Source of the DNA: Sphingomonas sp. HF-S4
GTDB taxonomy: Bacteria; Pseudomonadota; Alphaproteobacteria; Sphingomonadales; Sphingomonadaceae
DNA length: 64,000 bases
NCBI RefSeq assembly: GCF_032911445.1
Contig: NZ_JAWJEJ010000001.1
Span: forward strand, 2,294,001 to 2,358,000
Direction: 5' to 3'
A program made the translations under genes and the position numbers. Within the stretch, counting starts at the first letter, position 1; every line of letters starts with the position of its first letter. Below, piece after piece: positions 1 through 64,000 of this stretch. The notes beneath the pieces are model-generated. The model worked only from the letters and a program-made list of their open reading frames with translations, searched no databases and was not told the origin of the DNA.

Positions 1-1
1 C

Positions 2-310
2 CGCCTCCAGGCCGCCGCCGACGATGCGATGCTCGGCGACCGGATGATGGCGTTCACCGTTCAGAAGAACGGCTATGGATTCGCGACGATCGGCGCGGGC
101 GGCCGGATGGTCGCGCAGACCAATGAGGCGTTCGGTTTCCACCGCCTCCCCGGCGGGATGGTGGTGACGCTGAGCGTGCGGCCGCCGGTGATCCTGGGCG
201 TCGACGGCGCGGGGCGGCCGATGTCGGCGATCGTCGAGAGCGGTTCGCAGCGCTGGATCGTCACCTATGACGGCCTCACCGCGCGCGCCGCGCCGGCGCC
301 GAAGGTATGA
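2..310 (+). CDS. gspH: Type II secretion pseudopilin GspH (C-terminal part; gene starts before the window)
   Basis: The reading frame is open from the first bases of the window, so the N-terminus with the prepilin leader is missing. The visible part begins RLQAAADDAMLGDRMM, which looks like the segment after the hydrophobic helix of GspH minor pseudopilins, where an alpha-helix leads into a beta-sandwich. It then has short beta-rich segments and ends in APAPKV. GspH is a minor pseudopilin of the T2SS pseudopilus. The call rests on this weak similarity and, more strongly, on its place directly before gspI: the stop overlaps the gspI start in an ATGA. A different minor pseudopilin is possible. 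Confidence 0.7.
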   Translation, partial: RLQAAADDAMLGDRMMAFTVQKNGYGFATIGAGGRMVAQTNEAFGFHRLPGGMVVTLSVRPPVILGVDGAGRPMSAIVESGSQRWIVTYDGLTARAAPAPKV

Positions 311-771
311 GCCTTCTTGCCATTACTGTGCTCCGGCGAAGGCCGGAGCGCTGGATGGAGAGCGATATGCGCGCCTCCCAGCGCTCCGGCCTTCGCCGGA
401 GCACACTAGCAGTTGCGGGCGGAGAGGACGGCTTCTCCCTCATCGAAGCGCTGGTCGCGCTCGCGATCCTCGCCATCGCCACGGTCGGGCTGATGCGGAC
501 GGTCGAATCGCACATCGACTCCACCCGCGGCGTCGAGCGGCGTACCGCGGCGATGTGGGTCGCCGAGAACAAGCTCGCCGAACTCGAAGTGCGCACCCCC
601 GCATCCGACGCGGGCCAGGTCGAGATGCTCGGCGAGCAATGGCGCGTCGCGGTCACCCGCCGCGGCACCGACGACCCCGAGATCCAGCGCGTCCGCATCG
701 AGGTATATCCCGCGCAGGAAGCCACGCCTCTTGCATCGCTCGACGGCTTCGTGGACGGACGCAGGGGATGA
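307..771 (+). CDS. gspI: Type II secretion minor pseudopilin GspI
   Basis: The protein has a prepilin peptidase site, G42 followed by FSLIEALVALAILAIA, with the conserved Glu at position 5 of the mature protein and one hydrophobic helix. The rest (about 110 residues) fits GspI (T2SI). GspI initiates pseudopilus assembly with GspJ/K. The frame is open from an ATG overlapping the gspH stop, which gives a leader of 42 residues, far longer than the usual 5-10. The extra length comes from a palindromic repeat (327-405) inserted in frame. A second start, ATG 367, lies in the repeat loop behind GGAG and would give a 22-residue basic leader. The stop overlaps gspC in an ATGA. Confidence 0.88.
   Translation: MSLLAITVLRRRPERWMESDMRASQRSGLRRSTLAVAGGEDGFSLIEALVALAILAIATVGLMRTVESHIDSTRGVERRTAAMWVAENKLAELEVRTPASDAGQVEMLGEQWRVAVTRRGTDDPEIQRVRIEVYPAQEATPLASLDGFVDGRRG
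327..405. repeat. Perfect inverted repeat inside the gspI leader
   Basis: Two 28-nt arms (327-354 and 378-405) are exact reverse complements around a 23-nt loop. The arm core is CTCCGGCGAAGGCCGGAGC. The element looks like the REP-type palindromes scattered in sphingomonad genomes. It lies inside coding sequence and keeps the gspI frame open. The loop carries GGAG followed by ATG at 367, so it may supply the working start of gspI. Confidence 0.85.
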
Positions 772-1565
772 CGCCGCTTTCCCTCACCCCGCGCCAGGCG
801 CGCACGGCGCTCGATGTGCTGACCGGGCTCGTCGTGATCTCGGTAGCGGTCGCGCTCGCCGGGCTGACCTGGCGGCTCGCCGGCCATGCCGGGACCGGCG
901 CGATCACCGTCCCCTCGGGGCGCAGCGGCCCCGCCGTGACGCCCGACATCGCCCCGGCGATTGCGCTTGCGCCGTTCGGCAAGCCTGCCGCCGCCGACGC
1001 ATCGCAGGCGACCAGCCTGCCGCTCGAATTGAAGGGCGTGATCGCAGCGATCCCTGCCGAGCTCTCGACGGCGTTCATCTCGGTGAGCGGTGCGGCGGCG
1101 ACGCCGTTCCGCGTCGGGGAGGCCGTCAACGGCGCCTCGATCCAGGCGATCCTGCGCGACCGGGTGATCCTGTCCGCCAACGGCCGCAGCGAGTATCTCG
1201 CTTTCCCCGATCCGACCTTGTCTCCCGAGCAGCGCCAGGCAGCCGCCCAGGAGGCCACGACGCCCCAGCCGGGCACGGCGCCGGCGCCGGGTGCTCCCCC
1301 CGCCCCTGCCGCACCGCCCGCCGCGGGGGCAGCGGCGCTGCTTCAGCGCTTCGACGCGACGCCGGTCAGCGGCGGCTTCCGCATCGGCGACAACGGCCCG
1401 CCCGGCATGGTCGCGGGCGACGTCATCCAGTCGGTCAACGGGACCTCGCTCGGCGATCCCAACGCCGCCAACGCCGCCTTTGCCTCCGCCCAGGCCAGCG
1501 GCTCCGCCCAGATCCAGATCCTCCGCGACGGAAAGCGACTGACGCTTACCGTGCCGCTCCGATAA
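768..1565 (+). CDS. gspC: Type II secretion inner-membrane protein GspC
   Basis: 265 aa. A short cytoplasmic N-terminus is followed by one membrane segment (about residues 15-37), then a GspC homology-region domain (about 60-150, containing PLELKGVIAA and EYLAF). A Pro/Ala-rich linker follows, and a C-terminal PDZ-like domain (about 185-265, with GFRIGDN and GMVAGDVIQSVNG). GspC links the inner-membrane platform to the GspD secretin and takes part in substrate selection. ATG 768 overlaps the gspI stop and gspD follows after 10 nt, so the genes are co-transcribed. Confidence 0.9.
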   Translation: MTPLSLTPRQARTALDVLTGLVVISVAVALAGLTWRLAGHAGTGAITVPSGRSGPAVTPDIAPAIALAPFGKPAAADASQATSLPLELKGVIAAIPAELSTAFISVSGAAATPFRVGEAVNGASIQAILRDRVILSANGRSEYLAFPDPTLSPEQRQAAAQEATTPQPGTAPAPGAPPAPAAPPAAGAAALLQRFDATPVSGGFRIGDNGPPGMVAGDVIQSVNGTSLGDPNAANAAFASAQASGSAQIQILRDGKRLTLTVPLR

Positions 1566-1575
1566 AGAGAGCCCC

Positions 1576-3645
1576 GTGCACCAGATTCGCTCCACTCTCG
1601 CCGCTCTCGCGCTTGCCGGCACTGCGCTCGACGGCGTCGCCTTCGCGCAGACCGCCGAACAGGCCGCGCCGGGCGACATCGTGATCAACATGCGCGGCGT
1701 CGAGATCGCCGACGTCGCCGACCAGATTTCGCGGATCACCGGGCGCACCTTGATCCTCGATCCCTCGGTCAAGGGCGTGGTCACCGTCACCTCGGCGACC
1801 CCGCTGTCGCCTTCGGGGGTGTGGGAGCTGTTCCAGTCGGTGCTGCGCGCGAACGGCTTCTCGGCAGTGCGTTCGGGCCGGGCGTGGCGAGTCGTCCCCG
1901 CGGCAAACGCGGTGCGCGACGGCGGCGTGCCCAGCCGCGCCGCGGGCGGGCAGGAACTCGTCACGCGGATGGTCCGCCTCGCCAATGTCCCGTCGGCCGA
2001 TGTCGCGCGCGTCGTGCGGCCGTTGGTCGCGACCTTCGGCAGCGTCGAGCCGCTGACCAGCCCCAACGCGATCGTCATCACCGACTATGCCGACAATGTC
2101 CGCCGCGTCGAAGCCATCGCCCGCCAGTTGGACGGCGGCAGCGGCGCGACGTTCGCGACGATCACGCTCAGGAACGGCAATGCCGCCGACGTCGCCCAGT
2201 CGCTGACCGCCGTGCTCGGCGACCAGCAAGGGGGAACCGGCGCACGCGTCGCCGCCGACGGGCGCAGCAACACCGTGATCGTCCGTGGCACCCCCGCCGC
2301 GGTCGCCGAGGCACGGAAAATCGCCGCGTCGCTCGACCAGCCCGGCGGCGCCACGCCGATCACCCGGATGTTCCGGCTCAACTATGCCGATGCCGAGACG
2401 GTGACCGAAGTCCTGCGCGGCGTGCTTGGCCAGGGCGAGAGCGCCGACAATCCGATCGCGCGCAGCCTGTCGGGCTCGGCGACCAACCCCTTCGCGCGGC
2501 TGAGCGGCTCGACCCAGGGCGTCACCTCGCTGCCCAACAGCGTCGCGTCGAACGGCTCCGGGCTCGGCAACGCGATGCAGGCGGCCAACGCGGCGACGCA
2601 GCCGGTGATGCAGAACCAGCCGGCGCAGACGCCGCAGGGCTTCTCGACGCCGGACCTCACCGTCCAGCCCGCCCCCGAGCTCAACGCCGTGGTGGTGCGC
2701 GGCACGCCCACCGCGATTGCATCGATCGAGGGCCTGATCACCGATCTCGACGTCCGCCGGCCGCAGGTGATGATCGAAGCGGCAATTGCCGAGATTACCG
2801 GCGAAGATGCAGAAGCGCTGGGCGTCCAGCTCGGCACCAGCGGAGCGGCGCTCAACCAAGTCGAGGGTGCAGGCACTTCATTCGATACCGCGGGCACGTC
2901 GCTCGGCACGATCCTCAAGGCGCTGGGCGTGCCCGCGGGTTCGCTGATCGGCAACGGCTTCACCGGCAATCTCGCGATCGGCGACAATTTCTCGATCCTC
3001 GTCCAGGCGCTTGGCACTTCGACCCGCGCCAATTTGCTCTCGACCCCGCAGATCACCGTGCTCGACAATGTCGCCGGCGAGTTCGTGTCGGGCCAGAATG
3101 TCCCGTTCGTCACCGGATCGGTGCTGACCGATTCGACTTCGGTCGCGCCCTACACCACGATCGAGCGCAAGGACGTCGGCATCACGTTGCGCGTGCTACC
3201 GCGGATCAATGCCGGCGACACGATCCGGCTCCAGGTCAACCAGGAAGCTTCGTCGATCGCCGCGGCGCAGACCGCCGCCGCCTCCGACCTCGTCACCAAT
3301 CGCCGCGCGATCAACACCACCGTGCTCGCCGACAACGGCCAGACGATCGTGCTCGGCGGCCTGATCACCGACGATCGTCAGGACACCCGCCAGCAAGTCC
3401 CGATCCTCGGCGACATCCCGCTGGTCGGCGAGCTGTTCAAGAGCCGCCGCGAGACACGCCAGAAGCGCACGCTGTTCATCTTCCTAAAGCCGACGATCCT
3501 GCGTGATCCCGCAGATGCGGCGGCCGCCGCCAAGGACAAATACGCCCGGCTCCGCGCCGACGAGATCGCCAATACGCGCCGATCGAGCCTGCTTCTCGCC
3601 CCGCCGACACCACGGTTGACGGTGGAGATCGACGGAATTTACTAA
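1576..3645 (+). CDS. gspD: Type II secretion outer-membrane secretin GspD
   Basis: 689 aa, the usual secretin size. GTG start behind AAAGAG, followed by a Sec signal ending near AFAQ. An N0 domain (DIVINMRGVEIADVADQIS) and N1-N3 repeats follow (LANVPSADVARVVRPL; LRNGNAADVAQSL; FRLNYADAETVTEVL), with a low-complexity insert in N3 (about residues 290-365). The secretin core has VPFVTGSVL, a TIERKDVGITLRVLP segment and the late TVLADNGQTIVLGGLITD block. It forms the outer-membrane channel of the T2SS. It is last in the + strand operon and converges on the N-like gene 7 nt away. Confidence 0.96.
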   Translation: MHQIRSTLAALALAGTALDGVAFAQTAEQAAPGDIVINMRGVEIADVADQISRITGRTLILDPSVKGVVTVTSATPLSPSGVWELFQSVLRANGFSAVRSGRAWRVVPAANAVRDGGVPSRAAGGQELVTRMVRLANVPSADVARVVRPLVATFGSVEPLTSPNAIVITDYADNVRRVEAIARQLDGGSGATFATITLRNGNAADVAQSLTAVLGDQQGGTGARVAADGRSNTVIVRGTPAAVAEARKIAASLDQPGGATPITRMFRLNYADAETVTEVLRGVLGQGESADNPIARSLSGSATNPFARLSGSTQGVTSLPNSVASNGSGLGNAMQAANAATQPVMQNQPAQTPQGFSTPDLTVQPAPELNAVVVRGTPTAIASIEGLITDLDVRRPQVMIEAAIAEITGEDAEALGVQLGTSGAALNQVEGAGTSFDTAGTSLGTILKALGVPAGSLIGNGFTGNLAIGDNFSILVQALGTSTRANLLSTPQITVLDNVAGEFVSGQNVPFVTGSVLTDSTSVAPYTTIERKDVGITLRVLPRINAGDTIRLQVNQEASSIAAAQTAAASDLVTNRRAINTTVLADNGQTIVLGGLITDDRQDTRQQVPILGDIPLVGELFKSRRETRQKRTLFIFLKPTILRDPADAAAAAKDKYARLRADEIANTRRSSLLLAPPTPRLTVEIDGIY

Positions 3646-3652
3646 CCGATGC

Positions 3653-4066
3653 TCACTCCCCCGGCAGCGGCACCCGAACCCGCTGCGCCCCGCGCGTGAA
3701 GAACGCCGCATCGATCGCCAGGCTGGTGAGCTGCCAGCCGTCGACGCTCTCGCCGATCTGGAGCGCGCGCGTGCCGTCGCCGGTGCGGACCAGCGCGACG
3801 GCGTCGGCGCCGAGCCGCCCGACGACCCCGACCAGTGCCGGCGCGTCGGCGGGCAATGCGGGCGTGTTCTCCTCGCCCGCCGCGCCGAACAGCGGGCGTT
3901 CGTAGACGGCGGCGAGCGCCGGGGCCGCGGGGGGCGCGGCGAGCGGTACCGTAGGCATCGCCGCGCGCTCAGTCTTTCCCGCGCCGCCCTTTGGCAACAA
4001 CAGCACCAGCGGCATCAGCACGGCGAAGCACCCGGCCAGCCCGATCGCGATCCGGTTCGCCCTCAT
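3653..4066 (-). CDS. GspN-like / short GspC-like type II secretion protein
   Basis: 137 aa with one N-terminal membrane segment (about residues 8-25) followed by a periplasmic part. VYERPLFG, a VGVVGRLG segment and ALQIGESVDGWQL resemble the homology region of GspC and the small T2SS N proteins. It starts in an ATGA overlap with gspM and is last of an L-M-N unit on the - strand that converges on gspD. The role is inferred from context and fold resemblance; it is too short for the classical GspN (about 250 aa). Confidence 0.65.
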   Translation of the reverse strand: MRANRIAIGLAGCFAVLMPLVLLLPKGGAGKTERAAMPTVPLAAPPAAPALAAVYERPLFGAAGEENTPALPADAPALVGVVGRLGADAVALVRTGDGTRALQIGESVDGWQLTSLAIDAAFFTRGAQRVRVPLPGE

Positions 4067-4521
4067 TGCACCGCCACCGCTTCGCCGCTGAGTCTAACGC
4101 CGCCCGCCACCGGCTCGATCGACCAGCGCTGGAAACGCATCAGCGGGCGTTCGCGCTCGAAAGAGTCGGCGAGCGCCAGCACGGCCTTTTCGGCGCCCGA
4201 GACGCGGATGCGCAGCGCCGCCAGACCCGCAGGTACCTCGATCGCATGCGTTTCCTCGACCAGCACCCCGCCCGCCTTGGCAAGCCGCTGGAGGCGCGCC
4301 ATCATCGCCGCACGCGCCGCGGCCGTATCGGACGCAGCGGTCGCCAGCCCGTCCGCGACGATGGGCACGCGCCGTTCGGGCTGGGCTGCCGCCGCGGCGA
4401 GGCGCTGGCGCTCGGCCCGCGCACTGGCACGCTCGCCGAGCGCCGTCCCCGTAACGGGCGCCAGCAGTGCCAGCGCAAGCAACCCGGCCCCTACGCCGAT
4501 CGCCAGCCGCGGGATCCTCAC
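4063..4521 (-). CDS. gspM: Type II secretion protein GspM
   Basis: 152 aa. I chose the GTG at 4521, which overlaps the gspL stop in GTGA and places a membrane segment (IGVGAGLLALALLAPV) right at the N-terminus, as in GspM. The segment is followed by a coiled region rich in Ala/Arg and a small ferredoxin-like periplasmic domain ending SGEAVAVQ. GspM pairs with GspL in the inner-membrane platform. The longer frame upstream of this start is only a shadow of gspL. Confidence 0.8.
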   Translation of the reverse strand: MRIPRLAIGVGAGLLALALLAPVTGTALGERASARAERQRLAAAAAQPERRVPIVADGLATAASDTAAARAAMMARLQRLAKAGGVLVEETHAIEVPAGLAALRIRVSGAEKAVLALADSFERERPLMRFQRWSIEPVAGGVRLSGEAVAVQ

Positions 4522-5066
4522 GACGTCGTCCCGGCAAAGGTGACGATCATCCGGCCATCGGCCTCGCGCTGGCCGGTGTTGCGCAACCGGGCGAAGGCCG
4601 GTGCGCGGCGCAGCGCGGCGCGAAGCCGATCCGGATCGGCGGCGGCGACGTCGATTTCCAGAACGCCCTCGATCGAGCGCGCGGCGCGAACCAGCGTCGC
4701 GTCCGCAGGCAAGGCACGGGCCAGCGCCTCTAGCGTCACACCGAGCGTCATCCGGCGCAGCACCGTGTCGATCTGCCTGCGCGCCGTCTCCGCCGCGCGC
4801 GCTGCCTCGATCCGTGGCGCGGCTTCCGCCGCGAGCTGCTTGGCAGCACCACGCTCCTGCGCCGCCAGCAGCTTCGCCCCGGCGATCGTCAGCAGCGGTC
4901 CCGCGGCGATCAGCAGCGCAACCAGCGCGGCAATGCTGCCCTCGGGCCATTTCTCGGCACGCGGCGTCCCGGCGGCCATCGGCGCGCGCTTGGCGAACGC
5001 GGCCAGCCGCTGCGCGAGGCTCGGCGGCGGGACGGGTTCGGGATCGGGCGTGCCGAGTTGCATCAC
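4518..5066 (-). CDS. gspL: Short GspL, lacking the cytoplasmic actin-like domain
   Basis: 182 aa, about half the usual 380-400. It has a Pro-rich N-terminus, one membrane segment (about residues 45-67), a coiled coil (QERGAAKQLAAEAAPRIEAA) and a ferredoxin-like periplasmic domain (about 100-180) as in the GspL C-terminus or PilN. Normal GspL carries a large cytoplasmic domain that contacts the GspE ATPase; here only about 45 residues precede the membrane. The family call rests on topology and on the adjacent gspM. Either a separate PilM-like partner exists or the coupling to GspE differs. Confidence 0.72.
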   Translation of the reverse strand: MMQLGTPDPEPVPPPSLAQRLAAFAKRAPMAAGTPRAEKWPEGSIAALVALLIAAGPLLTIAGAKLLAAQERGAAKQLAAEAAPRIEAARAAETARRQIDTVLRRMTLGVTLEALARALPADATLVRAARSIEGVLEIDVAAADPDRLRAALRRAPAFARLRNTGQREADGRMIVTFAGTTS

Positions 5067-5226
5067 GCCCGCCGATTAGCCGGTGCCGCGGCGAAGGGCA
5101 AAGCGTCACAATCGCGTCCGAGAAGAGTCATCGCCGCGCAACCTCAATAGCATCACGCCGTAAAGCAGCCCTCGCAAAGGCTGGATCGGCCGGGCCGCGA
5201 TGGCTCGGATATCCTGGGGGATTTCC

Positions 5227-7707
5227 ATGAACGATCTGACGCCCGACGCCTTCGGCTATTCCGATGGCGACGTCGATACCAACCGCAGCAGCGCAGTAAC
5301 ACTCAACGAACTCGCGTCGCAGCGCCTCTCGCGCCGCCAGGCGCTCCGCGGCGGCTCGGCGCTGGTCGCCGCAACGCTCGGCGGCTCGCTGCTCGCCGCA
5401 TGCGATTCGTCTGCGATCGAGACCGATCCGGCGCCGACCGTGAGCGCCGGCGCCGCAGGTGCCGCCAATGCCGGCCGCGTGGTGACGCTGACCGGCACCG
5501 CCACCGGCAGCCAGGCGGTCTCTTGGACGCAGACCGGCGGCCCCGCCGTCACGCTCGAAGGCGCGACCGGCAACACCGCCACCTTCCTCGCCCCCAGCGT
5601 CGCCAGCGCGACCGTGCTGACCTTCCAGTTCGCTGCGGCTAATGGCACCACTGCGGCGACTGCCACCACCACGGTGACGGTCAGCCCCGCCGCGCTCGGC
5701 TTCGCCGCGGTGCCGAAGAACCGCAACGACGTCGTCACCGTCCCCGCCGGCTACAACGTGCAGGTGATCAACCGCACCGGCGATCCGATCCTGCCGGGCG
5801 TGCCAGCCTACAAGAATGACGGCACCGACACCAATTTCGCGGGCCGCATCGGCGACCATCACGACGCGCTGCGCTGGTTCGGCCTCAACGCCGCCGGCAA
5901 TGCCCGCGACGACGCTTCGTCGACCCGCGGGCTGATCGCGCAGAACCATGAGAACATCAACGACATGTATCTCCATGTCGCGGGTGCGACGAGCCCGGGC
6001 GGCGTCCGTCCCGAGAGCGAGGCGCTCAAGGAGATCGAGTGCCACGGGCTCAGCGTCACTGAATATTCCGAAGGCGCCAACCGCGCCTGGGCATTCAAGC
6101 AGGATTCGGCCTACAACCGCCGCATCACCCCGAGCACGCCGATGGCACTCAACGGACCGGTGCGGGGCACCGATTTCGTCAAGACGCCGCACTCGACTGC
6201 CGGCACCGCGGGCCGCGGCACGATCAACAACTGCGCCAACGGCTACACGCCCTGGGGCACGCTGCTGACCTGCGAAGAGAATTGGGCAGGCTATTTCCGC
6301 CGCAGCGGCGACAATGCGGCGCGCACTACCAAGGAGCTCACTGCCCTCGCCCGCTATGGCGTCACCAGCAGCACCGGCAATTACGGCTGGTCGACCGTGA
6401 CCCCGGCCGATGCCAGTAATACGCTGTTCCGCCGCTGGGACGCGCGCGCGACGGTGGGCGGCAGTGCCACCACCGACTGGCGCAACGAGCCCAACCAGTT
6501 CGGCTGGGTGGTCGAGATCGATCCGTACAACGCCGCCTCGACGCCCCGCAAGCGCACCGCAATGGGCCGCATGGGCCATGAAGGCGCGTGGCCGGGTCCG
6601 TTCGTCGCCGGCCGCAAGCCCGCATTCTACATGGGCGACGACGCGGTGAACGAGTATATGTACAAGTTCGTGTCGAGCACCGCCTGGGCTGCCGCCGACG
6701 CCACTGCCACCGACCGCCTGGCGATCGGCGACAAGTATCTCGACGCCGGCACGCTCTATGTCGCGGTGTTCAATGCCGACGGCACCGGCAGCTGGAAGCC
6801 GCTGGTCTACGGCACCGCGCCGCTCGACGCCTCGAACGCCGCCTATCCGTTCGCCAGCCAGGCCGACGTGCTGGTCAACACCCGCCTCGCCGCCGACGCG
6901 TTGGGCGCCACCCCGATGGATCGCCCCGAATGGACCGCGGTCAATTCGGTCACCGGCGAAGTCTATCTGACGCTGACCAACAATGGCAGCCGCGTCACCG
7001 GCGCGGATACGCCCTCGGCCAGCCAGCGCCAGACCAACGCCGCCAACCCACGCGTCTATGTCGACGCGCCGAGCACCTCGCGCGGCAATCGCAACGGCCA
7101 TGTCATCCGCATCCGCGAGACCGGCGACAACACCGAAGCGCTGGGCTTCACCTGGGACGTGTTCCTGTTCGGTGCCGGCTCGGACCTCGACGCGACCAAC
7201 ATCAACCTGTCGGGCCTCACCGCGGACAACGATTTCTCGAGCCCGGACGGCCTGTTCTTCGGTCGCCCGACCAACGCCTCGGGCCAGGTCAAGCCGATCG
7301 TCTGGCTCCAGACCGACGACAGCGCGTTCACCGACCAGACCAACAACCAGATGCTGGTCGCGATGCCGGGCAGCGTCGGCGACGGCGGCACCCGCACGGT
7401 GACCAACACCACTGCCGGCGGCGTCACCTGGACCGTCGTCACTCGGATCGGCGCGACGCCGACCGCAGCGACGCTCAAGCGCTTCCTGATCGGGCCGGTC
7501 CAGTGCGAGATCACCGGGATCGACACCACGCCGGACGGCCGCACGATCTTCGTCGGCATCCAGCATCCGGGCGAAGGCGGCACCGCGGCGGCACCGTCGA
7601 GCCACTGGCCCGACAGCCAGGCCACCGGCACCGCCGGCGCCACGGTGCGTCCGCGCTCGGCGACGGTGGTGATCACCAAGGTCGATGGTGGCGTCGTCGG
7701 GCTCTAA
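5227..7707 (+). CDS. PhoX/DUF839-family protein, Tat-exported, with an Ig-like insert
   Basis: 826 aa. ATG 5227 has GGGGGA upstream. The N-terminus carries a twin-arginine motif (SRRQAL, residues 35-40) and a hydrophobic stretch ending LLAAC59, which suggests a Tat lipoprotein. An Ig/PKD-like beta module follows (about 70-150, VVTLTGTATGSQAVSWTQTGG). The large C-terminal part matches the PhoX/DUF839 beta-propeller family: LIAQNHENINDMYL, WGTLLTCEENWAGYF, MGRMGHEGAWPG, FSSPDGLFFG. PhoX enzymes are Ca/Fe-dependent alkaline phosphatases in the periplasm or at the cell surface. Phosphatase activity is not proven by sequence alone. A terminator follows. Confidence 0.88.
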   Translation: MNDLTPDAFGYSDGDVDTNRSSAVTLNELASQRLSRRQALRGGSALVAATLGGSLLAACDSSAIETDPAPTVSAGAAGAANAGRVVTLTGTATGSQAVSWTQTGGPAVTLEGATGNTATFLAPSVASATVLTFQFAAANGTTAATATTTVTVSPAALGFAAVPKNRNDVVTVPAGYNVQVINRTGDPILPGVPAYKNDGTDTNFAGRIGDHHDALRWFGLNAAGNARDDASSTRGLIAQNHENINDMYLHVAGATSPGGVRPESEALKEIECHGLSVTEYSEGANRAWAFKQDSAYNRRITPSTPMALNGPVRGTDFVKTPHSTAGTAGRGTINNCANGYTPWGTLLTCEENWAGYFRRSGDNAARTTKELTALARYGVTSSTGNYGWSTVTPADASNTLFRRWDARATVGGSATTDWRNEPNQFGWVVEIDPYNAASTPRKRTAMGRMGHEGAWPGPFVAGRKPAFYMGDDAVNEYMYKFVSSTAWAAADATATDRLAIGDKYLDAGTLYVAVFNADGTGSWKPLVYGTAPLDASNAAYPFASQADVLVNTRLAADALGATPMDRPEWTAVNSVTGEVYLTLTNNGSRVTGADTPSASQRQTNAANPRVYVDAPSTSRGNRNGHVIRIRETGDNTEALGFTWDVFLFGAGSDLDATNINLSGLTADNDFSSPDGLFFGRPTNASGQVKPIVWLQTDDSAFTDQTNNQMLVAMPGSVGDGGTRTVTNTTAGGVTWTVVTRIGATPTAATLKRFLIGPVQCEITGIDTTPDGRTIFVGIQHPGEGGTAAAPSSHWPDSQATGTAGATVRPRSATVVITKVDGGVVGL

Positions 7708-7724
7708 GACCGAAACGACAGAAT

Positions 7725-7757
7725 GGGGAGGCGTCGAAAGGCGCCTCCCCTTTTCTT
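7725..7757 (+). terminator. Rho-independent terminator after the PhoX gene
   Basis: A 9-bp GC-rich stem (7725-7733 GGGGAGGCG with 7742-7750 CGCCTCCCC) with an 8-nt loop is followed by TTTTCTTT. It lies 18 nt after the stop. Confidence 0.9.
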
Positions 7758-7785
7758 TAACTCTCCTCCCTGAAAGGGAGAAAGC

Positions 7786-8160
7786 CTACCGATCCGTCCG
7801 GCTGACGATATTCGCCGTGCCATCCGGCGTAATGGTGATCATATGCGCCCCGTTCGGGCAGTTTGCGCGCCACAGGGGCTTGCCGTCCTGATCGGGCAGC
7901 CGCTCGGACGAATTCACAGACTGGCAGTCGATCCCGGCATCCATCAGTGCGCGGATGAACACCACGTTGCGCTGGCGATCGGACATGGCGAGCACGGTGG
8001 CGAGCGCATTGCCCGGCGCCGCGTCGTTGACGATCGCATTCGCCTCGGCCTCGGCATTGCCGGCAGCGGCGGTATCCGCGGCTTCGTTCCGCTCGGCAGC
8101 GGGGCCGCACCCGGCCAGCGCCAGCGCCGCGAGCGCCGGCAGGACCACGAACTTCTTCAT
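7786..8160 (-). CDS. Small lipoprotein of unknown function
   Basis: 124 aa. ATG 8160 is chosen because it gives MKKFVVLPALAALALAGC, a lipoprotein signal with lipobox LAGC. An Ala/Glu/Asn-rich linker (residues 20-45) and a small globular part with two Cys (DCQS and ANCP) follow, ending in a beta-rich segment (GAHMITITPDGTANIVS). I do not recognise a named family. It stands alone between the PhoX gene (convergent) and the amidohydrolase pair. Confidence 0.8.
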   Translation of the reverse strand: MKKFVVLPALAALALAGCGPAAERNEAADTAAAGNAEAEANAIVNDAAPGNALATVLAMSDRQRNVVFIRALMDAGIDCQSVNSSERLPDQDGKPLWRANCPNGAHMITITPDGTANIVSRTDR

Positions 8161-8240
8161 CGGCTTCTCTCCCGATTGCCGGCGCGGCACGCCGGCGGTC
8201 TCCTAAAGGGCAATGCCGGACCCGCCGCGCTGGTTCCGCG

Positions 8241-9548
8241 TCAGTGCTGGTACGCCTTGGGCAGCGGCCCTTCCTTGGGCTCCCAATAGCGGTCGCGCAG
8301 CCGGGTCTGGCGGCTGGTCAGCGGCTGCTCGACGCCGTCGATATAGATCCCCACTGCCGAGGTACCGATCTCGAGCGGATCGCCGTCCCAGATCACGACG
8401 TCGCCGTGCCGCCCGGGCTTGAGCGAGCCGAACTCGTCGCCCATCCCCAGCGCCTCGGCCGGGCGCGAGGTGATCGCGGCGAACGCCTCGCCCCAGGAAA
8501 GCCCGGTCGCGCCGGGCACCTCGCCCAAGGCGACGAGATTGCCGGCGAACTGTTTCTCCCATCGCGCCTGGCGGGCCTCGTCCTGGTTGATCGTGCCGAT
8601 CCCGACGAGCACCCCGGCCGCCTTCATCCGGCCTATATTGGACTGTGTCGCGGCGAGTTGCTCGAAGCTCTCGGGCAGGTCGGCGAGCGCCGAGGCGAGC
8701 ACCGGCACGCCTGCTGCTGCGATTTCGCGCGCGACGGTCCAGCCCTCGGTCGCGCCGACCAGCACCATCCGCAGCGTCGGCACTTCCTTCTTGAGCGCCA
8801 GCATCGCGAGGATGTCCGATGCGCGCTCGGCATGGACGAGCAGCGGCATCCGCCCCTGCACGACGGGCACCAGCGCCTCGGCATCGGCGCGGGTGAGCAG
8901 CGCGTCCTTGCCGCGATCGGCGAAGCTCGCCGGGCTGCGGACATAGTCGCGCACTTCGAACAGCGCGTTCTTGAGCAGCGCATAGGCGGCGGTGCGGCTG
9001 CCCCCAGCGGCGCGCGCGCCGGCTTCGCCATATTCCATGAACTGGAAGGCGCGGGGTTTGCTGACCGCGTTCATGTCGGCGCCGAGGTCGATGACGGCCC
9101 CCTGCCCGGCAAAGATCGAGCCGCTATTGTCGGGCGCGACCACCGCCCGGGTGACGCCCTCGAGCCGGTTGATCGCGATCGGCGTGCTCTTGGGATTGAC
9201 CGCCGGGGTGACGTCGATCGCCGCGTTGAACGGCGAGGTGCGTGCGGCCGTATCGTTGGTCCCCGAGACGGCATCGACTTCGACGATGCCGAGCCGCGTG
9301 AACCCCGCGAAAATCCCCGGCGTGACCCAGCGCCCGCCGGCATCGACGACGCGCGCGCCCGCAGGCGCGGCCACGCCCGCACCCGCCGCGACGACGCGGC
9401 CGTCGCGGATCACCACGGTGCCGCCGTCGATCGGGCCGGCGCCGTCGCCGATCACGACCTTGGCATTGGTGATCGCCACGGTCTGCGCAGCGGCGGGGAC
9501 GGCGAGCGCGAGCGTCGCGCTCGCGCAGAGAAGCAGCTTCCTGATCAC
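8241..9548 (-). CDS. Exported amidohydrolase (second of a tandem pair)
   Basis: 435 aa with the GTG start at 9548 overlapping the stop of the upstream amidohydrolase (GTGA). This gives a Sec signal (LLLCASATLALAVPAAAQ) cleaved near residue 21. The N-terminal beta-sandwich (VAITNAKVVIGDGAGPIDGGTVVIRDGRVVA in pieces) and the C-terminal LKPGRHGDVVIWDGDPLE are typical of imidazolonepropionase-like amidohydrolases. The usual HxH metal motif after the first beta strand is not visible; the equivalent region reads VTPGIFAGFTRLG. The protein may therefore be a catalytically altered partner of the upstream enzyme. The substrate cannot be told. Confidence 0.85.
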   Translation of the reverse strand: MIRKLLLCASATLALAVPAAAQTVAITNAKVVIGDGAGPIDGGTVVIRDGRVVAAGAGVAAPAGARVVDAGGRWVTPGIFAGFTRLGIVEVDAVSGTNDTAARTSPFNAAIDVTPAVNPKSTPIAINRLEGVTRAVVAPDNSGSIFAGQGAVIDLGADMNAVSKPRAFQFMEYGEAGARAAGGSRTAAYALLKNALFEVRDYVRSPASFADRGKDALLTRADAEALVPVVQGRMPLLVHAERASDILAMLALKKEVPTLRMVLVGATEGWTVAREIAAAGVPVLASALADLPESFEQLAATQSNIGRMKAAGVLVGIGTINQDEARQARWEKQFAGNLVALGEVPGATGLSWGEAFAAITSRPAEALGMGDEFGSLKPGRHGDVVIWDGDPLEIGTSAVGIYIDGVEQPLTSRQTRLRDRYWEPKEGPLPKAYQH

Positions 9549-10963
9549 TTCACGTCCCCCTCGCCGGGCTGGCCCAGTTCGAAATCGGATACCGGCCGCA
9601 GCTTCGGATTGTTCGCATCGTAGAGCAAAGCCCCGTCGACCCAGACCATTTGCGGCCGCGTGTAGACGCTGAACGGATTGCCGTTCCACAACACGACATC
9701 GGCCATCTTGCCGGGCTTCAGGCTGCCGGTCTTATCCGCGATGCCGAGCGCCCGAGCCGGATTGATCGCCAGCCAGCGCCACGCCGAGGCCTCGGAAATG
9801 TCGAAGCCGGCCTTGATCCCGGCCGAACGCGCCTTGGCGACTTCCTGGTTGAGGCGCTGGATGCCGTTTTGGTCGTCCGAATGGATCATCGCGCACGCGC
9901 CTTCCTTTTCGAGGATGGCAAGGTTCTCGTTGACTGCGTCATAGGCTTCCATCTTGAAGCCGTACCAGTCGGCCCAGACCGCGGCGCAGGTCTGATTGGC
10001 CTTGAGCAGATCGGCGATCTTGTAGGCCTCGACCGCGTGGTGGAACGCCGTTACCTTGTAGCCGAACTCCTTGGCCATATCCATGACGACGGCCATCTCG
10101 TCGGCGCGGTAGCAATGGTTGTGGACCAGGATTTCGCCCTCGAGCACACCGCGCAGCGTGTCCATCGCGATGTCGCGGCTGGGTGCCTCGCCGCCCTTGT
10201 CCTCAAACTTGTCCCAGCGGCGCTTGTACTCGACTGCCTTGGCCCAGGTCTGGCGGTCGACCGCGACATTGCCCATCCGCGTCGCGGGCGCGCGGCCCTT
10301 GCTGCCATAGACGCGCTTGGGGTTCTCGCCGCACGCCATCTTGAGGCCATAGGGCGCGCCGGGGAACTTCATCGCCTGCATCGTGCGGGCGTAGACATTC
10401 TTTACCGTCACCGAACGACCACCGAACAGGTTCGCCGATCCGGGAAGGATCTGCAGCGTGGTGACGCCGCCATTGGTCAGCGCACGCGAGAAGCCGGGAT
10501 CCTGCGGCCAGACGCTGTGCTCGGCCCAGACCTCGGCGGTGACCGGTCCAGTCATCTCATTGCCGTCGGACAGCGCCTCGACGCCAGGCGAGGGATAGTC
10601 GCCTAGATGGCTGTGGACGTCGATCACGCCGGGCGTGACGTATTTGCCGCGCCCGTCGATCACCGTCACGCCCGAACCGGCGCTCAAATTCTGCCCGACC
10701 TCGACGATCTTGCCGTCGCGGAACAGCACCGCGCCGTTATCGATCCGACCGCCCTCGCCGTCGAAGATCGTGACGTTGGTCACCAGCGTCGCCGCGCCCG
10801 GATAGGCGCGATAGGTCGAGGGGAAGGGATCGTGCGCATAGCCCTTGCCCCGCCCCGGCGCGGCGGTCGCCGGCTCGGACGAGCTGCTCTGCGCCCTGCT
10901 GGCGCTCTCCGTGCAGCCCACCAGGGCGAGCACCGCGCCGAAGATCAAAACCGGTCGAAACAA
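9545..10963 (-). CDS. Amidohydrolase lipoprotein (first of a tandem pair)
   Basis: 472 aa from the TTG at 10963, which has GGAAGG upstream and places a lipoprotein signal (LIFGAVLALVGC) at the N-terminus; an ATG at 11035 would add 24 residues. It has the amidohydrolase metal ligands: HSH in VIDVHSHLG, later His in VHNHCYRADE and TAFHHAVEAY, and Asp in MIHSDDQNG. The end, LKPGKMADVVLWNGNP, is the typical return to the beta-sandwich. It probably acts on a cyclic amide or dipeptide in the periplasm. Its stop overlaps the next gene, so the two are translationally coupled. Confidence 0.88.
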   Translation of the reverse strand: MFRPVLIFGAVLALVGCTESASRAQSSSSEPATAAPGRGKGYAHDPFPSTYRAYPGAATLVTNVTIFDGEGGRIDNGAVLFRDGKIVEVGQNLSAGSGVTVIDGRGKYVTPGVIDVHSHLGDYPSPGVEALSDGNEMTGPVTAEVWAEHSVWPQDPGFSRALTNGGVTTLQILPGSANLFGGRSVTVKNVYARTMQAMKFPGAPYGLKMACGENPKRVYGSKGRAPATRMGNVAVDRQTWAKAVEYKRRWDKFEDKGGEAPSRDIAMDTLRGVLEGEILVHNHCYRADEMAVVMDMAKEFGYKVTAFHHAVEAYKIADLLKANQTCAAVWADWYGFKMEAYDAVNENLAILEKEGACAMIHSDDQNGIQRLNQEVAKARSAGIKAGFDISEASAWRWLAINPARALGIADKTGSLKPGKMADVVLWNGNPFSVYTRPQMVWVDGALLYDANNPKLRPVSDFELGQPGEGDVK

Positions 10964-11130
10964 GCGCGATTCCTTCCCTGTTTGTTGCGCATCCGGCGCG
11001 GGCCCTTTGATCGTGGCAAACGGAACATTTAGCAAGCACCCGCTTTATTATTGAAATCGCGTGGAAAAATTTGGCATTTAGAATTGGGTTGCATCTTGGA
11101 CCAACAGAGCTTTCCACGATGATTTAATCG

Positions 11131-13890
11131 GTGTTAAGGCAGGTACGCTTCGCTTTACCCTGTACAGGGGCAGGTATTTTGCGAGTGAGTAGATTTTCCG
11201 GTGCGCCGGCCGAAAGCCAGCCAACCGCGGTACAGTATGTCGCGACAGCTCTTGTCGCGCTGGCACTGTTTTGCAGCCTGTTCTCTTTTGCGGGCTGGAT
11301 CTTCGACGTGCCGAAGCTGCGTGGTTTCGGATACGACCGTTTTCCCATCTGGCCGCTCACGGCAGTCGGCTTCGCATTTCTATCGCTGGGGTTCCTTGCC
11401 TCAATGTTGGGAAAGGCGAAGACCGCAGGGATCCTGTGGCTGGCGCCGGTCGCGATCGCGGTAATTTCTCTTTTACAGAGTATGTTACGGGTCGATCTTG
11501 GCATCGATCTGCTGCTGTTCGGCAAGCAGGTCGCGCTCCACGAGGCGCCCCACCCCGGTCGGCCGGGGCTCAATTCGAGCGTGATCTTCCTGCTTCTCGT
11601 GATCGCAGGCTACGGAACGCATGTGCGCAAATGGTTCGCGGCCGAAGCCAGCAGTGTCTTCGCCGCCACGGTGCTGGCATTGGTCGGCGTTGCGGCGGTG
11701 CTGACGGCATTCTCGCAGCTCGGCACCTTCGCGACCCGACTATTCTCGCTGTCGCTGCCGGCTGCGATCACCGCTGCGGCGCTCGCGCTCGCACATCTCG
11801 TGCTCTACAGCCGGCTGGAGGCGGTCCGCGTGCTGACCACTCGAAGTGGTGACTGGCGGACGATCCGCGTCCTGCTACCCGCGGCGCTGCTGCTGCCGAT
11901 CTTGCCGACCCTCATCGCGCATCTGGTCACCGGTCGCGTGCCGCTGCCGACCATGGCGATTGCCGGGCTCGCGACGCTCGCCAATATCCTGATCGCGGCG
12001 CTGATCGCCTATTGGGCGGTGCTGCGCGTCGCGCGTGGCCAGGCGGCGATGGCCGAGCTCAGCGAGGCGCTCGACCAGACCACCGTCGTGCTAACCGATT
12101 GCGACGGCTGCGTCACCCACTGGTCGGGCGGGTGCGAGCAGCTTTACGGATGGACCGCCGAGGAGGCGCTCGGTCACAACAAATACATGCTGCTCCGCTC
12201 GCATTGCCGGCTCGCGCAGGGCGCGCGCGGCACTCGCGGGGAGAATGGGCTCGAACTGACCGAATATACGCGCGACAATCGCGAGCTCGCGGTGCTCGAG
12301 CAGACCGAGGAAGTGAAGAGCCCCGGCCGCGAGCCCGTCCGCGTGCTCAAGGTCACCGACATCACCCAACGCGTCGCCGCGACCGAGGCACTCAAGGTGA
12401 GCGAGGAACGCCTTGCGCTCGCCACCTCGGCGCACGAGCTCGGCGTGTTCGAATGGGACGTGCGCACCGGCCATCTCGAATGGTCGCCCGGCACCGAGCA
12501 GCGCCTCGGCCTCGCCCCCAGCATGATCTCCGATTTCGAAGGCTGGCGCGCGCAGGTCGAGCCCGAGGACGTCCAGCGCATCCTCGACACGCTCGCCCGC
12601 ACGGTGCGCGACCGTGCCGACAAGTTCAGCTTCCGTTACCGCTTCCTCCAGCCCCAGGGCGGGGTCCGCGCCGTCGAGGGTTCGTCGCGCGCCTTCTACG
12701 ATGCCGAGGGCAATCTGCTGCGCACCGTGGGCGTGATCCTGGACGTCACCGAGCGCGAGGAGCGCGAGGCTGCGCTGCGCCGGCGCGAGGCGCAGCTCCG
12801 CTCGGTGCTGGAAACGGTGCCCGACGCGATGGTGGTGCTCGATCAGAACAGCACGATCCTGCAGTTCAGCGCCGCCGCGGAAACGCTGTGGGGCTATCGC
12901 GCCGCCGACGTGCTCGGGCGCTCGGCGACGATGCTGGTCCCCGCCGAGCGCCGCGCCGCACACCTCGCGGCGCTCAACCATTTCATCAAGACTGGCAACG
13001 GCATCATCGGCGAAGTGCTGACCAGCATCGCCGAAGCCGCCGACGGCCGCAAATTCCCGATCGAGATCCGCACCGGCGTCTCGCGCGGCGATGGCCAGAT
13101 CCTGCTCACCGTGTTCGTCCGCAACCTTTCCGACAAGCTCGCCACCGAGGAGCGACTGAGCGAGCTGAGCGCCGAGATCGCACACGTCTCGCGCCAGAGC
13201 GCGATGAGCGAGTTGGCCGCCGATCTCGCGCACGAGCTCAACCAGCCGCTCAGCGCGACATCCAACTTCCTCGCCGCGGCGAAGATGCTGATCGAGCGCG
13301 GCGAAGGCACCGAACGCGTCGTCGATCTGCTGCGCATGGGTTCCGAGCAGACCCAGCGCGCCGGCGAGATCATCCGCCGGATGCGCGCCTTCATGGCCCG
13401 CGGCGAAGTCGAGATGCGCACCGAATCCGTCGATCGCACGGTGCGCGATGCCGTCGATCTCGTCCTGGTCGGCACCGGCCAGTTCCACATCCGGGTAAGC
13501 TACGAACTCGATCCCAACGCGCCCTTTATCTTCGCCGACCGCATCCAGGTCCAGCAAGTCTTGGTCAACCTCCTGCGCAATTCGATGGAAGCATTGCGGA
13601 CCTCGGGAACGCAGGATCGTCACATCACGATATCGTCTCATGCAGTGGAAGATCAGATGGTCGAGATGCGAGTCAGCGACTCTGGACCCGGAATTCCTCC
13701 TCATGTGTTGGATCAGATGTTCACGCGCTTTACCTCCACAAAAGGTAACGGAGGCGGAATGGGTATTGGTCTTTCGATCAGCAAGCGTATCATCGAGGCC
13801 CATGGCGGGACATTGAGTGCTCAGAATCGGCCCGAGGGAGGAGCAAGCTTCCGCTTCACCCTGCCTGCCGCAGAGGAGGGTGTAGAATAG
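11131..13890 (+). CDS. Membrane PAS-domain sensor histidine kinase (FixL-like)
   Basis: 919 aa. About eight hydrophobic segments occupy residues 35-300, a membrane sensor region. Then come three PAS domains (about 310-420, 430-545 and 555-680) and a FixL-type kinase core. The phospho-accepting His is H701 in DLAHELNQPLSA. The ATPase domain has the N box (LLRNSMEAL), G1 (DSGPGIPP), F (FTRFTSTK) and G2 (GMGIGLSI). No haem-PAS His can be asserted from reading alone. The start is uncertain: GTG 11131, or GTG 11185. The response regulator gene begins 1 nt after its stop. Confidence 0.88.
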   Translation: MLRQVRFALPCTGAGILRVSRFSGAPAESQPTAVQYVATALVALALFCSLFSFAGWIFDVPKLRGFGYDRFPIWPLTAVGFAFLSLGFLASMLGKAKTAGILWLAPVAIAVISLLQSMLRVDLGIDLLLFGKQVALHEAPHPGRPGLNSSVIFLLLVIAGYGTHVRKWFAAEASSVFAATVLALVGVAAVLTAFSQLGTFATRLFSLSLPAAITAAALALAHLVLYSRLEAVRVLTTRSGDWRTIRVLLPAALLLPILPTLIAHLVTGRVPLPTMAIAGLATLANILIAALIAYWAVLRVARGQAAMAELSEALDQTTVVLTDCDGCVTHWSGGCEQLYGWTAEEALGHNKYMLLRSHCRLAQGARGTRGENGLELTEYTRDNRELAVLEQTEEVKSPGREPVRVLKVTDITQRVAATEALKVSEERLALATSAHELGVFEWDVRTGHLEWSPGTEQRLGLAPSMISDFEGWRAQVEPEDVQRILDTLARTVRDRADKFSFRYRFLQPQGGVRAVEGSSRAFYDAEGNLLRTVGVILDVTEREEREAALRRREAQLRSVLETVPDAMVVLDQNSTILQFSAAAETLWGYRAADVLGRSATMLVPAERRAAHLAALNHFIKTGNGIIGEVLTSIAEAADGRKFPIEIRTGVSRGDGQILLTVFVRNLSDKLATEERLSELSAEIAHVSRQSAMSELAADLAHELNQPLSATSNFLAAAKMLIERGEGTERVVDLLRMGSEQTQRAGEIIRRMRAFMARGEVEMRTESVDRTVRDAVDLVLVGTGQFHIRVSYELDPNAPFIFADRIQVQQVLVNLLRNSMEALRTSGTQDRHITISSHAVEDQMVEMRVSDSGPGIPPHVLDQMFTRFTSTKGNGGGMGIGLSISKRIIEAHGGTLSAQNRPEGGASFRFTLPAAEEGVE

Positions 13891-13891
13891 A

Positions 13892-14506
13892 ATGAGCAGG
13901 ACGATTTATATTGTCGATGATGACGACGCCGTCCGCGCGTCGCTCCATAGCCTTCTCTCGGTACGCCAGGATCTGATCGTCCGCGGGTTCCGCTCGGGGG
14001 ACGCCTTCCTCCAGGACGTGGGCGAGCTCGACCCCGGCGTCCTCCTGCTCGATTTCCATATGCCGGGCGCCACCGGGCTCGACGTGCTCGTGTCCTTGGA
14101 CGGTAGCCCGAAGTTCGTGCCGATCGTCCTCACCGGCCAGGGCAATGTCGGGCTCGCGGTCCAGGCGATGAAGGCCGGCGCGCTCGATTTCGTCGAAAAG
14201 CCCTACGAGGCCGAGACCTTGCTCCAGCTGATCGACAACGCGTTCTCGCGGCTCGAGGAAGACAACGAGGCGGCGGCCCGGATCGGCGCGGCCGAGGCGA
14301 AGATCGCCAAGCTCAGCCCGCGCGAGACCGACGTGCTCAAGGGACTGATCGAGGGACGGTCGAACAAGATCATCGCCTATGAGCTCGACATCAGCCCGCG
14401 CACGGTGGAAATCTACCGCGCCAATCTGATGGAGAAGCTAGAGGTGCGCAGCCTTTCGGAGGCGCTCAGGATCGCCTTCGCCGCGGGGCTGTTCCCGAAG
14501 AACTAG
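13892..14506 (+). CDS. FixJ-like response regulator
   Basis: 204 aa. The receiver domain (residues 1-120) has the acidic DDDD pocket (9-12), phospho-acceptor D54, the PG motif and the Lys in VEKPYEA. The C-terminal LuxR/FixJ helix-turn-helix (about 137-200) contains LSPRETDVLKGLIEG and SPRTVEIYRANLMEK. It is the cognate partner of the kinase just upstream and likely a DNA-binding regulator. The stop codon overlaps that of the convergent gene (CTAG), so the two transcripts overlap at their 3' ends. Confidence 0.93.
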   Translation: MSRTIYIVDDDDAVRASLHSLLSVRQDLIVRGFRSGDAFLQDVGELDPGVLLLDFHMPGATGLDVLVSLDGSPKFVPIVLTGQGNVGLAVQAMKAGALDFVEKPYEAETLLQLIDNAFSRLEEDNEAAARIGAAEAKIAKLSPRETDVLKGLIEGRSNKIIAYELDISPRTVEIYRANLMEKLEVRSLSEALRIAFAAGLFPKN

Positions 14507-14886
14507 ACCAGTACGCGCCGCTCGGCGAGCAGCCGCACCAGCGCCGCGGCGGCATCGGCGTCGGTAAGGTGGACGAGGCGTGGATCAGGCGTCGCCGCCC
14601 CGTCCCCGGGCGCGAGCACGACGATCATCCGCCATTGCGGATCGCAGAGCAGCGCCGCGGTGCCGCCGCGATGCCCGTCGATCGCGCCCTGATCGGTGAC
14701 GAGCACCAGCGATGCGCCACGCGCCGAGGGCGGCAGCTTCTCGTCGAAAAACTGCGCGGTGCAGGTGTCGATGCCGTTCATCGCCAGTCGCGCGACCAGC
14801 GTGCTGCGCAACGCCATCTCGCGCAGGATCAGGACGAGAATTGGATCATTCCCAGGCACGATGGGGCCTCCGATCAGCCCCGGCAA
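14503..14886 (-). CDS. Unknown protein, possible degenerate receiver fold
   Basis: 127 aa, no signal peptide. Alternating beta/alpha pattern: ILVLILREMALRSTLVARL, then ASLVLVTDQGAIDG, RMIVVLAP, RLVHLTD and a C-terminal helix. This is the order of a CheY-like Rossmann fold, but the acidic pocket and the phospho-acceptor/Lys pattern are not clear. It converges on the FixJ-like gene with a shared CTAG stop. It may be a pseudo-receiver or unrelated. Nothing else in the sequence shows its role. Confidence 0.65.
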   Translation of the reverse strand: MPGLIGGPIVPGNDPILVLILREMALRSTLVARLAMNGIDTCTAQFFDEKLPPSARGASLVLVTDQGAIDGHRGGTAALLCDPQWRMIVVLAPGDGAATPDPRLVHLTDADAAAALVRLLAERRVLV

Positions 14887-15083
14887 ACATATTGCGGGGA
14901 GCCAACGCTACACCGGTACGCACAACAGAATCAGATAGGGCTTGTACCTAGCCGATCCGCAGGATTTGTCGCCTCGCCGCACCGCAAAAACCCGTGGATA
15001 ACGTTGCGATAACCATAAGCGCCAGGCATGGAAAAGGGCGCCGTGACCAATGCCGCGGCGCCCCTTCTCGCGATCGGCACGCG

Positions 15084-15443
15084 TCAGGCCGCCAGGCGCT
15101 GGCCGCGAAGCCCTTCCATGATCGTGCGATTGATCGAGATCAGCTCGGCGATCGGCTCGCGCCCGGCGACGACGTCGCTGGTGAAGCGCTCGACCCACAG
15201 GCCGAGCGATATGATCTGCGCGCGCAGTTCGTTCGGCAGGCCGTTGCCCGCCGCGCCGCAATCGGTGGCGAAGGCCGACCACATCTCGCGGTTGCGGTGG
15301 AGCGGCGGCATCAGCATCGCTCCCTTAAGACCGGCGGCTTCGGCGTCCATCATCTCGCCGGTGATCTGGCTCATCAACCGGAATTCGGCGGCGCGCGGCG
15401 TTTCTGCCCGGCTGCGGGCATTCTGGTAGGCACTGAGAGTCAT
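15084..15443 (-). CDS. flaF: Flagellin synthesis regulator FlaF
   Basis: 119 aa, the usual size. The N-terminus MTLSAYQNARSRAETPRAAEF and the following helix (RLMSQITGEMM) are typical of FlaF. The rest is helical (LHRNREMWSAFATDC; LRAQIISLGLWVERFTSDV). In alphaproteobacteria FlaF promotes flagellin synthesis or secretion and acts opposite FlbT, which binds the flagellin mRNA leader; flbT is not in this window. Its ATG has GGAG upstream. It is transcribed divergently from the HAD gene, with its own CTAGAAT -10-like element. Confidence 0.9.
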   Translation of the reverse strand: MTLSAYQNARSRAETPRAAEFRLMSQITGEMMDAEAAGLKGAMLMPPLHRNREMWSAFATDCGAAGNGLPNELRAQIISLGLWVERFTSDVVAGREPIAELISINRTIMEGLRGQRLAA

Positions 15444-15466
15444 GCGGGCTCCTTTGCAGACACCCT

Positions 15467-15472
15467 ATTCTA
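15467..15472 (-). promoter_or_regulatory. -10-like element of flaF (flagellar C-TATAAT family)
   Basis: Read on the - strand: GGCAAAATCTTCC followed directly by TAGAAT, 24 nt before the flaF ATG. The GGCA half-site sits exactly 13 nt upstream of the hexamer, as in the flgC promoter. Confidence 0.5.
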
Positions 15473-15505
15473 GGAAGATTTTGCCGACCTGGTCTCCGCT
15501 CTTCC

Positions 15506-15511
15506 TATAAG
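15506..15511 (+). promoter_or_regulatory. -10-like element of the HAD gene
   Basis: CTTCC followed by TATAAG, 46 nt before the TTG start. It is the same sequence as on the - strand before the fliN-like gene (CTTCCTATAAG), which suggests the HAD gene belongs to the flagellar regulon. Confidence 0.55.
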
Positions 15512-15556
15512 AAATTGTGCGTCACTCGATGCGGGCGCATTTCCAGGGAAACTGCA

Positions 15557-17968
15557 TTGACCGACACGATCCTTCCGCACGCGCTTGCTGGCGCCCTGAA
15601 CGGGCGCGACGGCATCAAGCTGCTCTCGCTCGACTGTTTCGACACGCTGTTGTGGCGCGATACGCACGCGCCCAAGGACCTGTTCGGCGCGCTGCCCGGC
15701 ACCACGGTCACCCAGCGCCAATGGGCCGAGGAGCGTGCGCGCCTCGCTGCCGACCTGCGCGAGAAGCGCGGCGAAGTCACCATCGAGGAAATCTACCGCG
15801 AGCTGCTCCCCAACGGGCCCGACGCGCGCGCGGGCGCGATCCAGAACGAGATCGACGCCGAAGCCGCGCACTGCTTCGCCTTCCGCCCGACCGTCGAGCT
15901 GATGCGCGCCGCCAAGGCGCGCGGCCTCCAGGTCATCATCGTCTCGGACACCTATCTCAACCCCGACCAGCTGCGCGGCCTGATCGCCGCCGCCGCGGGC
16001 GCGGATGTCGCCGGACTGATCGACCGTGTGTTCTGCTCGGCCACCTATGGCAAGGCGAAGAGCGAGGGCCTGTACAAGTTCGTCCTCAAGGAACTCGCGG
16101 TCCAGCCGCACGAAATCCTCCATATCGGCGACAACAAGCGCGCCGATTGCGGCGGCGTCGCGCCCTTCGGCGTCCAGACGCTCCACCTCAAGCAGTTCAC
16201 CGAGAGCACCGAGCAGCGCCTGCGGCTCGAAGCGGCGGTGGGCACGATGCTGCATCCCGCCGCCACCGAGATCGCCCTCACCCACCAGCCGCATCGCGCT
16301 GCGCTGTCGATGGAAGAGCCGGTGATTGCCGACAAGGCCGAGGCATTCGGCTTCACCACGCTCGGCCCTGTGCTCCACGGCTTCGACCGCTGGCTCGCCG
16401 ACGAGGCCGAGGCGCTCGCGGCGAAGCATAATGGCAAGGTCCATCACGTCTTCCTGATGCGCGACGGCTATCTGCCGCAGCGCATGTATCAGGCGCGCAG
16501 CGGCCAGGCCGGCCATGCGCTCGAGATCAGCCGCTTCACCGCGACCGCCTCGACCTTCGTCGATGAGGAAGCGATCCGTCGCTATCTGGAGATCGAACTC
16601 GAGACCGATCCCGCCGTCGTCGCCAAGCAGATGCTGCTGCCCAAGGACGAAATCGCCACGGTCCTCGCCAAGCTGCCGCGCGCCGATACCGACACGCGCG
16701 CCCGCGCCTTCGCCACTGCTATGACCACGCCGTCGCGGATGCGCCGTATCGTCAAGGCGTCGACTGCGTTCGCCGAGCGGCTGGTCGCGCATGTCCGCCG
16801 CACGGTCGATCCGCAGCCGGGCGACACGCTGATGCTCGTCGATCTTGGCTATAACGGATCGGTCCAGAACGAGATCGAGGCGATGCTCGTCCGCAGCTTC
16901 GGCGTGCAGGTCGCCGGCCGCTACCTGCTGCTGCGCGAGCAGTTCCGCGCCGGCTACGACAAGAAGGGCTTCATCGGCCACGACGCGTATGACGGCTATA
17001 CGCTGGAAGCACTCTGCACCAATGTCGCCGTGCTCGAGCAGCTTTGCACCGCCGCGCAGGGTTCGGTGGTCGATTACGCTGCCGACGGCGCGTCGATCCG
17101 CAAGGGCAACAGCATCAAGTCGCGCCAGTCCGAGGTCCGCGAGCGGATCCAGGCCGGCGCGATCCGCTTCGCCCGCGTGGCCGCCGACGTCACGCTGCGC
17201 AACGTCTCGGCCAACGAGGCCGCGATGTGGCGCCGCGGCGCCGCGGCGGGGATGGGCCGGCTGATGTACATGCCGGTCGCGGAGGAACTCGCCGTGCTCG
17301 GCCAGTTCGAGCACGACGTGAACCTCGGCGTCGACAATACCGTCGCGCTGTTCGACAGCGAGATCGCCCGGAAGGGGCTGCGCCAGCGCGGCCTGTTCTA
17401 CATGAAGGGCGCCGACCGCATGTACTTGCCGGCCGAGTTGCAGGGCGAGGGCCTCGCGCTCAAGCTCAGCCTGCTCGCGCACAAGCGCTTCGGGCTGTCG
17501 CTCAAATACGCCGATTTCATCGACCAGACGATCTCGCTGCCGCTGATCGTCGCCGACGGCCGTGAGGTCTCGACCGGCAACGTCACCGCGACGCCGACGC
17601 ATGACGGCTATTACATCGCGCCGATCCCGGTGGGCGACTGCCGCTTCTCGGTCGGGGTCCAGTTCGGCCAGTTGTTCGATTACGTCCAGGTCGAGAGCGC
17701 CACCTTCATGCCCGTCGATCGCTTCCTCAGCGACAAGGGCCTGCAGGGCGACAAGGAGATCGAAGCCACGCCCTCGCTCGAGGGCATGGAGCAGGCCGCG
17801 CCGCACCTGTTCAAATGCGCCGACGAATTCAGCTTCATGATGGTCCCCCCGCCACCGCGCCAGGGCGACCGCCAGATGATGCTCGCCGTCGTCTTCCGTC
17901 CGATCGCCCGGCGCGAGGCCAAGCCCGCCGCCGCCAACGCCCTTCTCGCTACCGGAGCTTCCGCATGA
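15557..17968 (+). CDS. Large HAD-family protein, flagellar-regulon candidate
   Basis: 803 aa. TTG 15557 is chosen for AGGGA upstream and a sensible N-terminus. The first 220 residues are a HAD hydrolase: motif I in LLSLDCFDTLLW, motif II in IVSDTYLN, the Lys in GKAKSEGLY and motif IV in HIGDNKRADCGG. The remaining 580 residues are globular without membrane segments; they include MLVDLGYNGSVQNEIEAML and a beta-rich C-terminus. Proteins of this layout occur beside polysaccharide and glycan genes, so a part in flagellin glycosylation is plausible but inferred. Its stop overlaps the methyltransferase start (ATGA). Confidence 0.8.
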   Translation: MTDTILPHALAGALNGRDGIKLLSLDCFDTLLWRDTHAPKDLFGALPGTTVTQRQWAEERARLAADLREKRGEVTIEEIYRELLPNGPDARAGAIQNEIDAEAAHCFAFRPTVELMRAAKARGLQVIIVSDTYLNPDQLRGLIAAAAGADVAGLIDRVFCSATYGKAKSEGLYKFVLKELAVQPHEILHIGDNKRADCGGVAPFGVQTLHLKQFTESTEQRLRLEAAVGTMLHPAATEIALTHQPHRAALSMEEPVIADKAEAFGFTTLGPVLHGFDRWLADEAEALAAKHNGKVHHVFLMRDGYLPQRMYQARSGQAGHALEISRFTATASTFVDEEAIRRYLEIELETDPAVVAKQMLLPKDEIATVLAKLPRADTDTRARAFATAMTTPSRMRRIVKASTAFAERLVAHVRRTVDPQPGDTLMLVDLGYNGSVQNEIEAMLVRSFGVQVAGRYLLLREQFRAGYDKKGFIGHDAYDGYTLEALCTNVAVLEQLCTAAQGSVVDYAADGASIRKGNSIKSRQSEVRERIQAGAIRFARVAADVTLRNVSANEAAMWRRGAAAGMGRLMYMPVAEELAVLGQFEHDVNLGVDNTVALFDSEIARKGLRQRGLFYMKGADRMYLPAELQGEGLALKLSLLAHKRFGLSLKYADFIDQTISLPLIVADGREVSTGNVTATPTHDGYYIAPIPVGDCRFSVGVQFGQLFDYVQVESATFMPVDRFLSDKGLQGDKEIEATPSLEGMEQAAPHLFKCADEFSFMMVPPPPRQGDRQMMLAVVFRPIARREAKPAAANALLATGASA

Positions 17969-18777
17969 GCCTGCTGATCCACTCGATGTCCGAGTTCTCC
18001 GACATCATCCTCGGCTGCATGCACGCCGCCGACGCATCGAACCTCGTCGAGGTCGGCGCCGAATTCGGCGGCATGTCGCAGCAGCTTGCGGCCTATGCCC
18101 AGCTCAAGCAGGGGCATCTGACCAGCATCGATCCCACGCCGCAGCCCGAGTTCATCGCCTGGGCCGACGGTTGCAAATCGGCTACGCATATCGCCTTGCC
18201 GAGCCTCGAGGCGATGCCGACGCTCGCCAACGTCGATGCGTGGGTGATCGACGGCGATCACAATTACTACACCGTCTCGAACGAGCTGCGCATCGCCGAC
18301 GAACTGGCGCAGCGCGACGGCCGTCCGCTGCTGGCGTTTCTGCACGACGTGAGCTGGCCGACCGCCCGCCGCGACATGTATTACGCCCCCGAGCGGATTC
18401 CGGCCGAATGGCGGCATCCGCACAGCTTCGAAGGCGGCGCCTTTCTTGGCCAGTCCGAGCTGCGTCCGCATCGCGGCTTCCGCGGCATGGGGAATTTCGC
18501 CTTCGCTACTCACGAGGGTGGCCCCCGCAATGGCGTGCTGACCGCGGTAGAGGACTTTCTCGATGCTGCACGCACGCCGGACCGGGCGCTGGCCTTCGCG
18601 CACGTTCCCGCAGTTTTCGGGCTCGGCATCGTGTTCGATTCCTCGGCGCCCTGGGCCGCCGATGTCGCGCAGATTGTCCACCCCTATCACGACAATGCAT
18701 TGATGGCGTCGCTCGAGCTCAACCGCCTGCGCAACTACCTTGCAGTCATCGACTGGCAGGATCGCCAGGCCGCCTGA
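17965..18777 (+). CDS. Class I SAM-dependent methyltransferase
   Basis: 270 aa. A Rossmann start with NLVEVGAEFGGMSQQLA (glycine-rich SAM loop), then LTSIDPTP (acidic residue after strand 2) and WVIDGDHNYYTVSNEL, a pattern seen in Methyltransf_24/CmcI-type small-molecule or sugar methyltransferases. There is no signal peptide. It is translationally coupled to the HAD gene and lies just before motA. A role in modifying a flagellar glycan is an inference from position only. Confidence 0.78.
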   Translation: MSLLIHSMSEFSDIILGCMHAADASNLVEVGAEFGGMSQQLAAYAQLKQGHLTSIDPTPQPEFIAWADGCKSATHIALPSLEAMPTLANVDAWVIDGDHNYYTVSNELRIADELAQRDGRPLLAFLHDVSWPTARRDMYYAPERIPAEWRHPHSFEGGAFLGQSELRPHRGFRGMGNFAFATHEGGPRNGVLTAVEDFLDAARTPDRALAFAHVPAVFGLGIVFDSSAPWAADVAQIVHPYHDNALMASLELNRLRNYLAVIDWQDRQAA

Positions 18778-18820
18778 GCAAAAACGGGCCGAGCCGAACC
18801 CTCGACCCGTCATTCCATCC

Positions 18821-18826
18821 TATAAT
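18821..18826 (+). promoter_or_regulatory. -10-like element of the motA-che-motB operon
   Basis: CATCC followed by TATAAT, 34 nt before the motA ATG. No recognisable -35 TTGACA at the usual distance. Confidence 0.6.
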
Positions 18827-18860
18827 TCTGGAAACACCAGAGAAAGAATAGTGGTCCGCC

Positions 18861-19745
18861 ATGCTGAACGGCGTTGGTTTCATCGTCATCCTGGGATGCG
18901 TCTTCGGCAGCTTCGTCATGGCTGGCGGCAAGATGGACATAATCCTGCACGCGCTGCCGCACGAGCTGATGGCGATCCTCGGCGCGTCGATCGGCGCGTT
19001 CATCGTGTCCAATTCCATGTCGACCGTAAAGAAGGCCGGCAAGGGGCTGATGCGTTCTTTCAAGGGCGGCAAGTGGAAGTCGCAGGACTATAAGGACCTG
19101 CTCACCCTGATGTTCGGCGTGCTGTCGACCTTCAAGAAGGGCGGCGCCACCGCGCTCGAGCCGCATCTCGACAATCCCGAGGAGAGCTCGCTCTTCTCGC
19201 CCTATCCGCGGCTGCTCAAGGATCACCACCTGATCGAATTCACCTGCGATTACCTGCGCATGATGACGGTCAATTTCGAGGATCCGCACCAGCTCGACGC
19301 GGCGATGGACGCGGACATCGAGAAGCATCACCACGAAGAGGCGCATCCGCAGCACGCGCTGCAGATCATGGCCGACGGTCTTCCCGCCATCGGCATCGTC
19401 GCCGCCGTGCTCGGCGTCATCAAGACGATGGGCTCGATCGATCAGCCGACCGAGATCCTCGGCGCGATGATCGGCGGCGCGCTCGTCGGGACCTTCATGG
19501 GCGTTCTTCTGAGCTACTGCGTGGTGGGTCCGCTCGCCTCCAAGCTGCTCGAGACGATCGAGGAGGACAGCAAGCCCTTCTTCATCGTGAAGACCGCGAT
19601 CGTCGCTTACGCCCAGAACCAGCCGGTTCAGGTCGCAATCGAGATCGCGCGCCGCATGACGCCGTCGGCCCACGCACCGACTTTCCAGCAACTAGAAACT
19701 GCACTCGACGAGGCGAAAAATGGACTCAACCCTGCAACTGCCTGA
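18861..19745 (+). CDS. motA: Flagellar motor stator protein MotA
   Basis: 294 aa, usual length. Four membrane segments: residues 5-22, 32-48, about 170-195 and 205-230. The loop contains YPRLLKDHHLIEFTCDYLRM, and the segment MADGLPAIGIVAAVLGVIKTMG holds the conserved Pro and TM3. With MotB it forms the proton-driven stator. It opens an operon in which motB lies 6.5 kb further on. The next gene begins 26 nt before the motA stop. Confidence 0.96.
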   Translation: MLNGVGFIVILGCVFGSFVMAGGKMDIILHALPHELMAILGASIGAFIVSNSMSTVKKAGKGLMRSFKGGKWKSQDYKDLLTLMFGVLSTFKKGGATALEPHLDNPEESSLFSPYPRLLKDHHLIEFTCDYLRMMTVNFEDPHQLDAAMDADIEKHHHEEAHPQHALQIMADGLPAIGIVAAVLGVIKTMGSIDQPTEILGAMIGGALVGTFMGVLLSYCVVGPLASKLLETIEEDSKPFFIVKTAIVAYAQNQPVQVAIEIARRMTPSAHAPTFQQLETALDEAKNGLNPATA

Positions 19746-20037
19746 GGCGGAGGATCGCTCGCTGCGCCTCCCCGCGCACGGCACCACCGTCACCGCGGAA
19801 GACCTGCGCGTCCGCATCGTCCTCGCCGCCGACCTCGACGATTCGATCGAGATCGACGGGTCGCAGGTCGAGAGCGTCGGCCAGGCCGTGCTCCAGATCC
19901 TCGTCGCCGCGCGCGCCGAGGCTGCCGCGAACGGCCAGAGCTTCCGCATCGCCAACCCTAGCCAAGCCTTTGTCGAGCGCGTGACCAGCTGCCACCTGGC
20001 AGACGCGATCGGCCTCGAAACCGGAGATACCCTGTGA
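19720..20037 (+). CDS. STAS-domain protein in the chemotaxis operon
   Basis: 105 aa. DLRVRIVLAADLDDSIEIDGSQVESVGQAVLQILVAARAEA has the STAS layout (strand-helix-strand-helix), and the tail SQAFVERVTSCHLADAIGL is the typical last helix. The conserved Ser of phosphorylatable STAS proteins may be S48 or S53. Such single-domain proteins often occur in alphaproteobacterial che operons; their role (signal adaptor or phosphate sink) is not settled. It overlaps motA by 26 nt and cheY by 4 nt (GTGA). Confidence 0.82.
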   Translation: MDSTLQLPEAEDRSLRLPAHGTTVTAEDLRVRIVLAADLDDSIEIDGSQVESVGQAVLQILVAARAEAAANGQSFRIANPSQAFVERVTSCHLADAIGLETGDTL

Positions 20038-20399
20038 GCAAGTTGATCCTAACCGTCGATGACTCGGCGAGCATGCGCATGCTGCTCAAGACGTCGCTGA
20101 CCGCGCAGGGCTATACCATCGAGAGCGCCAATGACGGCGAGCACGGTCTCGAGCGTATGCACGAGGTCAAGCCCGACCTGCTCATCACCGACATCAACAT
20201 GCCCAAGATGGACGGCTTCGAGCTGATCGAGGCGGTGCGCGAGCTGCCGCAGTTCAAGGGTACGCCGATCCTCGTCCTCTCGACCGAATTCTCGGACGAG
20301 AAGAAGCAGCGTGCCCGTTCGGCCGGTGCCACCGGCTGGATCACCAAGCCTTTCGAGGCCACCAAGCTGGGGGCGGCGATCCGCCGTGTGTGCCCATGA
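20034..20399 (+). CDS. cheY: Chemotaxis response regulator CheY (first copy)
   Basis: 121 aa, a receiver domain only. Acidic pocket D9-D10, phospho-acceptor D53 in LLITDINMPKMDG, Thr/Ser in VLSTEFS and Lys in ITKPFE. GTG start overlapping the STAS stop; its own stop overlaps the cheA ATG. It is one of two CheY copies in the operon. Which one binds FliM and which serves as phosphate sink cannot be read from sequence; this copy, directly before cheA, is the usual position of a CheY substrate. Confidence 0.93.
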   Translation: MSKLILTVDDSASMRMLLKTSLTAQGYTIESANDGEHGLERMHEVKPDLLITDINMPKMDGFELIEAVRELPQFKGTPILVLSTEFSDEKKQRARSAGATGWITKPFEATKLGAAIRRVCP

Positions 20400-22612
20400 G
20401 CGACGAACTCGACGAAATCCAGGCAATCTTCTTCGAAGAATGCACTGAAGGCCTCACCACCGCCGAGCAGGGCCTGTCGGCCATGCAGGGCGGCGACGTC
20501 TCCGCCGAGACGATCGCGGGCGTGTTCCGCGCGGTCCATTCGATCAAGGGCGGCGCCGGTGCGTTCGGCCATGCCGACCTGACCGCGTTCGCGCACAAGT
20601 TCGAGAACGTGCTCGACGAAGTGCGTGCCGGCAAGATCGCCCCCACCCCGGGCGTCGTGAAGGTCATGCTGAGCTCGTTCGACATCCTTTCGGACCATGT
20701 CGAGACCGCCAAGGGCCTGGCGCCGCGTCCCAACGACGCCGTGGCGCTCGCCGCGCTCGAAAAGGTGCTCGCCGACAAGGGCGTGTTCGACGACGGTGGC
20801 GCTGCGCCTGCCGCGCCCGCCCCGGCTCCGGCTCCTGTTCCGGTTGCAGCCGCTCCGGCGCCTGCCGCCCCGGCCGAGGACGAGTTCGGCTTCACGCCGG
20901 TCGCCTTTGCGCTCGACGATTTCGACGCGCCTGCCGAACCGGCCGCCGCGCCTTCGGGCAGCTGGACGATCCGGTTCAAGCCGTCGCGCGCCGCGCTCGC
21001 CAATGCCGGCGAGCCGCTGCTGATCATCCGCGAGCTCGAGACGCTCGGCGCGACGATCGAGTCGGTCGATATCTCGGACGTGCCGCCGCTGCGAGACCTC
21101 GATCCCGAGGACGCGTACTTCACCTGGACGCTGAGCATGCCGGGCGAAGTGCCGCAGAGCGACATCACCGACTGCTTCGATTTCGTCGCGCCGGATTCGG
21201 TCGTCGAAGTCACCCGCAGCGAAGGCGAGGCCCCTGCCCCGACCGCCGCCGCGGCGCCGGCGCCAGCGCCCGAGCCGGAAGCGGCGAGTGACGAGCTGAT
21301 CCCATTCGTGCCGGTGACGGCGACGATCGACGATCTCACTGCGCAGGTCCAGCAGGTCGTCGCCGACCTGGCTGCCACGCCGATCACGCCCGCCCCGGCG
21401 CCGACCGAGGCTGCGGCAGCACCCAAGCCGGTCAACGAGGCCGCGCAGACGATCCGCGTCGACTTGTCGAAGCTCGATCTGCTGCTCAACCTCGTCGGCG
21501 AGCTGGTGATCCGCAACTCGATCCTTGCCGACCGGCTGTCGCCCGCCGACCGCCAGCGCGTCGAGCTTCCCGAACTGGCGCGCCTCACGCGCCAGATCCA
21601 GGACAACGTCATGTCGCTGCGCGCGCAGCCGATCAAGCAGGCCTTCAGCCGCGTGCCGCGCATGCTGCGCGACCTCTCGGCCGAGACCGGCAAGACGATC
21701 GAGCTCGAGACCGTCGGCGAGACGACCGAAGTCGACAAGGGCGTGATCGAGAAGATCGGCGATCCGCTGACTCACATGATCCGCAACGCCGCGGATCACG
21801 GGCTCGAAAGCGCCGAGGAGCGCATCGCCGCGGGCAAGCCGGCTGCGGGCACGATCAAGCTCTCGGCCGAGCAGAAGGGCGCGCGCATCTTCGTGCGGGT
21901 CCAGGACAACGGCCGCGGCATCAACCGCGAGCGCGTCAAGGCCAAGGCGATCGAAAAGGGGATCATCCCCGCCGATGCGCAGCTGTCGAACGAAGAGATC
22001 GACCAGCTGATCTGCGCCCCGGGCTTCTCGACCGCCGAGACGATCTCGAACATCTCGGGTCGCGGCGTCGGCATGGACGTGGTGCGCTCGAACGTGGAGG
22101 CCCTGGGCGGCCGCGTCGAGATCCACTCGATCCCCGGCGAAGGCACGACCTTCACGATGATCCTGCCGCTGACGCTCGCGATCCTCGACGGCATGATCGT
22201 CCGGCTCGCCAGCCAGCGCTTCGTCCTGCCGCTCGCGCATGTGCTCGAGACCGTCCAGCCCGAGCCGGGCCAGGTCAAGCGCACCTCGCCCGATACCGAA
22301 GTGATCGACATGCGCGGCGAATATGTGCCGGTGAAGCGTGCGACCGAGATCTTCGGGCTCAACGACGATCGCCCGGTCGAGGACAGCCTCGTCGTGATCG
22401 TCGAGAGCGAGCACGGCAAGGTCGGCCTCGTCGTCGATACCATCGATGACCGCCGCGAAGTCGTGATCAAGAGCCTCGACCAGAACCTCCACCCCATCCG
22501 CGGGCTCGGCGGCGCCACCATCCTTGGTGACGGCTCGATCGCGCTGATCCTCGACATCGAAGCGCTCGCCGCCTCGACCAACCGTTACAACGCCAAAGGA
22601 ATGGCCGCATGA
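20396..22612 (+). CDS. cheA: Chemotaxis sensor kinase CheA
   Basis: 738 aa. HPt domain (1-105) with H48 in VFRAVHSIKGGAGAFG. An Ala/Pro-rich linker, a second small domain (about 185-275) and another linker follow. The dimerisation domain starts near TIRVDLSKLDLLLNLVGELV (about 350). The ATPase domain has the N box (HMIRNAADHGLE), VQDNGRGINRE and GRGVGMDVVRSNVEALGG. The CheW-like domain (about 600-738) ends VILDIEALAAST. It takes signals from receptors (not in this window) and phosphorylates CheY and CheB. Overlaps its neighbours by 4 nt on both sides. Confidence 0.96.
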   Translation: MSDELDEIQAIFFEECTEGLTTAEQGLSAMQGGDVSAETIAGVFRAVHSIKGGAGAFGHADLTAFAHKFENVLDEVRAGKIAPTPGVVKVMLSSFDILSDHVETAKGLAPRPNDAVALAALEKVLADKGVFDDGGAAPAAPAPAPAPVPVAAAPAPAAPAEDEFGFTPVAFALDDFDAPAEPAAAPSGSWTIRFKPSRAALANAGEPLLIIRELETLGATIESVDISDVPPLRDLDPEDAYFTWTLSMPGEVPQSDITDCFDFVAPDSVVEVTRSEGEAPAPTAAAAPAPAPEPEAASDELIPFVPVTATIDDLTAQVQQVVADLAATPITPAPAPTEAAAAPKPVNEAAQTIRVDLSKLDLLLNLVGELVIRNSILADRLSPADRQRVELPELARLTRQIQDNVMSLRAQPIKQAFSRVPRMLRDLSAETGKTIELETVGETTEVDKGVIEKIGDPLTHMIRNAADHGLESAEERIAAGKPAAGTIKLSAEQKGARIFVRVQDNGRGINRERVKAKAIEKGIIPADAQLSNEEIDQLICAPGFSTAETISNISGRGVGMDVVRSNVEALGGRVEIHSIPGEGTTFTMILPLTLAILDGMIVRLASQRFVLPLAHVLETVQPEPGQVKRTSPDTEVIDMRGEYVPVKRATEIFGLNDDRPVEDSLVVIVESEHGKVGLVVDTIDDRREVVIKSLDQNLHPIRGLGGATILGDGSIALILDIEALAASTNRYNAKGMAA

Positions 22613-23103
22613 CCACCAAGACTGAGACCGCGAGCGACTGCAAGATCGTCACCTTCACGCTCGGCAAGCAGACCTTCGGGATCGACATGGGTGCGCTCAT
22701 CGAGATCCGCGAATGGGACGAGCCCACCCCGCTGCCCAACGTTCCGACCTTCATCAAGGGCGTGAGCAACCTGCGCGGCAACGTCATCCCCGTCGTCGGC
22801 CTCGCCGAGCGGCTGGGCTGGGAGCCGAGCGCGATCCATGCTCGCTCGTGCATCCTGGTGGTCAGCATCGCCGGCAAGCAGGCCGGGTTCCTGGTCGACG
22901 AAGTCAACGACATCGTCGGGATCACCCGCAGCGAGATCCAGCCGGCCCCCGAGGTCGAATCGATCGAGTCGAGCGTGATCGACGGGCTGGTGCGCATCAC
23001 CACCCGTGCCAAGGACGGCACCCGCGACGAGAACGGCACGATGGTGCTGCTGCTCGATCTCGAAGCGCTGAGCCTGACCAAGCATCTGGACCTCGCAGCG
23101 TGA
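22609..23103 (+). CDS. cheW: Chemotaxis coupling protein CheW
   Basis: 164 aa, the usual size. Two beta-barrel halves: IVTFTLGKQTFGIDMGALIEI, FIKGVSNLRGNVIPVVGLAERLG, LVVSIAGKQAGFLVDEVNDIVGI and a final LLLDLEALSL. The conserved NLRG motif is present. It couples receptors to CheA at the inner membrane. Starts in an ATGA overlap with cheA. Confidence 0.95.
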   Translation: MTTKTETASDCKIVTFTLGKQTFGIDMGALIEIREWDEPTPLPNVPTFIKGVSNLRGNVIPVVGLAERLGWEPSAIHARSCILVVSIAGKQAGFLVDEVNDIVGITRSEIQPAPEVESIESSVIDGLVRITTRAKDGTRDENGTMVLLLDLEALSLTKHLDLAA

Positions 23104-23144
23104 GCCCCGCCGGCAGCGCAGCGGCGCTCGCCGGCGGAAACGCG

Positions 23145-23981
23145 ATGAGCGCGGCGGCGAATGCGGAGCTGATGCCCCGCGATTTCGCCGCGATCGCCGC
23201 GATCATGCACAGCGACGCCCGGATCGAGCTGAGCGAAGCAAAGACCACGCTCGTCCAGTCCCGCCTTGCGCGGCGGCTGCGCGAACATGGCCTCAGCCGC
23301 TTCTCGGAATATGTCGCACTGGTTCAGTCCGACGCGCAGGAACGCCATGCGATGGTGGTGGCACTGACCACCAACCACACGCATTTCTTCCGCGAGCCGC
23401 ATCACTTCGATCATTTCCGCCAGACCGTCCTGCCGCTGCTCAAGCGCAAGCAGGGCCCGGTGCGGATCTGGTCGGCGGGCTGCTCGTCGGGCGAGGAGGT
23501 CTATACGATCGCGATGTGCCTGCTCGGGCCGGACCGCACGTCCGCCCAGTGGCTGCGCAGCGCCGACGTTCGCCTGCTGGCGACCGACATCGCGCCGCAC
23601 GTCGTCGAATCGGTCCGGCGCGGCTTCTATGCCGACAACGTCGCGGCCGGGGTTCCCGAACCCTATCGCAGCGCCTGGATGCGTCCGGCGCAGGGCGGGT
23701 TCGTGATGGCCGACGAGGCGCGCCAGCTGGTCACCGCAAAGGTGCTCAACCTGTTCGAGAAATGGCCGCTCAAGGCGCAGTATGACGTGATCTTCTGCCG
23801 CAACGTGATGATCTATTTCGGCGATCCCGCGAAGGAAGAGCTCGAGGCGGGCTTCGTCAACCAGCTCGCGCCCGGCGGTCACCTGTACATCGGCCATAGC
23901 GAGCGTCTGATCGGCCCGGCGGCCGGCAAGATGACGTCGTGCGGTCATACCATCTACGCCAAGCCGGAGACCGGGGCATGA
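23145..23981 (+). CDS. cheR: Chemoreceptor methyltransferase CheR
   Basis: 278 aa from ATG 23145 (GGCGGAA upstream). The alternative GTG 23100, overlapping the cheW stop, would add 15 low-complexity residues. The N-terminal helical domain leads to TTNHTHFFREPHHFDHF and the SAM-binding domain IWSAGCSSGEEVYTIAM, LLATDIAPHVVESVRRG, FCRNVMIYF and GHLYIGHSE, all diagnostic for CheR. It methylates glutamates of chemoreceptors. Its stop overlaps the cheB start. Confidence 0.95.
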   Translation: MSAAANAELMPRDFAAIAAIMHSDARIELSEAKTTLVQSRLARRLREHGLSRFSEYVALVQSDAQERHAMVVALTTNHTHFFREPHHFDHFRQTVLPLLKRKQGPVRIWSAGCSSGEEVYTIAMCLLGPDRTSAQWLRSADVRLLATDIAPHVVESVRRGFYADNVAAGVPEPYRSAWMRPAQGGFVMADEARQLVTAKVLNLFEKWPLKAQYDVIFCRNVMIYFGDPAKEELEAGFVNQLAPGGHLYIGHSERLIGPAAGKMTSCGHTIYAKPETGA

Positions 23982-25015
23982 GACCCGTACGTACCCTGAT
24001 CGTCGACGACAGCGCATCGATGCGGGCGACGCTCAAGCGCATGCTTTCGGCGGATCCCGAGATCGAAGTCGTCGGCATGGCGCCCGAGCCGTTCGCGGCG
24101 CGCGACATGATCAAGACGCTCAACCCCGACGTGCTGACGCTCGACGTCGAGATGCCGGGGATGGACGGGCTGTCGTTCCTCGAGCGCATCATGCGCCTCC
24201 GGCCGATGCCGGTGGTGATGTGCTCGACGCTGACGGCGCGCGGCGCGCAAGTGACGATCGAGGCGCTGCGCCTCGGCGCGGTCGACTATGTCACCAAGCC
24301 GAGCGGCACGCCCGAGGATATCGAGCGCGACGCGACCCTGCTGTGCGAGAAGGTCAAGACCGCCGCCCGCTCGGTGGCGCGCGCCGGGCCGACGCGCCTT
24401 CCGCCGCAGCCGAGCATCGCCGGCGGCGGCGGTGCGGGCAAGCTGATCGCGATCGGTTCGTCGACCGGCGGCGTCGAGGCATTATTCTCGCTGCTCCCGG
24501 CGCTGCCCGCCGATTGCCCGCCCATGCTGATCGTCCAGCACATGCCGGCCAGCTTCACCGCGAGCTTTTCGCAGCGGCTGGACTCGGAATGTCGCGTTCG
24601 CGTGATGGAAGCGACCGAAGGCGCGCAGGTTCGTCCCGGAACCGTCTATATTGCACCTGGGGGCGAGACGCACATGGAGCTGGCCGGCGGCGTCGCCGGG
24701 CACATCAAGCTCCGCAAGGGCGATCTCGTCACCGGTCATCGCCCGTCGGTCGACGTGCTGTTCCGCTCGGTGGCCGCGCTTGGCCCAGCAGCGGTCGGCG
24801 CGATCCTGACGGGAATGGGTCAGGACGGTGCGGAAGGCCTGCTGGCGATGCGCCGTGCAGGCGCCCGTACGCTCGGCCAGAGCAAGGACACCTGCGTGGT
24901 GTGGGGCATGCCCCGCGCGGCGATGGAAGTCGGCGCGGTCGAAAAGGAAGTTGGTTTGTCTGGTATGCCTGAGGCGATCCTCAAGGCCTGCCGCGAGAAG
25001 GTTGGGAGCGTCTGA
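23978..25015 (+). CDS. cheB: Chemoreceptor methylesterase CheB
   Basis: 345 aa. Receiver domain with D10-D11 and phospho-acceptor D56 (LTLDVEMPGMDG) and Lys in VTKPSG. A linker (about 130-155) leads to the methylesterase domain: Ser in IGSSTGGVEAL (S162), His in IVQHMPASF (H188) and Asp in GMGQDGAEG. CheB removes methyl groups and deamidates receptors once phosphorylated by CheA. Overlaps cheR by 4 nt and cheY2 by 1 nt. Confidence 0.96.
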   Translation: MRPVRTLIVDDSASMRATLKRMLSADPEIEVVGMAPEPFAARDMIKTLNPDVLTLDVEMPGMDGLSFLERIMRLRPMPVVMCSTLTARGAQVTIEALRLGAVDYVTKPSGTPEDIERDATLLCEKVKTAARSVARAGPTRLPPQPSIAGGGGAGKLIAIGSSTGGVEALFSLLPALPADCPPMLIVQHMPASFTASFSQRLDSECRVRVMEATEGAQVRPGTVYIAPGGETHMELAGGVAGHIKLRKGDLVTGHRPSVDVLFRSVAALGPAAVGAILTGMGQDGAEGLLAMRRAGARTLGQSKDTCVVWGMPRAAMEVGAVEKEVGLSGMPEAILKACREKVGSV

Positions 25016-25404
25016 TGCCTGCTGCTGCAGCAATCAAGGTTATGGTCGTGGACGACCAGACCAGTATGCGTGCGATGATCCGTCGCGCGCTGCAGGATCT
25101 GGGCTTCAAGGATGTGCGCGACAAGCCCGGCGCCCAGGAGGCGCTGGCGTCGATCAAGTCGGATCGCGTCCACCTGGTGATCTCGGATTTCAACATGCCC
25201 GAGATGGACGGCCTCCAGTTCCTGGAAGCCGTGCGCACCGATCCGGTGATCGGCAAGACCGTGTTCATCATGCTCACGGGCTCGGCCGACAAGGAGATCG
25301 TCCAGAAGGCCGCGGCGCTGGGCGTCAACAATTATGTCGTGAAGCCCTTCGCGCCGGCGGCGCTCAAGGAAAAGATCGAGCGCGTCTTCGGCGAGTTGAC
25401 CTGA
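25015..25404 (+). CDS. cheY: Chemotaxis response regulator CheY (second copy)
   Basis: 129 aa. Receiver domain with D13-D14, phospho-acceptor D58 in LVISDFNMPEMDGLQFLE, Thr in MLTGSADKE and Lys in VVKPFAP. It is closer to the classical CheY than the first copy, with the FNMPxMDG signature typical of motor-binding CheY proteins. Two CheYs in one operon suggests a motor CheY plus phosphate sink, as in Sinorhizobium; assignment is inference. Confidence 0.93.
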   Translation: MPAAAAIKVMVVDDQTSMRAMIRRALQDLGFKDVRDKPGAQEALASIKSDRVHLVISDFNMPEMDGLQFLEAVRTDPVIGKTVFIMLTGSADKEIVQKAAALGVNNYVVKPFAPAALKEKIERVFGELT

Positions 25405-25928
25405 TGCGCCGGGTGTCGATCGTCCAGGGCGAGAATGCGATCGTAACCGAGCCCGACGTGATGGTCTCGACGCTGCTCGGCAGCTGCGTCGCCGCATGCC
25501 TCTATGATCCGGTCGCCAAGGTTGGGGGGATGAACCACTTCCTCCTCGGCGAACCGAGCGCGGACCACCGCGTCTCGGCCGGCGACATGCAGCGCTACGG
25601 CGTCCACGCAATGGAGCTGCTGATCAACGGCCTGATGGCCAAGGGCGCGATGCGCACCCGGCTGCGCGCCCACTTGTATGGCGGCGCCAACATCGTCTCG
25701 GGCCTCGGCTCGATCGGGTCGTCGAACGCCGCCTTCGCTCACCGCTTCATGGCGGACGAAGGCATCGAAGTGGCGCATGCCGATCTCGGCGGCACCTCGG
25801 CGCGGAAAGTCGAGTTCCTGCCGCACGAGGGCAAGAGCCGCTGCACCAAGGTTGCCGATCGGGTTCCCGATCGTCCGCCCGTCCCCATTGCCCTGCCGCC
25901 CGTCGGCGGAGACCTGGAGCTGTTCTGA
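25404..25928 (+). CDS. cheD: Chemoreceptor glutamine deamidase CheD
   Basis: 174 aa. Catalytic Cys in TLLGSCVAACLYDP, His in GGMNHFLLGEP and the later strand LRAHLYGGANIV, all CheD signatures. It deamidates receptor glutamines and in some species works with CheC, which is absent here. Starts 1 nt into the preceding stop (TGATG overlap); its own stop overlaps the next start. Confidence 0.94.
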   Translation: MRRVSIVQGENAIVTEPDVMVSTLLGSCVAACLYDPVAKVGGMNHFLLGEPSADHRVSAGDMQRYGVHAMELLINGLMAKGAMRTRLRAHLYGGANIVSGLGSIGSSNAAFAHRFMADEGIEVAHADLGGTSARKVEFLPHEGKSRCTKVADRVPDRPPVPIALPPVGGDLELF

Positions 25929-26302
25929 TGTCGTGCCTGCCCGTTCCCGCCCAGCCGCAATCGGTCGAGCCGCTTCCCGGCTTCGATCCCTTTGCGGGCA
26001 CGCTCCACAGCGTGATCGCGAGCGAGCTGCGCGAGATGCGCGACATGCTCGAGAAGCTGGCCGAAGTGCTCGTCGCCGACGAACAGTTCGCCTACGCCCA
26101 TATCGAGCAGCTGCAGTCGTTCGACTATCTGATCCAGCACACCGACGAATGCGCGAACCTGCTCGAGCGGATCGCGGGCGGCGAGGATTCGCTGAGCGCG
26201 GTCAACCATGTCCGCCTCGCCGAAGTCCAGAACCGCCTGCGCGAGGCACTGACCGGCAACAACGAGATCGGGGGGAAATGGTATGGCTTCGATTCCCAAT
26301 GA
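25928..26302 (+). CDS. Unknown helical protein of the che operon
   Basis: 124 aa. Almost entirely alpha-helical: LHSVIASELREMRDMLEKLAEVLVADEQFAYAHIEQLQSFDYLIQHTDEC in pieces, then LLERIAGGEDSLSAVNHVRLAEVQNRL. There are no membrane segments and no phospho-site I can name. It overlaps cheD by 1 nt and motB by 20 nt, so it is certainly translated with them. A CheZ-like or other helix-bundle regulator of CheY is conceivable, but no CheZ catalytic motif is visible. Confidence 0.8.
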   Translation: MSCLPVPAQPQSVEPLPGFDPFAGTLHSVIASELREMRDMLEKLAEVLVADEQFAYAHIEQLQSFDYLIQHTDECANLLERIAGGEDSLSAVNHVRLAEVQNRLREALTGNNEIGGKWYGFDSQ

Positions 26303-27137
26303 ACGCCCGATCATCATCAAGAAGGTCAAGAAGGTTGCCGGCGGTCACCACGGCGGCGCCTGGAAGGTCGCGTACGCCGACTTCGTGACCGCGATGATGG
26401 CGTTCTTCATGCTGCTCTGGCTGATCTCCAATCCGGACAAGCAGCGGCTGAAGGGCCTCGCCGAATATTTCACCCCCAGCATGGGCGGCGAAGCCGCACC
26501 CTCGACTCCGCTCCAGGGCACCAGCGAGGGCGCCGGCGGCCGCTCGCGCAAGAACGCGACCGACCGCACCGACACCAACGGCGCGCCGACCACCCAGGCG
26601 GCCGCGGCCGGCGCGGCGCAGGGCGGCACCGCCAGCGTGCCCGATGCGTCGATGCGCGTGCTCGCCTCCGAGCTCCAGATCGCGCTCGATTCGCCTTCGC
26701 AGGATGCCGGCAAGAAGAGCGTGCAGATCGATCCGAGCCGCGACGGGCTGCGCATCACGCTGATGGATACCGACCAGCAGTCGATGTTCCGTGCCAACAC
26801 GAGTGAGCTCAATCCCTATGCACGCGGGCTGCTCGCCAAGGTTGCGGCCAAGCTCGGCACTTCGGGGTCGCAGATCGCGATCGAAGGGCACACCGACGGC
26901 GCCGGCGGCGTCCAGAGCGACGCAAATTGGCGTCTCTCGGGCGAGCGCGCGCTCGCCGCGCGCCAGGCGCTGATCGCATCGGGCATGACCCCCGATCGCT
27001 TCGCCGAGATCGTCGCGATGGGCGCCACCAAGCCGGTCTATCCCGACCAGCCCGATCGCCCCGAGAACCGCCGCATCACCGTGGTGCTCAAGGCCGAAGC
27101 GTCGTCGCTGCCGAGCGACTCGACGTTCAAGTTCTAA
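26283..27137 (+). CDS. motB: Flagellar motor stator protein MotB
   Basis: 284 aa. Basic N-terminus, then a single membrane helix with the proton-channel Asp D33 in KVAYADFVTAMMAFFMLLWL. A plug/linker region (about 60-135, Thr/Ala-rich) and the OmpA-like peptidoglycan-binding domain (about 160-275) follow, with IAIEGHTDGAG and RRITVVLKAE. Partner of MotA; the two stator genes bracket the chemotaxis genes in a single operon. Confidence 0.96.
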   Translation: MASIPNERPIIIKKVKKVAGGHHGGAWKVAYADFVTAMMAFFMLLWLISNPDKQRLKGLAEYFTPSMGGEAAPSTPLQGTSEGAGGRSRKNATDRTDTNGAPTTQAAAAGAAQGGTASVPDASMRVLASELQIALDSPSQDAGKKSVQIDPSRDGLRITLMDTDQQSMFRANTSELNPYARGLLAKVAAKLGTSGSQIAIEGHTDGAGGVQSDANWRLSGERALAARQALIASGMTPDRFAEIVAMGATKPVYPDQPDRPENRRITVVLKAEASSLPSDSTFKF

Positions 27138-27147
27138 GGCAGCCGCG

Positions 27148-27588
27148 ATGAAGAAGATCCTGTTCCTGCTCGGCATTCTGCTCGCCGGGCTCGGCCTGGG
27201 CGGCGGCGCTGCCTATGCGACCGTGCTGCTGATGGGCCCGCAAAAGCCCAAGGCGGCGCACGCCGCGGACGATGTCGAGCCGGCGTTCGTCGATGCGGGC
27301 AAGGTCCTTGCGCCGTTGGTGTTCGCCGATGGCCGCCTGTCGGGCTATGTCCAGTTCGCGATCCAGCTCGAAGTGCCCGAGGACAAGGCCGCCTTCGTCA
27401 CCGCGCGGATGCCGCTGCTGCTCCACGCGATCAACATGCGCACCTATCGCACGCCGATGGCGGCCGGGCCCGACGGGCTGATCCCCGACCTCGAGACTTT
27501 CCGCAAGGTGGTGATGGCCGCGGGCCCCGAGGCGTTCGGCGCCGGCGTGATCCGCAAGGTCGCCGTGACCCAGGCCAACCCGGCATGA
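27148..27588 (+). CDS. FliL-like membrane protein after motB
   Basis: 146 aa. One N-terminal membrane helix (LFLLGILLAGLGLGGGAAYA) and a periplasmic domain with GYVQFAIQLEVPEDKAAFVTARMPLLLHAI, the strand-helix pattern of FliL. FliL supports stators at the flagellar base. A clear fliL also exists at 59.2 kb, so this would be a stator-linked paralogue. The resemblance is structural by eye; confidence in the family is moderate. Confidence 0.68.
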   Translation: MKKILFLLGILLAGLGLGGGAAYATVLLMGPQKPKAAHAADDVEPAFVDAGKVLAPLVFADGRLSGYVQFAIQLEVPEDKAAFVTARMPLLLHAINMRTYRTPMAAGPDGLIPDLETFRKVVMAAGPEAFGAGVIRKVAVTQANPA

Positions 27589-27635
27589 CCGGGCCCGTAC
27601 TTTTCCGGAGACAACAACCATCCCCTCGTCATGCT

Positions 27636-27641
27636 TATACT
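27636..27641 (+). promoter_or_regulatory. Possible -10 element of the PilZ gene
   Basis: GCTTATACT, 36 nt before the PilZ ATG. Weaker than the flagellar elements and preceded by T rather than C. Confidence 0.3.
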
Positions 27642-27676
27642 GCAGGGCGAGGGGATCGCATGGACGAGGGACAGTC

Positions 27677-28300
27677 ATGTACCTGATGCCGATCCACAAC
27701 CCTGCGTCCGCCCCGGACGCCGATCGCGCCCCGCGTACCGTCACCACCCTGCTGGTCGGCAAGCTCGTGGCGCGCGGGACGGTCCAGCATCTCTGCCGCA
27801 TCCGCAACATCTCGATGACCGGGATGATGCTCGAGACGCATCACACCCTTGGCTTCGGCAATTGGGTCACGGTCGAGCTGCGCAGCGGCGACCGGCTCCA
27901 GGGCAGCGTCGTGTGGAGCAGCGAAGGCCGCGCCGGCGTCGAGTTCACGACGCTGATCGACGTCGATCACATCCTGGCGCAGGCCAAGGCCGGCCCGGAG
28001 GGCTTTTGCGGCCCTGCTCCGCGCGCGCCGCGCTTCGACATCGAATGCGCCGCGCGGATCAGCTGCTTCGGCCGCCATATCGACGTGACGCTCGAGAACA
28101 TCTCGCAGAGCGGCGCGCGCATCCGCATGCCCAAGCCCCCGCGCGAGGACACCGAGATCATCCTCTCGATCCCCGGCCTCCCCTCGCGCCGCTGCACGAC
28201 GCGCTGGGCAAAGGACGACACGGCCGGCCTGATCTTCCTCGAGCCGATCTCGTACAACGACCTCGGCCCCTGGCTCGAACACTGCACCCCGGATAGCTGA
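27677..28300 (+). CDS. Tandem PilZ-domain protein
   Basis: 207 aa with two PilZ-like beta-barrels. The first has IRNISMTGMMLE (NxSxxG) at about residues 48-60; the second has LENISQSGARIRM at about 138-150. PilZ proteins normally bind c-di-GMP through RxxxR plus D/NxSxxG. A full RxxxR is not visible before either barrel, so nucleotide binding is uncertain. Position after the stator operon suggests a brake or motor-control role like YcgR; that is inference. Confidence 0.8.
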   Translation: MYLMPIHNPASAPDADRAPRTVTTLLVGKLVARGTVQHLCRIRNISMTGMMLETHHTLGFGNWVTVELRSGDRLQGSVVWSSEGRAGVEFTTLIDVDHILAQAKAGPEGFCGPAPRAPRFDIECAARISCFGRHIDVTLENISQSGARIRMPKPPREDTEIILSIPGLPSRRCTTRWAKDDTAGLIFLEPISYNDLGPWLEHCTPDS

Positions 28301-28308
28301 AGTAATTC

Positions 28309-28450
28309 CCCTCCCTGCAAGGGAGGGGTTAGGGGTGGGTCAGAAAAGGTCGGGCTCGATGCCCGGCCTTTTCTTTCTCTACCACGCATCTCGTTGGGCT
28401 CGCTTCGCTCGCACCCACCCCCAGCCCCTCCCTTGCAGGAAGGGGAGTCC
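28309..28450. repeat. Palindromic repeat element, copy 1
   Basis: Outer arms CCCTCCCTGCAAGGGAGGGG and its near-complement enclose an inner hairpin (AAAAGGTCGGGC, then GCCCGGCCTTTT). The same element occurs in the opposite orientation at 56083-56225. The inner hairpin could terminate transcription from the PilZ gene. The rest of the gap up to fliP (28451-28660) shows no gene. Confidence 0.85.
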
Positions 28451-28660
28451 GATGGCGGCCATCTCGGAGCCCTTTCCCGCCCTTGCAATGTAGGATTTCG
28501 CGTGCTTGCCTGCCCGTCGGCAGCCGCAGCGCCGCCCGCTCTTTGACGCCGTCCATCCGCAAATCCGACCGACGCAACAAAACATCGCCGTCGCGAAACT
28601 TTCGAAAACGATAAGTGCGCAAAGTGCGAAGTTAAGCCCGTCAACTCCAACACCCGCAAA

Positions 28661-28689
28661 GAAAAAGGGCCCCGGTTTCCACCGGAGCC
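28661..28689 (-). terminator. Rho-independent terminator after fliP
   Basis: On the - strand a 9-bp stem (GGCTCCGGT with ACCGGGGCC, one G-T pair) with a GGAA loop is followed by CTTTTTC. It lies 26 nt after the fliP stop. Confidence 0.85.
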
Positions 28690-28714
28690 CCTCCCCTACA
28701 ACCCTGCCCCCCGG

Positions 28715-29461
28715 CTAGGTCGCGAAACTCTTGACCAGCGACCCGGCGACCAGCGCCCAGCCGTCGACCAGCACGAAGAAGATGATCTTCATCGGCAGCG
28801 ATATCGTCGGTGGCGGCAGCATCATCATGCCCATCGCCATCAGCACCGCCGACACCGCCAGGTCGATCACCAGGAACGGCAGCAGCAGCAGGAAGCCGAT
28901 CTCGAACGCGCGGCGTAGCTCGGAGATCATGAACGCCGGCGCCAGCGTGGTCAGCGGCGTCTCGGCGCGGCTCGCGATCGGCTTGTTGGCCAGGTCGGCG
29001 AACAGCTTCAAGTCGCTCTCGCGCACCTGGCTCAGCATGAATACCTTGAACGGCGCGGCGGTCTTCTCGAACGCGACCTGCTCGGTGATCTTGCCCTTGG
29101 TATAGGGATCGACGCCTTCGTTCCACGCCTTCTCGAAAGTCGGCGCCATCACGAAGAACGACAGGAACAGCGCCAGGCTGATGATCACCGGGTTGGGCGG
29201 CACGCCGGGCGCGCCGATGCCGGTGCGCAGCAGCGACAGCGCCACCACGATGCGGGTGAAGCTGGTGACCGTCATCAGCAGGCCGGGCGCCAGGCTGAGC
29301 ACGGTCAGCATCAGCACCATCTGGATGGCCTTGCCCGAGAGCTGGCCGTCGGCGCCCGCGGCGCCGCCGAGATTGATGGTCGTGCCGCCGGCGGCCTGCG
29401 CGTGCGCCGCCACCGGCAGCAGCACGACCGCGGCGCCGGCCGCGATCAGGAGTTTACGCAT
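28715..29461 (-). CDS. fliP: Flagellar export apparatus protein FliP
   Basis: 248 aa. Cleavable signal (LLIAAGAAVVLLPVAAHAQ) and four membrane segments. Signatures are LTVLSLAPGLLMTVTSFTRIVVALSLLRTGIG, split around the first segments, and the Met-rich ASAVLMAMGMMMLPP stretch with FFVLVDGWALVAGSLVKSF at the end. FliP5-FliQ4-FliR1 forms the export gate. It is the last gene of the fliN-like/fliO/fliP unit; fliQ and fliR are in the divergent unit. The start overlaps the fliO end by 8 nt. Confidence 0.96.
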   Translation of the reverse strand: MRKLLIAAGAAVVLLPVAAHAQAAGGTTINLGGAAGADGQLSGKAIQMVLMLTVLSLAPGLLMTVTSFTRIVVALSLLRTGIGAPGVPPNPVIISLALFLSFFVMAPTFEKAWNEGVDPYTKGKITEQVAFEKTAAPFKVFMLSQVRESDLKLFADLANKPIASRAETPLTTLAPAFMISELRRAFEIGFLLLLPFLVIDLAVSAVLMAMGMMMLPPPTISLPMKIIFFVLVDGWALVAGSLVKSFAT

Positions 29462-29996
29462 TGAGCGCCTCGCGCACCGCGGCACGGTTCCAGCGCTTGG
29501 TGTCGCGCGGGCGGCGGGTGCGCTTGATGCGCGGTGCGGCCTCGGCGAGCTCGATGACGGTCGCGCCCGGGGCTTCCGCCTCGACGGTGTCGTCATTTGC
29601 CCCGCGCACCGCGGCGATCTTGGCGCGCGAGAGATCGACGAGCTTGCCGAAGCTGTTGGTGAACGCGGCAAGGTCGTCCTGGATCTTGGCCGGCGCGGCC
29701 TCTTCGGCCGCTGGCGCCGCCTTGGGCTCGGGCGCGGCGATGCCGGTCTCGAGCGTGATGTGCCCCTCGGGGCCCATCAGGATCAGGTGTTCGCAGCCAT
29801 CGCGGCGGATCAGCGCGATCGAGCGCTTGGCGTCGACCGACAGCCGCTCGACCAGCTCGACGCGCTTGCGCCCCGAGCCCGAAACGCGGCCCGGCAGCTT
29901 GATGTCGTAGCGGCGCACCATCCACAGCGCGCCCGCGAGCATGCCGAGCACCATGCCGAGCGCACCGAGGGTGCGCATCATCGAGAGAATGTCCAT
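29454..29996 (-). CDS. fliO: Flagellar export protein FliO
   Basis: 180 aa. One N-terminal membrane helix (MMRTLGALGMVLGMLAGALWMV), then a beta-rich KRVELVERLSVDAKRSIALIRRDGCEHLILMG segment typical of FliO. The C-terminal tail is Ala/Glu-rich and finally basic. FliO is a scaffold for FliP assembly. Its ATG overlaps the fliN-like stop (ATGA); it sits before fliP as usual. Confidence 0.86.
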   Translation of the reverse strand: MDILSMMRTLGALGMVLGMLAGALWMVRRYDIKLPGRVSGSGRKRVELVERLSVDAKRSIALIRRDGCEHLILMGPEGHITLETGIAAPEPKAAPAAEEAAPAKIQDDLAAFTNSFGKLVDLSRAKIAAVRGANDDTVEAEAPGATVIELAEAAPRIKRTRRPRDTKRWNRAAVREALNA

Positions 29997-30232
29997 CAGT
30001 GACGCTGCTTCTTCACCAGTTCGGAGACTTCGAGCGACATCTGGTCGCCGTCGACGAGGATGCGGCCCTTCGCGACCAGCTCGCCATTGACGTAGACCAG
30101 GCTGGGATCGTCCTGCCCGCAATCGAGCGGGATCATCGCGCCGCGGCTCATCTTGAGCATCTGCCGGATCGGAACCTCGGCCGAGCCGAGGACGATCGAC
30201 ATGTCGATCATGATTTCGTCGAGTACGGACAT
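29996..30232 (-). CDS. Short FliN-type C-ring protein (second FliN)
   Basis: 78 aa, a single SpoA domain: SIVLGSAEVPIRQMLKMSRGAMIPLD, VYVNGELVAKGRILVDGDQMSLEVSEL. It lacks the N-terminal extension of the 116-aa FliN encoded at 46275. Canonical FliN/FliM-C proteins form the C-ring base and dock FliH. Two FliN-type proteins in one cluster are unusual. It opens the fliO-fliP unit and has its own CTTCCTATAAG promoter element. Confidence 0.88.
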   Translation of the reverse strand: MSVLDEIMIDMSIVLGSAEVPIRQMLKMSRGAMIPLDCGQDDPSLVYVNGELVAKGRILVDGDQMSLEVSELVKKQRH

Positions 30233-30256
30233 TGGGCGTGTCACCTTTCTGAGTGA

Positions 30257-30262
30257 CTTATA
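30257..30262 (-). promoter_or_regulatory. -10-like element of the fliN-like-fliO-fliP unit
   Basis: On the - strand CTTCC is followed by TATAAG, 24 nt before the start. The 13-nt palindrome at 30295-30307 lies 32 nt upstream. Confidence 0.6.
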
Positions 30263-30294
30263 GGAAGGCTTTGCGCGGCCCCGGCCCAAGACCC

Positions 30295-30307
30295 GGCAAA
30301 AATTGCC
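30295..30307. promoter_or_regulatory. FlbD/ftr-like palindrome 1
   Basis: GGCAAAAATTGCC, a perfect GGCA-N5-TGCC palindrome between the divergent fliN-like and flgC units. It resembles the Caulobacter ftr sites bound by FlbD, which is encoded at 46.6 kb. Confidence 0.6.
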
Positions 30308-30342
30308 TAGGTACGTTTTTTCCCGGTGTTCGACCCACCCCC

Positions 30343-30361
30343 GGCAAATATTGCCTATTAT
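30343..30361 (+). promoter_or_regulatory. FlbD/ftr-like palindrome 2 abutting the flgC -10 element
   Basis: GGCAAATATTGCC (30343-30355) is followed without a gap by TATTAT (30356-30361), 42 nt before the flgC ATG. Confidence 0.6.
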
Positions 30362-30403
30362 GGAGGAAATGGCCGATCGGCCGCTCGGGAGCTTCGTACA
30401 CAC

Positions 30404-30811
30404 ATGGATTTGAAGGCATCGCTCGGCGTCTCTGCTTCGGGGCTTCGCGCCCAGTCGCTGCGGATGCGCGTGATCGCGGAGAACCTGGCCAACCAGGACT
30501 CGGTCGCGCAGACCCCGGGCGGCGATCCCTATCGGCGTCGCGTCGCGAGCTTCAAGGCGCAGGTCGATCGCTCGACCGGCGCCACCGAAGTCAAGGTCCA
30601 GTCGATCCAGACCGACAAGTCGGACTTCACCCGCGTCTACCAGCCCGGCCATCCGGCCGCGGACGGCGAAGGCTATGTGCTCAAGCCCAATGTCAACAGC
30701 CTCGTCGAGAGCGCCGACATGAAGGCCGCACAGCGCAGCTACGAAGCCAATCTCAATGCCATCGAGGCCGCCAAGAGCCTGACGATGCGCACCATCGACC
30801 TTCTCAAGTAA
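30404..30811 (+). CDS. flgC: Flagellar rod protein FlgC
   Basis: 135 aa, usual size. N-terminal SASGLRAQSLRMRVIAENLANQDS and C-terminal NVNSLVESADMKAAQRSYEANLNAIEAAKSL are diagnostic for the proximal rod protein FlgC. flgB, normally its upstream neighbour, lies 9 kb away at 39.4 kb. First gene of flgC-fliE-fliQ-fliR-flhB. Confidence 0.95.
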   Translation: MDLKASLGVSASGLRAQSLRMRVIAENLANQDSVAQTPGGDPYRRRVASFKAQVDRSTGATEVKVQSIQTDKSDFTRVYQPGHPAADGEGYVLKPNVNSLVESADMKAAQRSYEANLNAIEAAKSLTMRTIDLLK

Positions 30812-30823
30812 GGGAACATCTTC

Positions 30824-31141
30824 ATGTCAATCGGAGCACTTGATGCGACCTCTGCCTATGGCAAGGTCGCAGGGATCGGCAGCGCCCTCGGCAGGCCCTC
30901 GGTCGGCAAGACCGGAGAAACCGAAGGCGGCTTCGGCTCGATGGTCGAAGGCCTGGTCACCGGCACCGCGCAGCAGATGCGCGCCGCCGAGCATGCCTCG
31001 GCGATGCAGGTTGCCGGCAAGGGCGACCTGATCGACGTCGTCACGGCGATCGGCGCCGCCGAGACCGCGCTCGACACGATGGTCGCCGTCCGCGACCGCG
31101 TCGTCAGCGCCTATACCGACATCATGCGGATGCAGATCTGA
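30824..31141 (+). CDS. fliE: Flagellar hook-basal body protein FliE
   Basis: 105 aa. The C-terminal helical part (AAEHASAMQVAGKGDLIDVVTAIGAAETALDTMVAVRDRVVSAYTDIMRMQI, in pieces) matches FliE, which joins the MS ring to the rod. Usual size. 12 nt after flgC and 3 nt before fliQ. Confidence 0.93.
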   Translation: MSIGALDATSAYGKVAGIGSALGRPSVGKTGETEGGFGSMVEGLVTGTAQQMRAAEHASAMQVAGKGDLIDVVTAIGAAETALDTMVAVRDRVVSAYTDIMRMQI

Positions 31142-31144
31142 CCG

Positions 31145-31408
31145 ATGAGCCCGAGCGAAGTCATCCAGCTGGTTGAAGCGGCGCTGCTGCTCATCCTCAC
31201 GGTCGTGGGGCCGCTGCTGATGACGTCGCTGATCGTCGGCACCGTCATCGGCCTGCTCCAGGCGCTGACCCAGATCCAGGAGACCACGCTCACCTTCGTG
31301 CCCAAGCTGCTCGCGATGGGCGTGGTGTTCCTCCTCATGCTGCCCACCATGGGCGCGGCGCTGTCCGGCTTCATGGCCAAGGTCAGCGACCTGATCATCA
31401 CCGGATGA
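31145..31408 (+). CDS. fliQ: Flagellar export protein FliQ
   Basis: 87 aa, two membrane helices (about 15-38 and 50-75), with TVIGLLQALTQIQETTLTFVPK between them, the FliQ hallmark. Subunit of the FliPQR export gate. Its stop overlaps the fliR ATG (ATGA). Confidence 0.96.
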   Translation: MSPSEVIQLVEAALLLILTVVGPLLMTSLIVGTVIGLLQALTQIQETTLTFVPKLLAMGVVFLLMLPTMGAALSGFMAKVSDLIITG

Positions 31409-32166
31409 TCGACCTTCCCGCCGACCTGGAATTCCAGGTCTCCGCCTTCTTCATCGTCTTCGCCCGCGTCGGTGCAGTGCTCATGCTGCTCCCCGTGTTC
31501 GGCGAGGATTCGATCCCGGGCCGCATCCGGCTGATGATCGCCTTCGCGATGTCGGCGGCGCTCTACGGTGCGCTCGGCGAGCCCGCGCGGGCCGCGCTCC
31601 AGGGCGGCGCGGTGCTCCCCGTCACGGTGTTCACCGAGCTGCTGACCGGGCTCGCGATGGGAATGATCGTCAAGATCCTGTTCTACGCGATCTCGATCGC
31701 CGGCTCGATCGTCAGCATGCAGGTCGGCCTGTCCTCGGCCGTGATCTTCGATCCCGCCCAGTCGGGCCAGGCGCCGATGATCTCCAAGTTCGTCGGCATC
31801 GCCGCAGCCCTGGTGTGCATGGGCATGCAGGTCCACCACCTCTGGCTCGGCGCGATCATCAACAGCTATCACAGCTTCCCGATCGGCGGCCTGCCCCCGA
31901 TGCAGGACTTCGCCCAACTCGCGATCGCCGCGGTCGAGCGCTCGATGACGCTGGGCATCAGCCTCGCCGCGCCGCTGATCGTATATGGCATCGTCTTCAA
32001 CGTCGCCCTCGGCCTCGCCGCGCGCATCGCGCCGGCGATCCAGATCTTCTTCATCGCCCAGCCGCTCAACATCCTGCTCGGCCTCAGCATCTTCGCCGCC
32101 ACCGCCGGCACGATGCTCACTGTCTTCGCCACCACGATGGGCGATGCGATGCAGGGAGGCTGGTGA
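31405..32166 (+). CDS. fliR: Flagellar export protein FliR
   Basis: 253 aa, six hydrophobic segments. FARVGAVLMLLPVFGEDSIPGRIRLMIAF at the N-terminus and LAAPLIVYGIVFNVALGLAARIAPAIQIFFIAQPLNILLGL near the end (in pieces) are typical of FliR. Single-copy subunit closing the FliPQ spiral. Overlaps flhB by 1 nt. Confidence 0.96.
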   Translation: MIDLPADLEFQVSAFFIVFARVGAVLMLLPVFGEDSIPGRIRLMIAFAMSAALYGALGEPARAALQGGAVLPVTVFTELLTGLAMGMIVKILFYAISIAGSIVSMQVGLSSAVIFDPAQSGQAPMISKFVGIAAALVCMGMQVHHLWLGAIINSYHSFPIGGLPPMQDFAQLAIAAVERSMTLGISLAAPLIVYGIVFNVALGLAARIAPAIQIFFIAQPLNILLGLSIFAATAGTMLTVFATTMGDAMQGGW

Positions 32167-33233
32167 TGTCGGGCGATACGGACCAGGAAGACAAGACAGA
32201 ATCCCCAACCGACAAGAAGCTCGAGGACGCCCGCGAACGCGGCGAAGTGCCGATGGCGCCCGAGATGAAGCACGCGGCGATGTTCGTCGCCGCGCTCGTC
32301 GTGATGGGGGGCCTCGGCACCTACACGCTCCAGCTGATGGGCAATCTGTTCGTCCGGCTGTGGGGCAGCGCCGACGATTTCCGCATGGAACCCGGCGGCG
32401 CGCAGGACTTCGCCACCGGCATCTTCGGGGCGATCGCCACCTCGCTGCTGCCCATCCTCGGCGCGCTGTTCGCCTTCGCGCTGCTCGGCGGCTTCCTCCA
32501 GGGGCGGCCGATGCTCTCGGCCAGCCGGATCAAGCCCAAATGGTCGAAGCTCAACCCGGTCAGCGGGTTCAAGCGCACCTTCTCCAAGCAATCTTTGGTC
32601 GAATTCGCCAAGACGCTCGCCAAGCTCTGCCTCGTCGTCGGGATCGGCGCGTGGATCGCCTGGCCGCATGCCTCGGGGATCGAGCGGCTGGTCGGCGCCG
32701 ACATGGTCTCGATGGGCGCCGCGGCGAACGACATCGTCTATGCGATGCTCTTCCCGATCGCGCTTCTGGTCGGCGCGCTGGCGATGTTCGACTTCGCCTG
32801 GCAGCGCTTCTCGTTCCTCAAGCGGATGCGGATGACCAAACAGGAGATCAAGGACGAGTACAAGCAGTCCGAGGGCGACCCCAAGATCAAGGGCAAGATC
32901 CGCCAGCTCCAGATGCAGCGCTCGCGCAGCCGGATGATGGCCAACGTTCCCAAGGCGAGCGTGGTCATCACCAACCCGACGCACTATGCCATCGCGCTCC
33001 AATACGATCACGGCGCGATGAACGCGCCGGTGGTGGTCGCCATGGGCGTCGATAACCTTGCGCTTAAGATCCGCGAGATCGCCGGCCAGCATGGGATCCC
33101 GCTGGTCGAGAACCGCCCTCTCGCCCGCGCGCTCTATGCCTCGGCAGAGATCGACCACCCGATCCCGATCGAGCATTATGCCGCGGTGGCGGAAGTCATC
33201 AGCTATGTGATGAAGATCGCCAAGAAGCGGTAG
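32166..33233 (+). CDS. flhB: Flagellar export switch protein FlhB
   Basis: 355 aa. Basic/acidic N-terminus (DKTESPTDKKLEDARERG), four membrane segments, and the cytoplasmic domain with the autocleavage motif NPTH at residues 270-273. FlhB switches export from rod/hook to filament substrates. Last gene of the unit; katG follows after 127 nt. Confidence 0.97.
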   Translation: MSGDTDQEDKTESPTDKKLEDARERGEVPMAPEMKHAAMFVAALVVMGGLGTYTLQLMGNLFVRLWGSADDFRMEPGGAQDFATGIFGAIATSLLPILGALFAFALLGGFLQGRPMLSASRIKPKWSKLNPVSGFKRTFSKQSLVEFAKTLAKLCLVVGIGAWIAWPHASGIERLVGADMVSMGAAANDIVYAMLFPIALLVGALAMFDFAWQRFSFLKRMRMTKQEIKDEYKQSEGDPKIKGKIRQLQMQRSRSRMMANVPKASVVITNPTHYAIALQYDHGAMNAPVVVAMGVDNLALKIREIAGQHGIPLVENRPLARALYASAEIDHPIPIEHYAAVAEVISYVMKIAKKR

Positions 33234-33294
33234 CCACCGCACGTCCTCGCTGCACTGCGTCATCGATTTTCGCGTTTGCAGCGAGTGGTTTTAA

Positions 33295-35568
<2,274 letters not shown>

Positions 35569-35574
35569 GACTGA

Positions 35575-35602
35575 CTCCCCTCCCTGCTTGCACGGAGGGG
35601 AG
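35575..35602. repeat. Short palindrome after katG
   Basis: 9-bp arms CTCCCCTCC (35575-35583) and GGAGGGGAG (35594-35602). Related in sequence to the outer arms of the larger repeats; it may act as the katG/fliX 3' hairpin, though no T-run follows. Confidence 0.6.
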
Positions 35603-35619
35603 CTCAAGGCCGCTTGGCG

Positions 35620-36042
35620 TTACGCCTGCACGTCCACCTTCGCGAGCTCGACGCGGACGCGCAGCTCGATCTCGTCGAGGATCGACTGGAGCACCGGATC
35701 GTCCGAAGCCTCGAAATTCTCGGACCACTCGACGATTTCGTGCAGCCGCTCGACGCTCGGCGTGCCCGCCGCCAGTTCCTTCTTGAGCCGTTCGAGCGCA
35801 TCGAGTCCCTTCTCGGCCTGCACTGCCATCTTCCGCCGCCGCTCGATCATGGGATCGGCGGCAGCGAGCGTCACCAGCATTGCGACACTGGGCACCGGCT
35901 GGTTGGCAGTCGAGCCCTGCACCGGCGTCTGCATGACCCGTGCCGCGGCCTGTTCCTCGGCCACCGGGAAACTCGGCGCGGCCTTGGGCAGCGCAGCCAG
36001 CAGGCTGCGTGCCATCAGCGGCGTCAAATTGTCGATGCGCAC
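35620..36042 (-). CDS. fliX: Flagellar assembly regulator FliX
   Basis: 140 aa, the usual size. GTG start. The C-terminal half DPMIERRRKMAVQAEKGLDALERLKKELAAG and VLQSILDEIELRVRVELAKVDVQA fits FliX, which in Caulobacter binds FlbD and couples its activity to basal-body assembly. A FlbD homologue is encoded at 46.6 kb, which supports the call. It diverges from flgI across an 83-nt gap. Confidence 0.85.
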   Translation of the reverse strand: MRIDNLTPLMARSLLAALPKAAPSFPVAEEQAAARVMQTPVQGSTANQPVPSVAMLVTLAAADPMIERRRKMAVQAEKGLDALERLKKELAAGTPSVERLHEIVEWSENFEASDDPVLQSILDEIELRVRVELAKVDVQA

Positions 36043-36082
36043 GAAATCAGGTCCTCGCGGCCCGTGTTGGGCTTAACTCCTC

Positions 36083-36088
36083 TATAAG
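36083..36088 (+). promoter_or_regulatory. -10-like element of flgI
   Basis: ACTCCTC followed by TATAAG, 37 nt before the flgI ATG. No GGCA palindrome nearby. Confidence 0.55.
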
Positions 36089-36125
36089 AAAGTTACCGAG
36101 GGTTTTCCACTTTCGTAGAGGGTTT

Positions 36126-37229
36126 ATGCAGCGCATCGTCGCCTGGTTCCTGCTTTCGCTTCTGGCACTTGGGGCCAGTACGCACGCTTCCGCGCAGACG
36201 CGGATCAAGGACATCGTCGATGTCGAGAACGTCCGCGAGAACCAGCTCGTCGGCTACGGCCTCGTCGTCGGCCTCGCCGGCACCGGTGATCGCATGCGCA
36301 ACGCGCCCTTCACCGAAGAATCGATGCAGGCGATGCTCGAGCGGATGGGGGTCAATATTCGCGGGACCAACATGCGCACGCAGAATGTCGCGGCGGTCTC
36401 GATCACTGCGACGATGCCGCCCTTCTCGCGCTCGGGTTCGCGGATCGACGTGCAGGTCGCAGCACTCGGCGACGCGTCCAGCCTTCAGGGCGGCACGCTG
36501 ATCGCCTCGTCGCTGCGCGCGCTCGATGGCGAGATCTACGCGGTCGCACAGGGCAATGTCGCCGTGTCCGGCTTCAAGGGCCAGGGCGCTGCCGCCAGCG
36601 TCAGCCGCGGCGTGACCACCTCCGCGCGCATCGCCGGTGGCGCGATCGTCGAGCGCGAAGTCCCCTATTCGCTCACCTCGGCGACGAGCCTGAAGCTCGC
36701 GCTCAAGAACCCCGATTTCGCCACTGCCGACCGCATCGCCGGCGCGATCAACGACAAATATCCGGGCAGCGCGACCGTGCTGGATCCCGGCACGGTGCAA
36801 GTCCAGCCCGCCGCCAATTTCGTCGGCAACGTGATCGACCTCGTCACCCGCATCGGCGACCTATCGATCAAGGTCGATCAGCCGGCGCGCGTCGTAATCA
36901 ACGAAGCCTCGGGCACCGTCGTGATGAACGCCGACGTCAAGATCACCCCGGTTGCCATCGCCCAGGGCGGGCTGACCATCACCGTCACCGAGCGTCCGCA
37001 GGTCTCGCAGCCCGCCCCGCTCTCGAACGGCCAGACCACCGTGGTGCCGCGCACCGACGTCCAAGTCGACGATGGCAACGGCGCCCATCTCGCGATGGTC
37101 AGCGGCGCCTCGCTCCAGTCGCTGGTCAGCGGCCTCAACACCCTCGGGGTGAGCCCGCGCGATCTGATCACCATCCTTCAGGCCGTGAAGAGCGCCGGCG
37201 CGCTCCAGGCCGAGATCGAGGTCCAGTAA
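36126..37229 (+). CDS. flgI: Flagellar P-ring protein FlgI
   Basis: 367 aa. Signal peptide (FLLSLLALGASTHASAQ), then RIKDIVDVENVRENQLVGYGLVVGLAGTGD, the FlgI hallmark, and a conserved C-terminus LVSGLNTLGVSPRDLITILQAVKSAGALQAEIEV (in pieces). Periplasmic P-ring bushing around the rod. ATG 36126 was chosen because it begins the signal peptide. Its stop overlaps the flgJ start by 1 nt. Confidence 0.96.
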   Translation: MQRIVAWFLLSLLALGASTHASAQTRIKDIVDVENVRENQLVGYGLVVGLAGTGDRMRNAPFTEESMQAMLERMGVNIRGTNMRTQNVAAVSITATMPPFSRSGSRIDVQVAALGDASSLQGGTLIASSLRALDGEIYAVAQGNVAVSGFKGQGAAASVSRGVTTSARIAGGAIVEREVPYSLTSATSLKLALKNPDFATADRIAGAINDKYPGSATVLDPGTVQVQPAANFVGNVIDLVTRIGDLSIKVDQPARVVINEASGTVVMNADVKITPVAIAQGGLTITVTERPQVSQPAPLSNGQTTVVPRTDVQVDDGNGAHLAMVSGASLQSLVSGLNTLGVSPRDLITILQAVKSAGALQAEIEVQ

Positions 37230-37516
37230 TGAACGAACTCAATGCAGTGTCGGCCACGTCGGCGGCCAGCCAGCCGCGGAAAGTCGACGTCAAGAACGCC
37301 CAGACCGCCAAGGACTTCGAAGCGATGTTCCTCGGCCAGATGACCAAGATGATGCTCGAAAGCGTCGAGAAGGGCGAGATCAACGGCGGCGCCGGCGAAG
37401 AGATGTTCAAGGGCGTCCTCGCCGAGAAGCTCGGCACCGAAATGGCCAATCGCGGCGGCGTCGGCCTCGCGCCGATCGTGCTCGATTCGATCCTCAAGCT
37501 CCAGCAGGGACAGTAA
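37229..37516 (+). CDS. flgJ: Rod-binding protein FlgJ (short form)
   Basis: 95 aa. AKDFEAMFLGQMTKMMLESVEKGE and EEMFKGVLAEKLGTEMANRGGVGLA are the rod-binding domain. The muramidase domain of enterobacterial FlgJ is absent, which is normal in alphaproteobacteria; a separate lytic transglycosylase would be needed. Coupled to flgI (TAATG) and to the next gene (TAATG). Confidence 0.9.
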   Translation: MNELNAVSATSAASQPRKVDVKNAQTAKDFEAMFLGQMTKMMLESVEKGEINGGAGEEMFKGVLAEKLGTEMANRGGVGLAPIVLDSILKLQQGQ

Positions 37517-37938
37517 TGACCGCACAGCTCATCGACGCGATGGTTTCGCTCACTTCGCTGATGGAAGAGGAAAGCGAGAAGCTTGCGCGCAAAGCGTACA
37601 TCCCCGAACTCGGCGAGATCGCCGCGGCCAAGCTGCGCCTCACCGGCCGGATCGAAGCCGACTTCGCCCGCCTCAAGCGCGAGACGCCCAATTGGGTCGA
37701 AGCGCTCGACGAGGAGGAGCGCGTGCTGCTCTCCGACGCCAGCCGCGACTTGCGCGACGCCTCGGCCGTCAACCAGCAGATCCTTTCGCGCCAGATCGAG
37801 CTTTCGGTCGACATGATGGGTGCGATCGCCGCCGAGGCCCAGCGCCTCACCGGCACGCGCAGCACCACCTATGGCGCGTGCGGCGGCCTGGGCGGCATGG
37901 ACGCCCCTGCCCCGATCTCGATCAACGCGAAGCTCTGA
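37516..37938 (+). CDS. FlgN-like export chaperone candidate
   Basis: 140 aa, mainly helical: SLTSLMEEESEKLARKAYIPELGEIAAAKLRLTGRIEADFARLKRE in pieces, then DLRDASAVNQQILSRQIELSVDMMGAIAAEAQRL. The heptad pattern and the position after flgI-flgJ fit FlgN, the chaperone of hook-associated proteins FlgK and FlgL, whose genes are not in this window. Similarity is by pattern only. Confidence 0.72.
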   Translation: MTAQLIDAMVSLTSLMEEESEKLARKAYIPELGEIAAAKLRLTGRIEADFARLKRETPNWVEALDEEERVLLSDASRDLRDASAVNQQILSRQIELSVDMMGAIAAEAQRLTGTRSTTYGACGGLGGMDAPAPISINAKL

Positions 37939-38057
37939 TCGCGCTCGGGCGCTGCCCCGCCGGCCGCGCCGAAACGATCCAGACACATGGCTGGATGCAT
38001 CGCTGAATCCGGCTTATACCCTTCGTAGATCCCCTCGCGGGATTGGAGGGTCGGCCC

Positions 38058-38225
38058 ATGAACCTGTTGCAATTGCCGCGTTGCCTGCTCGGATCCCATC
38101 AAAGAGACCGGCGCCGCGCCTGGTATGACGGGCCGGTAGTGCGCAGCCATTGCACCGGCTGCGGCAAGCCGATGGTCAAGGATAGTCACGGCTGGCATCT
38201 CGACGCTGCGATGCCCGCCCAATAG
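38058..38225 (+). CDS. Small cysteine-motif protein, unknown function
   Basis: 55 aa from ATG 38058 with GGAGGG upstream. It carries SHCTGCGKPM, one CxxC pair that could be half of a zinc ribbon; a further Cys (C9) and several His lie near. No signal peptide. A TATACC hexamer at 38015 could serve as -10. I do not recognise the family. Confidence 0.65.
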   Translation: MNLLQLPRCLLGSHQRDRRRAWYDGPVVRSHCTGCGKPMVKDSHGWHLDAAMPAQ

Positions 38226-38303
38226 GGGCAGTTGCGCTTACGACAAGACGGGCTTGCAAGTGGGCGCCGTGACCCACTGGGCGCGCGGGCGAGCAGTCGA
38301 TGC

Positions 38304-38738
38304 TCAGCTTCGCATCGTTCGATATCCCGCAATGTGCTGCTGAAAGAGCGCGTCATACTCGTCTGCGGTAATGACCTTATCCTGGAAGAGCTCGAGGTCA
38401 CGCTGCACGTTTTGGAGCAGCTGAACGACAGGTGCCCCCTCGGGCCCCAACCCGGACTGCACCTCCCGGTCCAGGATCGACAGGAAAGACTCTGTGCGTT
38501 TTCGGAGCGTGCGGCTTCGCAACGAGGCAGCGCCGGCCTTGCGCGCCGAAACGGCCGTTAGTGCGCCGGCGCCAGCAGATGCACCCAGATCCGCGTGGAA
38601 GACCGCCGCACTCGCAACGAAGCCTACCGCCCCACCCGCGCATGCCGCCGCCCAATCCCAAGGGCTCTGCAGTTCCTTCTGCAACGTGTTCCAGAACGCT
38701 GAGAACCCCTTCGGTCCACCGTCGGGGTCGTCGCTCAT
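38304..38738 (-). CDS. Unknown membrane protein paired with a LuxR-type regulator
   Basis: 144 aa. One hydrophobic region (WDWAAACAGGAVGFVASAAVF, about residues 27-47, perhaps a hairpin with the next Ala/Gly stretch) followed by a cytoplasmic helical part (SFLSILDREVQSGLG, LLQNVQRDLELFQD). It starts in an ATGA overlap with the regulator gene upstream, so the two products are made together. No family recognised. Confidence 0.75.
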   Translation of the reverse strand: MSDDPDGGPKGFSAFWNTLQKELQSPWDWAAACAGGAVGFVASAAVFHADLGASAGAGALTAVSARKAGAASLRSRTLRKRTESFLSILDREVQSGLGPEGAPVVQLLQNVQRDLELFQDKVITADEYDALFQQHIAGYRTMRS

Positions 38739-39304
38739 TCTTGCGTCTGGCCAGAAGCCATCCCTGGATTGGTGGCAGTGATCATGGCCTTGCCCAGGAT
38801 CAGGACAAAACCAAGTAGCAATCCGCCCAACAGACCATGCCAGGACGACAGGTGTCCCGCGCTCAGCAGCGCGATCACCAGCCCCAGTCCCGCCGTCGCC
38901 ATCGGCAGCGGGATCGAGCCATGCGTCGGCGAAGCGCCACCGACGAACCGCTCCACGGGCACCTTGCCTGAAACAGGCTTCGTCGAAGAGATCAGGGGAA
39001 GCCCTTCGGGCACGAAACCATGCTCGTCAAACGCTTCGCCGCTCAAGACCGGATCATCCAACTGAGCATCGAGGCGCACCTTGGACGCCTCGTAGAGCAA
39101 GAGCTGACGCGCCGCCTCCTGCCGGTTCGCAGCGCCTAGGATACGGACTGCCGTTCGAAGATGGGCATCCACGTTCGCCGGCGCCAGCCCGAGCTGCGTC
39201 CCAATCTCCTTGCTCGTGAAGCTTGCGCCGGTCATGCGAAGCATGGCCCGCTGTCTCATAGAAAGCACGCGGTACGTGTCCCTGAGATTTGTCGTCTCGC
39301 TCAT
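38735..39304 (-). CDS. Membrane-anchored LuxR-type HTH regulator
   Basis: 189 aa. ATG 39304 gives MSETTNLRDTYRVLSMRQRAML. Residues 12-75 form a LuxR-like helix-turn-helix (TSKEIGTQLGLAPANVDAHLRTAVRILGAANRQEAARQLL, in pieces). A linker follows, and two C-terminal membrane segments (about 135-152 and 158-178). DNA-binding at the N-terminus with membrane segments at the C-terminus suggests a one-component membrane regulator. A palindrome overlapping its -10 suggests autoregulation. The 144-aa membrane protein is coupled downstream. Confidence 0.82.
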   Translation of the reverse strand: MSETTNLRDTYRVLSMRQRAMLRMTGASFTSKEIGTQLGLAPANVDAHLRTAVRILGAANRQEAARQLLLYEASKVRLDAQLDDPVLSGEAFDEHGFVPEGLPLISSTKPVSGKVPVERFVGGASPTHGSIPLPMATAGLGLVIALLSAGHLSSWHGLLGGLLLGFVLILGKAMITATNPGMASGQTQE

Positions 39305-39320
39305 GGCTGCGCTCTCGACA

Positions 39321-39336
39321 TGCCAATAATATGGCA
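39321..39336. promoter_or_regulatory. Palindromic operator over the promoter of the LuxR-type gene
   Basis: TGCCA-N6-TGGCA, perfectly symmetrical, whose centre on the - strand contains TATTAT, a plausible -10, 17 nt before the ATG. This is the layout of an autorepressed promoter. Confidence 0.55.
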
Positions 39337-39411
39337 CACAACGGCGCGAATACCACTCTATCTCAAGGCGAGCTGAAGATCATGGCGTAATCGACGGATT
39401 TGCCCGCCTTA

Positions 39412-39816
39412 TCAGCCCCGCCCGCCGACCGCGGTCTTCAGCATCATCATCTGCTTGCGGTATAGGCTGGTCATCGCGGTGAAGTCGGCCTGGATCTCGC
39501 CCATCTTGAGCAGTTGCTCTTCGAGCGTCACGTTGTTGCCGTCGGGCTTGGTCTCGGTGATGTCCTTGTCGAGGATCACCCCGGCGCCGAGCGGCTGGAT
39601 CGCGCCCAGGCCCTTCATCCGGTCCGTCAGCTCGACCTTCGGCGTGGCGATCCTGCCGCTGCCGCCGACCAGCGACGCGAAATCGGGCGCGGCGACCTCG
39701 CGCGCCTTGTAGCCCGGCGTCTCGCTGTTCGCGAGGTTCTGGGCGACGACGCGCTGGCGCTCGGACAGGTTCTGCATCCGCTCGCGAATACCCGAAAGGA
39801 TCGGAGGCGTGTTCAT
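39412..39816 (-). CDS. flgB: Flagellar rod protein FlgB
   Basis: 134 aa. RMQNLSERQRVVAQNLANSETPGYKAREV is the FlgB N-terminal signature; the C-terminus has LEEQLLKMGEIQADFTAMTSLYRKQMMMLKTAVGG. Proximal rod subunit. It is separated from flgC by 9 kb and sits 4 nt downstream of the FlaEY-like gene, with which it is probably co-transcribed. Confidence 0.94.
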   Translation of the reverse strand: MNTPPILSGIRERMQNLSERQRVVAQNLANSETPGYKAREVAAPDFASLVGGSGRIATPKVELTDRMKGLGAIQPLGAGVILDKDITETKPDGNNVTLEEQLLKMGEIQADFTAMTSLYRKQMMMLKTAVGGRG

Positions 39817-39820
39817 GAGG

Positions 39821-42598
39821 TCAGAATCCCAAGGTCGAGGACGCACCCGAATTCAATCGGTTGAGCGCCGCCTGATAATTTGCGAGCTGCGCGCTCTCGC
39901 GCGCGGTCGATTGCGTGCCGGTGGCGGTGTTCTTGACGCCATCGACGATCTTCGCCTTGCCCTCATCCCAATATAGCGAGCGATAGGCGGTCTGGGTCAT
40001 CGAGATCGCATCTTCGATCTTTTTCATCGCGACCTTGGCGTTGTCGATCGTCGACAGGCTGAGCGCGTCGCTCAGGTCCATGCCGAAATTGCCGCCCGGG
40101 CGCACCTTGGGCGCGCTGCTCGACAGCGTCGCCTGGGTGGCGATGCGCTGCGGCTCGATGCCCAGCTTGGCAAGCGCGTCGGTATCGGTGCCGCCCGGGA
40201 TCAGCTCGAGCTCGTGGCCCGGCTTCATCGTGATGCGCAGCTGCTGGATGCCGTCGATCGCCGTCGCAGTCACGGTGCCCTTCGACGCGCCGAGCATGCC
40301 CTGCATCCGCGTCGCGATCGTCTTGAGCGTGTCGCCCGCCTCGATCGTGATCTTCCGGACCGCGCCGCCATCGGCCTTGATCGAGAAGAAGTCGCCCGCG
40401 CGCATCGTCGTCTGGGTGGTGATCTTGTCGGAGACCGCCGCGTTGATCGTGCCGCGGCCGAAGCCGAGCGCCGAGATCGCGTTGGCGCCGCCGACATCGC
40501 CGGCGATGCGGACCGGCTCGGTGCGCAGCAGCGCCTGGCCGAACTGGGTGGTGTTCTCGATCGCGCCGGTCGCGGAGTCGATCCGGGTGACGAAGCCGTC
40601 GGTCGGCCCGCGGCGCGTGGCGGCAAGATCGCCGGTCGTGCGCCCGCCGGCATAGAGCTCGTCGCCCATGAAGGCGATGCTATCGACCTGGTCGTCTTCG
40701 GATGAGCCGATATAGGTCACGCTCGCGCCCGACAGGCCGGCATCGATCCGCGCGACAAAGCCGTCGCGGCCGCCGCTCTTGGCGTTGACCTGGCTGCCGG
40801 TCAGCGCCGCGCTGGTCGCACCGCCCACCGCGATGGTGCCGTCAGCCGCCACCGCGATCGCGCGGACATCGGCGGTGCCCAGGTCGATGCTGGCCAGATC
40901 GGTCGACAGCGACGACGCGCTCATCTTCCGGACCGAGGCATTGCCGTCCTGGTTGACCACGGCGAGCAGATTGCCGTCCTTGTCCATGGCCAGCGCGTTG
41001 ATCGCATCCGCGCCCGCGCCGGTGATCGTGCGGCGCTCGGCGAGCTTGCCGCTGGCATCGACGCGCGCGACGAACGCATCGCCATTATTGCCCGCGGTGC
41101 GTCCGCCGACGAACACCGATCCGTCGGCGCCGACCGTCACTGCCTTGGCGGCGTCGGTGCCGACCGAGCGGACCACGGTCGAGAATTTCTCGTCGCCATT
41201 GGCGGCATATTTGGCGACGACCATGTCGCCGTCGGCCGAGGTGACGCCGTTGAAGCTGCCGGTGACGGTGCCCGCGACGACGATGCTGCCATCGCTGCCG
41301 ATCGACACCGCCGCGCCGGTCGAGGAACCGCTGGCGCCCAGGCTGCGCTGCCAGACGACCTTGCCCGAACCGTCCATCTTGGTGAGGAACAGGTTGTTGT
41401 CGCCGTCCGACTTGTTGGCGCCAAGATCGCCCGCGGTGGTGCCGACGACATAGGAATTGCCCGCAGCGTCGGTGGCGATCGCAGCGGCATCGGTGGCGGC
41501 GTAGACGTTGCTGGTCTTGCTGGTGTTGGTCTTGATCTTGCCGTCCATGTCGGTGGTCGTCGTGGTCACCGTCGTGGTCTTGCCGGCAAGTGTGTTCTGC
41601 GCGGTCGCCTGGCGGTCGAGCGCGGCGATCGTCGCCATCGACACGCGCGTGCTGTCGCCGCTGGGATCGTTGAGGCGGAACACCTGGGTGGCGGTCGGCG
41701 CGTCGAGCGCGGTCTGCCCGGTCGCGACCACGAGCGAATCCTTCGCTCCGATCTGGTCGAGCGAGACCTGTTCGAGCCCATCGGGGGTGTTGAGCTTCAT
41801 CGCCCATTTGCCGCCGCTGTATACCGGCTCGAAGCGCGCGGCCCAGCGCGTCACTTCCTCGCCCTTGGGATCGAGCTGCGGCGTGCCATCGGACTTGTAG
41901 ATCACCGAGGCGGTGATTGCGCTGTTGAGCTGCGAGGTCAACGAATCGAGCGTCGGCGGCTGCGGCCCCTGCGACAGGTCGACCGTGAAGGTCTCGGTGA
42001 GCGTGCCGCGCGCGATCTTGACGCTGAACTGTTCCTGGCCGGTCAAATTGGGCAGCGCATCGGTGCGGCTGCCGGCAAGCGGCTTGCCCTTGACCTCATA
42101 GGCCGCGGAGGCACCGAGCTTGCTCGACTGCGCCGTAGAGGTCGGCTTGCCGAAAGACAAATTGACCAGGTCCGAGGGCGCGCTGGTCAGATAGGTCTGG
42201 AGGTCCGCCATCCCCTTGGCGAACACCTTGTTATACTGGGCGAGCTGCGCCGAGGTCGCGGTCTTCACCGTCGCCGCCTCGGCCAGCACGCGCAGTTGCT
42301 CGAGCGCCTTGTACGCGGTGAAGCTGGTCTTGATGTCGTCGGGGAGCAGCGCGGTGTTGCTGTTCATCTTGTCGATGAAGGTCTTGGAGGCGAGGATCGA
42401 TGCGAGCTGCGCCGACACCGACGTGTTCTTCGACGCTTCCTTCCAGGGCGGGGTGGTCTCGGCGAGGGTAAACTGCGCCTTTGCGACGCGGACCGCCTTG
42501 CTGTCGAACGCGACGGTGTTGGTCGCGAACGAGAAGACCGACGAGTCCCCCGTCAGCAGGCTCAACCCCATCAGACTTCCGGAAAAATTAACCGACAT
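39821..42598 (-). CDS. FlaEY-like flagellar protein with SBBP propeller repeats
   Basis: 925 aa from ATG 42598. The N-terminal third is helical with Ala-rich stretches. The middle (about residues 360-680) has at least six repeats of the type DGSIVVAGTVTGSF, GSVFVGGRTAGN and DELYAGGRTTGDL, which is an SBBP-type beta-propeller. The C-terminus (about 720-925) has a flagellin/hook-like region ending NYQAALNRLNSGASSTLGF. This layout recalls the alphaproteobacterial protein called FlaEY. No signal peptide is seen, so it is probably a flagellar export substrate. Divergent from fliG. Confidence 0.72.
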   Translation of the reverse strand: MSVNFSGSLMGLSLLTGDSSVFSFATNTVAFDSKAVRVAKAQFTLAETTPPWKEASKNTSVSAQLASILASKTFIDKMNSNTALLPDDIKTSFTAYKALEQLRVLAEAATVKTATSAQLAQYNKVFAKGMADLQTYLTSAPSDLVNLSFGKPTSTAQSSKLGASAAYEVKGKPLAGSRTDALPNLTGQEQFSVKIARGTLTETFTVDLSQGPQPPTLDSLTSQLNSAITASVIYKSDGTPQLDPKGEEVTRWAARFEPVYSGGKWAMKLNTPDGLEQVSLDQIGAKDSLVVATGQTALDAPTATQVFRLNDPSGDSTRVSMATIAALDRQATAQNTLAGKTTTVTTTTTDMDGKIKTNTSKTSNVYAATDAAAIATDAAGNSYVVGTTAGDLGANKSDGDNNLFLTKMDGSGKVVWQRSLGASGSSTGAAVSIGSDGSIVVAGTVTGSFNGVTSADGDMVVAKYAANGDEKFSTVVRSVGTDAAKAVTVGADGSVFVGGRTAGNNGDAFVARVDASGKLAERRTITGAGADAINALAMDKDGNLLAVVNQDGNASVRKMSASSLSTDLASIDLGTADVRAIAVAADGTIAVGGATSAALTGSQVNAKSGGRDGFVARIDAGLSGASVTYIGSSEDDQVDSIAFMGDELYAGGRTTGDLAATRRGPTDGFVTRIDSATGAIENTTQFGQALLRTEPVRIAGDVGGANAISALGFGRGTINAAVSDKITTQTTMRAGDFFSIKADGGAVRKITIEAGDTLKTIATRMQGMLGASKGTVTATAIDGIQQLRITMKPGHELELIPGGTDTDALAKLGIEPQRIATQATLSSSAPKVRPGGNFGMDLSDALSLSTIDNAKVAMKKIEDAISMTQTAYRSLYWDEGKAKIVDGVKNTATGTQSTARESAQLANYQAALNRLNSGASSTLGF

Positions 42599-42625
42599 CG
42601 CAACCGCACCTCTTCCCCATGCTCC

Positions 42626-42633
42626 TATAATAG
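42626..42633. promoter_or_regulatory. Bidirectional -10-like element between the FlaEY-like gene and fliG
   Basis: CTCCTATAATAGAGG: TATAAT reads toward fliG (59 nt before its ATG) and CTCTATTATAGG reads toward the FlaEY-like gene (28 nt). The same symmetrical arrangement recurs between flgF and fliL. Confidence 0.55.
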
Positions 42634-42689
42634 AGGCGAGAGCGCGCACTTCCGCCTGCTCGCACGCATTTTTCTGTGAGGGGTCCAGA

Positions 42690-43724
42690 ATGAGCTTGAT
42701 GGCGCCGATTGCCGAGCCGCCCGAACTGAAGCGCTACAGCGGGCCGCAGCGTGCGGCTGCGCTGATGCTCGCGCTCGGCCGCGATCATGGCGCGCCCATC
42801 TGGGAACAGCTTACCACCGAAGAGATCAAGGAACTGTCCTCGACGATCGCCGGGCTGGGCCGCATCCCCTCGGCCGTGGTCGAGCATCTGCTCGTCCAGT
42901 TCACCGGCGAGATCGCCAGCATGGCGTCGATGCACGGCAGCTACGAGACCACCGAGCGGCTGCTCGCCGGCATCCTCCCGAACGAGAAGGTTCGGGAGAT
43001 CATGGAAGACATTCGTGGTCCCTCGGGTCGCACCATGTGGGACAAGCTCTCCAACGTCAGCGAGTCCGTCCTCGCCGGCGCGCTCAAGCACGAATATCCG
43101 CAGACCGTCGCGGTCATCCTGTCGAAGCTGCGCCCCGATCACGCCGCGCGCGTGATCGCCGAGCTGCCGCGCGATTTCTCGGTCGACGTCGTCATGCGCA
43201 TGCTGCGGATGGAAACCGTCCAGAAGGACGTGATCAACCAGGTCGAGCAGACGCTCAAGAGCGAGTTCATGACCAACCTCTCGCGTTCGCAGAAGCGCGA
43301 CCCGCACGAGGCGATGGCCGAGCTGTTCAACTCGCTCGACCGCTCGACCGAGGAAGCGATGCTCAACGCGCTCGACAACAGCGCCCCCGAGAGCGCCGAG
43401 CGCATCCGCGCGCTGATGTTCACGTTCGAGGACCTGATGAACCTGCTGCCGGCGGCGATCGCGGTCATCGTCCGCAACGCCGACAAGCGCGAGATGGCGC
43501 TGGCGCTGAAGGGCGCGCCGGACCAGCTCAAGCAGATGTTCTTCGGCGCGATGACCGAGCGCGCGGCCAAGCTGATGCGCGAGGACATGGCGGCGATGGG
43601 CCCGGTGCGCGCGCGCGATTGCGAAGAGGCACAGTCCTCGCTCGTCCGCCTCGCCAAGGGCCTGGCCGACCGCGGCGAAATCCTGCTGGTCGATCCCAAG
43701 TCCGACGACGCGATGATCATCTGA
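42690..43724 (+). CDS. fliG: Flagellar motor switch protein FliG
   Basis: 344 aa, usual length. N-terminal domain with YSGPQRAAALMLALGRDHG; middle domain with HEYPQTVAVILSKLRPDHAARVIAELP (EHPQ-type motif here EYPQ); C-terminal domain with FEDLMNLLPAAIAVIVRNADKREMALALKGAP. The torque helix has charged residues in this stretch. It joins the MS ring to the C-ring and contacts MotA. fliH follows after 1 nt. Confidence 0.96.
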   Translation: MSLMAPIAEPPELKRYSGPQRAAALMLALGRDHGAPIWEQLTTEEIKELSSTIAGLGRIPSAVVEHLLVQFTGEIASMASMHGSYETTERLLAGILPNEKVREIMEDIRGPSGRTMWDKLSNVSESVLAGALKHEYPQTVAVILSKLRPDHAARVIAELPRDFSVDVVMRMLRMETVQKDVINQVEQTLKSEFMTNLSRSQKRDPHEAMAELFNSLDRSTEEAMLNALDNSAPESAERIRALMFTFEDLMNLLPAAIAVIVRNADKREMALALKGAPDQLKQMFFGAMTERAAKLMREDMAAMGPVRARDCEEAQSSLVRLAKGLADRGEILLVDPKSDDAMII

Positions 43725-43725
43725 G

Positions 43726-44400
43726 ATGGGCGCGCACTTCCAGACCGTCGAGCGCTTCGCCTTCGACCGCATCTTCTCGACGCCGGCAAGCGAGAGCGCG
43801 ACGATCCCGAGCGGCGACATGCTGCTCGAGATCTCCGCACTGCGGGCCGAGATCGCATTGCTCCAGGCCGATATCGGCGCGCAGGTGTCGCTGGCCCGCG
43901 CCGAGGGTTTCGAGGCCGGGCTCGCCCAGGCGCGCGCCGAGCGCGACGTCGCGCTGCTCAGCGCCGTCGATGCGCTACATGCCGGGATCGAGGCGCTCGA
44001 CGAGCGTTTCGAGGATGTCTCGAAGCGCGTGACCGGCGAGGCGGCCGAGATCGCCCTCGCCGCCGCCGACATGATCGCCGGCCGTGCGATCGAGACGGCC
44101 CCTGCCGAAACGATCGACGCGGCGATCGGCCGCGCGCTCGGCCAGGTCGCCCGCGGCACCGAGCTCGAGATCCGCGTGAACCCCGATCTGATCGAGGCGA
44201 TCGAGGCGCGCATCGCCGAGCGCCAGGCCAGCGACCGCCGGAAGCTCAACCTCACCGTGATCGGCGACGTCACCATCGCGGTCGGCGACGCGCTGATCGG
44301 CTGGGAACAAGGCGGCCTCGCCCTCGACGCAAGCGCCCGCCGCGCCGCGGTGATGGAAGAGCTCGAGACCCTGCTGCCCAGCCCCGCCGGCGCGAACTAA
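43726..44400 (+). CDS. fliH: Flagellar export ATPase regulator FliH
   Basis: 224 aa. Coiled region with repeated Ala/Arg/Glu and the phrase ARAEGFEAGLAQARAERD (GxxxG-like repeats), then a C-terminal domain with ELEIRVNPDLIEAIEARIAE and VTIAVGDALIGWEQGGLALDAS, typical of FliH/YscL. It regulates the FliI ATPase and links it to FliN; fliI and fliJ are not next to it and not in the window. Confidence 0.85.
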   Translation: MGAHFQTVERFAFDRIFSTPASESATIPSGDMLLEISALRAEIALLQADIGAQVSLARAEGFEAGLAQARAERDVALLSAVDALHAGIEALDERFEDVSKRVTGEAAEIALAAADMIAGRAIETAPAETIDAAIGRALGQVARGTELEIRVNPDLIEAIEARIAERQASDRRKLNLTVIGDVTIAVGDALIGWEQGGLALDASARRAAVMEELETLLPSPAGAN

Positions 44401-44402
44401 AT

Positions 44403-44505
44403 TCCTCCCCGAGCTTGTCTCGGGAGGGGGACCAGCCGACAGCGCCGACACCGCTGCGCGGCGCCCCCACCACGCCCTCCCCCAGCAAGCTCGGGGAGGA
44501 TTTTT
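44403..44505. repeat. Palindromic element after fliH
   Basis: 15-nt arms TCCTCCCCGAGCTTG (44403-44417) and CAAGCTCGGGGAGGA (44486-44500) with a further GCGCGGCGC-rich middle. The second arm is followed by TTTTT, so the element can also terminate fliH transcription. Confidence 0.8.
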
Positions 44506-44552
44506 CATGTCCGCCCCCTCCGCAAACGCCACTAGGCAAAAAATTCCCACCC

Positions 44553-44585
44553 GGCACAATCTGCCGCCCGCCACCCCTCTATAAT
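44553..44585 (+). promoter_or_regulatory. FlbD-like palindrome and -10-like element of fliF
   Basis: GGCACAATCTGCC (44553-44565) lies 14 nt before TATAAT (44580-44585, preceded by CCCTC). A partial site GGCAAAAAATT lies at 44535. The fliF start is 47 nt further on. In Caulobacter FlbD represses its own fliF operon from a site near the start. Confidence 0.55.
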
Positions 44586-44632
44586 TCAAGGGACAGGGGC
44601 AATTTCCGCCCCGGCCACATCACGGGGCGGCT

Positions 44633-46258
44633 TTGGAAGCGATCAAGAAATTTGCCGGGCAGCTTGGCCCGAAGCGGCTGATGCTGATGGGCGGCGTGGC
44701 GTTCGCGCTGCTCGCCGCGCTCGCCTTCGTCGCCACGCGCGGTTCCGATCCGCAGATGGGCTATCTCTACACCGATCTCGATCCGTCCGCCGCGGCGACG
44801 ATCACCGAGAAGCTCAAGGCGCAGAATGTCGAGTTCCAGCTCTCGGCCGACGGCACCTCGGTGCTGGCGCCGCAGGACAAGCTGGCGGAACTCCGCATGT
44901 CGATGGCCGGCGAGAAGCTCGGCGGCAAGATCGGCTACGAAGTGCTCGACGAGGAGCAGCCCTTCGGCGTCTCCTCCAGCCGCGCCAAGATGAACGAGAC
45001 CCGCGCCGTCGAGGGCGAGCTCTCCAAGTCGATCCAGACGATCCAGAACGTGTCGGCCGCGCGCGTCCACATCGTCATGCCCGAACGCGCGATGTTCGCC
45101 GCCGAGAGCCGCAAGGCGACCGCCGCGGTCACCGTCAAGACCAAGGGACGCCTGTCGTCCGAGCAGATCGCGTCGATCCGCTACCTCGTCTCCTCCTCGG
45201 TTCCCGAGCTCTCGCCCGAAGCCGTCTCGGTCGTCGACCAGACCGGCGCGTTGCTGGCCCGTGCCGGCGAAGCGGGTGCGGCTGGCGGCGCCGATGCCGA
45301 CGAGCGCCAAGCCGCCGTCGAAGCCAAGCTCCGCGAGGAGATCGAGGCGTTGCTCGCCCCGATCGTCGGCCAGGGCAAGGTCCGCGCCGAAGTCTCCGCG
45401 CAGATCGACCGCGACCAGACCCGCGAGGAAGCCAATGTCTTCGATCCCGACAAGCAGGTGATCTCGCGCCAGGTCAGCGTCGAGAATGGCGAGCAGAACA
45501 GCGAGCAGGATGCCGGCGCGCAGACCGCGACCGTCGCCAACCAGCTCCCCGACGCTGCCGCTCCCGGCGCAGGCACCCCCGGCACCGGCCGCCAGTCGCG
45601 TAGCAACCAGACGTCGGAAGACACCACCTACGACAACAGCTCGACCAAGACGGTCACGCTGCGCGGCCCCGGCAAGGTCACGCGCCTCACCGTCGCGGTG
45701 ATGGTCGACGGCGGCGAGAAGGGCCTACCCCAGCCGCAGATGCAGCGCATCCAGCGCCTCGTCGAGAATGCGGTGGGCATGGATGCCGAGCGTGGCGACA
45801 GCGTCGTCGTCGAGAGCATGCGCTTCGCCAATGACGACAGCCTCGCCGACAAGGACACCGGCCTTCTCTCCAGCCTGCCGATGGACCGGATCTGGGGCCT
45901 GCTGCAGATCATCATCATCGGCGTGGTCGGCCTGATCGCGCTCAAGATGCTCAAGCCCAAGATCATGCCGCAGACCGAAGTCGCCGCACTCGCCGGGCCG
46001 GCCGGCGAGATCCCGCTCTCCGCCCAGTCGCCCGAGATGCTCGCGCTCGCCGAGCGCGCCGCCGACGGCGACGCCGAAGCGCTGCAGCAGCTCGAAGCGA
46101 TGGGCAGTGCCGAACAGCCGCTGCTCGATCAGGAGATCGCGCTCGCCCAGGTCGACGGCCGCATCAAGCTCTCCGCCCTCAAGCGCATCGGCGATGCGAT
46201 CCACGGGAGCCCGCCCGAGGCGGCCTCGGTGATCCGCGCCTGGATGAACGCAGCCTAA
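44633..46258 (+). CDS. fliF: Flagellar MS-ring protein FliF
   Basis: 541 aa. TTG start behind GGGGCGG. First membrane helix (residues 17-36), periplasmic ring-building domains with DLDPSAAATITEKLKAQNVEFQL and RVHIVMPERAMFA, an unstructured loop (about 285-340), a second membrane helix (about 420-440, IWGLLQIIIIGVVGLIALKML) and the C-terminal FliG-binding tail ending ASVIRAWMNAA. Forms the MS ring in the inner membrane. Opens fliF-fliN-flbD. Confidence 0.96.
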   Translation: MEAIKKFAGQLGPKRLMLMGGVAFALLAALAFVATRGSDPQMGYLYTDLDPSAAATITEKLKAQNVEFQLSADGTSVLAPQDKLAELRMSMAGEKLGGKIGYEVLDEEQPFGVSSSRAKMNETRAVEGELSKSIQTIQNVSAARVHIVMPERAMFAAESRKATAAVTVKTKGRLSSEQIASIRYLVSSSVPELSPEAVSVVDQTGALLARAGEAGAAGGADADERQAAVEAKLREEIEALLAPIVGQGKVRAEVSAQIDRDQTREEANVFDPDKQVISRQVSVENGEQNSEQDAGAQTATVANQLPDAAAPGAGTPGTGRQSRSNQTSEDTTYDNSSTKTVTLRGPGKVTRLTVAVMVDGGEKGLPQPQMQRIQRLVENAVGMDAERGDSVVVESMRFANDDSLADKDTGLLSSLPMDRIWGLLQIIIIGVVGLIALKMLKPKIMPQTEVAALAGPAGEIPLSAQSPEMLALAERAADGDAEALQQLEAMGSAEQPLLDQEIALAQVDGRIKLSALKRIGDAIHGSPPEAASVIRAWMNAA

Positions 46259-46274
46259 TTCAAAGGACCGACAG

Positions 46275-46625
46275 ATGACTATCGAACCCCATGACATCAT
46301 CCCGGCCGAGACCAATGAGGCGAGCGGCCCCGTGTTCGAGGATTTCGAGCCGTTCCCCGGCACCGAGTCCGCCCCGATGGGCTCGGAAGGGCTCGAGGCG
46401 GTCCACGACGTCCCGGTCAAGGTTCAGGCCGTTCTCGGCCGCGCCCGGATGCCGGTCGGCGAGCTGCTGCACCTGACCTCGGGCACCGTGGTCGAGCTCG
46501 ATCGCCGCGTCGGCGAGCCGGTCGATATCTTCGTCAACGATCGCCTGATCGCCCGCGGCGAAGTCGTGCTGATCGACAACGCGCTCGGCGTGACGCTCAC
46601 CGAAATCATCCGTCAGGACCGTTGA
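46275..46625 (+). CDS. fliN: Flagellar motor switch protein FliN
   Basis: 116 aa. Acidic N-terminal extension (about 40 residues), then the SpoA domain: VHDVPVKVQAVLGRARMPVGELLHLTSGTVVELDRRVGEPVDIFVNDRLIARGEVVLIDNALGVTLTEII, here read in pieces. Forms the bottom of the C-ring. It is the canonical copy; a shorter FliN-type protein is encoded at 29996. TGATG overlap with flbD. Confidence 0.95.
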   Translation: MTIEPHDIIPAETNEASGPVFEDFEPFPGTESAPMGSEGLEAVHDVPVKVQAVLGRARMPVGELLHLTSGTVVELDRRVGEPVDIFVNDRLIARGEVVLIDNALGVTLTEIIRQDR

Positions 46626-47959
46626 TGCCCGATACTGTCCGCATGATCCTGGTCGGCGCGCCCGGCGGCGAGTTCCGCCGCGCCGCCGAGCTCGCCCGCG
46701 ATGCCGGCGCCGATGTCGCGATGGCCGATGCGCCCGCCCAGGCGCTCGACCTGCTCCGCGAAGGCGGCGGCGACATGGTGATGGTCGATGTCGAGGCCGA
46801 CATTGCCGGCTTCATCGTCAGCCTGCGCGCCGAGCGCTTCACCATCCCCGTGCTCGCCTGTGGCATCCAGGCCTCGGCCGAGCGCGCCGTCGCCGCGATC
46901 CGTGCCGGCGCCAAGGATTATGTCCCCCTGCCCCCGCAGCGCGAGCTGATCGCTGCGGCGATCGCCTCGGTGATCGAGCGCAAGGCGACTGTCCGCATCG
47001 GCGACCATCCGGTGCTCGCCCGCGCGATGTCGCTTGCCACCGCGGTGGCGCCCACCGCCGCGCCCGTGCTCGTCACCGGCGAGAAGGGCACCGGCAAGGA
47101 AGTCATGGCCCGCGTGATCCACGAGGCGTCGGGCCGCGCCAATCCGCTCCATGTCGTCGAATGTGCCGGCGTCGCCGCCGACGTGCTCGAATCGGAGCTG
47201 TTCGGCCATGAGGCCGGCGCGTTCCCGGGCGCCGTCGCGCGCCGCATCGGCCGGCTCGAAAAGGCGGCCGGCGGCACGATCTTCCTGCGCGAAGTCGGCG
47301 CCCTCGCCCCCGCCACCCAGGCCCGGCTGTTCGCCGCGCTCCAGGAGCAGTGCTTCCAGCGCCTCGGCGGCGACGAGATCGTGCCGTTCCAGGCGCGGCT
47401 GATCGCCTCGACCAGCATGGACCTCGACGGCGCCGTCGCCGCTGGCGCCTTCCGCGCCGACCTGCTCGTCCGCCTGGGCCTGGTCCGCGTCGAAGTGCCG
47501 CCGCTCCGCGCGCGCGGCGCCGACATCGCCCAGCTCGCCCAGCATTTCGCCGCGCAGTTCGCGATCGGCGAAGGCGTCGCGGTGCGCCCGTTCAGCGACG
47601 CCGCTTTGGTGCTGCTCTCGCGCTATTCGTGGCCGGGCAACATCCGAGAGCTCGAGGACTTCATCCACCGCGCCGTCCTGCTCGGCCAGGACGCGGCGAT
47701 CGAGCCGCACGACCTCGTCCGCTCGGACGGCACCCGCCTGCTCGATCTCGAGCTGTCGGAGCCGGGCAGCCTGCAGATCGAGAGCCTGGTCGGCCGCACC
47801 GTCGAGGAAGTCGAGCGCGAGCTGATCCTCCACACGCTGGAGCGCTGCCATGGCAACCGCACGTCGGCGTCGAGCATCCTCGGCATCTCGGTCCGCACGA
47901 TGCGCAACAAGCTGCGCACCTTCATCGAGGCGGGCATCGCGGTCGCTCCGGCGCCGTAA
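46625..47959 (+). CDS. flbD: FlbD-type flagellar regulator with degenerate AAA+ motifs
   Basis: 444 aa. Receiver-like N-terminus (1-120, D55 at the acceptor place but no canonical acidic pocket), AAA+ domain (about 125-355) and a Fis-type HTH (about 395-435). Walker A GEKGTGKE (152-159), arginine fingers (FRADLLVRL) and WPGNIRELE are kept. However GAFTGA reads GAFPGA (198-203), Walker B reads FLREVG with Arg instead of the catalytic Asp (R222), and sensor I reads STSMDL. These changes would be expected to weaken ATPase and sigma-54 contact. Position after fliF-fliN and the presence of fliX support FlbD. Confidence 0.88.
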   Translation: MPDTVRMILVGAPGGEFRRAAELARDAGADVAMADAPAQALDLLREGGGDMVMVDVEADIAGFIVSLRAERFTIPVLACGIQASAERAVAAIRAGAKDYVPLPPQRELIAAAIASVIERKATVRIGDHPVLARAMSLATAVAPTAAPVLVTGEKGTGKEVMARVIHEASGRANPLHVVECAGVAADVLESELFGHEAGAFPGAVARRIGRLEKAAGGTIFLREVGALAPATQARLFAALQEQCFQRLGGDEIVPFQARLIASTSMDLDGAVAAGAFRADLLVRLGLVRVEVPPLRARGADIAQLAQHFAAQFAIGEGVAVRPFSDAALVLLSRYSWPGNIRELEDFIHRAVLLGQDAAIEPHDLVRSDGTRLLDLELSEPGSLQIESLVGRTVEEVERELILHTLERCHGNRTSASSILGISVRTMRNKLRTFIEAGIAVAPAP

Positions 47960-48029
47960 TTTCCCGAGATTTACCAAACACCTCCCGAAAGACAGGGAGG
48001 CGCCGTCATCAGGTTACAGGGACCGATAG

Positions 48030-50111
48030 ATGCCCCCCGCTGCCATCAACATCCTCAACCGCCTCGGCATGAACCGCGATCTCGCGCTCGCGGGTGCCGT
48101 GGTCGCGATCATCGGCATGCTGATCCTGCCGATGCCGGGCTGGTTGCTCGATCTGGGCCTGGCGCTGTCGATCACGATCGCAGTGATGATCCTGATGACC
48201 GCATTGTTCATCGAGAAGCCGCTGGAGCTCAGCGCCTTCCCGACGATCCTGCTGATCGCGACGATGTTCCGCCTCGGCCTCAACCTCGCCTCGACCCGGC
48301 TGATCCTCACCCACGGCCATGAGGGCCACGGCGCCGCGGGCGGCGTGATCGGGGCATTCGGCGAGTTCCTGATGGGCGGTGAGGTCATCATCGGCCTCAC
48401 CATCTTCATGATCCTGATCGTCATCAACTTCGTCGTCATCACCAAGGGCGCCGGCCGCATCGCCGAAGTCGCCGCGCGCTTCAGCCTGGACTCGATGCCC
48501 GGCAAGCAGATGGCGATCGACGCCGATCTCTCGGCGGGCATGATCGACGAGAACCAGGCTAAGGCACGCCGCGCCGAAGTCGAGGCCGAAAGCGGCTTCT
48601 ACGGCGCGATGGACGGTGCCTCGAAGTTCGTGAAGGGCGACGCGGTCGCCGCCTTGCTGATCACCGCGGTCAACATCATCGTCGGCCTTACCGTCGGCGT
48701 CGTCTCGCACGGCGTGCCGATCGGCGAGGCGTTCCACACCTATACCGTGCTCACCGTGGGCGAAGGCCTGGTCAGCCAGATCCCGGCGCTGATCATCTCG
48801 ATCGCCGCGGGCCTGCTCGTCTCGAAGGGCGGCATCAAGGGCAAGACCGGCAGCACGCTCGGCGAGCAGCTCGGCCGCTACCCCAAGGCGTTCGGCATGG
48901 TGTCGTTCCTGATGGGCGCGCTTGCGCTGATGCCGGGGCTGCCCTTCATCCCCTTCGCGATGTTCTCGGGCGCCGCCGGCTATGCCGCATGGAAGATGAG
49001 CAAGAATGCCCAGGCCCGGGCCGCGATGGAACTCGCCCTCGAGGCGCAGGAGCAGGCGCAGGCACAGGTCGTCGAGCAGCCCATCTCGCAGACGCTCGCG
49101 CTCGACGCCGTCCGCATCGAGATCGGCTATGCGCTGCTCCCGATGATCAACGACGAGCAGCGCGAGCCGCGCCTCGACGATCAGGTCCGCGCGCTCCGCC
49201 GCCAGATGGCCACCGATTTCGGCTTCGTCCTCCCCTCGGTCCGCATCATCGACAATATGGGCCTCAAGCCCAACGAGTATGTCATCACGATCAAGGAGAC
49301 CGAGGCGGCGCGCGGCGAGATCAAGCTCGAGAAGCTGCTGCTGATCAATCCGGGCGGCGGCCCGGTCGGCCTGCCCGGCGACGTCACCACCGAGCCGGTG
49401 TTCGGCCTGCCTGCACTGTGGATCGATCGCGAGCTGCGCGACGAGGCCGGCTTCCGCGGGCTGACCGTGGTCGATTGCGGCACGATCATCACCACCCATT
49501 TGACCGAGCTGGTCAAGGACAACATCTCGGACCTGCTCTCCTACACCGAAACGCAGAAGCTGCTGACCGAAGTCCACAAGGACGCCGAGAAGCTCGTCTC
49601 CGATATCGTCCCCTCCAAGGTCTCGATCTCGAGCGTCCAGCGCATCCTGCAGAACCTGCTCAGCGAAGGCATCTCGATCCGCGACATCCCGACGATCATG
49701 GAAGGCATCGCCGAGGCCGCGCCGCTGACCGCGAACCTGACCCAGATGACCGAGCATGTCCGCGGCCGCCTGGCGCGCCAGATCAGCGCATCGCAGGTCC
49801 GCGGCGAGGCGATCCCGGTGGTCACCTTGTCGCCCGAATGGGACCAGGCGTTCGCCGAATCGATCCTCGGCCAGGGCGACGATCGCCAGCTGGCGATGGC
49901 CCCCTCGGCATTGCAGAAGTTCATCCAGTCGGTGCGCCAGACCTACGACCAGCTGGCGCAGGACGGCGAGATCCCCTGCCTGCTGTGCAGCCCGGCGATC
50001 CGCCCGTTCGTCCGCTCGATCATCGAGCGCGTCCGCCCCGCGACGGTGGTGCTCTCGCAGAACGAGATCCATGCCCGCGCTCGCATTCGTGCGCTCGGCA
50101 CGATCGGCTGA
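48030..50111 (+). CDS. flhA: Flagellar export gate protein FlhA
   Basis: 693 aa, usual size. Eight membrane segments in the first 320 residues, with PTILLIATMFRLGLNLASTRLIL and the FHIPEP region VVITKGAGRIAEVAARFSLDSMPGKQMAID (pieces). Then the cytoplasmic domain with LLTEVHKDAEKLVSDIVPSKVS and TVVLSQNEIHARARIRALGTIG at the end. It forms the nonameric export gate. It starts 70 nt after flbD with no clear promoter element. Confidence 0.97.
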   Translation: MPPAAINILNRLGMNRDLALAGAVVAIIGMLILPMPGWLLDLGLALSITIAVMILMTALFIEKPLELSAFPTILLIATMFRLGLNLASTRLILTHGHEGHGAAGGVIGAFGEFLMGGEVIIGLTIFMILIVINFVVITKGAGRIAEVAARFSLDSMPGKQMAIDADLSAGMIDENQAKARRAEVEAESGFYGAMDGASKFVKGDAVAALLITAVNIIVGLTVGVVSHGVPIGEAFHTYTVLTVGEGLVSQIPALIISIAAGLLVSKGGIKGKTGSTLGEQLGRYPKAFGMVSFLMGALALMPGLPFIPFAMFSGAAGYAAWKMSKNAQARAAMELALEAQEQAQAQVVEQPISQTLALDAVRIEIGYALLPMINDEQREPRLDDQVRALRRQMATDFGFVLPSVRIIDNMGLKPNEYVITIKETEAARGEIKLEKLLLINPGGGPVGLPGDVTTEPVFGLPALWIDRELRDEAGFRGLTVVDCGTIITTHLTELVKDNISDLLSYTETQKLLTEVHKDAEKLVSDIVPSKVSISSVQRILQNLLSEGISIRDIPTIMEGIAEAAPLTANLTQMTEHVRGRLARQISASQVRGEAIPVVTLSPEWDQAFAESILGQGDDRQLAMAPSALQKFIQSVRQTYDQLAQDGEIPCLLCSPAIRPFVRSIIERVRPATVVLSQNEIHARARIRALGTIG

Positions 50112-50135
50112 AACCCGTTCGTTCCGTAACTCTCC

Positions 50136-50141
50136 TATAAT
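50136..50141 (+). promoter_or_regulatory. -10-like element of fliK-flgD
   Basis: CTCTCC followed by TATAAT, 40 nt before the fliK ATG. No GGCA palindrome is visible upstream. Confidence 0.55.
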
Positions 50142-50181
50142 GAAGCAAGCGGCCCTTCGAGGCCGGGCAAGAGGCGACCGG

Positions 50182-51663
50182 ATGCAGATCAACCCCTTCG
50201 GCTTTCCGCTAGGCGCGGGCACCCAGCCTGCGTCGGCTCTCGCGGCCGGCGGCCTCGGCTTCATCGATGCGCTCGGCGTCGCGATCGACGGCAGCGCGCC
50301 GGCGATCACCGGCCTGACCGGATCGACCACGATGCCCGCGCATTTCGACGCCAAGCTGTCGCAGACCCTGCTCGCCAATGCGCAGCTCGACTCCCAGCCC
50401 ATGCCGGCCACGCCGCCGTTGCCCGGGCTCCAGCAGCCGACCTCTCTGTCGCAGCTGATGGCCACTGCCGCCAAGCTGCCGGCGGCCGAGCCGCCGCCGG
50501 TTGCCGGCCAGGCGCCAGGTGCCGACCTTGCCGCGCCGCTCGCCCAGCCGATGGTTGCGCAGCCCGAAATTACCCAGCCCGAGGACGCGCAGCCCGAAGC
50601 GGCAAAGCCAGAAATGGCGCCGCGCGCGCCGGCCGCAGTCGCGCCCGAGCCCGTGGCAACTCAGCCCGTGGTCGCCCCGCCCGTCCAGGCGCCCGCCAAG
50701 ACCCCGGTCGAGACCGCCGTCGCCGAGGTCGAGGCTCAGCCCGAGACGCCCGCCTTGGAAGCCGGCGCGGCCAAGCCGCAGAAGCGCGTCCGCGCCGCGA
50801 CCGCCGAGGCCGAACCCGCCCAGCCCGAGGCCAAGCCTGCCCCTGCCCCCGCGCCGGTGCCTGCCGCCGCAGTCGTGCCGCAGGCCGTCGCCGCCCAGCC
50901 GCAGCCCGTCGCGCGCGACGCCGCCGCACCGCAGACGCCCGGTACCACGGTCAAGAAGACCGGCGCCGCACCTGCTGCGTTCGAAGGCGCGCCGCAGGCC
51001 GCTACCGGCGCCGGCACCACCGACTTCGCCGATGCGGTCGCCGCGCAAGGCGGCAAACCGGGAGCCGACGCCAATGCCGACGGCCAGCCCCAGCCCGAAT
51101 TCGTCCCCGGCACGCTCGGCAAAGCCGACGCCCCCGCACCGGTAGCCGCACCTGCCGCGCACCACAGCGCGTCGGTCGACGCCACGCGCGCCGCCGCCCC
51201 GGCGGCACCCGCACCCGCGCCGCATGCCGAGCATGTCATCGACGCGCATCGCCATCTCGGCCAGTCGCTCGGCGTCGAGATCGCCAAGAAGGTCGAGCTC
51301 GGCGAGGAAACGCTGCGCATCCGCCTCAATCCGATCGAGCTCGGCCGGATCGAAGTGACGCTCGCCTTCGACGACAAGGGCGCGCTCCAGGCCACCGTCC
51401 GCACCGACAGCGCGCAGGCGATGGACCTGCTGCGCCAGGATGCCGGCGATCTCGCCCGCACGCTCGACCAGGCCGGCGTCCGCACCGACGCGCAGAGCTT
51501 CCGCTTCGAAAATCGCGGCGGCAGCGACGGCAACGGCCAGCAGGCCCAGCACCAACATTCGCAGAACCGCGGCCCGTTCGCCGCTTCCGATGACGACGCC
51601 CTCGTCGCCGAACCCATCTACCGCCCGGTCCGCAGCGACGGGCAGGTCGACCTTCTCGCCTGA
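50182..51663 (+). CDS. fliK: Flagellar hook-length control protein FliK
   Basis: 493 aa. A long Ala/Pro-rich disordered region (about 70-350) and a compact C-terminal domain (about 355-445) with GVEIAKKVELGEETLRIRLNPIELGRIEVTLAF and QAMDLLRQDAGDLARTL, the FliK/Flg_hook domain. A Gln/His tail (GNGQQAQHQHSQNRG) follows. It measures hook length and triggers the FlhB switch. ATG 50182 is the first good start after the promoter. flgD follows after 9 nt. Confidence 0.92.
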   Translation: MQINPFGFPLGAGTQPASALAAGGLGFIDALGVAIDGSAPAITGLTGSTTMPAHFDAKLSQTLLANAQLDSQPMPATPPLPGLQQPTSLSQLMATAAKLPAAEPPPVAGQAPGADLAAPLAQPMVAQPEITQPEDAQPEAAKPEMAPRAPAAVAPEPVATQPVVAPPVQAPAKTPVETAVAEVEAQPETPALEAGAAKPQKRVRAATAEAEPAQPEAKPAPAPAPVPAAAVVPQAVAAQPQPVARDAAAPQTPGTTVKKTGAAPAAFEGAPQAATGAGTTDFADAVAAQGGKPGADANADGQPQPEFVPGTLGKADAPAPVAAPAAHHSASVDATRAAAPAAPAPAPHAEHVIDAHRHLGQSLGVEIAKKVELGEETLRIRLNPIELGRIEVTLAFDDKGALQATVRTDSAQAMDLLRQDAGDLARTLDQAGVRTDAQSFRFENRGGSDGNGQQAQHQHSQNRGPFAASDDDALVAEPIYRPVRSDGQVDLLA

Positions 51664-51672
51664 GGAAAACCC

Positions 51673-52326
51673 ATGACCACCGTCAATTCCGCCACTGCGA
51701 TTTCCGACGCCAAGAGCGCCGCGGCATCGACCAAGATCAACGCCGATTTCGACATGTTCCTGAAGCTGCTCACCACGCAGATGCAGAACCAGGATCCGCT
51801 CGATCCGATGGACACCGCGCAATACACCCAGCAGCTCGTCCAATATTCGCAGGTCGAGCAGTCGATCGAGCAGACCAAGACGCTCAAGGAAATGCTCTCG
51901 GCGTTCGGCACGCAGAACCTGATGCAGGCCTCGGCGATGATCGGCGCGCAGGTCGAGACCAGCTCGGAAGTGTCGGGCCTAAGCGCCACGACCCCGGCGC
52001 AGTGGACCTGGTCGGCGGATCGCAACGTCGCGTCGATGACTGCAACCATCACCGACGCCAAGGGCAAGGTGATCGACACGCTGCCGATCGACGCCACCGG
52101 TGCCGCCGGCGCGTTCACCTGGGACGGCACGACCAGCGCGGGCAAGAAGGTCGATCCGGGCCTCTACACGCTCAAGCTCGAGGGCAAGGATGCCTCGGGC
52201 ACCAAGGTCGCCGCGACTGCGCACGCCTTCGGCAAGGTCACCGATGTCGAGCTCAACAACGGCTCGGTCCAGATGACGATCAACGGCCTCAAGGTCGCAT
52301 CGAGCGAGCTGCTCCGCATCGGCTGA
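51673..52326 (+). CDS. flgD: Flagellar hook capping protein FlgD
   Basis: 217 aa. N-terminal DFDMFLKLLTTQMQNQDPLDPMDTAQYTQQLVQYSQVEQS is the FlgD hallmark (in pieces). The beta-rich C-terminal domains include FTWDGTTSAGKKVDPGLYTLKLEG (FlgD Ig-like). It caps the growing hook; the hook gene flgE is not next to it and not in the window. A strong terminator follows. Confidence 0.95.
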   Translation: MTTVNSATAISDAKSAAASTKINADFDMFLKLLTTQMQNQDPLDPMDTAQYTQQLVQYSQVEQSIEQTKTLKEMLSAFGTQNLMQASAMIGAQVETSSEVSGLSATTPAQWTWSADRNVASMTATITDAKGKVIDTLPIDATGAAGAFTWDGTTSAGKKVDPGLYTLKLEGKDASGTKVAATAHAFGKVTDVELNNGSVQMTINGLKVASSELLRIG

Positions 52327-52349
52327 GCCCACCCCCATTCCTGCCTGAA

Positions 52350-52387
52350 AAGGCGCCGGAGCACGCCGCTCCGGCGCCTTTCTTTTT
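52350..52387 (+). terminator. Rho-independent terminator after flgD
   Basis: 13-bp perfect stem (AAGGCGCCGGAGC 52350-52362 with GCTCCGGCGCCTT 52368-52380), 5-nt loop and TTTCTTTTT. 23 nt after the stop. Confidence 0.93.
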
Positions 52388-52576
52388 GGCTGGCCGATGG
52401 CTTGCCCGCTCGCCTGGAGCTCGTCGGAGGACGGCCATACACCGCGTATGGCTCGCGGAGAGCCGGCCTTCGACACGCTCAGGCCGAACGGTGTCGATCT
52501 CTATAAAATCTTATAAGTACAAACCCTTAGCGGCAATTTTTCCGCCCTCGGAGCCGCCCCCGGCACCCGCGCTTGC

Positions 52577-52582
52577 TATAAT
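52577..52582 (+). promoter_or_regulatory. -10-like element of an orphan transcript
   Basis: CTTGC followed by TATAAT in a gene-free gap, with a partial GGCA site (GGCAATTTTT) at 52532 and GGCACCC at 52561. CTATAAA and TTATAAG also occur at 52501-52517. Confidence 0.5.
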
Positions 52583-52587
52583 GTAAT

Positions 52588-52717
52588 CAGAGAGACGGGT
52601 GGGCGTTCCGATCCCCTCTACGACCCATTCGTCTCTTCCCCTTTTTCGACCGCTTCCCTCGCGATCGCAAACGACAAGGGCCAGGCTGGCTTCCACCAGT
52701 CTGGCCCTTGTTTGTTG
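52588..52717 (+). ncRNA. Candidate flagellar-regulon small RNA
   Basis: A flagellar-type -10 (52577-52582) and a strong terminator (52675-52717) bound about 130 nt that contain no convincing open reading frame on +. The only frame (from 52599) runs through the terminator into the antisense of the next gene. The first part is pyrimidine-rich (CGTCTCTTCCCC, CCTTTTTCGACC), which could pair with purine-rich ribosome binding sites. Expression is not proven. The gap 52388-52576 otherwise holds a fragment of an intergenic repeat (around 52470) and no gene. Confidence 0.45.
52675..52717 (+). terminator. Terminator ending the candidate small RNA
   Basis: 15-bp stem (52675-52689 with 52696-52710, one G-T pair), 6-nt loop, then TTTGTTG. 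The stem could also serve the convergent - strand gene that ends at 52759. Confidence 0.8.
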
Positions 52718-52758
52718 CGCCCCCGCGCAAAGCTCGAGAAAAGGAAAGCGTGTGCCGC

Positions 52759-53076
52759 TCAGCCGTTGGCAGCCGGCATCATCGCGGGAAAGGGAAGCTG
52801 GATCAGCTCCGCCGAATGCAGCGGCGAAACCTGGAAATCGTCGAGCCCGCAGCCCGGGATCGCGGCGGGCGCGGTGAGCATCGCGATGCAGTCGGCGATC
52901 GAGGGATCCTCGCGCGGCCCGATCGTGTCGAGCACGTCGGCCAGCGTCATGCCGGGCGCCTGGAGCGCCTTCTCGGCCGCCGCGTTCCACAGCGCACGGG
53001 CATCCTCGACATTGAGCGTCAGCGTCACGGTGAACGCGTTGCCGGGGGTGCTGCTGCCGAGATCGCGATACGCCAT
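52759..53076 (-). CDS. Unknown protein between flgD and flagellin
   Basis: 105 aa from ATG 53076 (AAGAGG upstream). AFTVTLTLNVEDARALWNAAAEKAL and MTLADVLDTIGPREDPSIADCIAMLTAPAAIPGCGLDDF, in pieces. Soluble, mixed alpha/beta, with two Cys. No family recognised. It lies among flagellar genes on the same strand as flagellin, with its stop facing the candidate small RNA. Confidence 0.72.
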   Translation of the reverse strand: MAYRDLGSSTPGNAFTVTLTLNVEDARALWNAAAEKALQAPGMTLADVLDTIGPREDPSIADCIAMLTAPAAIPGCGLDDFQVSPLHSAELIQLPFPAMMPAANG

Positions 53077-53198
53077 TCGAAAGACCCTCTTACTATCGAC
53101 CCTGTGGCCGCCCAATGCCCCGCAACTGTCGGGGCGGTTAGTCCGGGGATGCCCCGATACGTACATCTACCGGTGTCAATTACGCCGGCGTGACGCGC

Positions 53199-53600
53199 TC
53201 AATGGACGCGCGCCTCGGCGCGGCGCGCCAGTTCGCGGGCATGCGCGGTGACCAGGCACAATTCGGCATAGAGCCGGTCCCAGAACGGCGCGGGAATCTC
53301 GAGCCTGGCGTCGCCGCCCTGGCTGAGCTCGATCGCGGCGCACGGCTCGATCGCCAGCACGAAGCGCGTACGGAACATGCCGTCGACATGCTCGTCGGGC
53401 AGCCCGTGCGACACCGCGAGGCGCGCCGACATGATGTATCCGGCCAGCACGTCGGTCCCGTAGCCGTCGAGCAGGATGCGCGGTCGTCCGCTCACGTCCG
53501 GCCGCTCGAGCACGACGAGCGCGCCCGAGGGATGCTCCTCGACGCTCACGCGCAGCTTGCCGCCAAAGGCGTCGGTGATCTCTCGGATACGTGGGAACAA
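53199..53600 (-). CDS. Unknown protein with a flagellar-type promoter
   Basis: 133 aa; TTG start at 53600 with AAGGAG upstream. PRIREITDAFGGKLRVSVEEHPSGALVVLERP and PRILLDGYGTDVLAGYIMSARLAVSHGLPDEH (in pieces); no signal peptide or membrane segment. A CTATAAT element precedes it, so it is likely made with the flagellum. Lies directly downstream of flagellin on the same strand but behind the flagellin terminator. No family recognised. Confidence 0.72.
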   Translation of the reverse strand: MFPRIREITDAFGGKLRVSVEEHPSGALVVLERPDVSGRPRILLDGYGTDVLAGYIMSARLAVSHGLPDEHVDGMFRTRFVLAIEPCAAIELSQGGDARLEIPAPFWDRLYAELCLVTAHARELARRAEARVH

Positions 53601-53620
53601 CGCAGCATCTCCTTGCCATC

Positions 53621-53626
53621 ATTATA
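53621..53626 (-). promoter_or_regulatory. -10-like element of the 133-aa unknown gene
   Basis: On the - strand CCATC is followed by TATAAT, 20 nt before the TTG start. Confidence 0.55.
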
Positions 53627-53702
53627 GATGGGTCAACCATCGCGACGGCGGAAATGCGTGGATTCATTGCGCCAGGCGCAATCGTCGCGCGCGCGAAACG
53701 CA

Positions 53703-53738
53703 CAAAAAAAGAGGCCGGGACGTTTCCGTCCCGGCCTC
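53703..53738 (-). terminator. Flagellin terminator
   Basis: On the - strand a perfect 12-bp stem (GAGGCCGGGACG with its complement) with GAAA loop is followed by seven T. 39 nt after the flagellin stop. Confidence 0.94.
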
Positions 53739-53777
53739 CCTCTGTCGTCAGGTAAGCTTCCAGGGAAAAGCTTGACC

Positions 53778-54635
53778 TTAACGGAACAGCGACGTGATGC
53801 TCTGCGGCGCCTGGTTGGCGATCGAGAGAGCCTGCACACCGAGCTGCTGCTTGACCTGCAGGGCCTGCAGACGCGCAGACTCCTTGGCGAGATCGGCGTC
53901 GACGAGGTTGCCGATGCCGCCCTCGATCACGTCCGACAGCTTGCCCGTGAAGGTCGACTGTGCGTCGATCTTGCGCGAGGCAGCGCCGAGCGTGCTCAGG
54001 CTGGTCTTCAGGTTGTCCTGGGTCGTGCTCAGCGTGTCGATCATCGCCTGGGCCGAAGCCTGGCTGCTGATGTTGCCGCTGGCCGAAACAGTCACAACCG
54101 AACCACCAAGGTCGAGACCCTGGTTAGCAACGCTGAGCGAGTCCGGGTTCCAGGTCGTTGCCGACGAGGTGTCCGAATCCTTCAGCGACTGAAGCGCCGT
54201 GACGTTGCCGCCCGAAGCCTTCAGCAGGTTGGTGCCGTTGAAGTCCGACGAGTTGACGATCGTGGTGATCTGATCGCGCAGAGCCACGAAGTCGTTGTTC
54301 AGCGCGGTGCGCGTAGCCGAGTCGATGCCGGCGTCAGCAGACTGATAGGCCTTCGCCTTCATCTGGTTGACGACGTCCGAGATCTGCTCCGCACCCGCAA
54401 CTGCGACGTCGGTCACGCTCTTGGCGCGGCTCAGCGACGAGGAAACGGCCTTGAGGCCGCCCATGTCGCCGCGAAGGCCCTGAGCGATCGTGAACGAAGC
54501 CGAGTCATCCTTGGTCGACGACACGTTCAGGCCGGTGTTGATGCGGCTCTGAACCTGCGCCATACCCTTGTTGGTCTCGGAGAGGCTCTGAAGAGCCGCC
54601 ATCGCGCCGGTGTTGGTGTTGACAGAGAAACCCAT
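53778..54635 (-). CDS. fliC: Flagellin
   Basis: 285 aa, the short flagellin type common in alphaproteobacteria. N-terminal D0/D1: NTGAMAALQSLSETNKGMAQVQSRINTGLNVSS; C-terminal D0: LADADLAKE-type segment here NLVDADLAKESARLQALQVKQQLGVQALSIANQAPQSITSLFR (pieces). The central variable part is only about 110 residues and rich in Ser/Thr, possible glycosylation sites. Filament subunit. RBS AAGGAAAG before the ATG; the leader holds two hairpins. Confidence 0.97.
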   Translation of the reverse strand: MGFSVNTNTGAMAALQSLSETNKGMAQVQSRINTGLNVSSTKDDSASFTIAQGLRGDMGGLKAVSSSLSRAKSVTDVAVAGAEQISDVVNQMKAKAYQSADAGIDSATRTALNNDFVALRDQITTIVNSSDFNGTNLLKASGGNVTALQSLKDSDTSSATTWNPDSLSVANQGLDLGGSVVTVSASGNISSQASAQAMIDTLSTTQDNLKTSLSTLGAASRKIDAQSTFTGKLSDVIEGGIGNLVDADLAKESARLQALQVKQQLGVQALSIANQAPQSITSLFR

Positions 54636-54673
54636 GATACTTTCCTTCTTGGACTAGAGCCGCTTCTGCAGCC

Positions 54674-54714
54674 CGGATCGGAAGCGCCGATCCGCGACCT
54701 GGCGCCTTCGCGCC
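54674..54714 (-). promoter_or_regulatory. Two hairpins in the flagellin mRNA leader
   Basis: CGGATCGG (54674-54681) pairs with CCGATCCG (54687-54694), loop 5 nt; GGCGC (54701-54705) pairs with GCGCC (54710-54714), loop 4 nt. They lie 40-80 nt before the flagellin start. In Caulobacter FlbT acts on a structured flagellin leader. No C-TATAAT element is visible in this leader, unlike at other flagellar genes. Confidence 0.5.
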
Positions 54715-54830
54715 CTGCAGGATCATTTTGGGAAGATTTCGGGGAGGACCAAAATTGATCCGCAAATTTAAATGGTTCGCAATCGGTTAACCGGGAGCCA
54801 GGTGTGGCGGCGGTGCGAGCGGCATCTTGT

Positions 54831-55022
54831 CTTCCCTCGCCCCTGCAAGGGGGAGAGGGTTGCGCAGACTTAGTCTCTGCGAAGCAGAGGCTTAGTCGAA
54901 GCTGGGTGAGGGGGTGCGGCTGCGCAGCATCCGCGCGGCGCTTCGCGCCGCTCTACCCCGCTTCAAGCTACGCTAGCGAGCAAGCTCGCAAGCTTCGCTA
55001 TCCTCTCCCCTATCGAGGGTTA
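54831..55022. repeat. Complex palindromic repeat region
   Basis: Several nested palindromes: CCCCTGCAAGGGGGA-type arms, GCAGACTTAGTCTCTGC, GCGGCGCTTCGCGCCGC and AGCGAGCAAGCTCGC. The ends (CCCTCGCCCC and CTCTCCCC) recall the other repeats in this window. No gene. Confidence 0.6.
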
Positions 55023-55334
55023 TCGACACCCCCGGAAACCCCCGCCACCTCCCGGCATGATACGTAGTCTTACGTAAATCTCTCGAAACCGCGATTGCAG
55101 TATTGGCAAATGCCGGGATCAACACGGGTTTTGGCGCCAGTATCGCGCGCCCTTCCGATCTCGACTTCCCAATTCCGGCAGAATGCGCTTGATGAATACT
55201 GCAATCCCTGCGCGATCCAACGCCATCCCTTCCAGGAATCGGCACATCTCCATTGTCGGATACGATCCCTCCGGCGCACGACGGGTATTGCCACTTGCCG
55301 GCGGACAGCGCCGCGCGTCGAGCGAGACGCCGCA
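55023..55334. other. Gene-free leader region of the Crp/Fnr-type gene
   Basis: About 310 nt before the regulator. The frame upstream of 55335 is open but has no typical start context and no protein-like composition, so I leave it uncalled. It contains TACGTA-N4-TACGTAA (about 55064-55078) and GGCAAATGCC (about 55114), possible operator sequences. No clear promoter. Confidence 0.4.
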
Positions 55335-56069
55335 ATGATCGCCGGCATATCGACTCGCCTGGGCCCGGCAGACGCCGCGCTGCGCCGCCTGCGCGCGCTC
55401 GGCGATCTCGACGCCGCGGCGATCGCCGCGATCGAGGCCGCGAGCACCCGGTCGCGCTGCCTGGCACCGCACGAGGAGATCCTTTCCGAGCGCGAACGTA
55501 TCTCCGGCGCCACGCTGCTGCTCGAAGGCTGGGCCATGCAGGTACGCGTGCTCGCCGACGGCAGGCGCCAGATCCTCGACTTCCTCCTGCCCGGCGACCT
55601 GATCGGCCATTGCCATCAGGAGGCTCCGGTCGCCTCGTCGACCGTCATCACCCTCACCCGCGCGCGCATCTGCCCGGCGCCGGACCCGATGGTCTCGCCG
55701 ACGCTCGACCACGCCTATCGCATGAGCCTCGCGCTCGACGAGGCGCATTACCTGCGCCAGATCACCCGGCTCGGGCGGATGAACGCGCACGAACGCACGC
55801 TCGACCTGTTCCTCGAGCTCTACGACCGCCTCGCGCTCGCCGGCCTCGCCACCGACGGCAGCTTCGCGATGCCAGCCACCCAGGAAGTGCTCGCCGACCT
55901 TCTCGGACTGACCTCGGTGCACATCAACCGCGTGATCCAGCAGATGCGCAAGCTCGGCGAGATCGGCTGGTCGCGCGGCCATCTCGAGCTCCACGATCTC
56001 GCCGCGCAGCGCGACCTGCTCGGCTGGCACCCCGTCCACGTCTCCAGCCGCTGGCCGCGGCGAGATTAG
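55335..56069 (+). CDS. Crp/Fnr-family transcription regulator
   Basis: 244 aa from ATG 55335. N-terminal cyclic-nucleotide-binding-like barrel with LLEGWAMQVRVLADGRRQILDFLLPGDLIGH; dimer helix RMSLALDEAHYLRQITRLGRMNAHERTLDLFLELY; C-terminal winged HTH with ATQEVLADLLGLTSVHINRVIQQMRKLGEIGW. There is no Cys cluster typical of oxygen-sensing Fnr. The effector is unknown. Located between flagellin and flgH, but nothing shows that it controls motility. Confidence 0.9.
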   Translation: MIAGISTRLGPADAALRRLRALGDLDAAAIAAIEAASTRSRCLAPHEEILSERERISGATLLLEGWAMQVRVLADGRRQILDFLLPGDLIGHCHQEAPVASSTVITLTRARICPAPDPMVSPTLDHAYRMSLALDEAHYLRQITRLGRMNAHERTLDLFLELYDRLALAGLATDGSFAMPATQEVLADLLGLTSVHINRVIQQMRKLGEIGWSRGHLELHDLAAQRDLLGWHPVHVSSRWPRRD

Positions 56070-56082
56070 GCGTCCAGCACAG

Positions 56083-56225
56083 ACTCCCCTCCCTGAAAGG
56101 GAGGGGTTGGGGGTGGGTGCGAGCGAAGCGAGCCCAACGAGCTGCAAGGAATGAAGAAAAGGCCGGGCATCGCGCCCGACCTTTTCTAAACCCACCCCTT
56201 GCCCCTCCCTTTCAGGGAGAGGAAT
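56083..56225. repeat. Palindromic repeat element, copy 2
   Basis: Reverse-oriented copy of the element at 28309-28450: outer arms CTCCCTGAAAGGGAGGGG and complement, shared block GTGCGAGCGAAGCGAGCCCA, inner hairpin AAAAGGCCGGGC / GCCCGACCTTTT. The stems differ by compensating changes, while the order of parts is the same. Confidence 0.85.
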
Positions 56226-56290
56226 CCACAGCAAAGGGCCCGCCCGATATCTCGGACGGGCCCCCTCCCCCTACCCCCAAGCCGCTCCCA

Positions 56291-57049
56291 TCAGAACGGG
56301 AACAGCGCGTCGTAGATCTGCTGGCCCCAGCGCGCCTGCTGCGCGTCGGTGAGCTGGCCCTTGCCGCCATAGATCACGCGTGCCTCGGCGATCTGCGAGT
56401 GGCTGATCGAATTGTCGCGCGAGATGTCCTCGGGGCGGATGATGCCGGTGACGATCAGCTCGCGCATCTCGAAGTTCACCCGCACTTCCTGCTTGCCGCG
56501 GATCATCAGATTGCCGTTGGGCAGCACCTGGGTGACGATGGCGGCCATCGTCATGTTGATCGTCTCGGAACGCGCAGTGGTGCCGCCGCCGGCATATTTC
56601 GAGCCCGAATTGGTCTCGAGTGCGGCATTGGCGTTGCCGCCGAGCAGCTTGGCGACCGGCGCAATGCCGAGCAGCCCGCCGACGCCGCCATTCTCGCTGC
56701 CGCCGCGGGTACGCGACGTGTTGTTGCCGATATCGGCCTTGTCCTGGATGTTGATCTTGATCGTCAGGATGTCGCCGGTCTTGCCTGCGCGCTGGTCGCG
56801 GAAGAAAGCGCCGGCGCCGGTGCGGAACAGCGACGCGGTCTGCGCGGGGGCCGGGGCCTGCGCCACGGCGTGCGTCGGCCGTGCTCCGCTGCGGTCCGAA
56901 GGCATCGCCAGCGACGATTCGACTTCGGGCGATTCGATCGGATCGATGCCCGAGAGCTTGGGCGCCTTGCCGATCTGCGACAGCCGGCCAGCCGCGCCGC
57001 AGCCCGACAAGGTGGCGCCAAGCGCCGCGAGAATAATGATCTTGCGCAT
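56291..57049 (-). CDS. flgH: Flagellar L-ring protein FlgH
   Basis: 252 aa. Lipoprotein signal (IIILAALGATLSGC) and conserved SLFRTGAGAFFRDQRAGKTGDILTIKINIQDKA; later NLMIRGKQEVRVNFEMRELIVTGIIRPEDI and a C-terminal GQLTDAQQARWGQQIYDALFPF, the FlgH signature. Outer-membrane ring. ATG 57049 gives the correct signal. Last of flgF-G-A-H. Confidence 0.96.
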   Translation of the reverse strand: MRKIIILAALGATLSGCGAAGRLSQIGKAPKLSGIDPIESPEVESSLAMPSDRSGARPTHAVAQAPAPAQTASLFRTGAGAFFRDQRAGKTGDILTIKINIQDKADIGNNTSRTRGGSENGGVGGLLGIAPVAKLLGGNANAALETNSGSKYAGGGTTARSETINMTMAAIVTQVLPNGNLMIRGKQEVRVNFEMRELIVTGIIRPEDISRDNSISHSQIAEARVIYGGKGQLTDAQQARWGQQIYDALFPF

Positions 57050-57108
57050 GTTAATACTCCCCTGATGCGCCGGCGGGGCAAGCCGCCCGGGCGCGAGTAA
57101 GACGATGG

Positions 57109-57543
57109 TTACGGTGCCGAGACGCGGACGCTGCCCGAGCCGTCGATGATTGCGTCGAGCGTGCGGTTGGTGCTGTTCGTCACCACCCGCACCATCTCGC
57201 CCTGCCCGCCGCCATTGAGCGCGCGGCCCGCCGCGGTGATCGAAAGCGCGCCCGAGACGATGCGGATCGTCACCGGCTCGCCGCGCTTCACGAGCTGGGG
57301 CTTCATCACGTCCGAACGGCGGACGATATTGCCTGCGGTCAAGTTGCGTGCGGCTTCCATGCCGGAGGCGTCCTGGGCCGAGAGCGCACCACGCGCCGCA
57401 GCGGGGGACCGCGCCTCGCTGTCGAAGTCGCCGGCTTCGAGCCGCGTGCCCTTCTCGACCGCGCGGGCGAGGACGGCCACCTGCACGTCCTCGACCGTCG
57501 TCGGGCCGGCGCCGAGCAGCGCCAATGCGAGCAGCACGCCCAT
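57109..57543 (-). CDS. flgA: P-ring assembly chaperone FlgA
   Basis: 144 aa. Signal-like start (MGVLLALALLGAGPTT), then SAF-type VAVLARAVEKGTRLEAGDFDSE and VMKPQLVKRGEPVTIRIVSGALSITAAGRALNGGGQGEMVRVVTNSTNRTLDAIIDGSGSVRV (pieces), matching the FlgA C-terminal domain. Shorter than enterobacterial FlgA (about 220) but usual in this group. ATGA overlap with flgG. Confidence 0.9.
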   Translation of the reverse strand: MGVLLALALLGAGPTTVEDVQVAVLARAVEKGTRLEAGDFDSEARSPAAARGALSAQDASGMEAARNLTAGNIVRRSDVMKPQLVKRGEPVTIRIVSGALSITAAGRALNGGGQGEMVRVVTNSTNRTLDAIIDGSGSVRVSAP

Positions 57544-58325
57544 CAGCGCATCTGGCTCGTGGTGGACAGCATCTCATCGGCGGTCTTCACCACCCGGCTG
57601 TTCATTTCATATGCCCGCTGCGCCGTGATCAGCGCGGTGATTTCGGCGACGGCGTTGACATTCGACGCTTCGACGAACCCCTGGCTCAGCGTGCCGAAGC
57701 CCGGCTCGCCCGGCGCGGCGACGGTCGCCTGGCCCGACGCTGCGGTCTCGAGGAAGAGGTTGTCGCCCTTCGCTTCGAGGCCGGCATCGTTCATGAAGGT
57801 CGCGAGCTCAAGCTGGCCGACGGTCTGCGGCTGCGGATCCCCCGCGGTGATCACCTGGACCTCGCCGGTCTTGGAGATCGTCACGTCGGTAGTGTTCGCA
57901 GGAATGGTGATCCCCGGCTGCACCGGGAATCCGTCCTGCGTCACCAGCTCTCCCTGGTCCGAGATGCCGAAATTGCCGTCGCGGGTATAGGCAGTGTCGC
58001 CCGAGGGCAGCGTGATCTGGAAGTATCCGCGCCCGGTGATCGCCACGTCGTAGCGATTGTCGGTCTGCTGGAGCGCGCCCTGCTGCTGGATGCGATAGAC
58101 GCCGCCGGTCTTGACGCCCGAGCCGATCTGGATGCCCGAGGGCGCCTTGGTGTCGGGGCCGGTCGCGCCGCCGGGACGCTCGATATTCTCGTAGAGCAGG
58201 TCCTGGAACGCGGCGCGCTGGCGCTTGAACCCGGTCGTGTTCATGTTGGCGATGTTGTTCGAGATGACATCGACATTGGTCTGCTGCGCGAGCATGCCGG
58301 TCGAGGCGATGGAGAGCGAACGCAT
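57543..58325 (-). CDS. flgG: Distal rod protein FlgG
   Basis: 260 aa, the canonical length. MRSLSIASTGMLAQQTNVDVISNNIANMNTTGFKRQRAAFQDL and the C-terminus EASNVNAVAEITALITAQRAYEMNSRVVKTADEML are diagnostic. Forms the distal rod. 19 nt after flgF. Confidence 0.97.
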   Translation of the reverse strand: MRSLSIASTGMLAQQTNVDVISNNIANMNTTGFKRQRAAFQDLLYENIERPGGATGPDTKAPSGIQIGSGVKTGGVYRIQQQGALQQTDNRYDVAITGRGYFQITLPSGDTAYTRDGNFGISDQGELVTQDGFPVQPGITIPANTTDVTISKTGEVQVITAGDPQPQTVGQLELATFMNDAGLEAKGDNLFLETAASGQATVAAPGEPGFGTLSQGFVEASNVNAVAEITALITAQRAYEMNSRVVKTADEMLSTTSQMR

Positions 58326-58344
58326 TTAGTCTATCCTTTCTAAA

Positions 58345-59085
58345 TCAGCCGACGCGGCCGAGCCGGTCGATCGCCTTCTTGCGAAGGTCGGACATGCTTT
58401 CGTTGAGGTTCATGCTGGTCTGGTAGGCCCGCAGGATCTCGACCATGTCGGTGGTCTCGGTGATCGCGTTGACGTTCGATCCCTCGACCCCGCCGGTCTT
58501 GAGGCTGGTCTCGGCGGCGGTGAGCTCGCGCCCGCCGGTGCCGTTGAACATCCCGTCGCCGCGCGGATCCATGTTCTTTTCGTCGAACACGGTAACGGCG
58601 ATCCGGCCGAGCGGGCCATCGACGCCCATCACGCTGCCATCCGGAGAAATGCTTAGGCGCCCGGCGCTCTCGGGCGGCACCGTGATCGGCTGGCCGCCCT
58701 CGCCCAGGATCTTCTGGCCGCCCGCCGTGACGAGCTCGCCGCTTTGCGCGATCTTGATATAACCGGCGCGCGTATACGCGGTGCCGCCGCCCGGCGCCTC
58801 GACGCTCAGATAGCCCGGCCCCTCGATCATCACGTCGAGCGGGTTCTCGGTGACCTGGAAGCCGCCCGACGAAGCGTCGTGCACCGCGCCGTAATCGAGC
58901 ACGAACGACGTCTTCTTCGCGTCGGGCGTGACCGTCGTCTCGCCCTGCTTTACGAACTCGCGGAACACCGGCGCCTCGCGCTTGAAGCCTACCGTATTCA
59001 TGTTGGCGAGGTTGTTCGCCGCAACATCGAGCCGGCGCCGCAGCGCCTGTTCCTGGCTCAGCAATACATAAGACGAGACGTCCAA
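58345..59085 (-). CDS. flgF: Proximal rod protein FlgF
   Basis: 246 aa from TTG 59085 (AAGGA upstream); this gives MDVSSYVLLSQEQALRRRLDVAANNLANMNTVGFKRE, the usual FlgF N-terminus, while longer starts add unrelated residues. The C-terminus is VEGSNVNAITETTDMVEILRAYQTSMNL. First gene of flgF-G-A-H, divergent from fliL. Confidence 0.94.
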   Translation of the reverse strand: MDVSSYVLLSQEQALRRRLDVAANNLANMNTVGFKREAPVFREFVKQGETTVTPDAKKTSFVLDYGAVHDASSGGFQVTENPLDVMIEGPGYLSVEAPGGGTAYTRAGYIKIAQSGELVTAGGQKILGEGGQPITVPPESAGRLSISPDGSVMGVDGPLGRIAVTVFDEKNMDPRGDGMFNGTGGRELTAAETSLKTGGVEGSNVNAITETTDMVEILRAYQTSMNLNESMSDLRKKAIDRLGRVG

Positions 59086-59113
59086 GGGACCATCCTTCAG
59101 AAATTTGTCGCTA

Positions 59114-59144
59114 GGCAGAAATTGCCGGGTGACCATCCTATAAT
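59114..59144. promoter_or_regulatory. FlbD-like palindrome and -10-like element between flgF and fliL
   Basis: GGCAGAAATTGCC (59114-59126), then 12 nt to TATAAT (59139-59144) toward fliL. The hexamer is part of CCTATAATAGAGG, whose complement CCTCTATTATAGG could serve flgF. Confidence 0.6.
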
Positions 59145-59201
59145 AGAGGCAAATCAGCCGGCGCGGTTGCCGGAGCGTTGATTTCGAAAGGTGCCAGGGA
59201 A

Positions 59202-59756
59202 ATGTCGTCACCCGAGATCGTCGAGGAAGGTGCAGAGGGCGCAAAGCCCGCCGCGCCCAAGTCGAAGAAGAAGCTCATTATTATAGGAGCGGCTGCCGGC
59301 GTGCTGCTGCTCGGTGGCGGCGGCGGCGCTGCGGTGATGCTCTCGGGCGGGTCGGCCAAGGCCGAGACCGCGGCCGAAGGCGGCCATGGCGAAGCGCCTG
59401 CGGCCGAGGCTGAAGCCGAAGGCGGTGACGGCGGCGGCGAAGGCGCATCCAAGGAAGCATTCGTCGACGTGCCTCCGATGGTAGTGAACCTGCGCTCGCC
59501 CGACGGCGCCGCACGCTACCTCAAGATTCACTTCATGATCGTCCCCGGCGCCAAGGCGACCACCGAGAGCCTCAAGGAAAAGCTCCCGCTGATCCTCGAC
59601 GCCTACCAGCCCTTCCTGCGCGAGCTGCGCCCCGAGGATCTCGCCGGCTCGGCCGCGGTGTTCCGCATCAAGGAAGAGATGCTGGTGCGCGCCACCGAAG
59701 TGACCGGCGCGGGCAGCGTCAAGGACATCCTCATCCAGGATCTCGTGCAGCAATGA
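59202..59756 (+). CDS. fliL: Flagellar basal body-associated protein FliL
   Basis: 184 aa from ATG 59202 (AGGGA upstream). One membrane helix (about 32-55), an Ala/Glu/Gly-rich linker (60-90), then the FliL domain: VDVPPMVVNLRSPDGAARYLKIHFMIV and SLKEKLPLILDAYQPFLRELRPEDLAGSAAVFRIKEEML. It surrounds and stabilises stators. ATGA overlap with fliM. Confidence 0.94.
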   Translation: MSSPEIVEEGAEGAKPAAPKSKKKLIIIGAAAGVLLLGGGGGAAVMLSGGSAKAETAAEGGHGEAPAAEAEAEGGDGGGEGASKEAFVDVPPMVVNLRSPDGAARYLKIHFMIVPGAKATTESLKEKLPLILDAYQPFLRELRPEDLAGSAAVFRIKEEMLVRATEVTGAGSVKDILIQDLVQQ

Positions 59757-60778
59757 TCGATCTCGACGATTTCGACCTCCCCGAGCCGCCGGTCGCCGCG
59801 ATGGGCGCCGATGGCGACGTGCGCTTCGACCAGTCGGACATCGACGCGCTGTTCGGCGATCTCGGCGGCCCGGTCGAGAAGAAGAAGGGCCTGCGCGCGG
59901 TCATCGAATCCAAGGTCATCAGCCACGAGCGTCTGCCGATGCTCGAAGTGGTCTGCGACCGCGTGGTCCGCACCTTTGCCAGCTCGATGCGCAACCTCAC
60001 CTCGGACGGCGTCGACGTCAGCCTCGAGGAAGTGACCTCGATCCGCTTCGGCGAGTTCATGAACCGCGTGATGCTCCCGGCGATGGTCGGGGTGTTCAAG
60101 GTCCAGGAGTGGGAGAGCTTCGGCCTCGTCACCGTCGAATCGAGCCTGATCTATTCGGTGGTCGACGCGCTGCTCGGCGGCCGCGGCGGCGGCGCCCCGG
60201 TGATGATCGACGGCCGCGCCTTCACCACGATCGAGACCAACCTGGTCTCGCGGATGCTCGAGCTCGCGCTCACCGACTTCGCCACTGCGTTCGAGCCGAT
60301 CGAGCCGATCAACATCGATCTCGAGCGCATCGAGAGCAATCCGCGCTTCGCCGCGATCGCGGGCACGTCGAACATCTGCGCGATCGCCACCTTCCGCGTC
60401 GACATGGACGGCCGCGGCGGCAAGTTCACGTTGGTCTTCCCCTATGCGACGCTCGAGCCCGTCCGCCACAAGCTGCTCCAGCGCTTCATGGGCGAGAAGA
60501 GCGGCCGCGACGGCGTCTGGGAGGCGCACATGGCGTCCGAGATCCGCAAGACCAATGTCGATGTGAACGTCGTCCTCGGCGAGAAGCCGATGGCGATCGC
60601 CGAGCTGAAGGCGCTCCAGGTCGGCCAGACCATCGCGCTCCACAAGAGCCCGGACGATCCGCTCGACCTCGCCTCGGGCGGCGTCACGCTCGCCCAGGCC
60701 CAGATCGGCCAGCGCCGCGGCAAGGTCGCCGTGCGCCTGGTCAACGATGTCTCCTCCAAGGGAAAGATGAACGCATGA
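59753..60778 (+). CDS. fliM: Flagellar motor switch protein FliM
   Basis: 341 aa. N-terminal CheY-binding region is somewhat diverged (FDQSDIDALFGDLGG; usual LSQDEIDALL). CheC-like middle domain with FGEFMNRVMLPAMVGVFKVQEWESFGLVTVESSLIYSVVDALLGGRG (pieces) and the C-terminal SpoA domain from about 260. Receives CheY-P and sets rotation. ATGA overlaps on both sides. Confidence 0.96.
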   Translation: MIDLDDFDLPEPPVAAMGADGDVRFDQSDIDALFGDLGGPVEKKKGLRAVIESKVISHERLPMLEVVCDRVVRTFASSMRNLTSDGVDVSLEEVTSIRFGEFMNRVMLPAMVGVFKVQEWESFGLVTVESSLIYSVVDALLGGRGGGAPVMIDGRAFTTIETNLVSRMLELALTDFATAFEPIEPINIDLERIESNPRFAAIAGTSNICAIATFRVDMDGRGGKFTLVFPYATLEPVRHKLLQRFMGEKSGRDGVWEAHMASEIRKTNVDVNVVLGEKPMAIAELKALQVGQTIALHKSPDDPLDLASGGVTLAQAQIGQRRGKVAVRLVNDVSSKGKMNA

Positions 60779-61149
60779 GCTTCGCGATTCTCGCCAATGT
60801 GCTGACGATGATCTTCTGCATGGCCGTGCTCGTGCAGAGCGTCCGGATGATGCGCAGCCTGCGTACCGTCAAGGACGGCGCCCTCACCGAAACCGTCGCC
60901 GCGCTCGAAAAGGCGACCACCGGCGCGCGCGCCGTGCTTTCGGAAATGAAGGCCACTTTGGTCACCGATTGCGCCCAGAACGCCCGTGTCGTCGAGCAGG
61001 CCCGTGGCCTTCGCGACGAGCTGTCGGACATGATCGGCATCGCCGACGCCGCCTGCGAGCGCGTCGTCAACGTCGTCAGCCTTGCCAATGCCGTGCGCTC
61101 GTCCGATGCCTCGCACGAGGAATCCGAAGCCGAGCGCGAGCTCGCCTGA
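60775..61149 (+). CDS. DUF6468-type flagellar membrane protein
   Basis: 124 aa. One N-terminal membrane helix (ILANVLTMIFCMAVLVQSV) followed by a cytoplasmic coiled coil (KDGALTETVAALEKATTGARAVLSEMKATL; ARVVEQARGLRDELSDMIGIA). Small proteins of this layout follow fliM in many alphaproteobacteria (DUF6468); function unknown, likely basal-body related. Overlaps fliM by 4 nt and the next gene by 1 nt. Confidence 0.78.
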   Translation: MSFAILANVLTMIFCMAVLVQSVRMMRSLRTVKDGALTETVAALEKATTGARAVLSEMKATLVTDCAQNARVVEQARGLRDELSDMIGIADAACERVVNVVSLANAVRSSDASHEESEAERELA

Positions 61150-61715
61150 TGGCCCGCCCTTCCCTCCTCCTGCTGACTGCCGCGATCTCGGCGCTCGCCG
61201 TCGTCGCCAACGCCGCGACGATCGCGACCGACGCGGCGCAGAGCAGCGCGTCCAAGACCCGGCTCGGCAGCTCGATCGAGCAGGACCTCGCCGAGCGCGA
61301 CGCTGCCGCCGCGCGCCGCAAGCGCGGCCTCGACCTGCGCGAGCAGGCGACCAAGGCCGCCCAGACCCGGCTCGAAGCCGACCTCGCCGCACGCCAGAAG
61401 CAGGCCGAGGCCGCCGCCGCGCCGGGTGCCGCCGGCGCCGGCCCGGCCGAGGAAGCCGGCGCGCAGTTCGACGAGCTCGCCCGCATCTACCAGGCGATGA
61501 AGCCCAAGGCCGCCGCGGTGGTCTTCGAGCAGCTCGACATGGAAGTGCAGATGAAGGTCGCCCAGCGCATGCGCGAACGCTCGACCGCGATGATCATGGC
61601 CGCGATGACTCCCAAGGGCGCCGCGAACCTGAGCATGGCGCTGGCGCGGAAATCGGCGCGGATGGCGGCGGTGGCGCCGCCACAGCCGGCAGCGGCGAAG
61701 CGCCAGGGGCGCTGA
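61149..61715 (+). CDS. MotE-like flagellar motor protein
   Basis: 188 aa. Signal or membrane helix (LLLLTAAISALAVVANA), a long coiled coil (about 35-100, rich in Ala/Arg/Glu) and a C-terminal MgtE-N-like domain: DELARIYQAMKPKAAAVVFEQLDMEVQMKVAQRMRERSTAMIMAAMTPKGAANL. This matches MotE, a periplasmic chaperone or motor protein in rhizobia. Last of the fliL operon; a terminator follows. Confidence 0.8.
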   Translation: MARPSLLLLTAAISALAVVANAATIATDAAQSSASKTRLGSSIEQDLAERDAAAARRKRGLDLREQATKAAQTRLEADLAARQKQAEAAAAPGAAGAGPAEEAGAQFDELARIYQAMKPKAAAVVFEQLDMEVQMKVAQRMRERSTAMIMAAMTPKGAANLSMALARKSARMAAVAPPQPAAAKRQGR

Positions 61716-61738
61716 GCCTGGACCGCCTCGAAAGTCGA

Positions 61739-61771
61739 AAGGCCGCGGAGCGATCCGCGGCCTTCCTTTTT
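61739..61771 (+). terminator. Rho-independent terminator of the fliL operon
   Basis: 11-bp stem AAGGCCGCGGA / TCCGCGGCCTT (61739-61749 with 61754-61764), GCGA loop, then CCTTTTT. It also faces the convergent GH43 gene. Confidence 0.92.
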
Positions 61772-61787
61772 CACAGCCTTCCGCTGC

Positions 61788-62822
61788 TCAGTTCGCGTCG
61801 TTCGATCGCGGTCGCGCGGCGGACACCCCGGCCTCGGTCTGGACGACCGGCTTCATCGTCCCGTCCTTGTTGTACGTAAGGTGCTCGACCGTGACCGCGC
61901 GGCGGCCGATCGCCCCGCTCAGGTCGCCGATCGCGAGCGCCGCATTGTGCAGGAAGAGATACCAGTTTCCCTTGAACTCGGCGATGCCGGGATGGATCGT
62001 GAAGCTGTACTTGCCCGATCCCGTCAGCTCGCCGCGATAGGTCCACGGGCCGCGGATCGAAGGCGCCGTGGCGTACGATATTTTCTCGTCGCGATGGGTC
62101 GACCGGTCCAGCGACGCATAGGTCAGGTAATATAGCGCGCCGCGCCGGTGCAGCCAGGGACCTTCCTCGAAATGCGGCGGCGTGATCTCGGTGATCGGGC
62201 CATCGATCTCGATCATGTTGGGCTTGAGCTTGGCGATGTAGCATTGGCGGTTGCCCCAGGCGATCCAGGTCGTTCCGTCCCGGTCGGTGAACACCGTGGG
62301 GTCGATATCCTCCCAGCTGTGCGTGCCCTTGGGCGTCATTTCGTTGGTGATCAGCGCCGAGCCCTTCGCATCGACGAACGGGCCGGTAGGCGTGTCGGAG
62401 ACCGCGACGGCGATCGCCTTGCCGGGGTGCGTCTTGTCGTGCTCGACCGCTGCGTAGAACCAGAACTTGCCGTTCTTCTCGATGACCTGCGACGCCCACG
62501 CGTCTTTCGCGGCCCATTTGAAGTCGGCGACCTTCATGATCGCGCCGTGATCGGTCCAGCGCTTCATGTCGGTCGTCGAATAGACCAGCCACTCGCGCAT
62601 GTTGAACATCTCGTCGCGCTGCGCTTCGTCGTGCCCGACATAGAGATACAGCCGATCGCCCACCACGAGGGGTGCCGGGTCGGCAGTGAACTTGTCCCGC
62701 ACGATCGGATTGGCCCCCGGCGCACCCGAGCCGGCTCCCGGTGCGGTCTGCCCGCTGGCCGAGCTCGTCGAGGCCAGTACGGCCAGCGCCACCGCCGCCA
62801 GCATTGCTCGCCTAACGCCCAC
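61788..62822 (-). CDS. Glycoside hydrolase family 43 protein
   Basis: 344 aa. Signal peptide (LAAVALAVLASTSSASGQ) and a five-bladed propeller. Expected catalytic residues: Asp base in TADPAPLVV (D48), pKa-setting Asp in EDIDPTVF (D174) and Glu acid in FEEGPWLH (E220). GH43 enzymes are mostly arabinofuranosidases or xylosidases acting on plant hemicellulose. Exported. Downstream of the esterase on the same strand, 47 nt apart, so the pair probably acts on acetylated xylan or arabinoxylan. Confidence 0.93.
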   Translation of the reverse strand: MGVRRAMLAAVALAVLASTSSASGQTAPGAGSGAPGANPIVRDKFTADPAPLVVGDRLYLYVGHDEAQRDEMFNMREWLVYSTTDMKRWTDHGAIMKVADFKWAAKDAWASQVIEKNGKFWFYAAVEHDKTHPGKAIAVAVSDTPTGPFVDAKGSALITNEMTPKGTHSWEDIDPTVFTDRDGTTWIAWGNRQCYIAKLKPNMIEIDGPITEITPPHFEEGPWLHRRGALYYLTYASLDRSTHRDEKISYATAPSIRGPWTYRGELTGSGKYSFTIHPGIAEFKGNWYLFLHNAALAIGDLSGAIGRRAVTVEHLTYNKDGTMKPVVQTEAGVSAARPRSNDAN

Positions 62823-62869
62823 TTCGATCCCCTCTTTTCACGATGCCTGCACGGAGGACGCGGCCCATC

Positions 62870-63826
62870 CTACTTTGCGGGCTTCAGCATGCCGTGCATG
62901 CCGATCCAGCGGACGAAGGCGTCGAACCAGCCGGTGCTGGTCGTTTCCTTCTGGTACATGCCGAAGCCGTGCCCGCCTTGCTCGAACAAGTGGAATTCGG
63001 CCGGCCGCCCCGCCGCGCGCCAATTGTCGATCAGCCCGATCCCACCCTTCGCGAAGAAGGGGTCGTCCGCGGCGAGCGCGGCGAACAGGGGCGGCGCGTC
63101 GGCCGGTACGGTCACTGCGCCGAGCGGGCCATAGATGTCGCCGATAAACGCGGGCTTGGCGTCTTCGCCCGCCAGCGCAGTGGCAAGCGTGAGCATGCCC
63201 CCCGCCGAAAAGCCGACCATGCCGATGCGATCGCGATCGACATGCCATTCCGCGGCCCGGCGGCGGATCAGCGCAAAGGCGGCACGCGCGTCCGCGATCT
63301 GCGGCGCGAGGTTCTTCATGGCTTCCTGCGGCTCCATGCGCGGTGGACGCGCCGCACCCGAGAACATCTCCTGCATCGAACGCTCGAACCCGGGCATGTC
63401 GGCAGGGGTCGGATTGAGCCGGTATTTGAGCACGAAGGCGGCTACGCCCTTCGCCGCCAACGCCCGCGCGACATCCCAGCCCTCGTTCTCCATCGACAGG
63501 GTCCTGAAACCGCCGCCTGGCGCGACCACCACGGCGGCGCCGGTCGCGCGCTTGGGGTCCGGCAGGAAAGGCGTAAGCGTGGCGACGGTAACGTTGCGCG
63601 CGAAGACGCTGCCATATTGACGATGCCACGCCTCCTGCGCCGTCGCGCCCGGCAAGGGCCCGGTGTCCAACGGGATCGCATCGGGCTGCGCCGGCACCGC
63701 GATCGGCGTCATCTTGTCGTTTTGCGCATAGGCGCCGGGAATGGCAATGCACATCGCCGCCGCGAGTGCCGTGCCGGCCGTCGCCCGAAACGACAACACG
63801 CCTGCCAGAAGGATCGTCCTTTGCAC
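62870..63826 (-). CDS. Alpha/beta hydrolase, acetyl-xylan or feruloyl esterase type
   Basis: 318 aa. Signal peptide ending AYAQ34. Oxyanion region VVVAPGGGFRTL; nucleophile S207 in GFSAGG; Asp near 254 (ALAADDPF); His286 in QGGHGFGMY. This is the layout of BD-FAE/Axe-type small esterases that remove acetyl or feruloyl groups from hemicellulose. First gene of an operon with GH43. Substrate is inferred from the neighbour. Confidence 0.9.
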   Translation of the reverse strand: MQRTILLAGVLSFRATAGTALAAAMCIAIPGAYAQNDKMTPIAVPAQPDAIPLDTGPLPGATAQEAWHRQYGSVFARNVTVATLTPFLPDPKRATGAAVVVAPGGGFRTLSMENEGWDVARALAAKGVAAFVLKYRLNPTPADMPGFERSMQEMFSGAARPPRMEPQEAMKNLAPQIADARAAFALIRRRAAEWHVDRDRIGMVGFSAGGMLTLATALAGEDAKPAFIGDIYGPLGAVTVPADAPPLFAALAADDPFFAKGGIGLIDNWRAAGRPAEFHLFEQGGHGFGMYQKETTSTGWFDAFVRWIGMHGMLKPAK

Positions 63827-63874
63827 AGCTGCTCTCCCAGATTACGCCGGGGCTGCCATCGCGCCCCGGTCAAG

Positions 63875-63884
63875 TTAGCGCTAC
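63875..63884. promoter_or_regulatory. Possible LacI-type operator before the esterase/GH43 operon
   Basis: TTAGCGCTAC contains the palindrome TAGCGCTA, 49 nt before the esterase start. A looser pair, TAGCG...CGCTA, lies at 63949-63968. Short palindromes with a central CG are typical LacI-family operators in carbohydrate loci. The remaining bases to 64000 show no gene. Confidence 0.4.
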
Positions 63885-64000
63885 CATAACGCGGTTGCGC
63901 GAAGGTGTTCAAGCCACTTGTCGAAGCAGCGCCTGAGAGGCCTGCAGCTAGCGAACCCGTTCCCGCTAATACTGACTTAGTTGGGCAGTCGAGAGCGCCC

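Follow-up and report, generated by a model that had tools for sequence, protein, structure and literature searches.

The 64,000-nucleotide stretch of Sphingomonas sp. HF-S4 DNA analysed here (the window) carries a set of flagellar genes and raises the question of which form of RNA polymerase transcribes them. TATAAT is the ordinary sigma-70 consensus for a -10 element, and sigma-54 promoters carry a -24/-12 pattern. Our main reading, to which we give a probability of roughly 0.7, is that the flagellar regulon would be transcribed by a divergent sigma factor, helped by a decayed FlbD, from C-TATAAT -10 elements. The flagellum genes of this sphingomonad group seem to have left their usual sigma-54 control.

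A C-TATAAT element with its own upstream context

The window contains 12 copies of CTATAAK, compared with a mean of 0.67 and a maximum of 3 in 100 shuffles, and the whole genome has 192 in 4,438,540 bases, or about 2.8 per 64 kb. C precedes all eight exact TATAAT hexamers in the window and four of the eight TATAAG. We scored the window with a weight matrix whose training sites came from other genomes and left out its own. The 11 top places, scoring 18.1–38.5, were all sites named by the first-pass annotation, and 20 shuffled windows peaked at 17.3. A chance origin of the excess was rejected by these two comparisons, and the shared element proposed in that annotation is real.

The best-scoring sites are CTATAAT elements upstream of fliL (59138..59144, + strand, gene start 59202, score 38.5), fliF (44579..44585, +, start 44633, 37.5), fliG (42625..42631, +, start 42690, 31.6), motA (18820..18826, +, start 18861, 28.3) and a gene for a 133-residue unknown protein (53621..53627, −, gene 53199–53600, 26.6). 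CTATAAG precedes flgI (36082..36088, +, start 36126, 26.6), the fliN-like gene (30257..30263, −, 22.7) and a HAD gene (15505..15511, +, start 15557, 21.9), while a CTATTAT for the FlaEY-like gene (42627..42633, −, start 42598, 21.9) overlaps the fliG element. The remaining two are an orphan CTATAAT located 3′ of flgD (52576..52582, +, 18.6) and the fliK element (CTATAAT, 50135..50141, +, start 50182, 18.1). Two further listed sites are weaker variants with scores in the null range: CTATTAT at flgC (30355..30361, +, hexamer at 30356, start 30404, 13.0) and CTAGAAT at flaF (15467..15473, −, hexamer at 15472, start 15443, 12.5), the latter gene assigned to FlaF by Pfam. A possible flgF promoter was not supported: between the hexamer at 59145(−) and the called start codon there are only 9 bp, and the one at 59285(−) has a negative context score. 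A further CTATAAK, at 19088 within motA, does not look like a promoter (context score −17.4). Of the flagellar gene starts that have a gap upstream, 9 of 18 are preceded by an exact CTATAAK, compared with 0 of 15 other window genes; the description ‘nearly every flagellar unit’ was somewhat too strong.

For a sequence logo, we took 197 sites, of which 146 lie outside called genes and 124 of these within 350 bp of a start; the palindrome analysis used 123. The core letters and the C are true by construction, because the rows were picked for having CTATAAK. Besides this core, the sites have in common a T-Y on its 5′ side, an R on its 3′ side and an A/T block located 38 bp upstream. AA is favoured 7–8 nt past the hexamer (57% and 53% A), which is the expected position of the start site. 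No strong -35 column appears in the logo of 124 sites, which has only a weak CC at -21/-20, and T-Y-C rather than an extended TGn precedes TATAAK. These two hallmarks of housekeeping sigma-70 promoters are not seen, as had been read by eye from the window.

This context distinguishes the flagellar sites from other copies of the motif. Among the first 30 CTATAAK of the genome (contig C1, 8 to 574 kb), the context score exceeds 0 only at the two flagellar ones, upstream of flbT and of a sigma factor gene described below, and we rejected CTATAAK alone as a marker since the context is absent at the other 28. With the scored gene left out of training, the window genome's ten intergenic sites score 2.2 to 16.3, flbT 19.0 and the sigma gene 5.7, and the best of the 28 other sites scores −0.3. 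The context features thus carry over between genes, and orthology alone was rejected as the source of the high scores.

Three genes (fliF, flbT and the fliN-like gene) have a GGCAANNNTTGCC palindrome with the A/T block as its core; this is probably the FlbD site, where FlbD is predicted to bind. The fliN-like gene has a perfect copy, GGCAAAAATTGCC (30295..30307), centred 39 bp 5′ of the TATAAG at 30262(−), and another perfect palindrome, GGCAAATATTGCC (30343..30355), adjoins the flgC site. Upstream of fliF are two: GGCAAAAAATTCC (44535..44547), centred 39 bp from TATAAT, and GGCACAATCTGCC (44553..44565), centred 21 bp from it and overlapping the -35 position. The fliL palindrome GGCAGAAATTGCC (59114..59126) is centred 19 bp from TATAAT, an offset of -19 that recurs at nine of ten fliL sites. 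Copies with two mismatches lie in the gap between flaF and the HAD gene (GGAAGATTTTGCC, 15473..15485, centre 27 bp from TATAAG) and upstream of the orphan promoter (GGCAATTTTTCCG, 52532..52544, centre 39 bp from TATAAT). Of three exact copies of the palindrome GGCAAWWWTTGCC in the genome, two are in the window and the third lies 38 bp upstream of the flbT CTATAAG. At flgI, motA and fliG, the A/T block is present with few palindromes. In sigma-54 promoters GG and GC are 10 bp apart; the GGCA..TTGC sequences have a GG–GC spacing of 8 bp, and we rejected them as such promoters, also because flagellar starts of degenerate-FlbD genomes (see below) showed no -24/-12 pattern.

Decay of FlbD and the promoter swap at fliK

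The window flbD gene (46625..47959, +) encodes a receiver domain, an AAA+ domain and a Fis-type HTH, and its position between fliN and flhA, together with this HTH, identifies it as an FlbD orthologue; its best family is NF050807, at 467.7 bits (cut-off 750). The gene for FliX, the regulator partner of FlbD, is also in the window (35620..36042, −; Pfam FliX 71.1 bits, cut-off 25). The Walker B DE pair has an established role in sigma-54-dependent enhancer-binding proteins. In the window FlbD, GAFTGA has become GAFPGA and the Walker B DE has become RE, so that these sigma-54 features are gone.

Reading 41 FlbDs, we found 19, that of the window included, with an altered L1 loop and Walker B (degenerate) and 22 intact. 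In all 19 degenerate proteins, the GAFTGA loop is altered or deleted and the Walker B aspartate is replaced by arginine, and together they form one clade with a support of 1.0. In four relatives (G043, G604, G610 and G490), FlbD has no AAA+ domain at all. Matches to this short form in G188, G511 and G048 were discarded as GAFTGA-bearing proteins of another type. We read 27 intact-FlbD genomes (the 22 and five more), with wide flanks taken for 14. Loss of rpoN was rejected as the cause, since all 31 genomes searched, that of the window included, have this sigma-54 gene.

The promoters follow the same division. In degenerate-FlbD genomes, CTATAAK precedes 86 of 232 flagellar starts and 23 of 267 starts of other genes (p = 1.1e-14), and TATAAK with a letter other than C before it precedes 2/232 and 5/267, respectively. 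In intact-FlbD genomes, CTATAAK is found at 0 of 66 flagellar starts versus 7 of 296 others. Some flagellar genes that carry no label are counted among the others. The -24/-12 pattern is absent from all 232 flagellar starts of the degenerate genomes and present at 11 of the 66 in intact genomes, all 11 being fliK. This gene shows the exchange directly: the sigma-54 pattern precedes it in 11/11 intact and 0/18 degenerate genomes, and CTATAAK in 0/11 and 11/18. Among degenerate genomes, CTATAAK also precedes flgI (15/15 in which flgI was identified), fliG (13/15, and 0/13 intact) and fliF (12/16, and 0/14 intact). The exact motif is rare there at flgF (1/14), flagellin (2/14), flgC (2/11) and the fliN-like gene (2/9), and absent at flaF (0/9), the FlaEY-like gene (0/18) and flgB (0/16). 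The dedicated flagellar promoter class suggested by the first-pass annotation is supported by its recurrence before orthologous genes in relatives, as well as by a context that the other genomic CTATAAK scored do not share.

A divergent, putative sigma-70-family gene

Outside the window, downstream of flbT-fliI-fliJ, lies a gene for a putative sigma-70-family protein (G000:C1:377859-378863) with its own CTATAAG upstream. By profile the assignment is weak: the protein passes the Pfam cut-off for sigma region 4 (29.9 bits, cut-off 24.1) and falls short of that for region 2 (20.2 bits, cut-off 24); in a profile comparison with the genome's own RpoD and RpoH, region 2 aligned over 45 columns with a probability of 59.5%. 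It does not reach the cut-offs of FliA/WhiG (TIGR02479, 25.0 vs 189.6 bits) or RpoH (TIGR02392, 28.1 vs 323.1 bits).

Across 40 genomes searched at E up to 1e-6, this sigma factor is present in 19/19 with a degenerate FlbD, 0/14 with an intact FlbD and 0/7 without an FlbD match. The 19/19 against 0/21, taken with an FlbD stripped of its sigma-54 machinery as the probable DNA-binding partner, favours both halves of the earlier suggestion, an alternative sigma factor and an activator that assists sigma-70. In a sample of the order, the sigma factor occurs in 13/13 degenerate-FlbD genomes versus 0 of 67 other FlbD-positive ones, including 24 read as intact. A genome outside the sample and of another order, G657, was found through its sigma factor alone; the same genes carry CTATAAK there, and its FlbD is degenerate (GAFEGA, LRD).

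The family appears to have other jobs too, because no FlbD was found in 34 of the 51 sigma-positive genomes of the order sample, mostly with homologues 40–50% identical (the short-form FlbD query was also applied to 20 of the 34), and the two FlbD-less loci that we read, L252 and L253, are not flagellar. We examined neighbourhoods in the best 80 of 134 sigma loci, among them those of S. echinoides ATCC 14820 and Sphingomonas sp. S2M10. Because gene calling was incomplete in short loci (the sigma gene was called in 33 of the 80), we redid the count with tblastn. Among these best 80, 67 have flagellar neighbours and hold 214 CTATAAK versus 9 in the other 13, two of which (L276 and L314) begin within 200 bases of the sigma match; CTATAAK lies within 300 bp upstream of the sigma gene itself in only 21. 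In G554 and G039, whose sigma factors are 54–58% identical, nearby CTATAAK is not enriched (1 vs 0.7 and 0 vs 1.0). G490 has 3 vs 0.7 near the sigma gene, and G099, with a degenerate FlbD and the sigma factor, only 3 vs 1.2.

Proposed mechanism and alternatives

We propose that the C-TATAAT sequences are the -10 elements of a flagellum-specific promoter class, which would replace the sigma-54 promoter of relatives, as at fliK, and also serve fliF, fliG and other early genes. RNA polymerase would be recruited most likely by the divergent sigma-70-family factor, and we infer that this factor, not RpoD, reads CTATAAK. It would read mainly the -10 (TYCTATAAKR), the weak or missing -35 contact being compensated by a factor at the A/T block, whose centre is some 50 bp upstream of where transcription is expected to begin. 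FlbD, which has kept its DNA-binding domain while losing the sigma-54 loop and the Walker B aspartate (in some relatives all of the AAA+ domain), would on account of these losses work without ATP-driven remodelling. The sign of its regulation is predicted to be that of an activator from -50 and perhaps that of a repressor where its site overlaps the -35 position (fliF and fliL). Somewhat less firmly, we favour a wider reading in which an apparently undescribed sigma-70 branch took over from sigma-54 at the basal-body regulon with -10-plus-activator promoters, FlbD decaying stepwise (loop mutated, loop deleted, AAA+ gone) with its DNA-binding domain kept as partner, and the regulon including a structured small RNA.

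The most serious competitor, which we consider unlikely, is that the elements are ordinary -10 boxes of activator-dependent promoters, to which RpoD polymerase is brought by the decayed FlbD, the sigma-like protein having other target genes. The hexamer is indeed the sigma-70 consensus and the sigma family is found also without FlbD. The part of PMC10274813 available to us reports that NtrC of Rhodobacter capsulatus and of Caulobacter, enhancer-binding proteins without GAFTGA, act at sigma-70 promoters. NtrC thus resembles the degenerate FlbD in having lost the sigma-54 contact loop, but it is a nitrogen regulator, whereas here a flagellar regulator is affected, its AAA+ domain is wholly lost in some relatives and a separate sigma factor co-occurs. 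Against RpoD stand the sigma factor's tracking of degenerate FlbD in 40 genomes without exception, its gene bearing the same element and adjoining flbT-fliI-fliJ, and the near-strict C before TATAAK at flagellar starts of degenerate-FlbD genomes (86 with and 2 without), compared with 7 of 25 counted starts in intact genomes.

A role for CtrA instead of FlbD as activator at the A/T block, through half sites of the TTAA type and if only at fliG and other early genes, is improbable. A CtrA site is TTAA-N7-TTAA, and TTAACC-like stretches can be seen by eye near the block upstream of fliG and flagellin; at fliF and flbT, though, a GGCAA-type palindrome has the block as its core. According to the part of PMC3930126 that we consulted, early flagellar genes of Caulobacter are switched on by CtrA. 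That the element is an operator or an RNA-level signal of flagellar transcripts, rather than a promoter, we regard as very improbable. It lies 26–64 bp before most called start codons in the window and could for that reason be a leader element, but its hexamer-like shape, the AA 7–8 nt downstream, the A/T block at a fixed upstream distance and the fliK case, where it takes the place of a sigma-54 promoter, all argue for a promoter.

Besides NtrC, two known systems come close. The FliA -10, GCCGATAA, resembles YCTATAA, and FliA/WhiG (sigma-28) shares the flagellar context and the sigma-70 family, with the weak TIGR02479 match spanning residues 47–261; unlike FliA promoters, the sites here show no TAAA-like -35, and the class also covers early basal-body genes. 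From the FlbD-FliX/sigma-54 hierarchy of Caulobacter crescentus, the window shares the fliF-fliN-flbD-flhA order, and FliX, FlbT and FlaF are present by Pfam. The two palindromes upstream of fliF also recall Caulobacter, where FlbD represses fliF according to the parts seen of PMC3930126 and PMC3096577. The system differs from Caulobacter in the losses of the sigma-54 loop and Walker B aspartate in FlbD, in the absence of -24/-12 at the 232 flagellar starts and in the sigma-70-family factor that goes with it.

The portion of PMC8921679 available to us takes FlbD of Sphingomonas strain WG as a sigma-54 activator and reports fliA and flhDC as missing from that strain's clusters. Degenerate FlbDs call this assumption into question for Sphingomonas, those read here coming from genomes other than strain WG, and the sigma factor would be a candidate flagellar sigma for the group. 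No flagellar sigma is described in the part of PMC3238334 that we saw. How a regulatory network changes its sigma factor without loss of function is a long-standing question, and this case, if true, would be an example of the rewiring of a whole genetic programme. Its steps should be reconstructable and testable, because intact, mutated and domain-deleted FlbD and both kinds of fliK promoter survive in relatives.

The orphan promoter may serve a candidate structured small RNA (52588..52757, +), with a predicted fold of −83.8 kcal/mol (z = −7.6). None of its four Rfam matches reached its gathering score. In an alignment of 6 of the 10 genomes with the orphan site, the six relatives share a two-stem structure that differs from the fold of the window RNA.

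The CTATAAK promoter class and its context

The window (G000:C1:2294001-2358000 of the 4.44 Mb genome) covers the greater part of a flagellar and chemotaxis cluster, and protein similarity indicates affinity to Sphingomonas. CTATAAK, read as a -10 element, occurs 12 times in the window, compared with 0.67 in shuffles and ∼2.8 expected from the genome rate; two of the 12 are intragenic (19088 in motA and 59285, minus strand, in fliL).

We aligned 124 CTATAAK sites from the 19 flagellar regions with a degenerate FlbD (described below), all outside called genes and no more than 350 bp from a start, with starts called by a simple finder written for this analysis. At the free positions, T-Y is preferred before the C, R after the core, and AA 7–8 nt past the hexamer. 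An A/T preference spans positions -41 to -35 relative to the first T, which is ∼-50 relative to the expected start. No strong -35 was seen in the aligned sites, only a weak CC at -21/-20. The promoter class is defined by more than its hexamer. Palindromes resembling GGCAAWWWTTGCC (three or fewer mismatches) recur at fixed hexamer offsets among 123 sites, where 0.06 are expected per offset: 28 at -39/-38, nine at -22/-21 (all fliF), nine at -19 (all fliL) and three at -27 (the HAD gene). Exact GGCAAWWWTTGCC occurs three times genome-wide: two copies lie in the gap separating flgC from the fliN-like gene, and the third precedes flbT.

The window was scanned with a weight matrix trained without its own genome, using 20 shuffled windows as the null. 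The highest scores belonged to 11 sites from the first-pass annotation (18.1–38.5; shuffled best 17.3). With the seven core letters excluded from scoring, 10 of the 12 own CTATAAK sites scored above zero, as did two of the first 30 in the genome, those of flbT (22.5) and the divergent sigma-70-family gene discussed below (4.5). Since the training rows include the same genes of relatives, each gene's own label was dropped in a leave-one-gene-out control, in which the 10 own sites scored 2.2–16.3, flbT 19.0 and the sigma gene 5.7, while none of the 28 other genome sites exceeded -0.3. Equal motif frequency before housekeeping genes, which would have refuted the first-pass reading, is thereby answered for the part of the genome that carries the first 30 CTATAAK, 28 of which lack the class context. 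Upstream of flagellin (window 54730, minus strand), CCAAAAT lies at the expected place with a score of 8.7, inside the null range; CTATAAG precedes flagellin in the related genomes G539 and G584.

FlbD decay and promoter state

Its position and its best family match (467.7 bits, under the family cut-off of 750) identify the enhancer-binding protein of the window as the FlbD orthologue. It carries GAFPGA in place of the sigma-54 loop GAFTGA, and RE in place of the Walker B DE. Among 41 aligned FlbDs, 19 are degenerate in this way (GAFPGA in 12, GDFPGA in two, GAFAGA in three, GAFAAA in one and the loop deleted in one), all with Walker B D changed to R and all within a single clade (support 1.0). 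The other 22 are intact, with GAFTGA or GSFTGA and DE, as are five more read besides these 41. The AAA+ domain is gone from the flagellar-cluster gene of G043, G604 and G610 (a receiver remnant and HTH) and of G490 (a full receiver and HTH); because these remnants differ, they suggest that the domain was lost more than once. All 31 genomes searched retain rpoN. Some sphingomonads with a sigma homologue have another enhancer-binding protein with GAFTGA intact (L248, L249 and L250), perhaps belonging to a second flagellar type.

Judged from sequence, the promoters follow the FlbD state. CTATAAK totals 197 against 14.5 expected across the 19 degenerate regions (lowest in G099, 3 against 1.2), and 84 against 61.9 across 14 intact regions. 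It precedes 86/232 flagellar and 23/267 other starts in degenerate genomes, compared with 0/66 and 7/296 in intact genomes. By gene, the degenerate and intact counts are 13/15 and 0/13 for fliG, 12/16 and 0/14 for fliF, 10/13 and 1/10 for motA, and 11/18 and 0/11 for fliK; for flgI (15/15) and fliL (11/14), orthologues were not identified among the intact regions. A sigma-54 pattern precedes fliK in 11/11 intact and 0/18 degenerate genomes, so one orthologous promoter has changed class, with early genes joining the same class. Exact CTATAAK was absent in degenerate genomes before flaF (0/9), the FlaEY-like gene (0/18), flgB (0/16), flhA (0/17), flbD (0/16) and flgD (0/16), and infrequent before flgF (1/14), flagellin (2/14), flgC (2/11) and the fliN-like gene (2/9). 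Some of these genes sit inside operons, and others may use variant elements.

Published accounts treat FlbD as a sigma-54 activator (PMC7064773), including that of Sphingomonas sp. WG, whose clusters are reported to lack flhC, flhD and fliA and whose flagellar cascade is called unclear (PMC8921679). They also describe ftr sites, fliF repression and fliK activation (PMC3930126, PMC3096577), GAFTGA in Caulobacter FlbD, and NtrC proteins without GAFTGA that act at sigma-70 promoters (PMC10274813). None of the papers ranked highest in our literature searches (the first 5 to 20 in each), judged by title and abstract opening, concerns this sigma, promoter class or FlbD decay.

A divergent sigma-70-family gene

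The candidate reader of CTATAAK, a 335-residue protein (G000:C1:377859-378863), is encoded 3' of flbT-fliI-fliJ and one further gene (L067:7095-8153, no Pfam match). Sigma-70 region 4 scores 29.9 bits, above cut-off, and region 2 a weak 20.2, below cut-off. The invariant columns among 12 aligned relatives lie mostly in region 2, as would suit promoters that have a strict -10 but lack a -35. Its nearest named relatives among the matches listed are in Sphingomonas sp. DG1-23, S. gei and S. naasensis.

At E up to 1e-6, the sigma occurs in 19/19 degenerate-FlbD genomes (the G006 match spanning one stop codon), 0/14 intact and 0/7 without an FlbD hit, counts that are not independent events because the genomes are related. 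In a sample of the order, 51/396 genomes match the sigma, all from the window's family. Of 80 FlbD-positive genomes (1e-85), apparently from this sample, the sigma is present in 13, all degenerate, and absent from the other 67 (24 of these 67 were read, all intact). Of the 38 further sigma-positive genomes, four are those whose FlbD lacks AAA+. FlbD was not found in the other 34, with the short form used as an additional query for 20 of them, and the two such loci read (L252, L253) are non-flagellar. In a sample of the class, 2/385 match at 1e-10, the own genome and G657, from another order, which has flbT-fliI-fliJ-sigma, fliX-flgI and fliG, seven CTATAAK in 20 kb, and an FlbD with GAFEGA and LRD.

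Flagellar neighbours flank 67/80 named sigma loci, which come from Sphingomonas, Novosphingobium, Sphingobium and Stakelama, among others, and are the best 80 of 134. Against exclusivity, however, CTATAAK lies within 300 bp upstream of only 21 of these 80 sigma genes, and G554 and G039 have the sigma with nearby CTATAAK not enriched. The family may serve other regulons too. No flagellar neighbour was found for paralogues or relatives at L262, L263, L279, L283, L285, L286, L288, L292, L295, L304 and L325, nor at L252 and L253.

A candidate RNA and other genes of the cluster

CTATAAK follows flgD in 10/19 degenerate genomes, and no shared sense ORF was called downstream in these 10. In the window, the stretch directly after this promoter (52588-52757, plus strand), a candidate small RNA within the flagellar regulon, has a very stable predicted fold (-83.8 kcal/mol, z -7.6). 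Six of the 10 genomes were aligned, and the first 170 nt form two common stem-loops (-20.8; shuffling the columns, as a crude control, gave -1.3); the window sequence differs from that of these six relatives.

Downstream of a CTATAAG promoter, window 15557-18777 (plus strand) encodes a partly HAD-like protein of 803 residues and a methyltransferase, possibly for flagellin modification. A katG-like peroxidase-family gene (window 33301-35568, plus strand) lies within the flagellar cluster, with flhB and flgI on either side.
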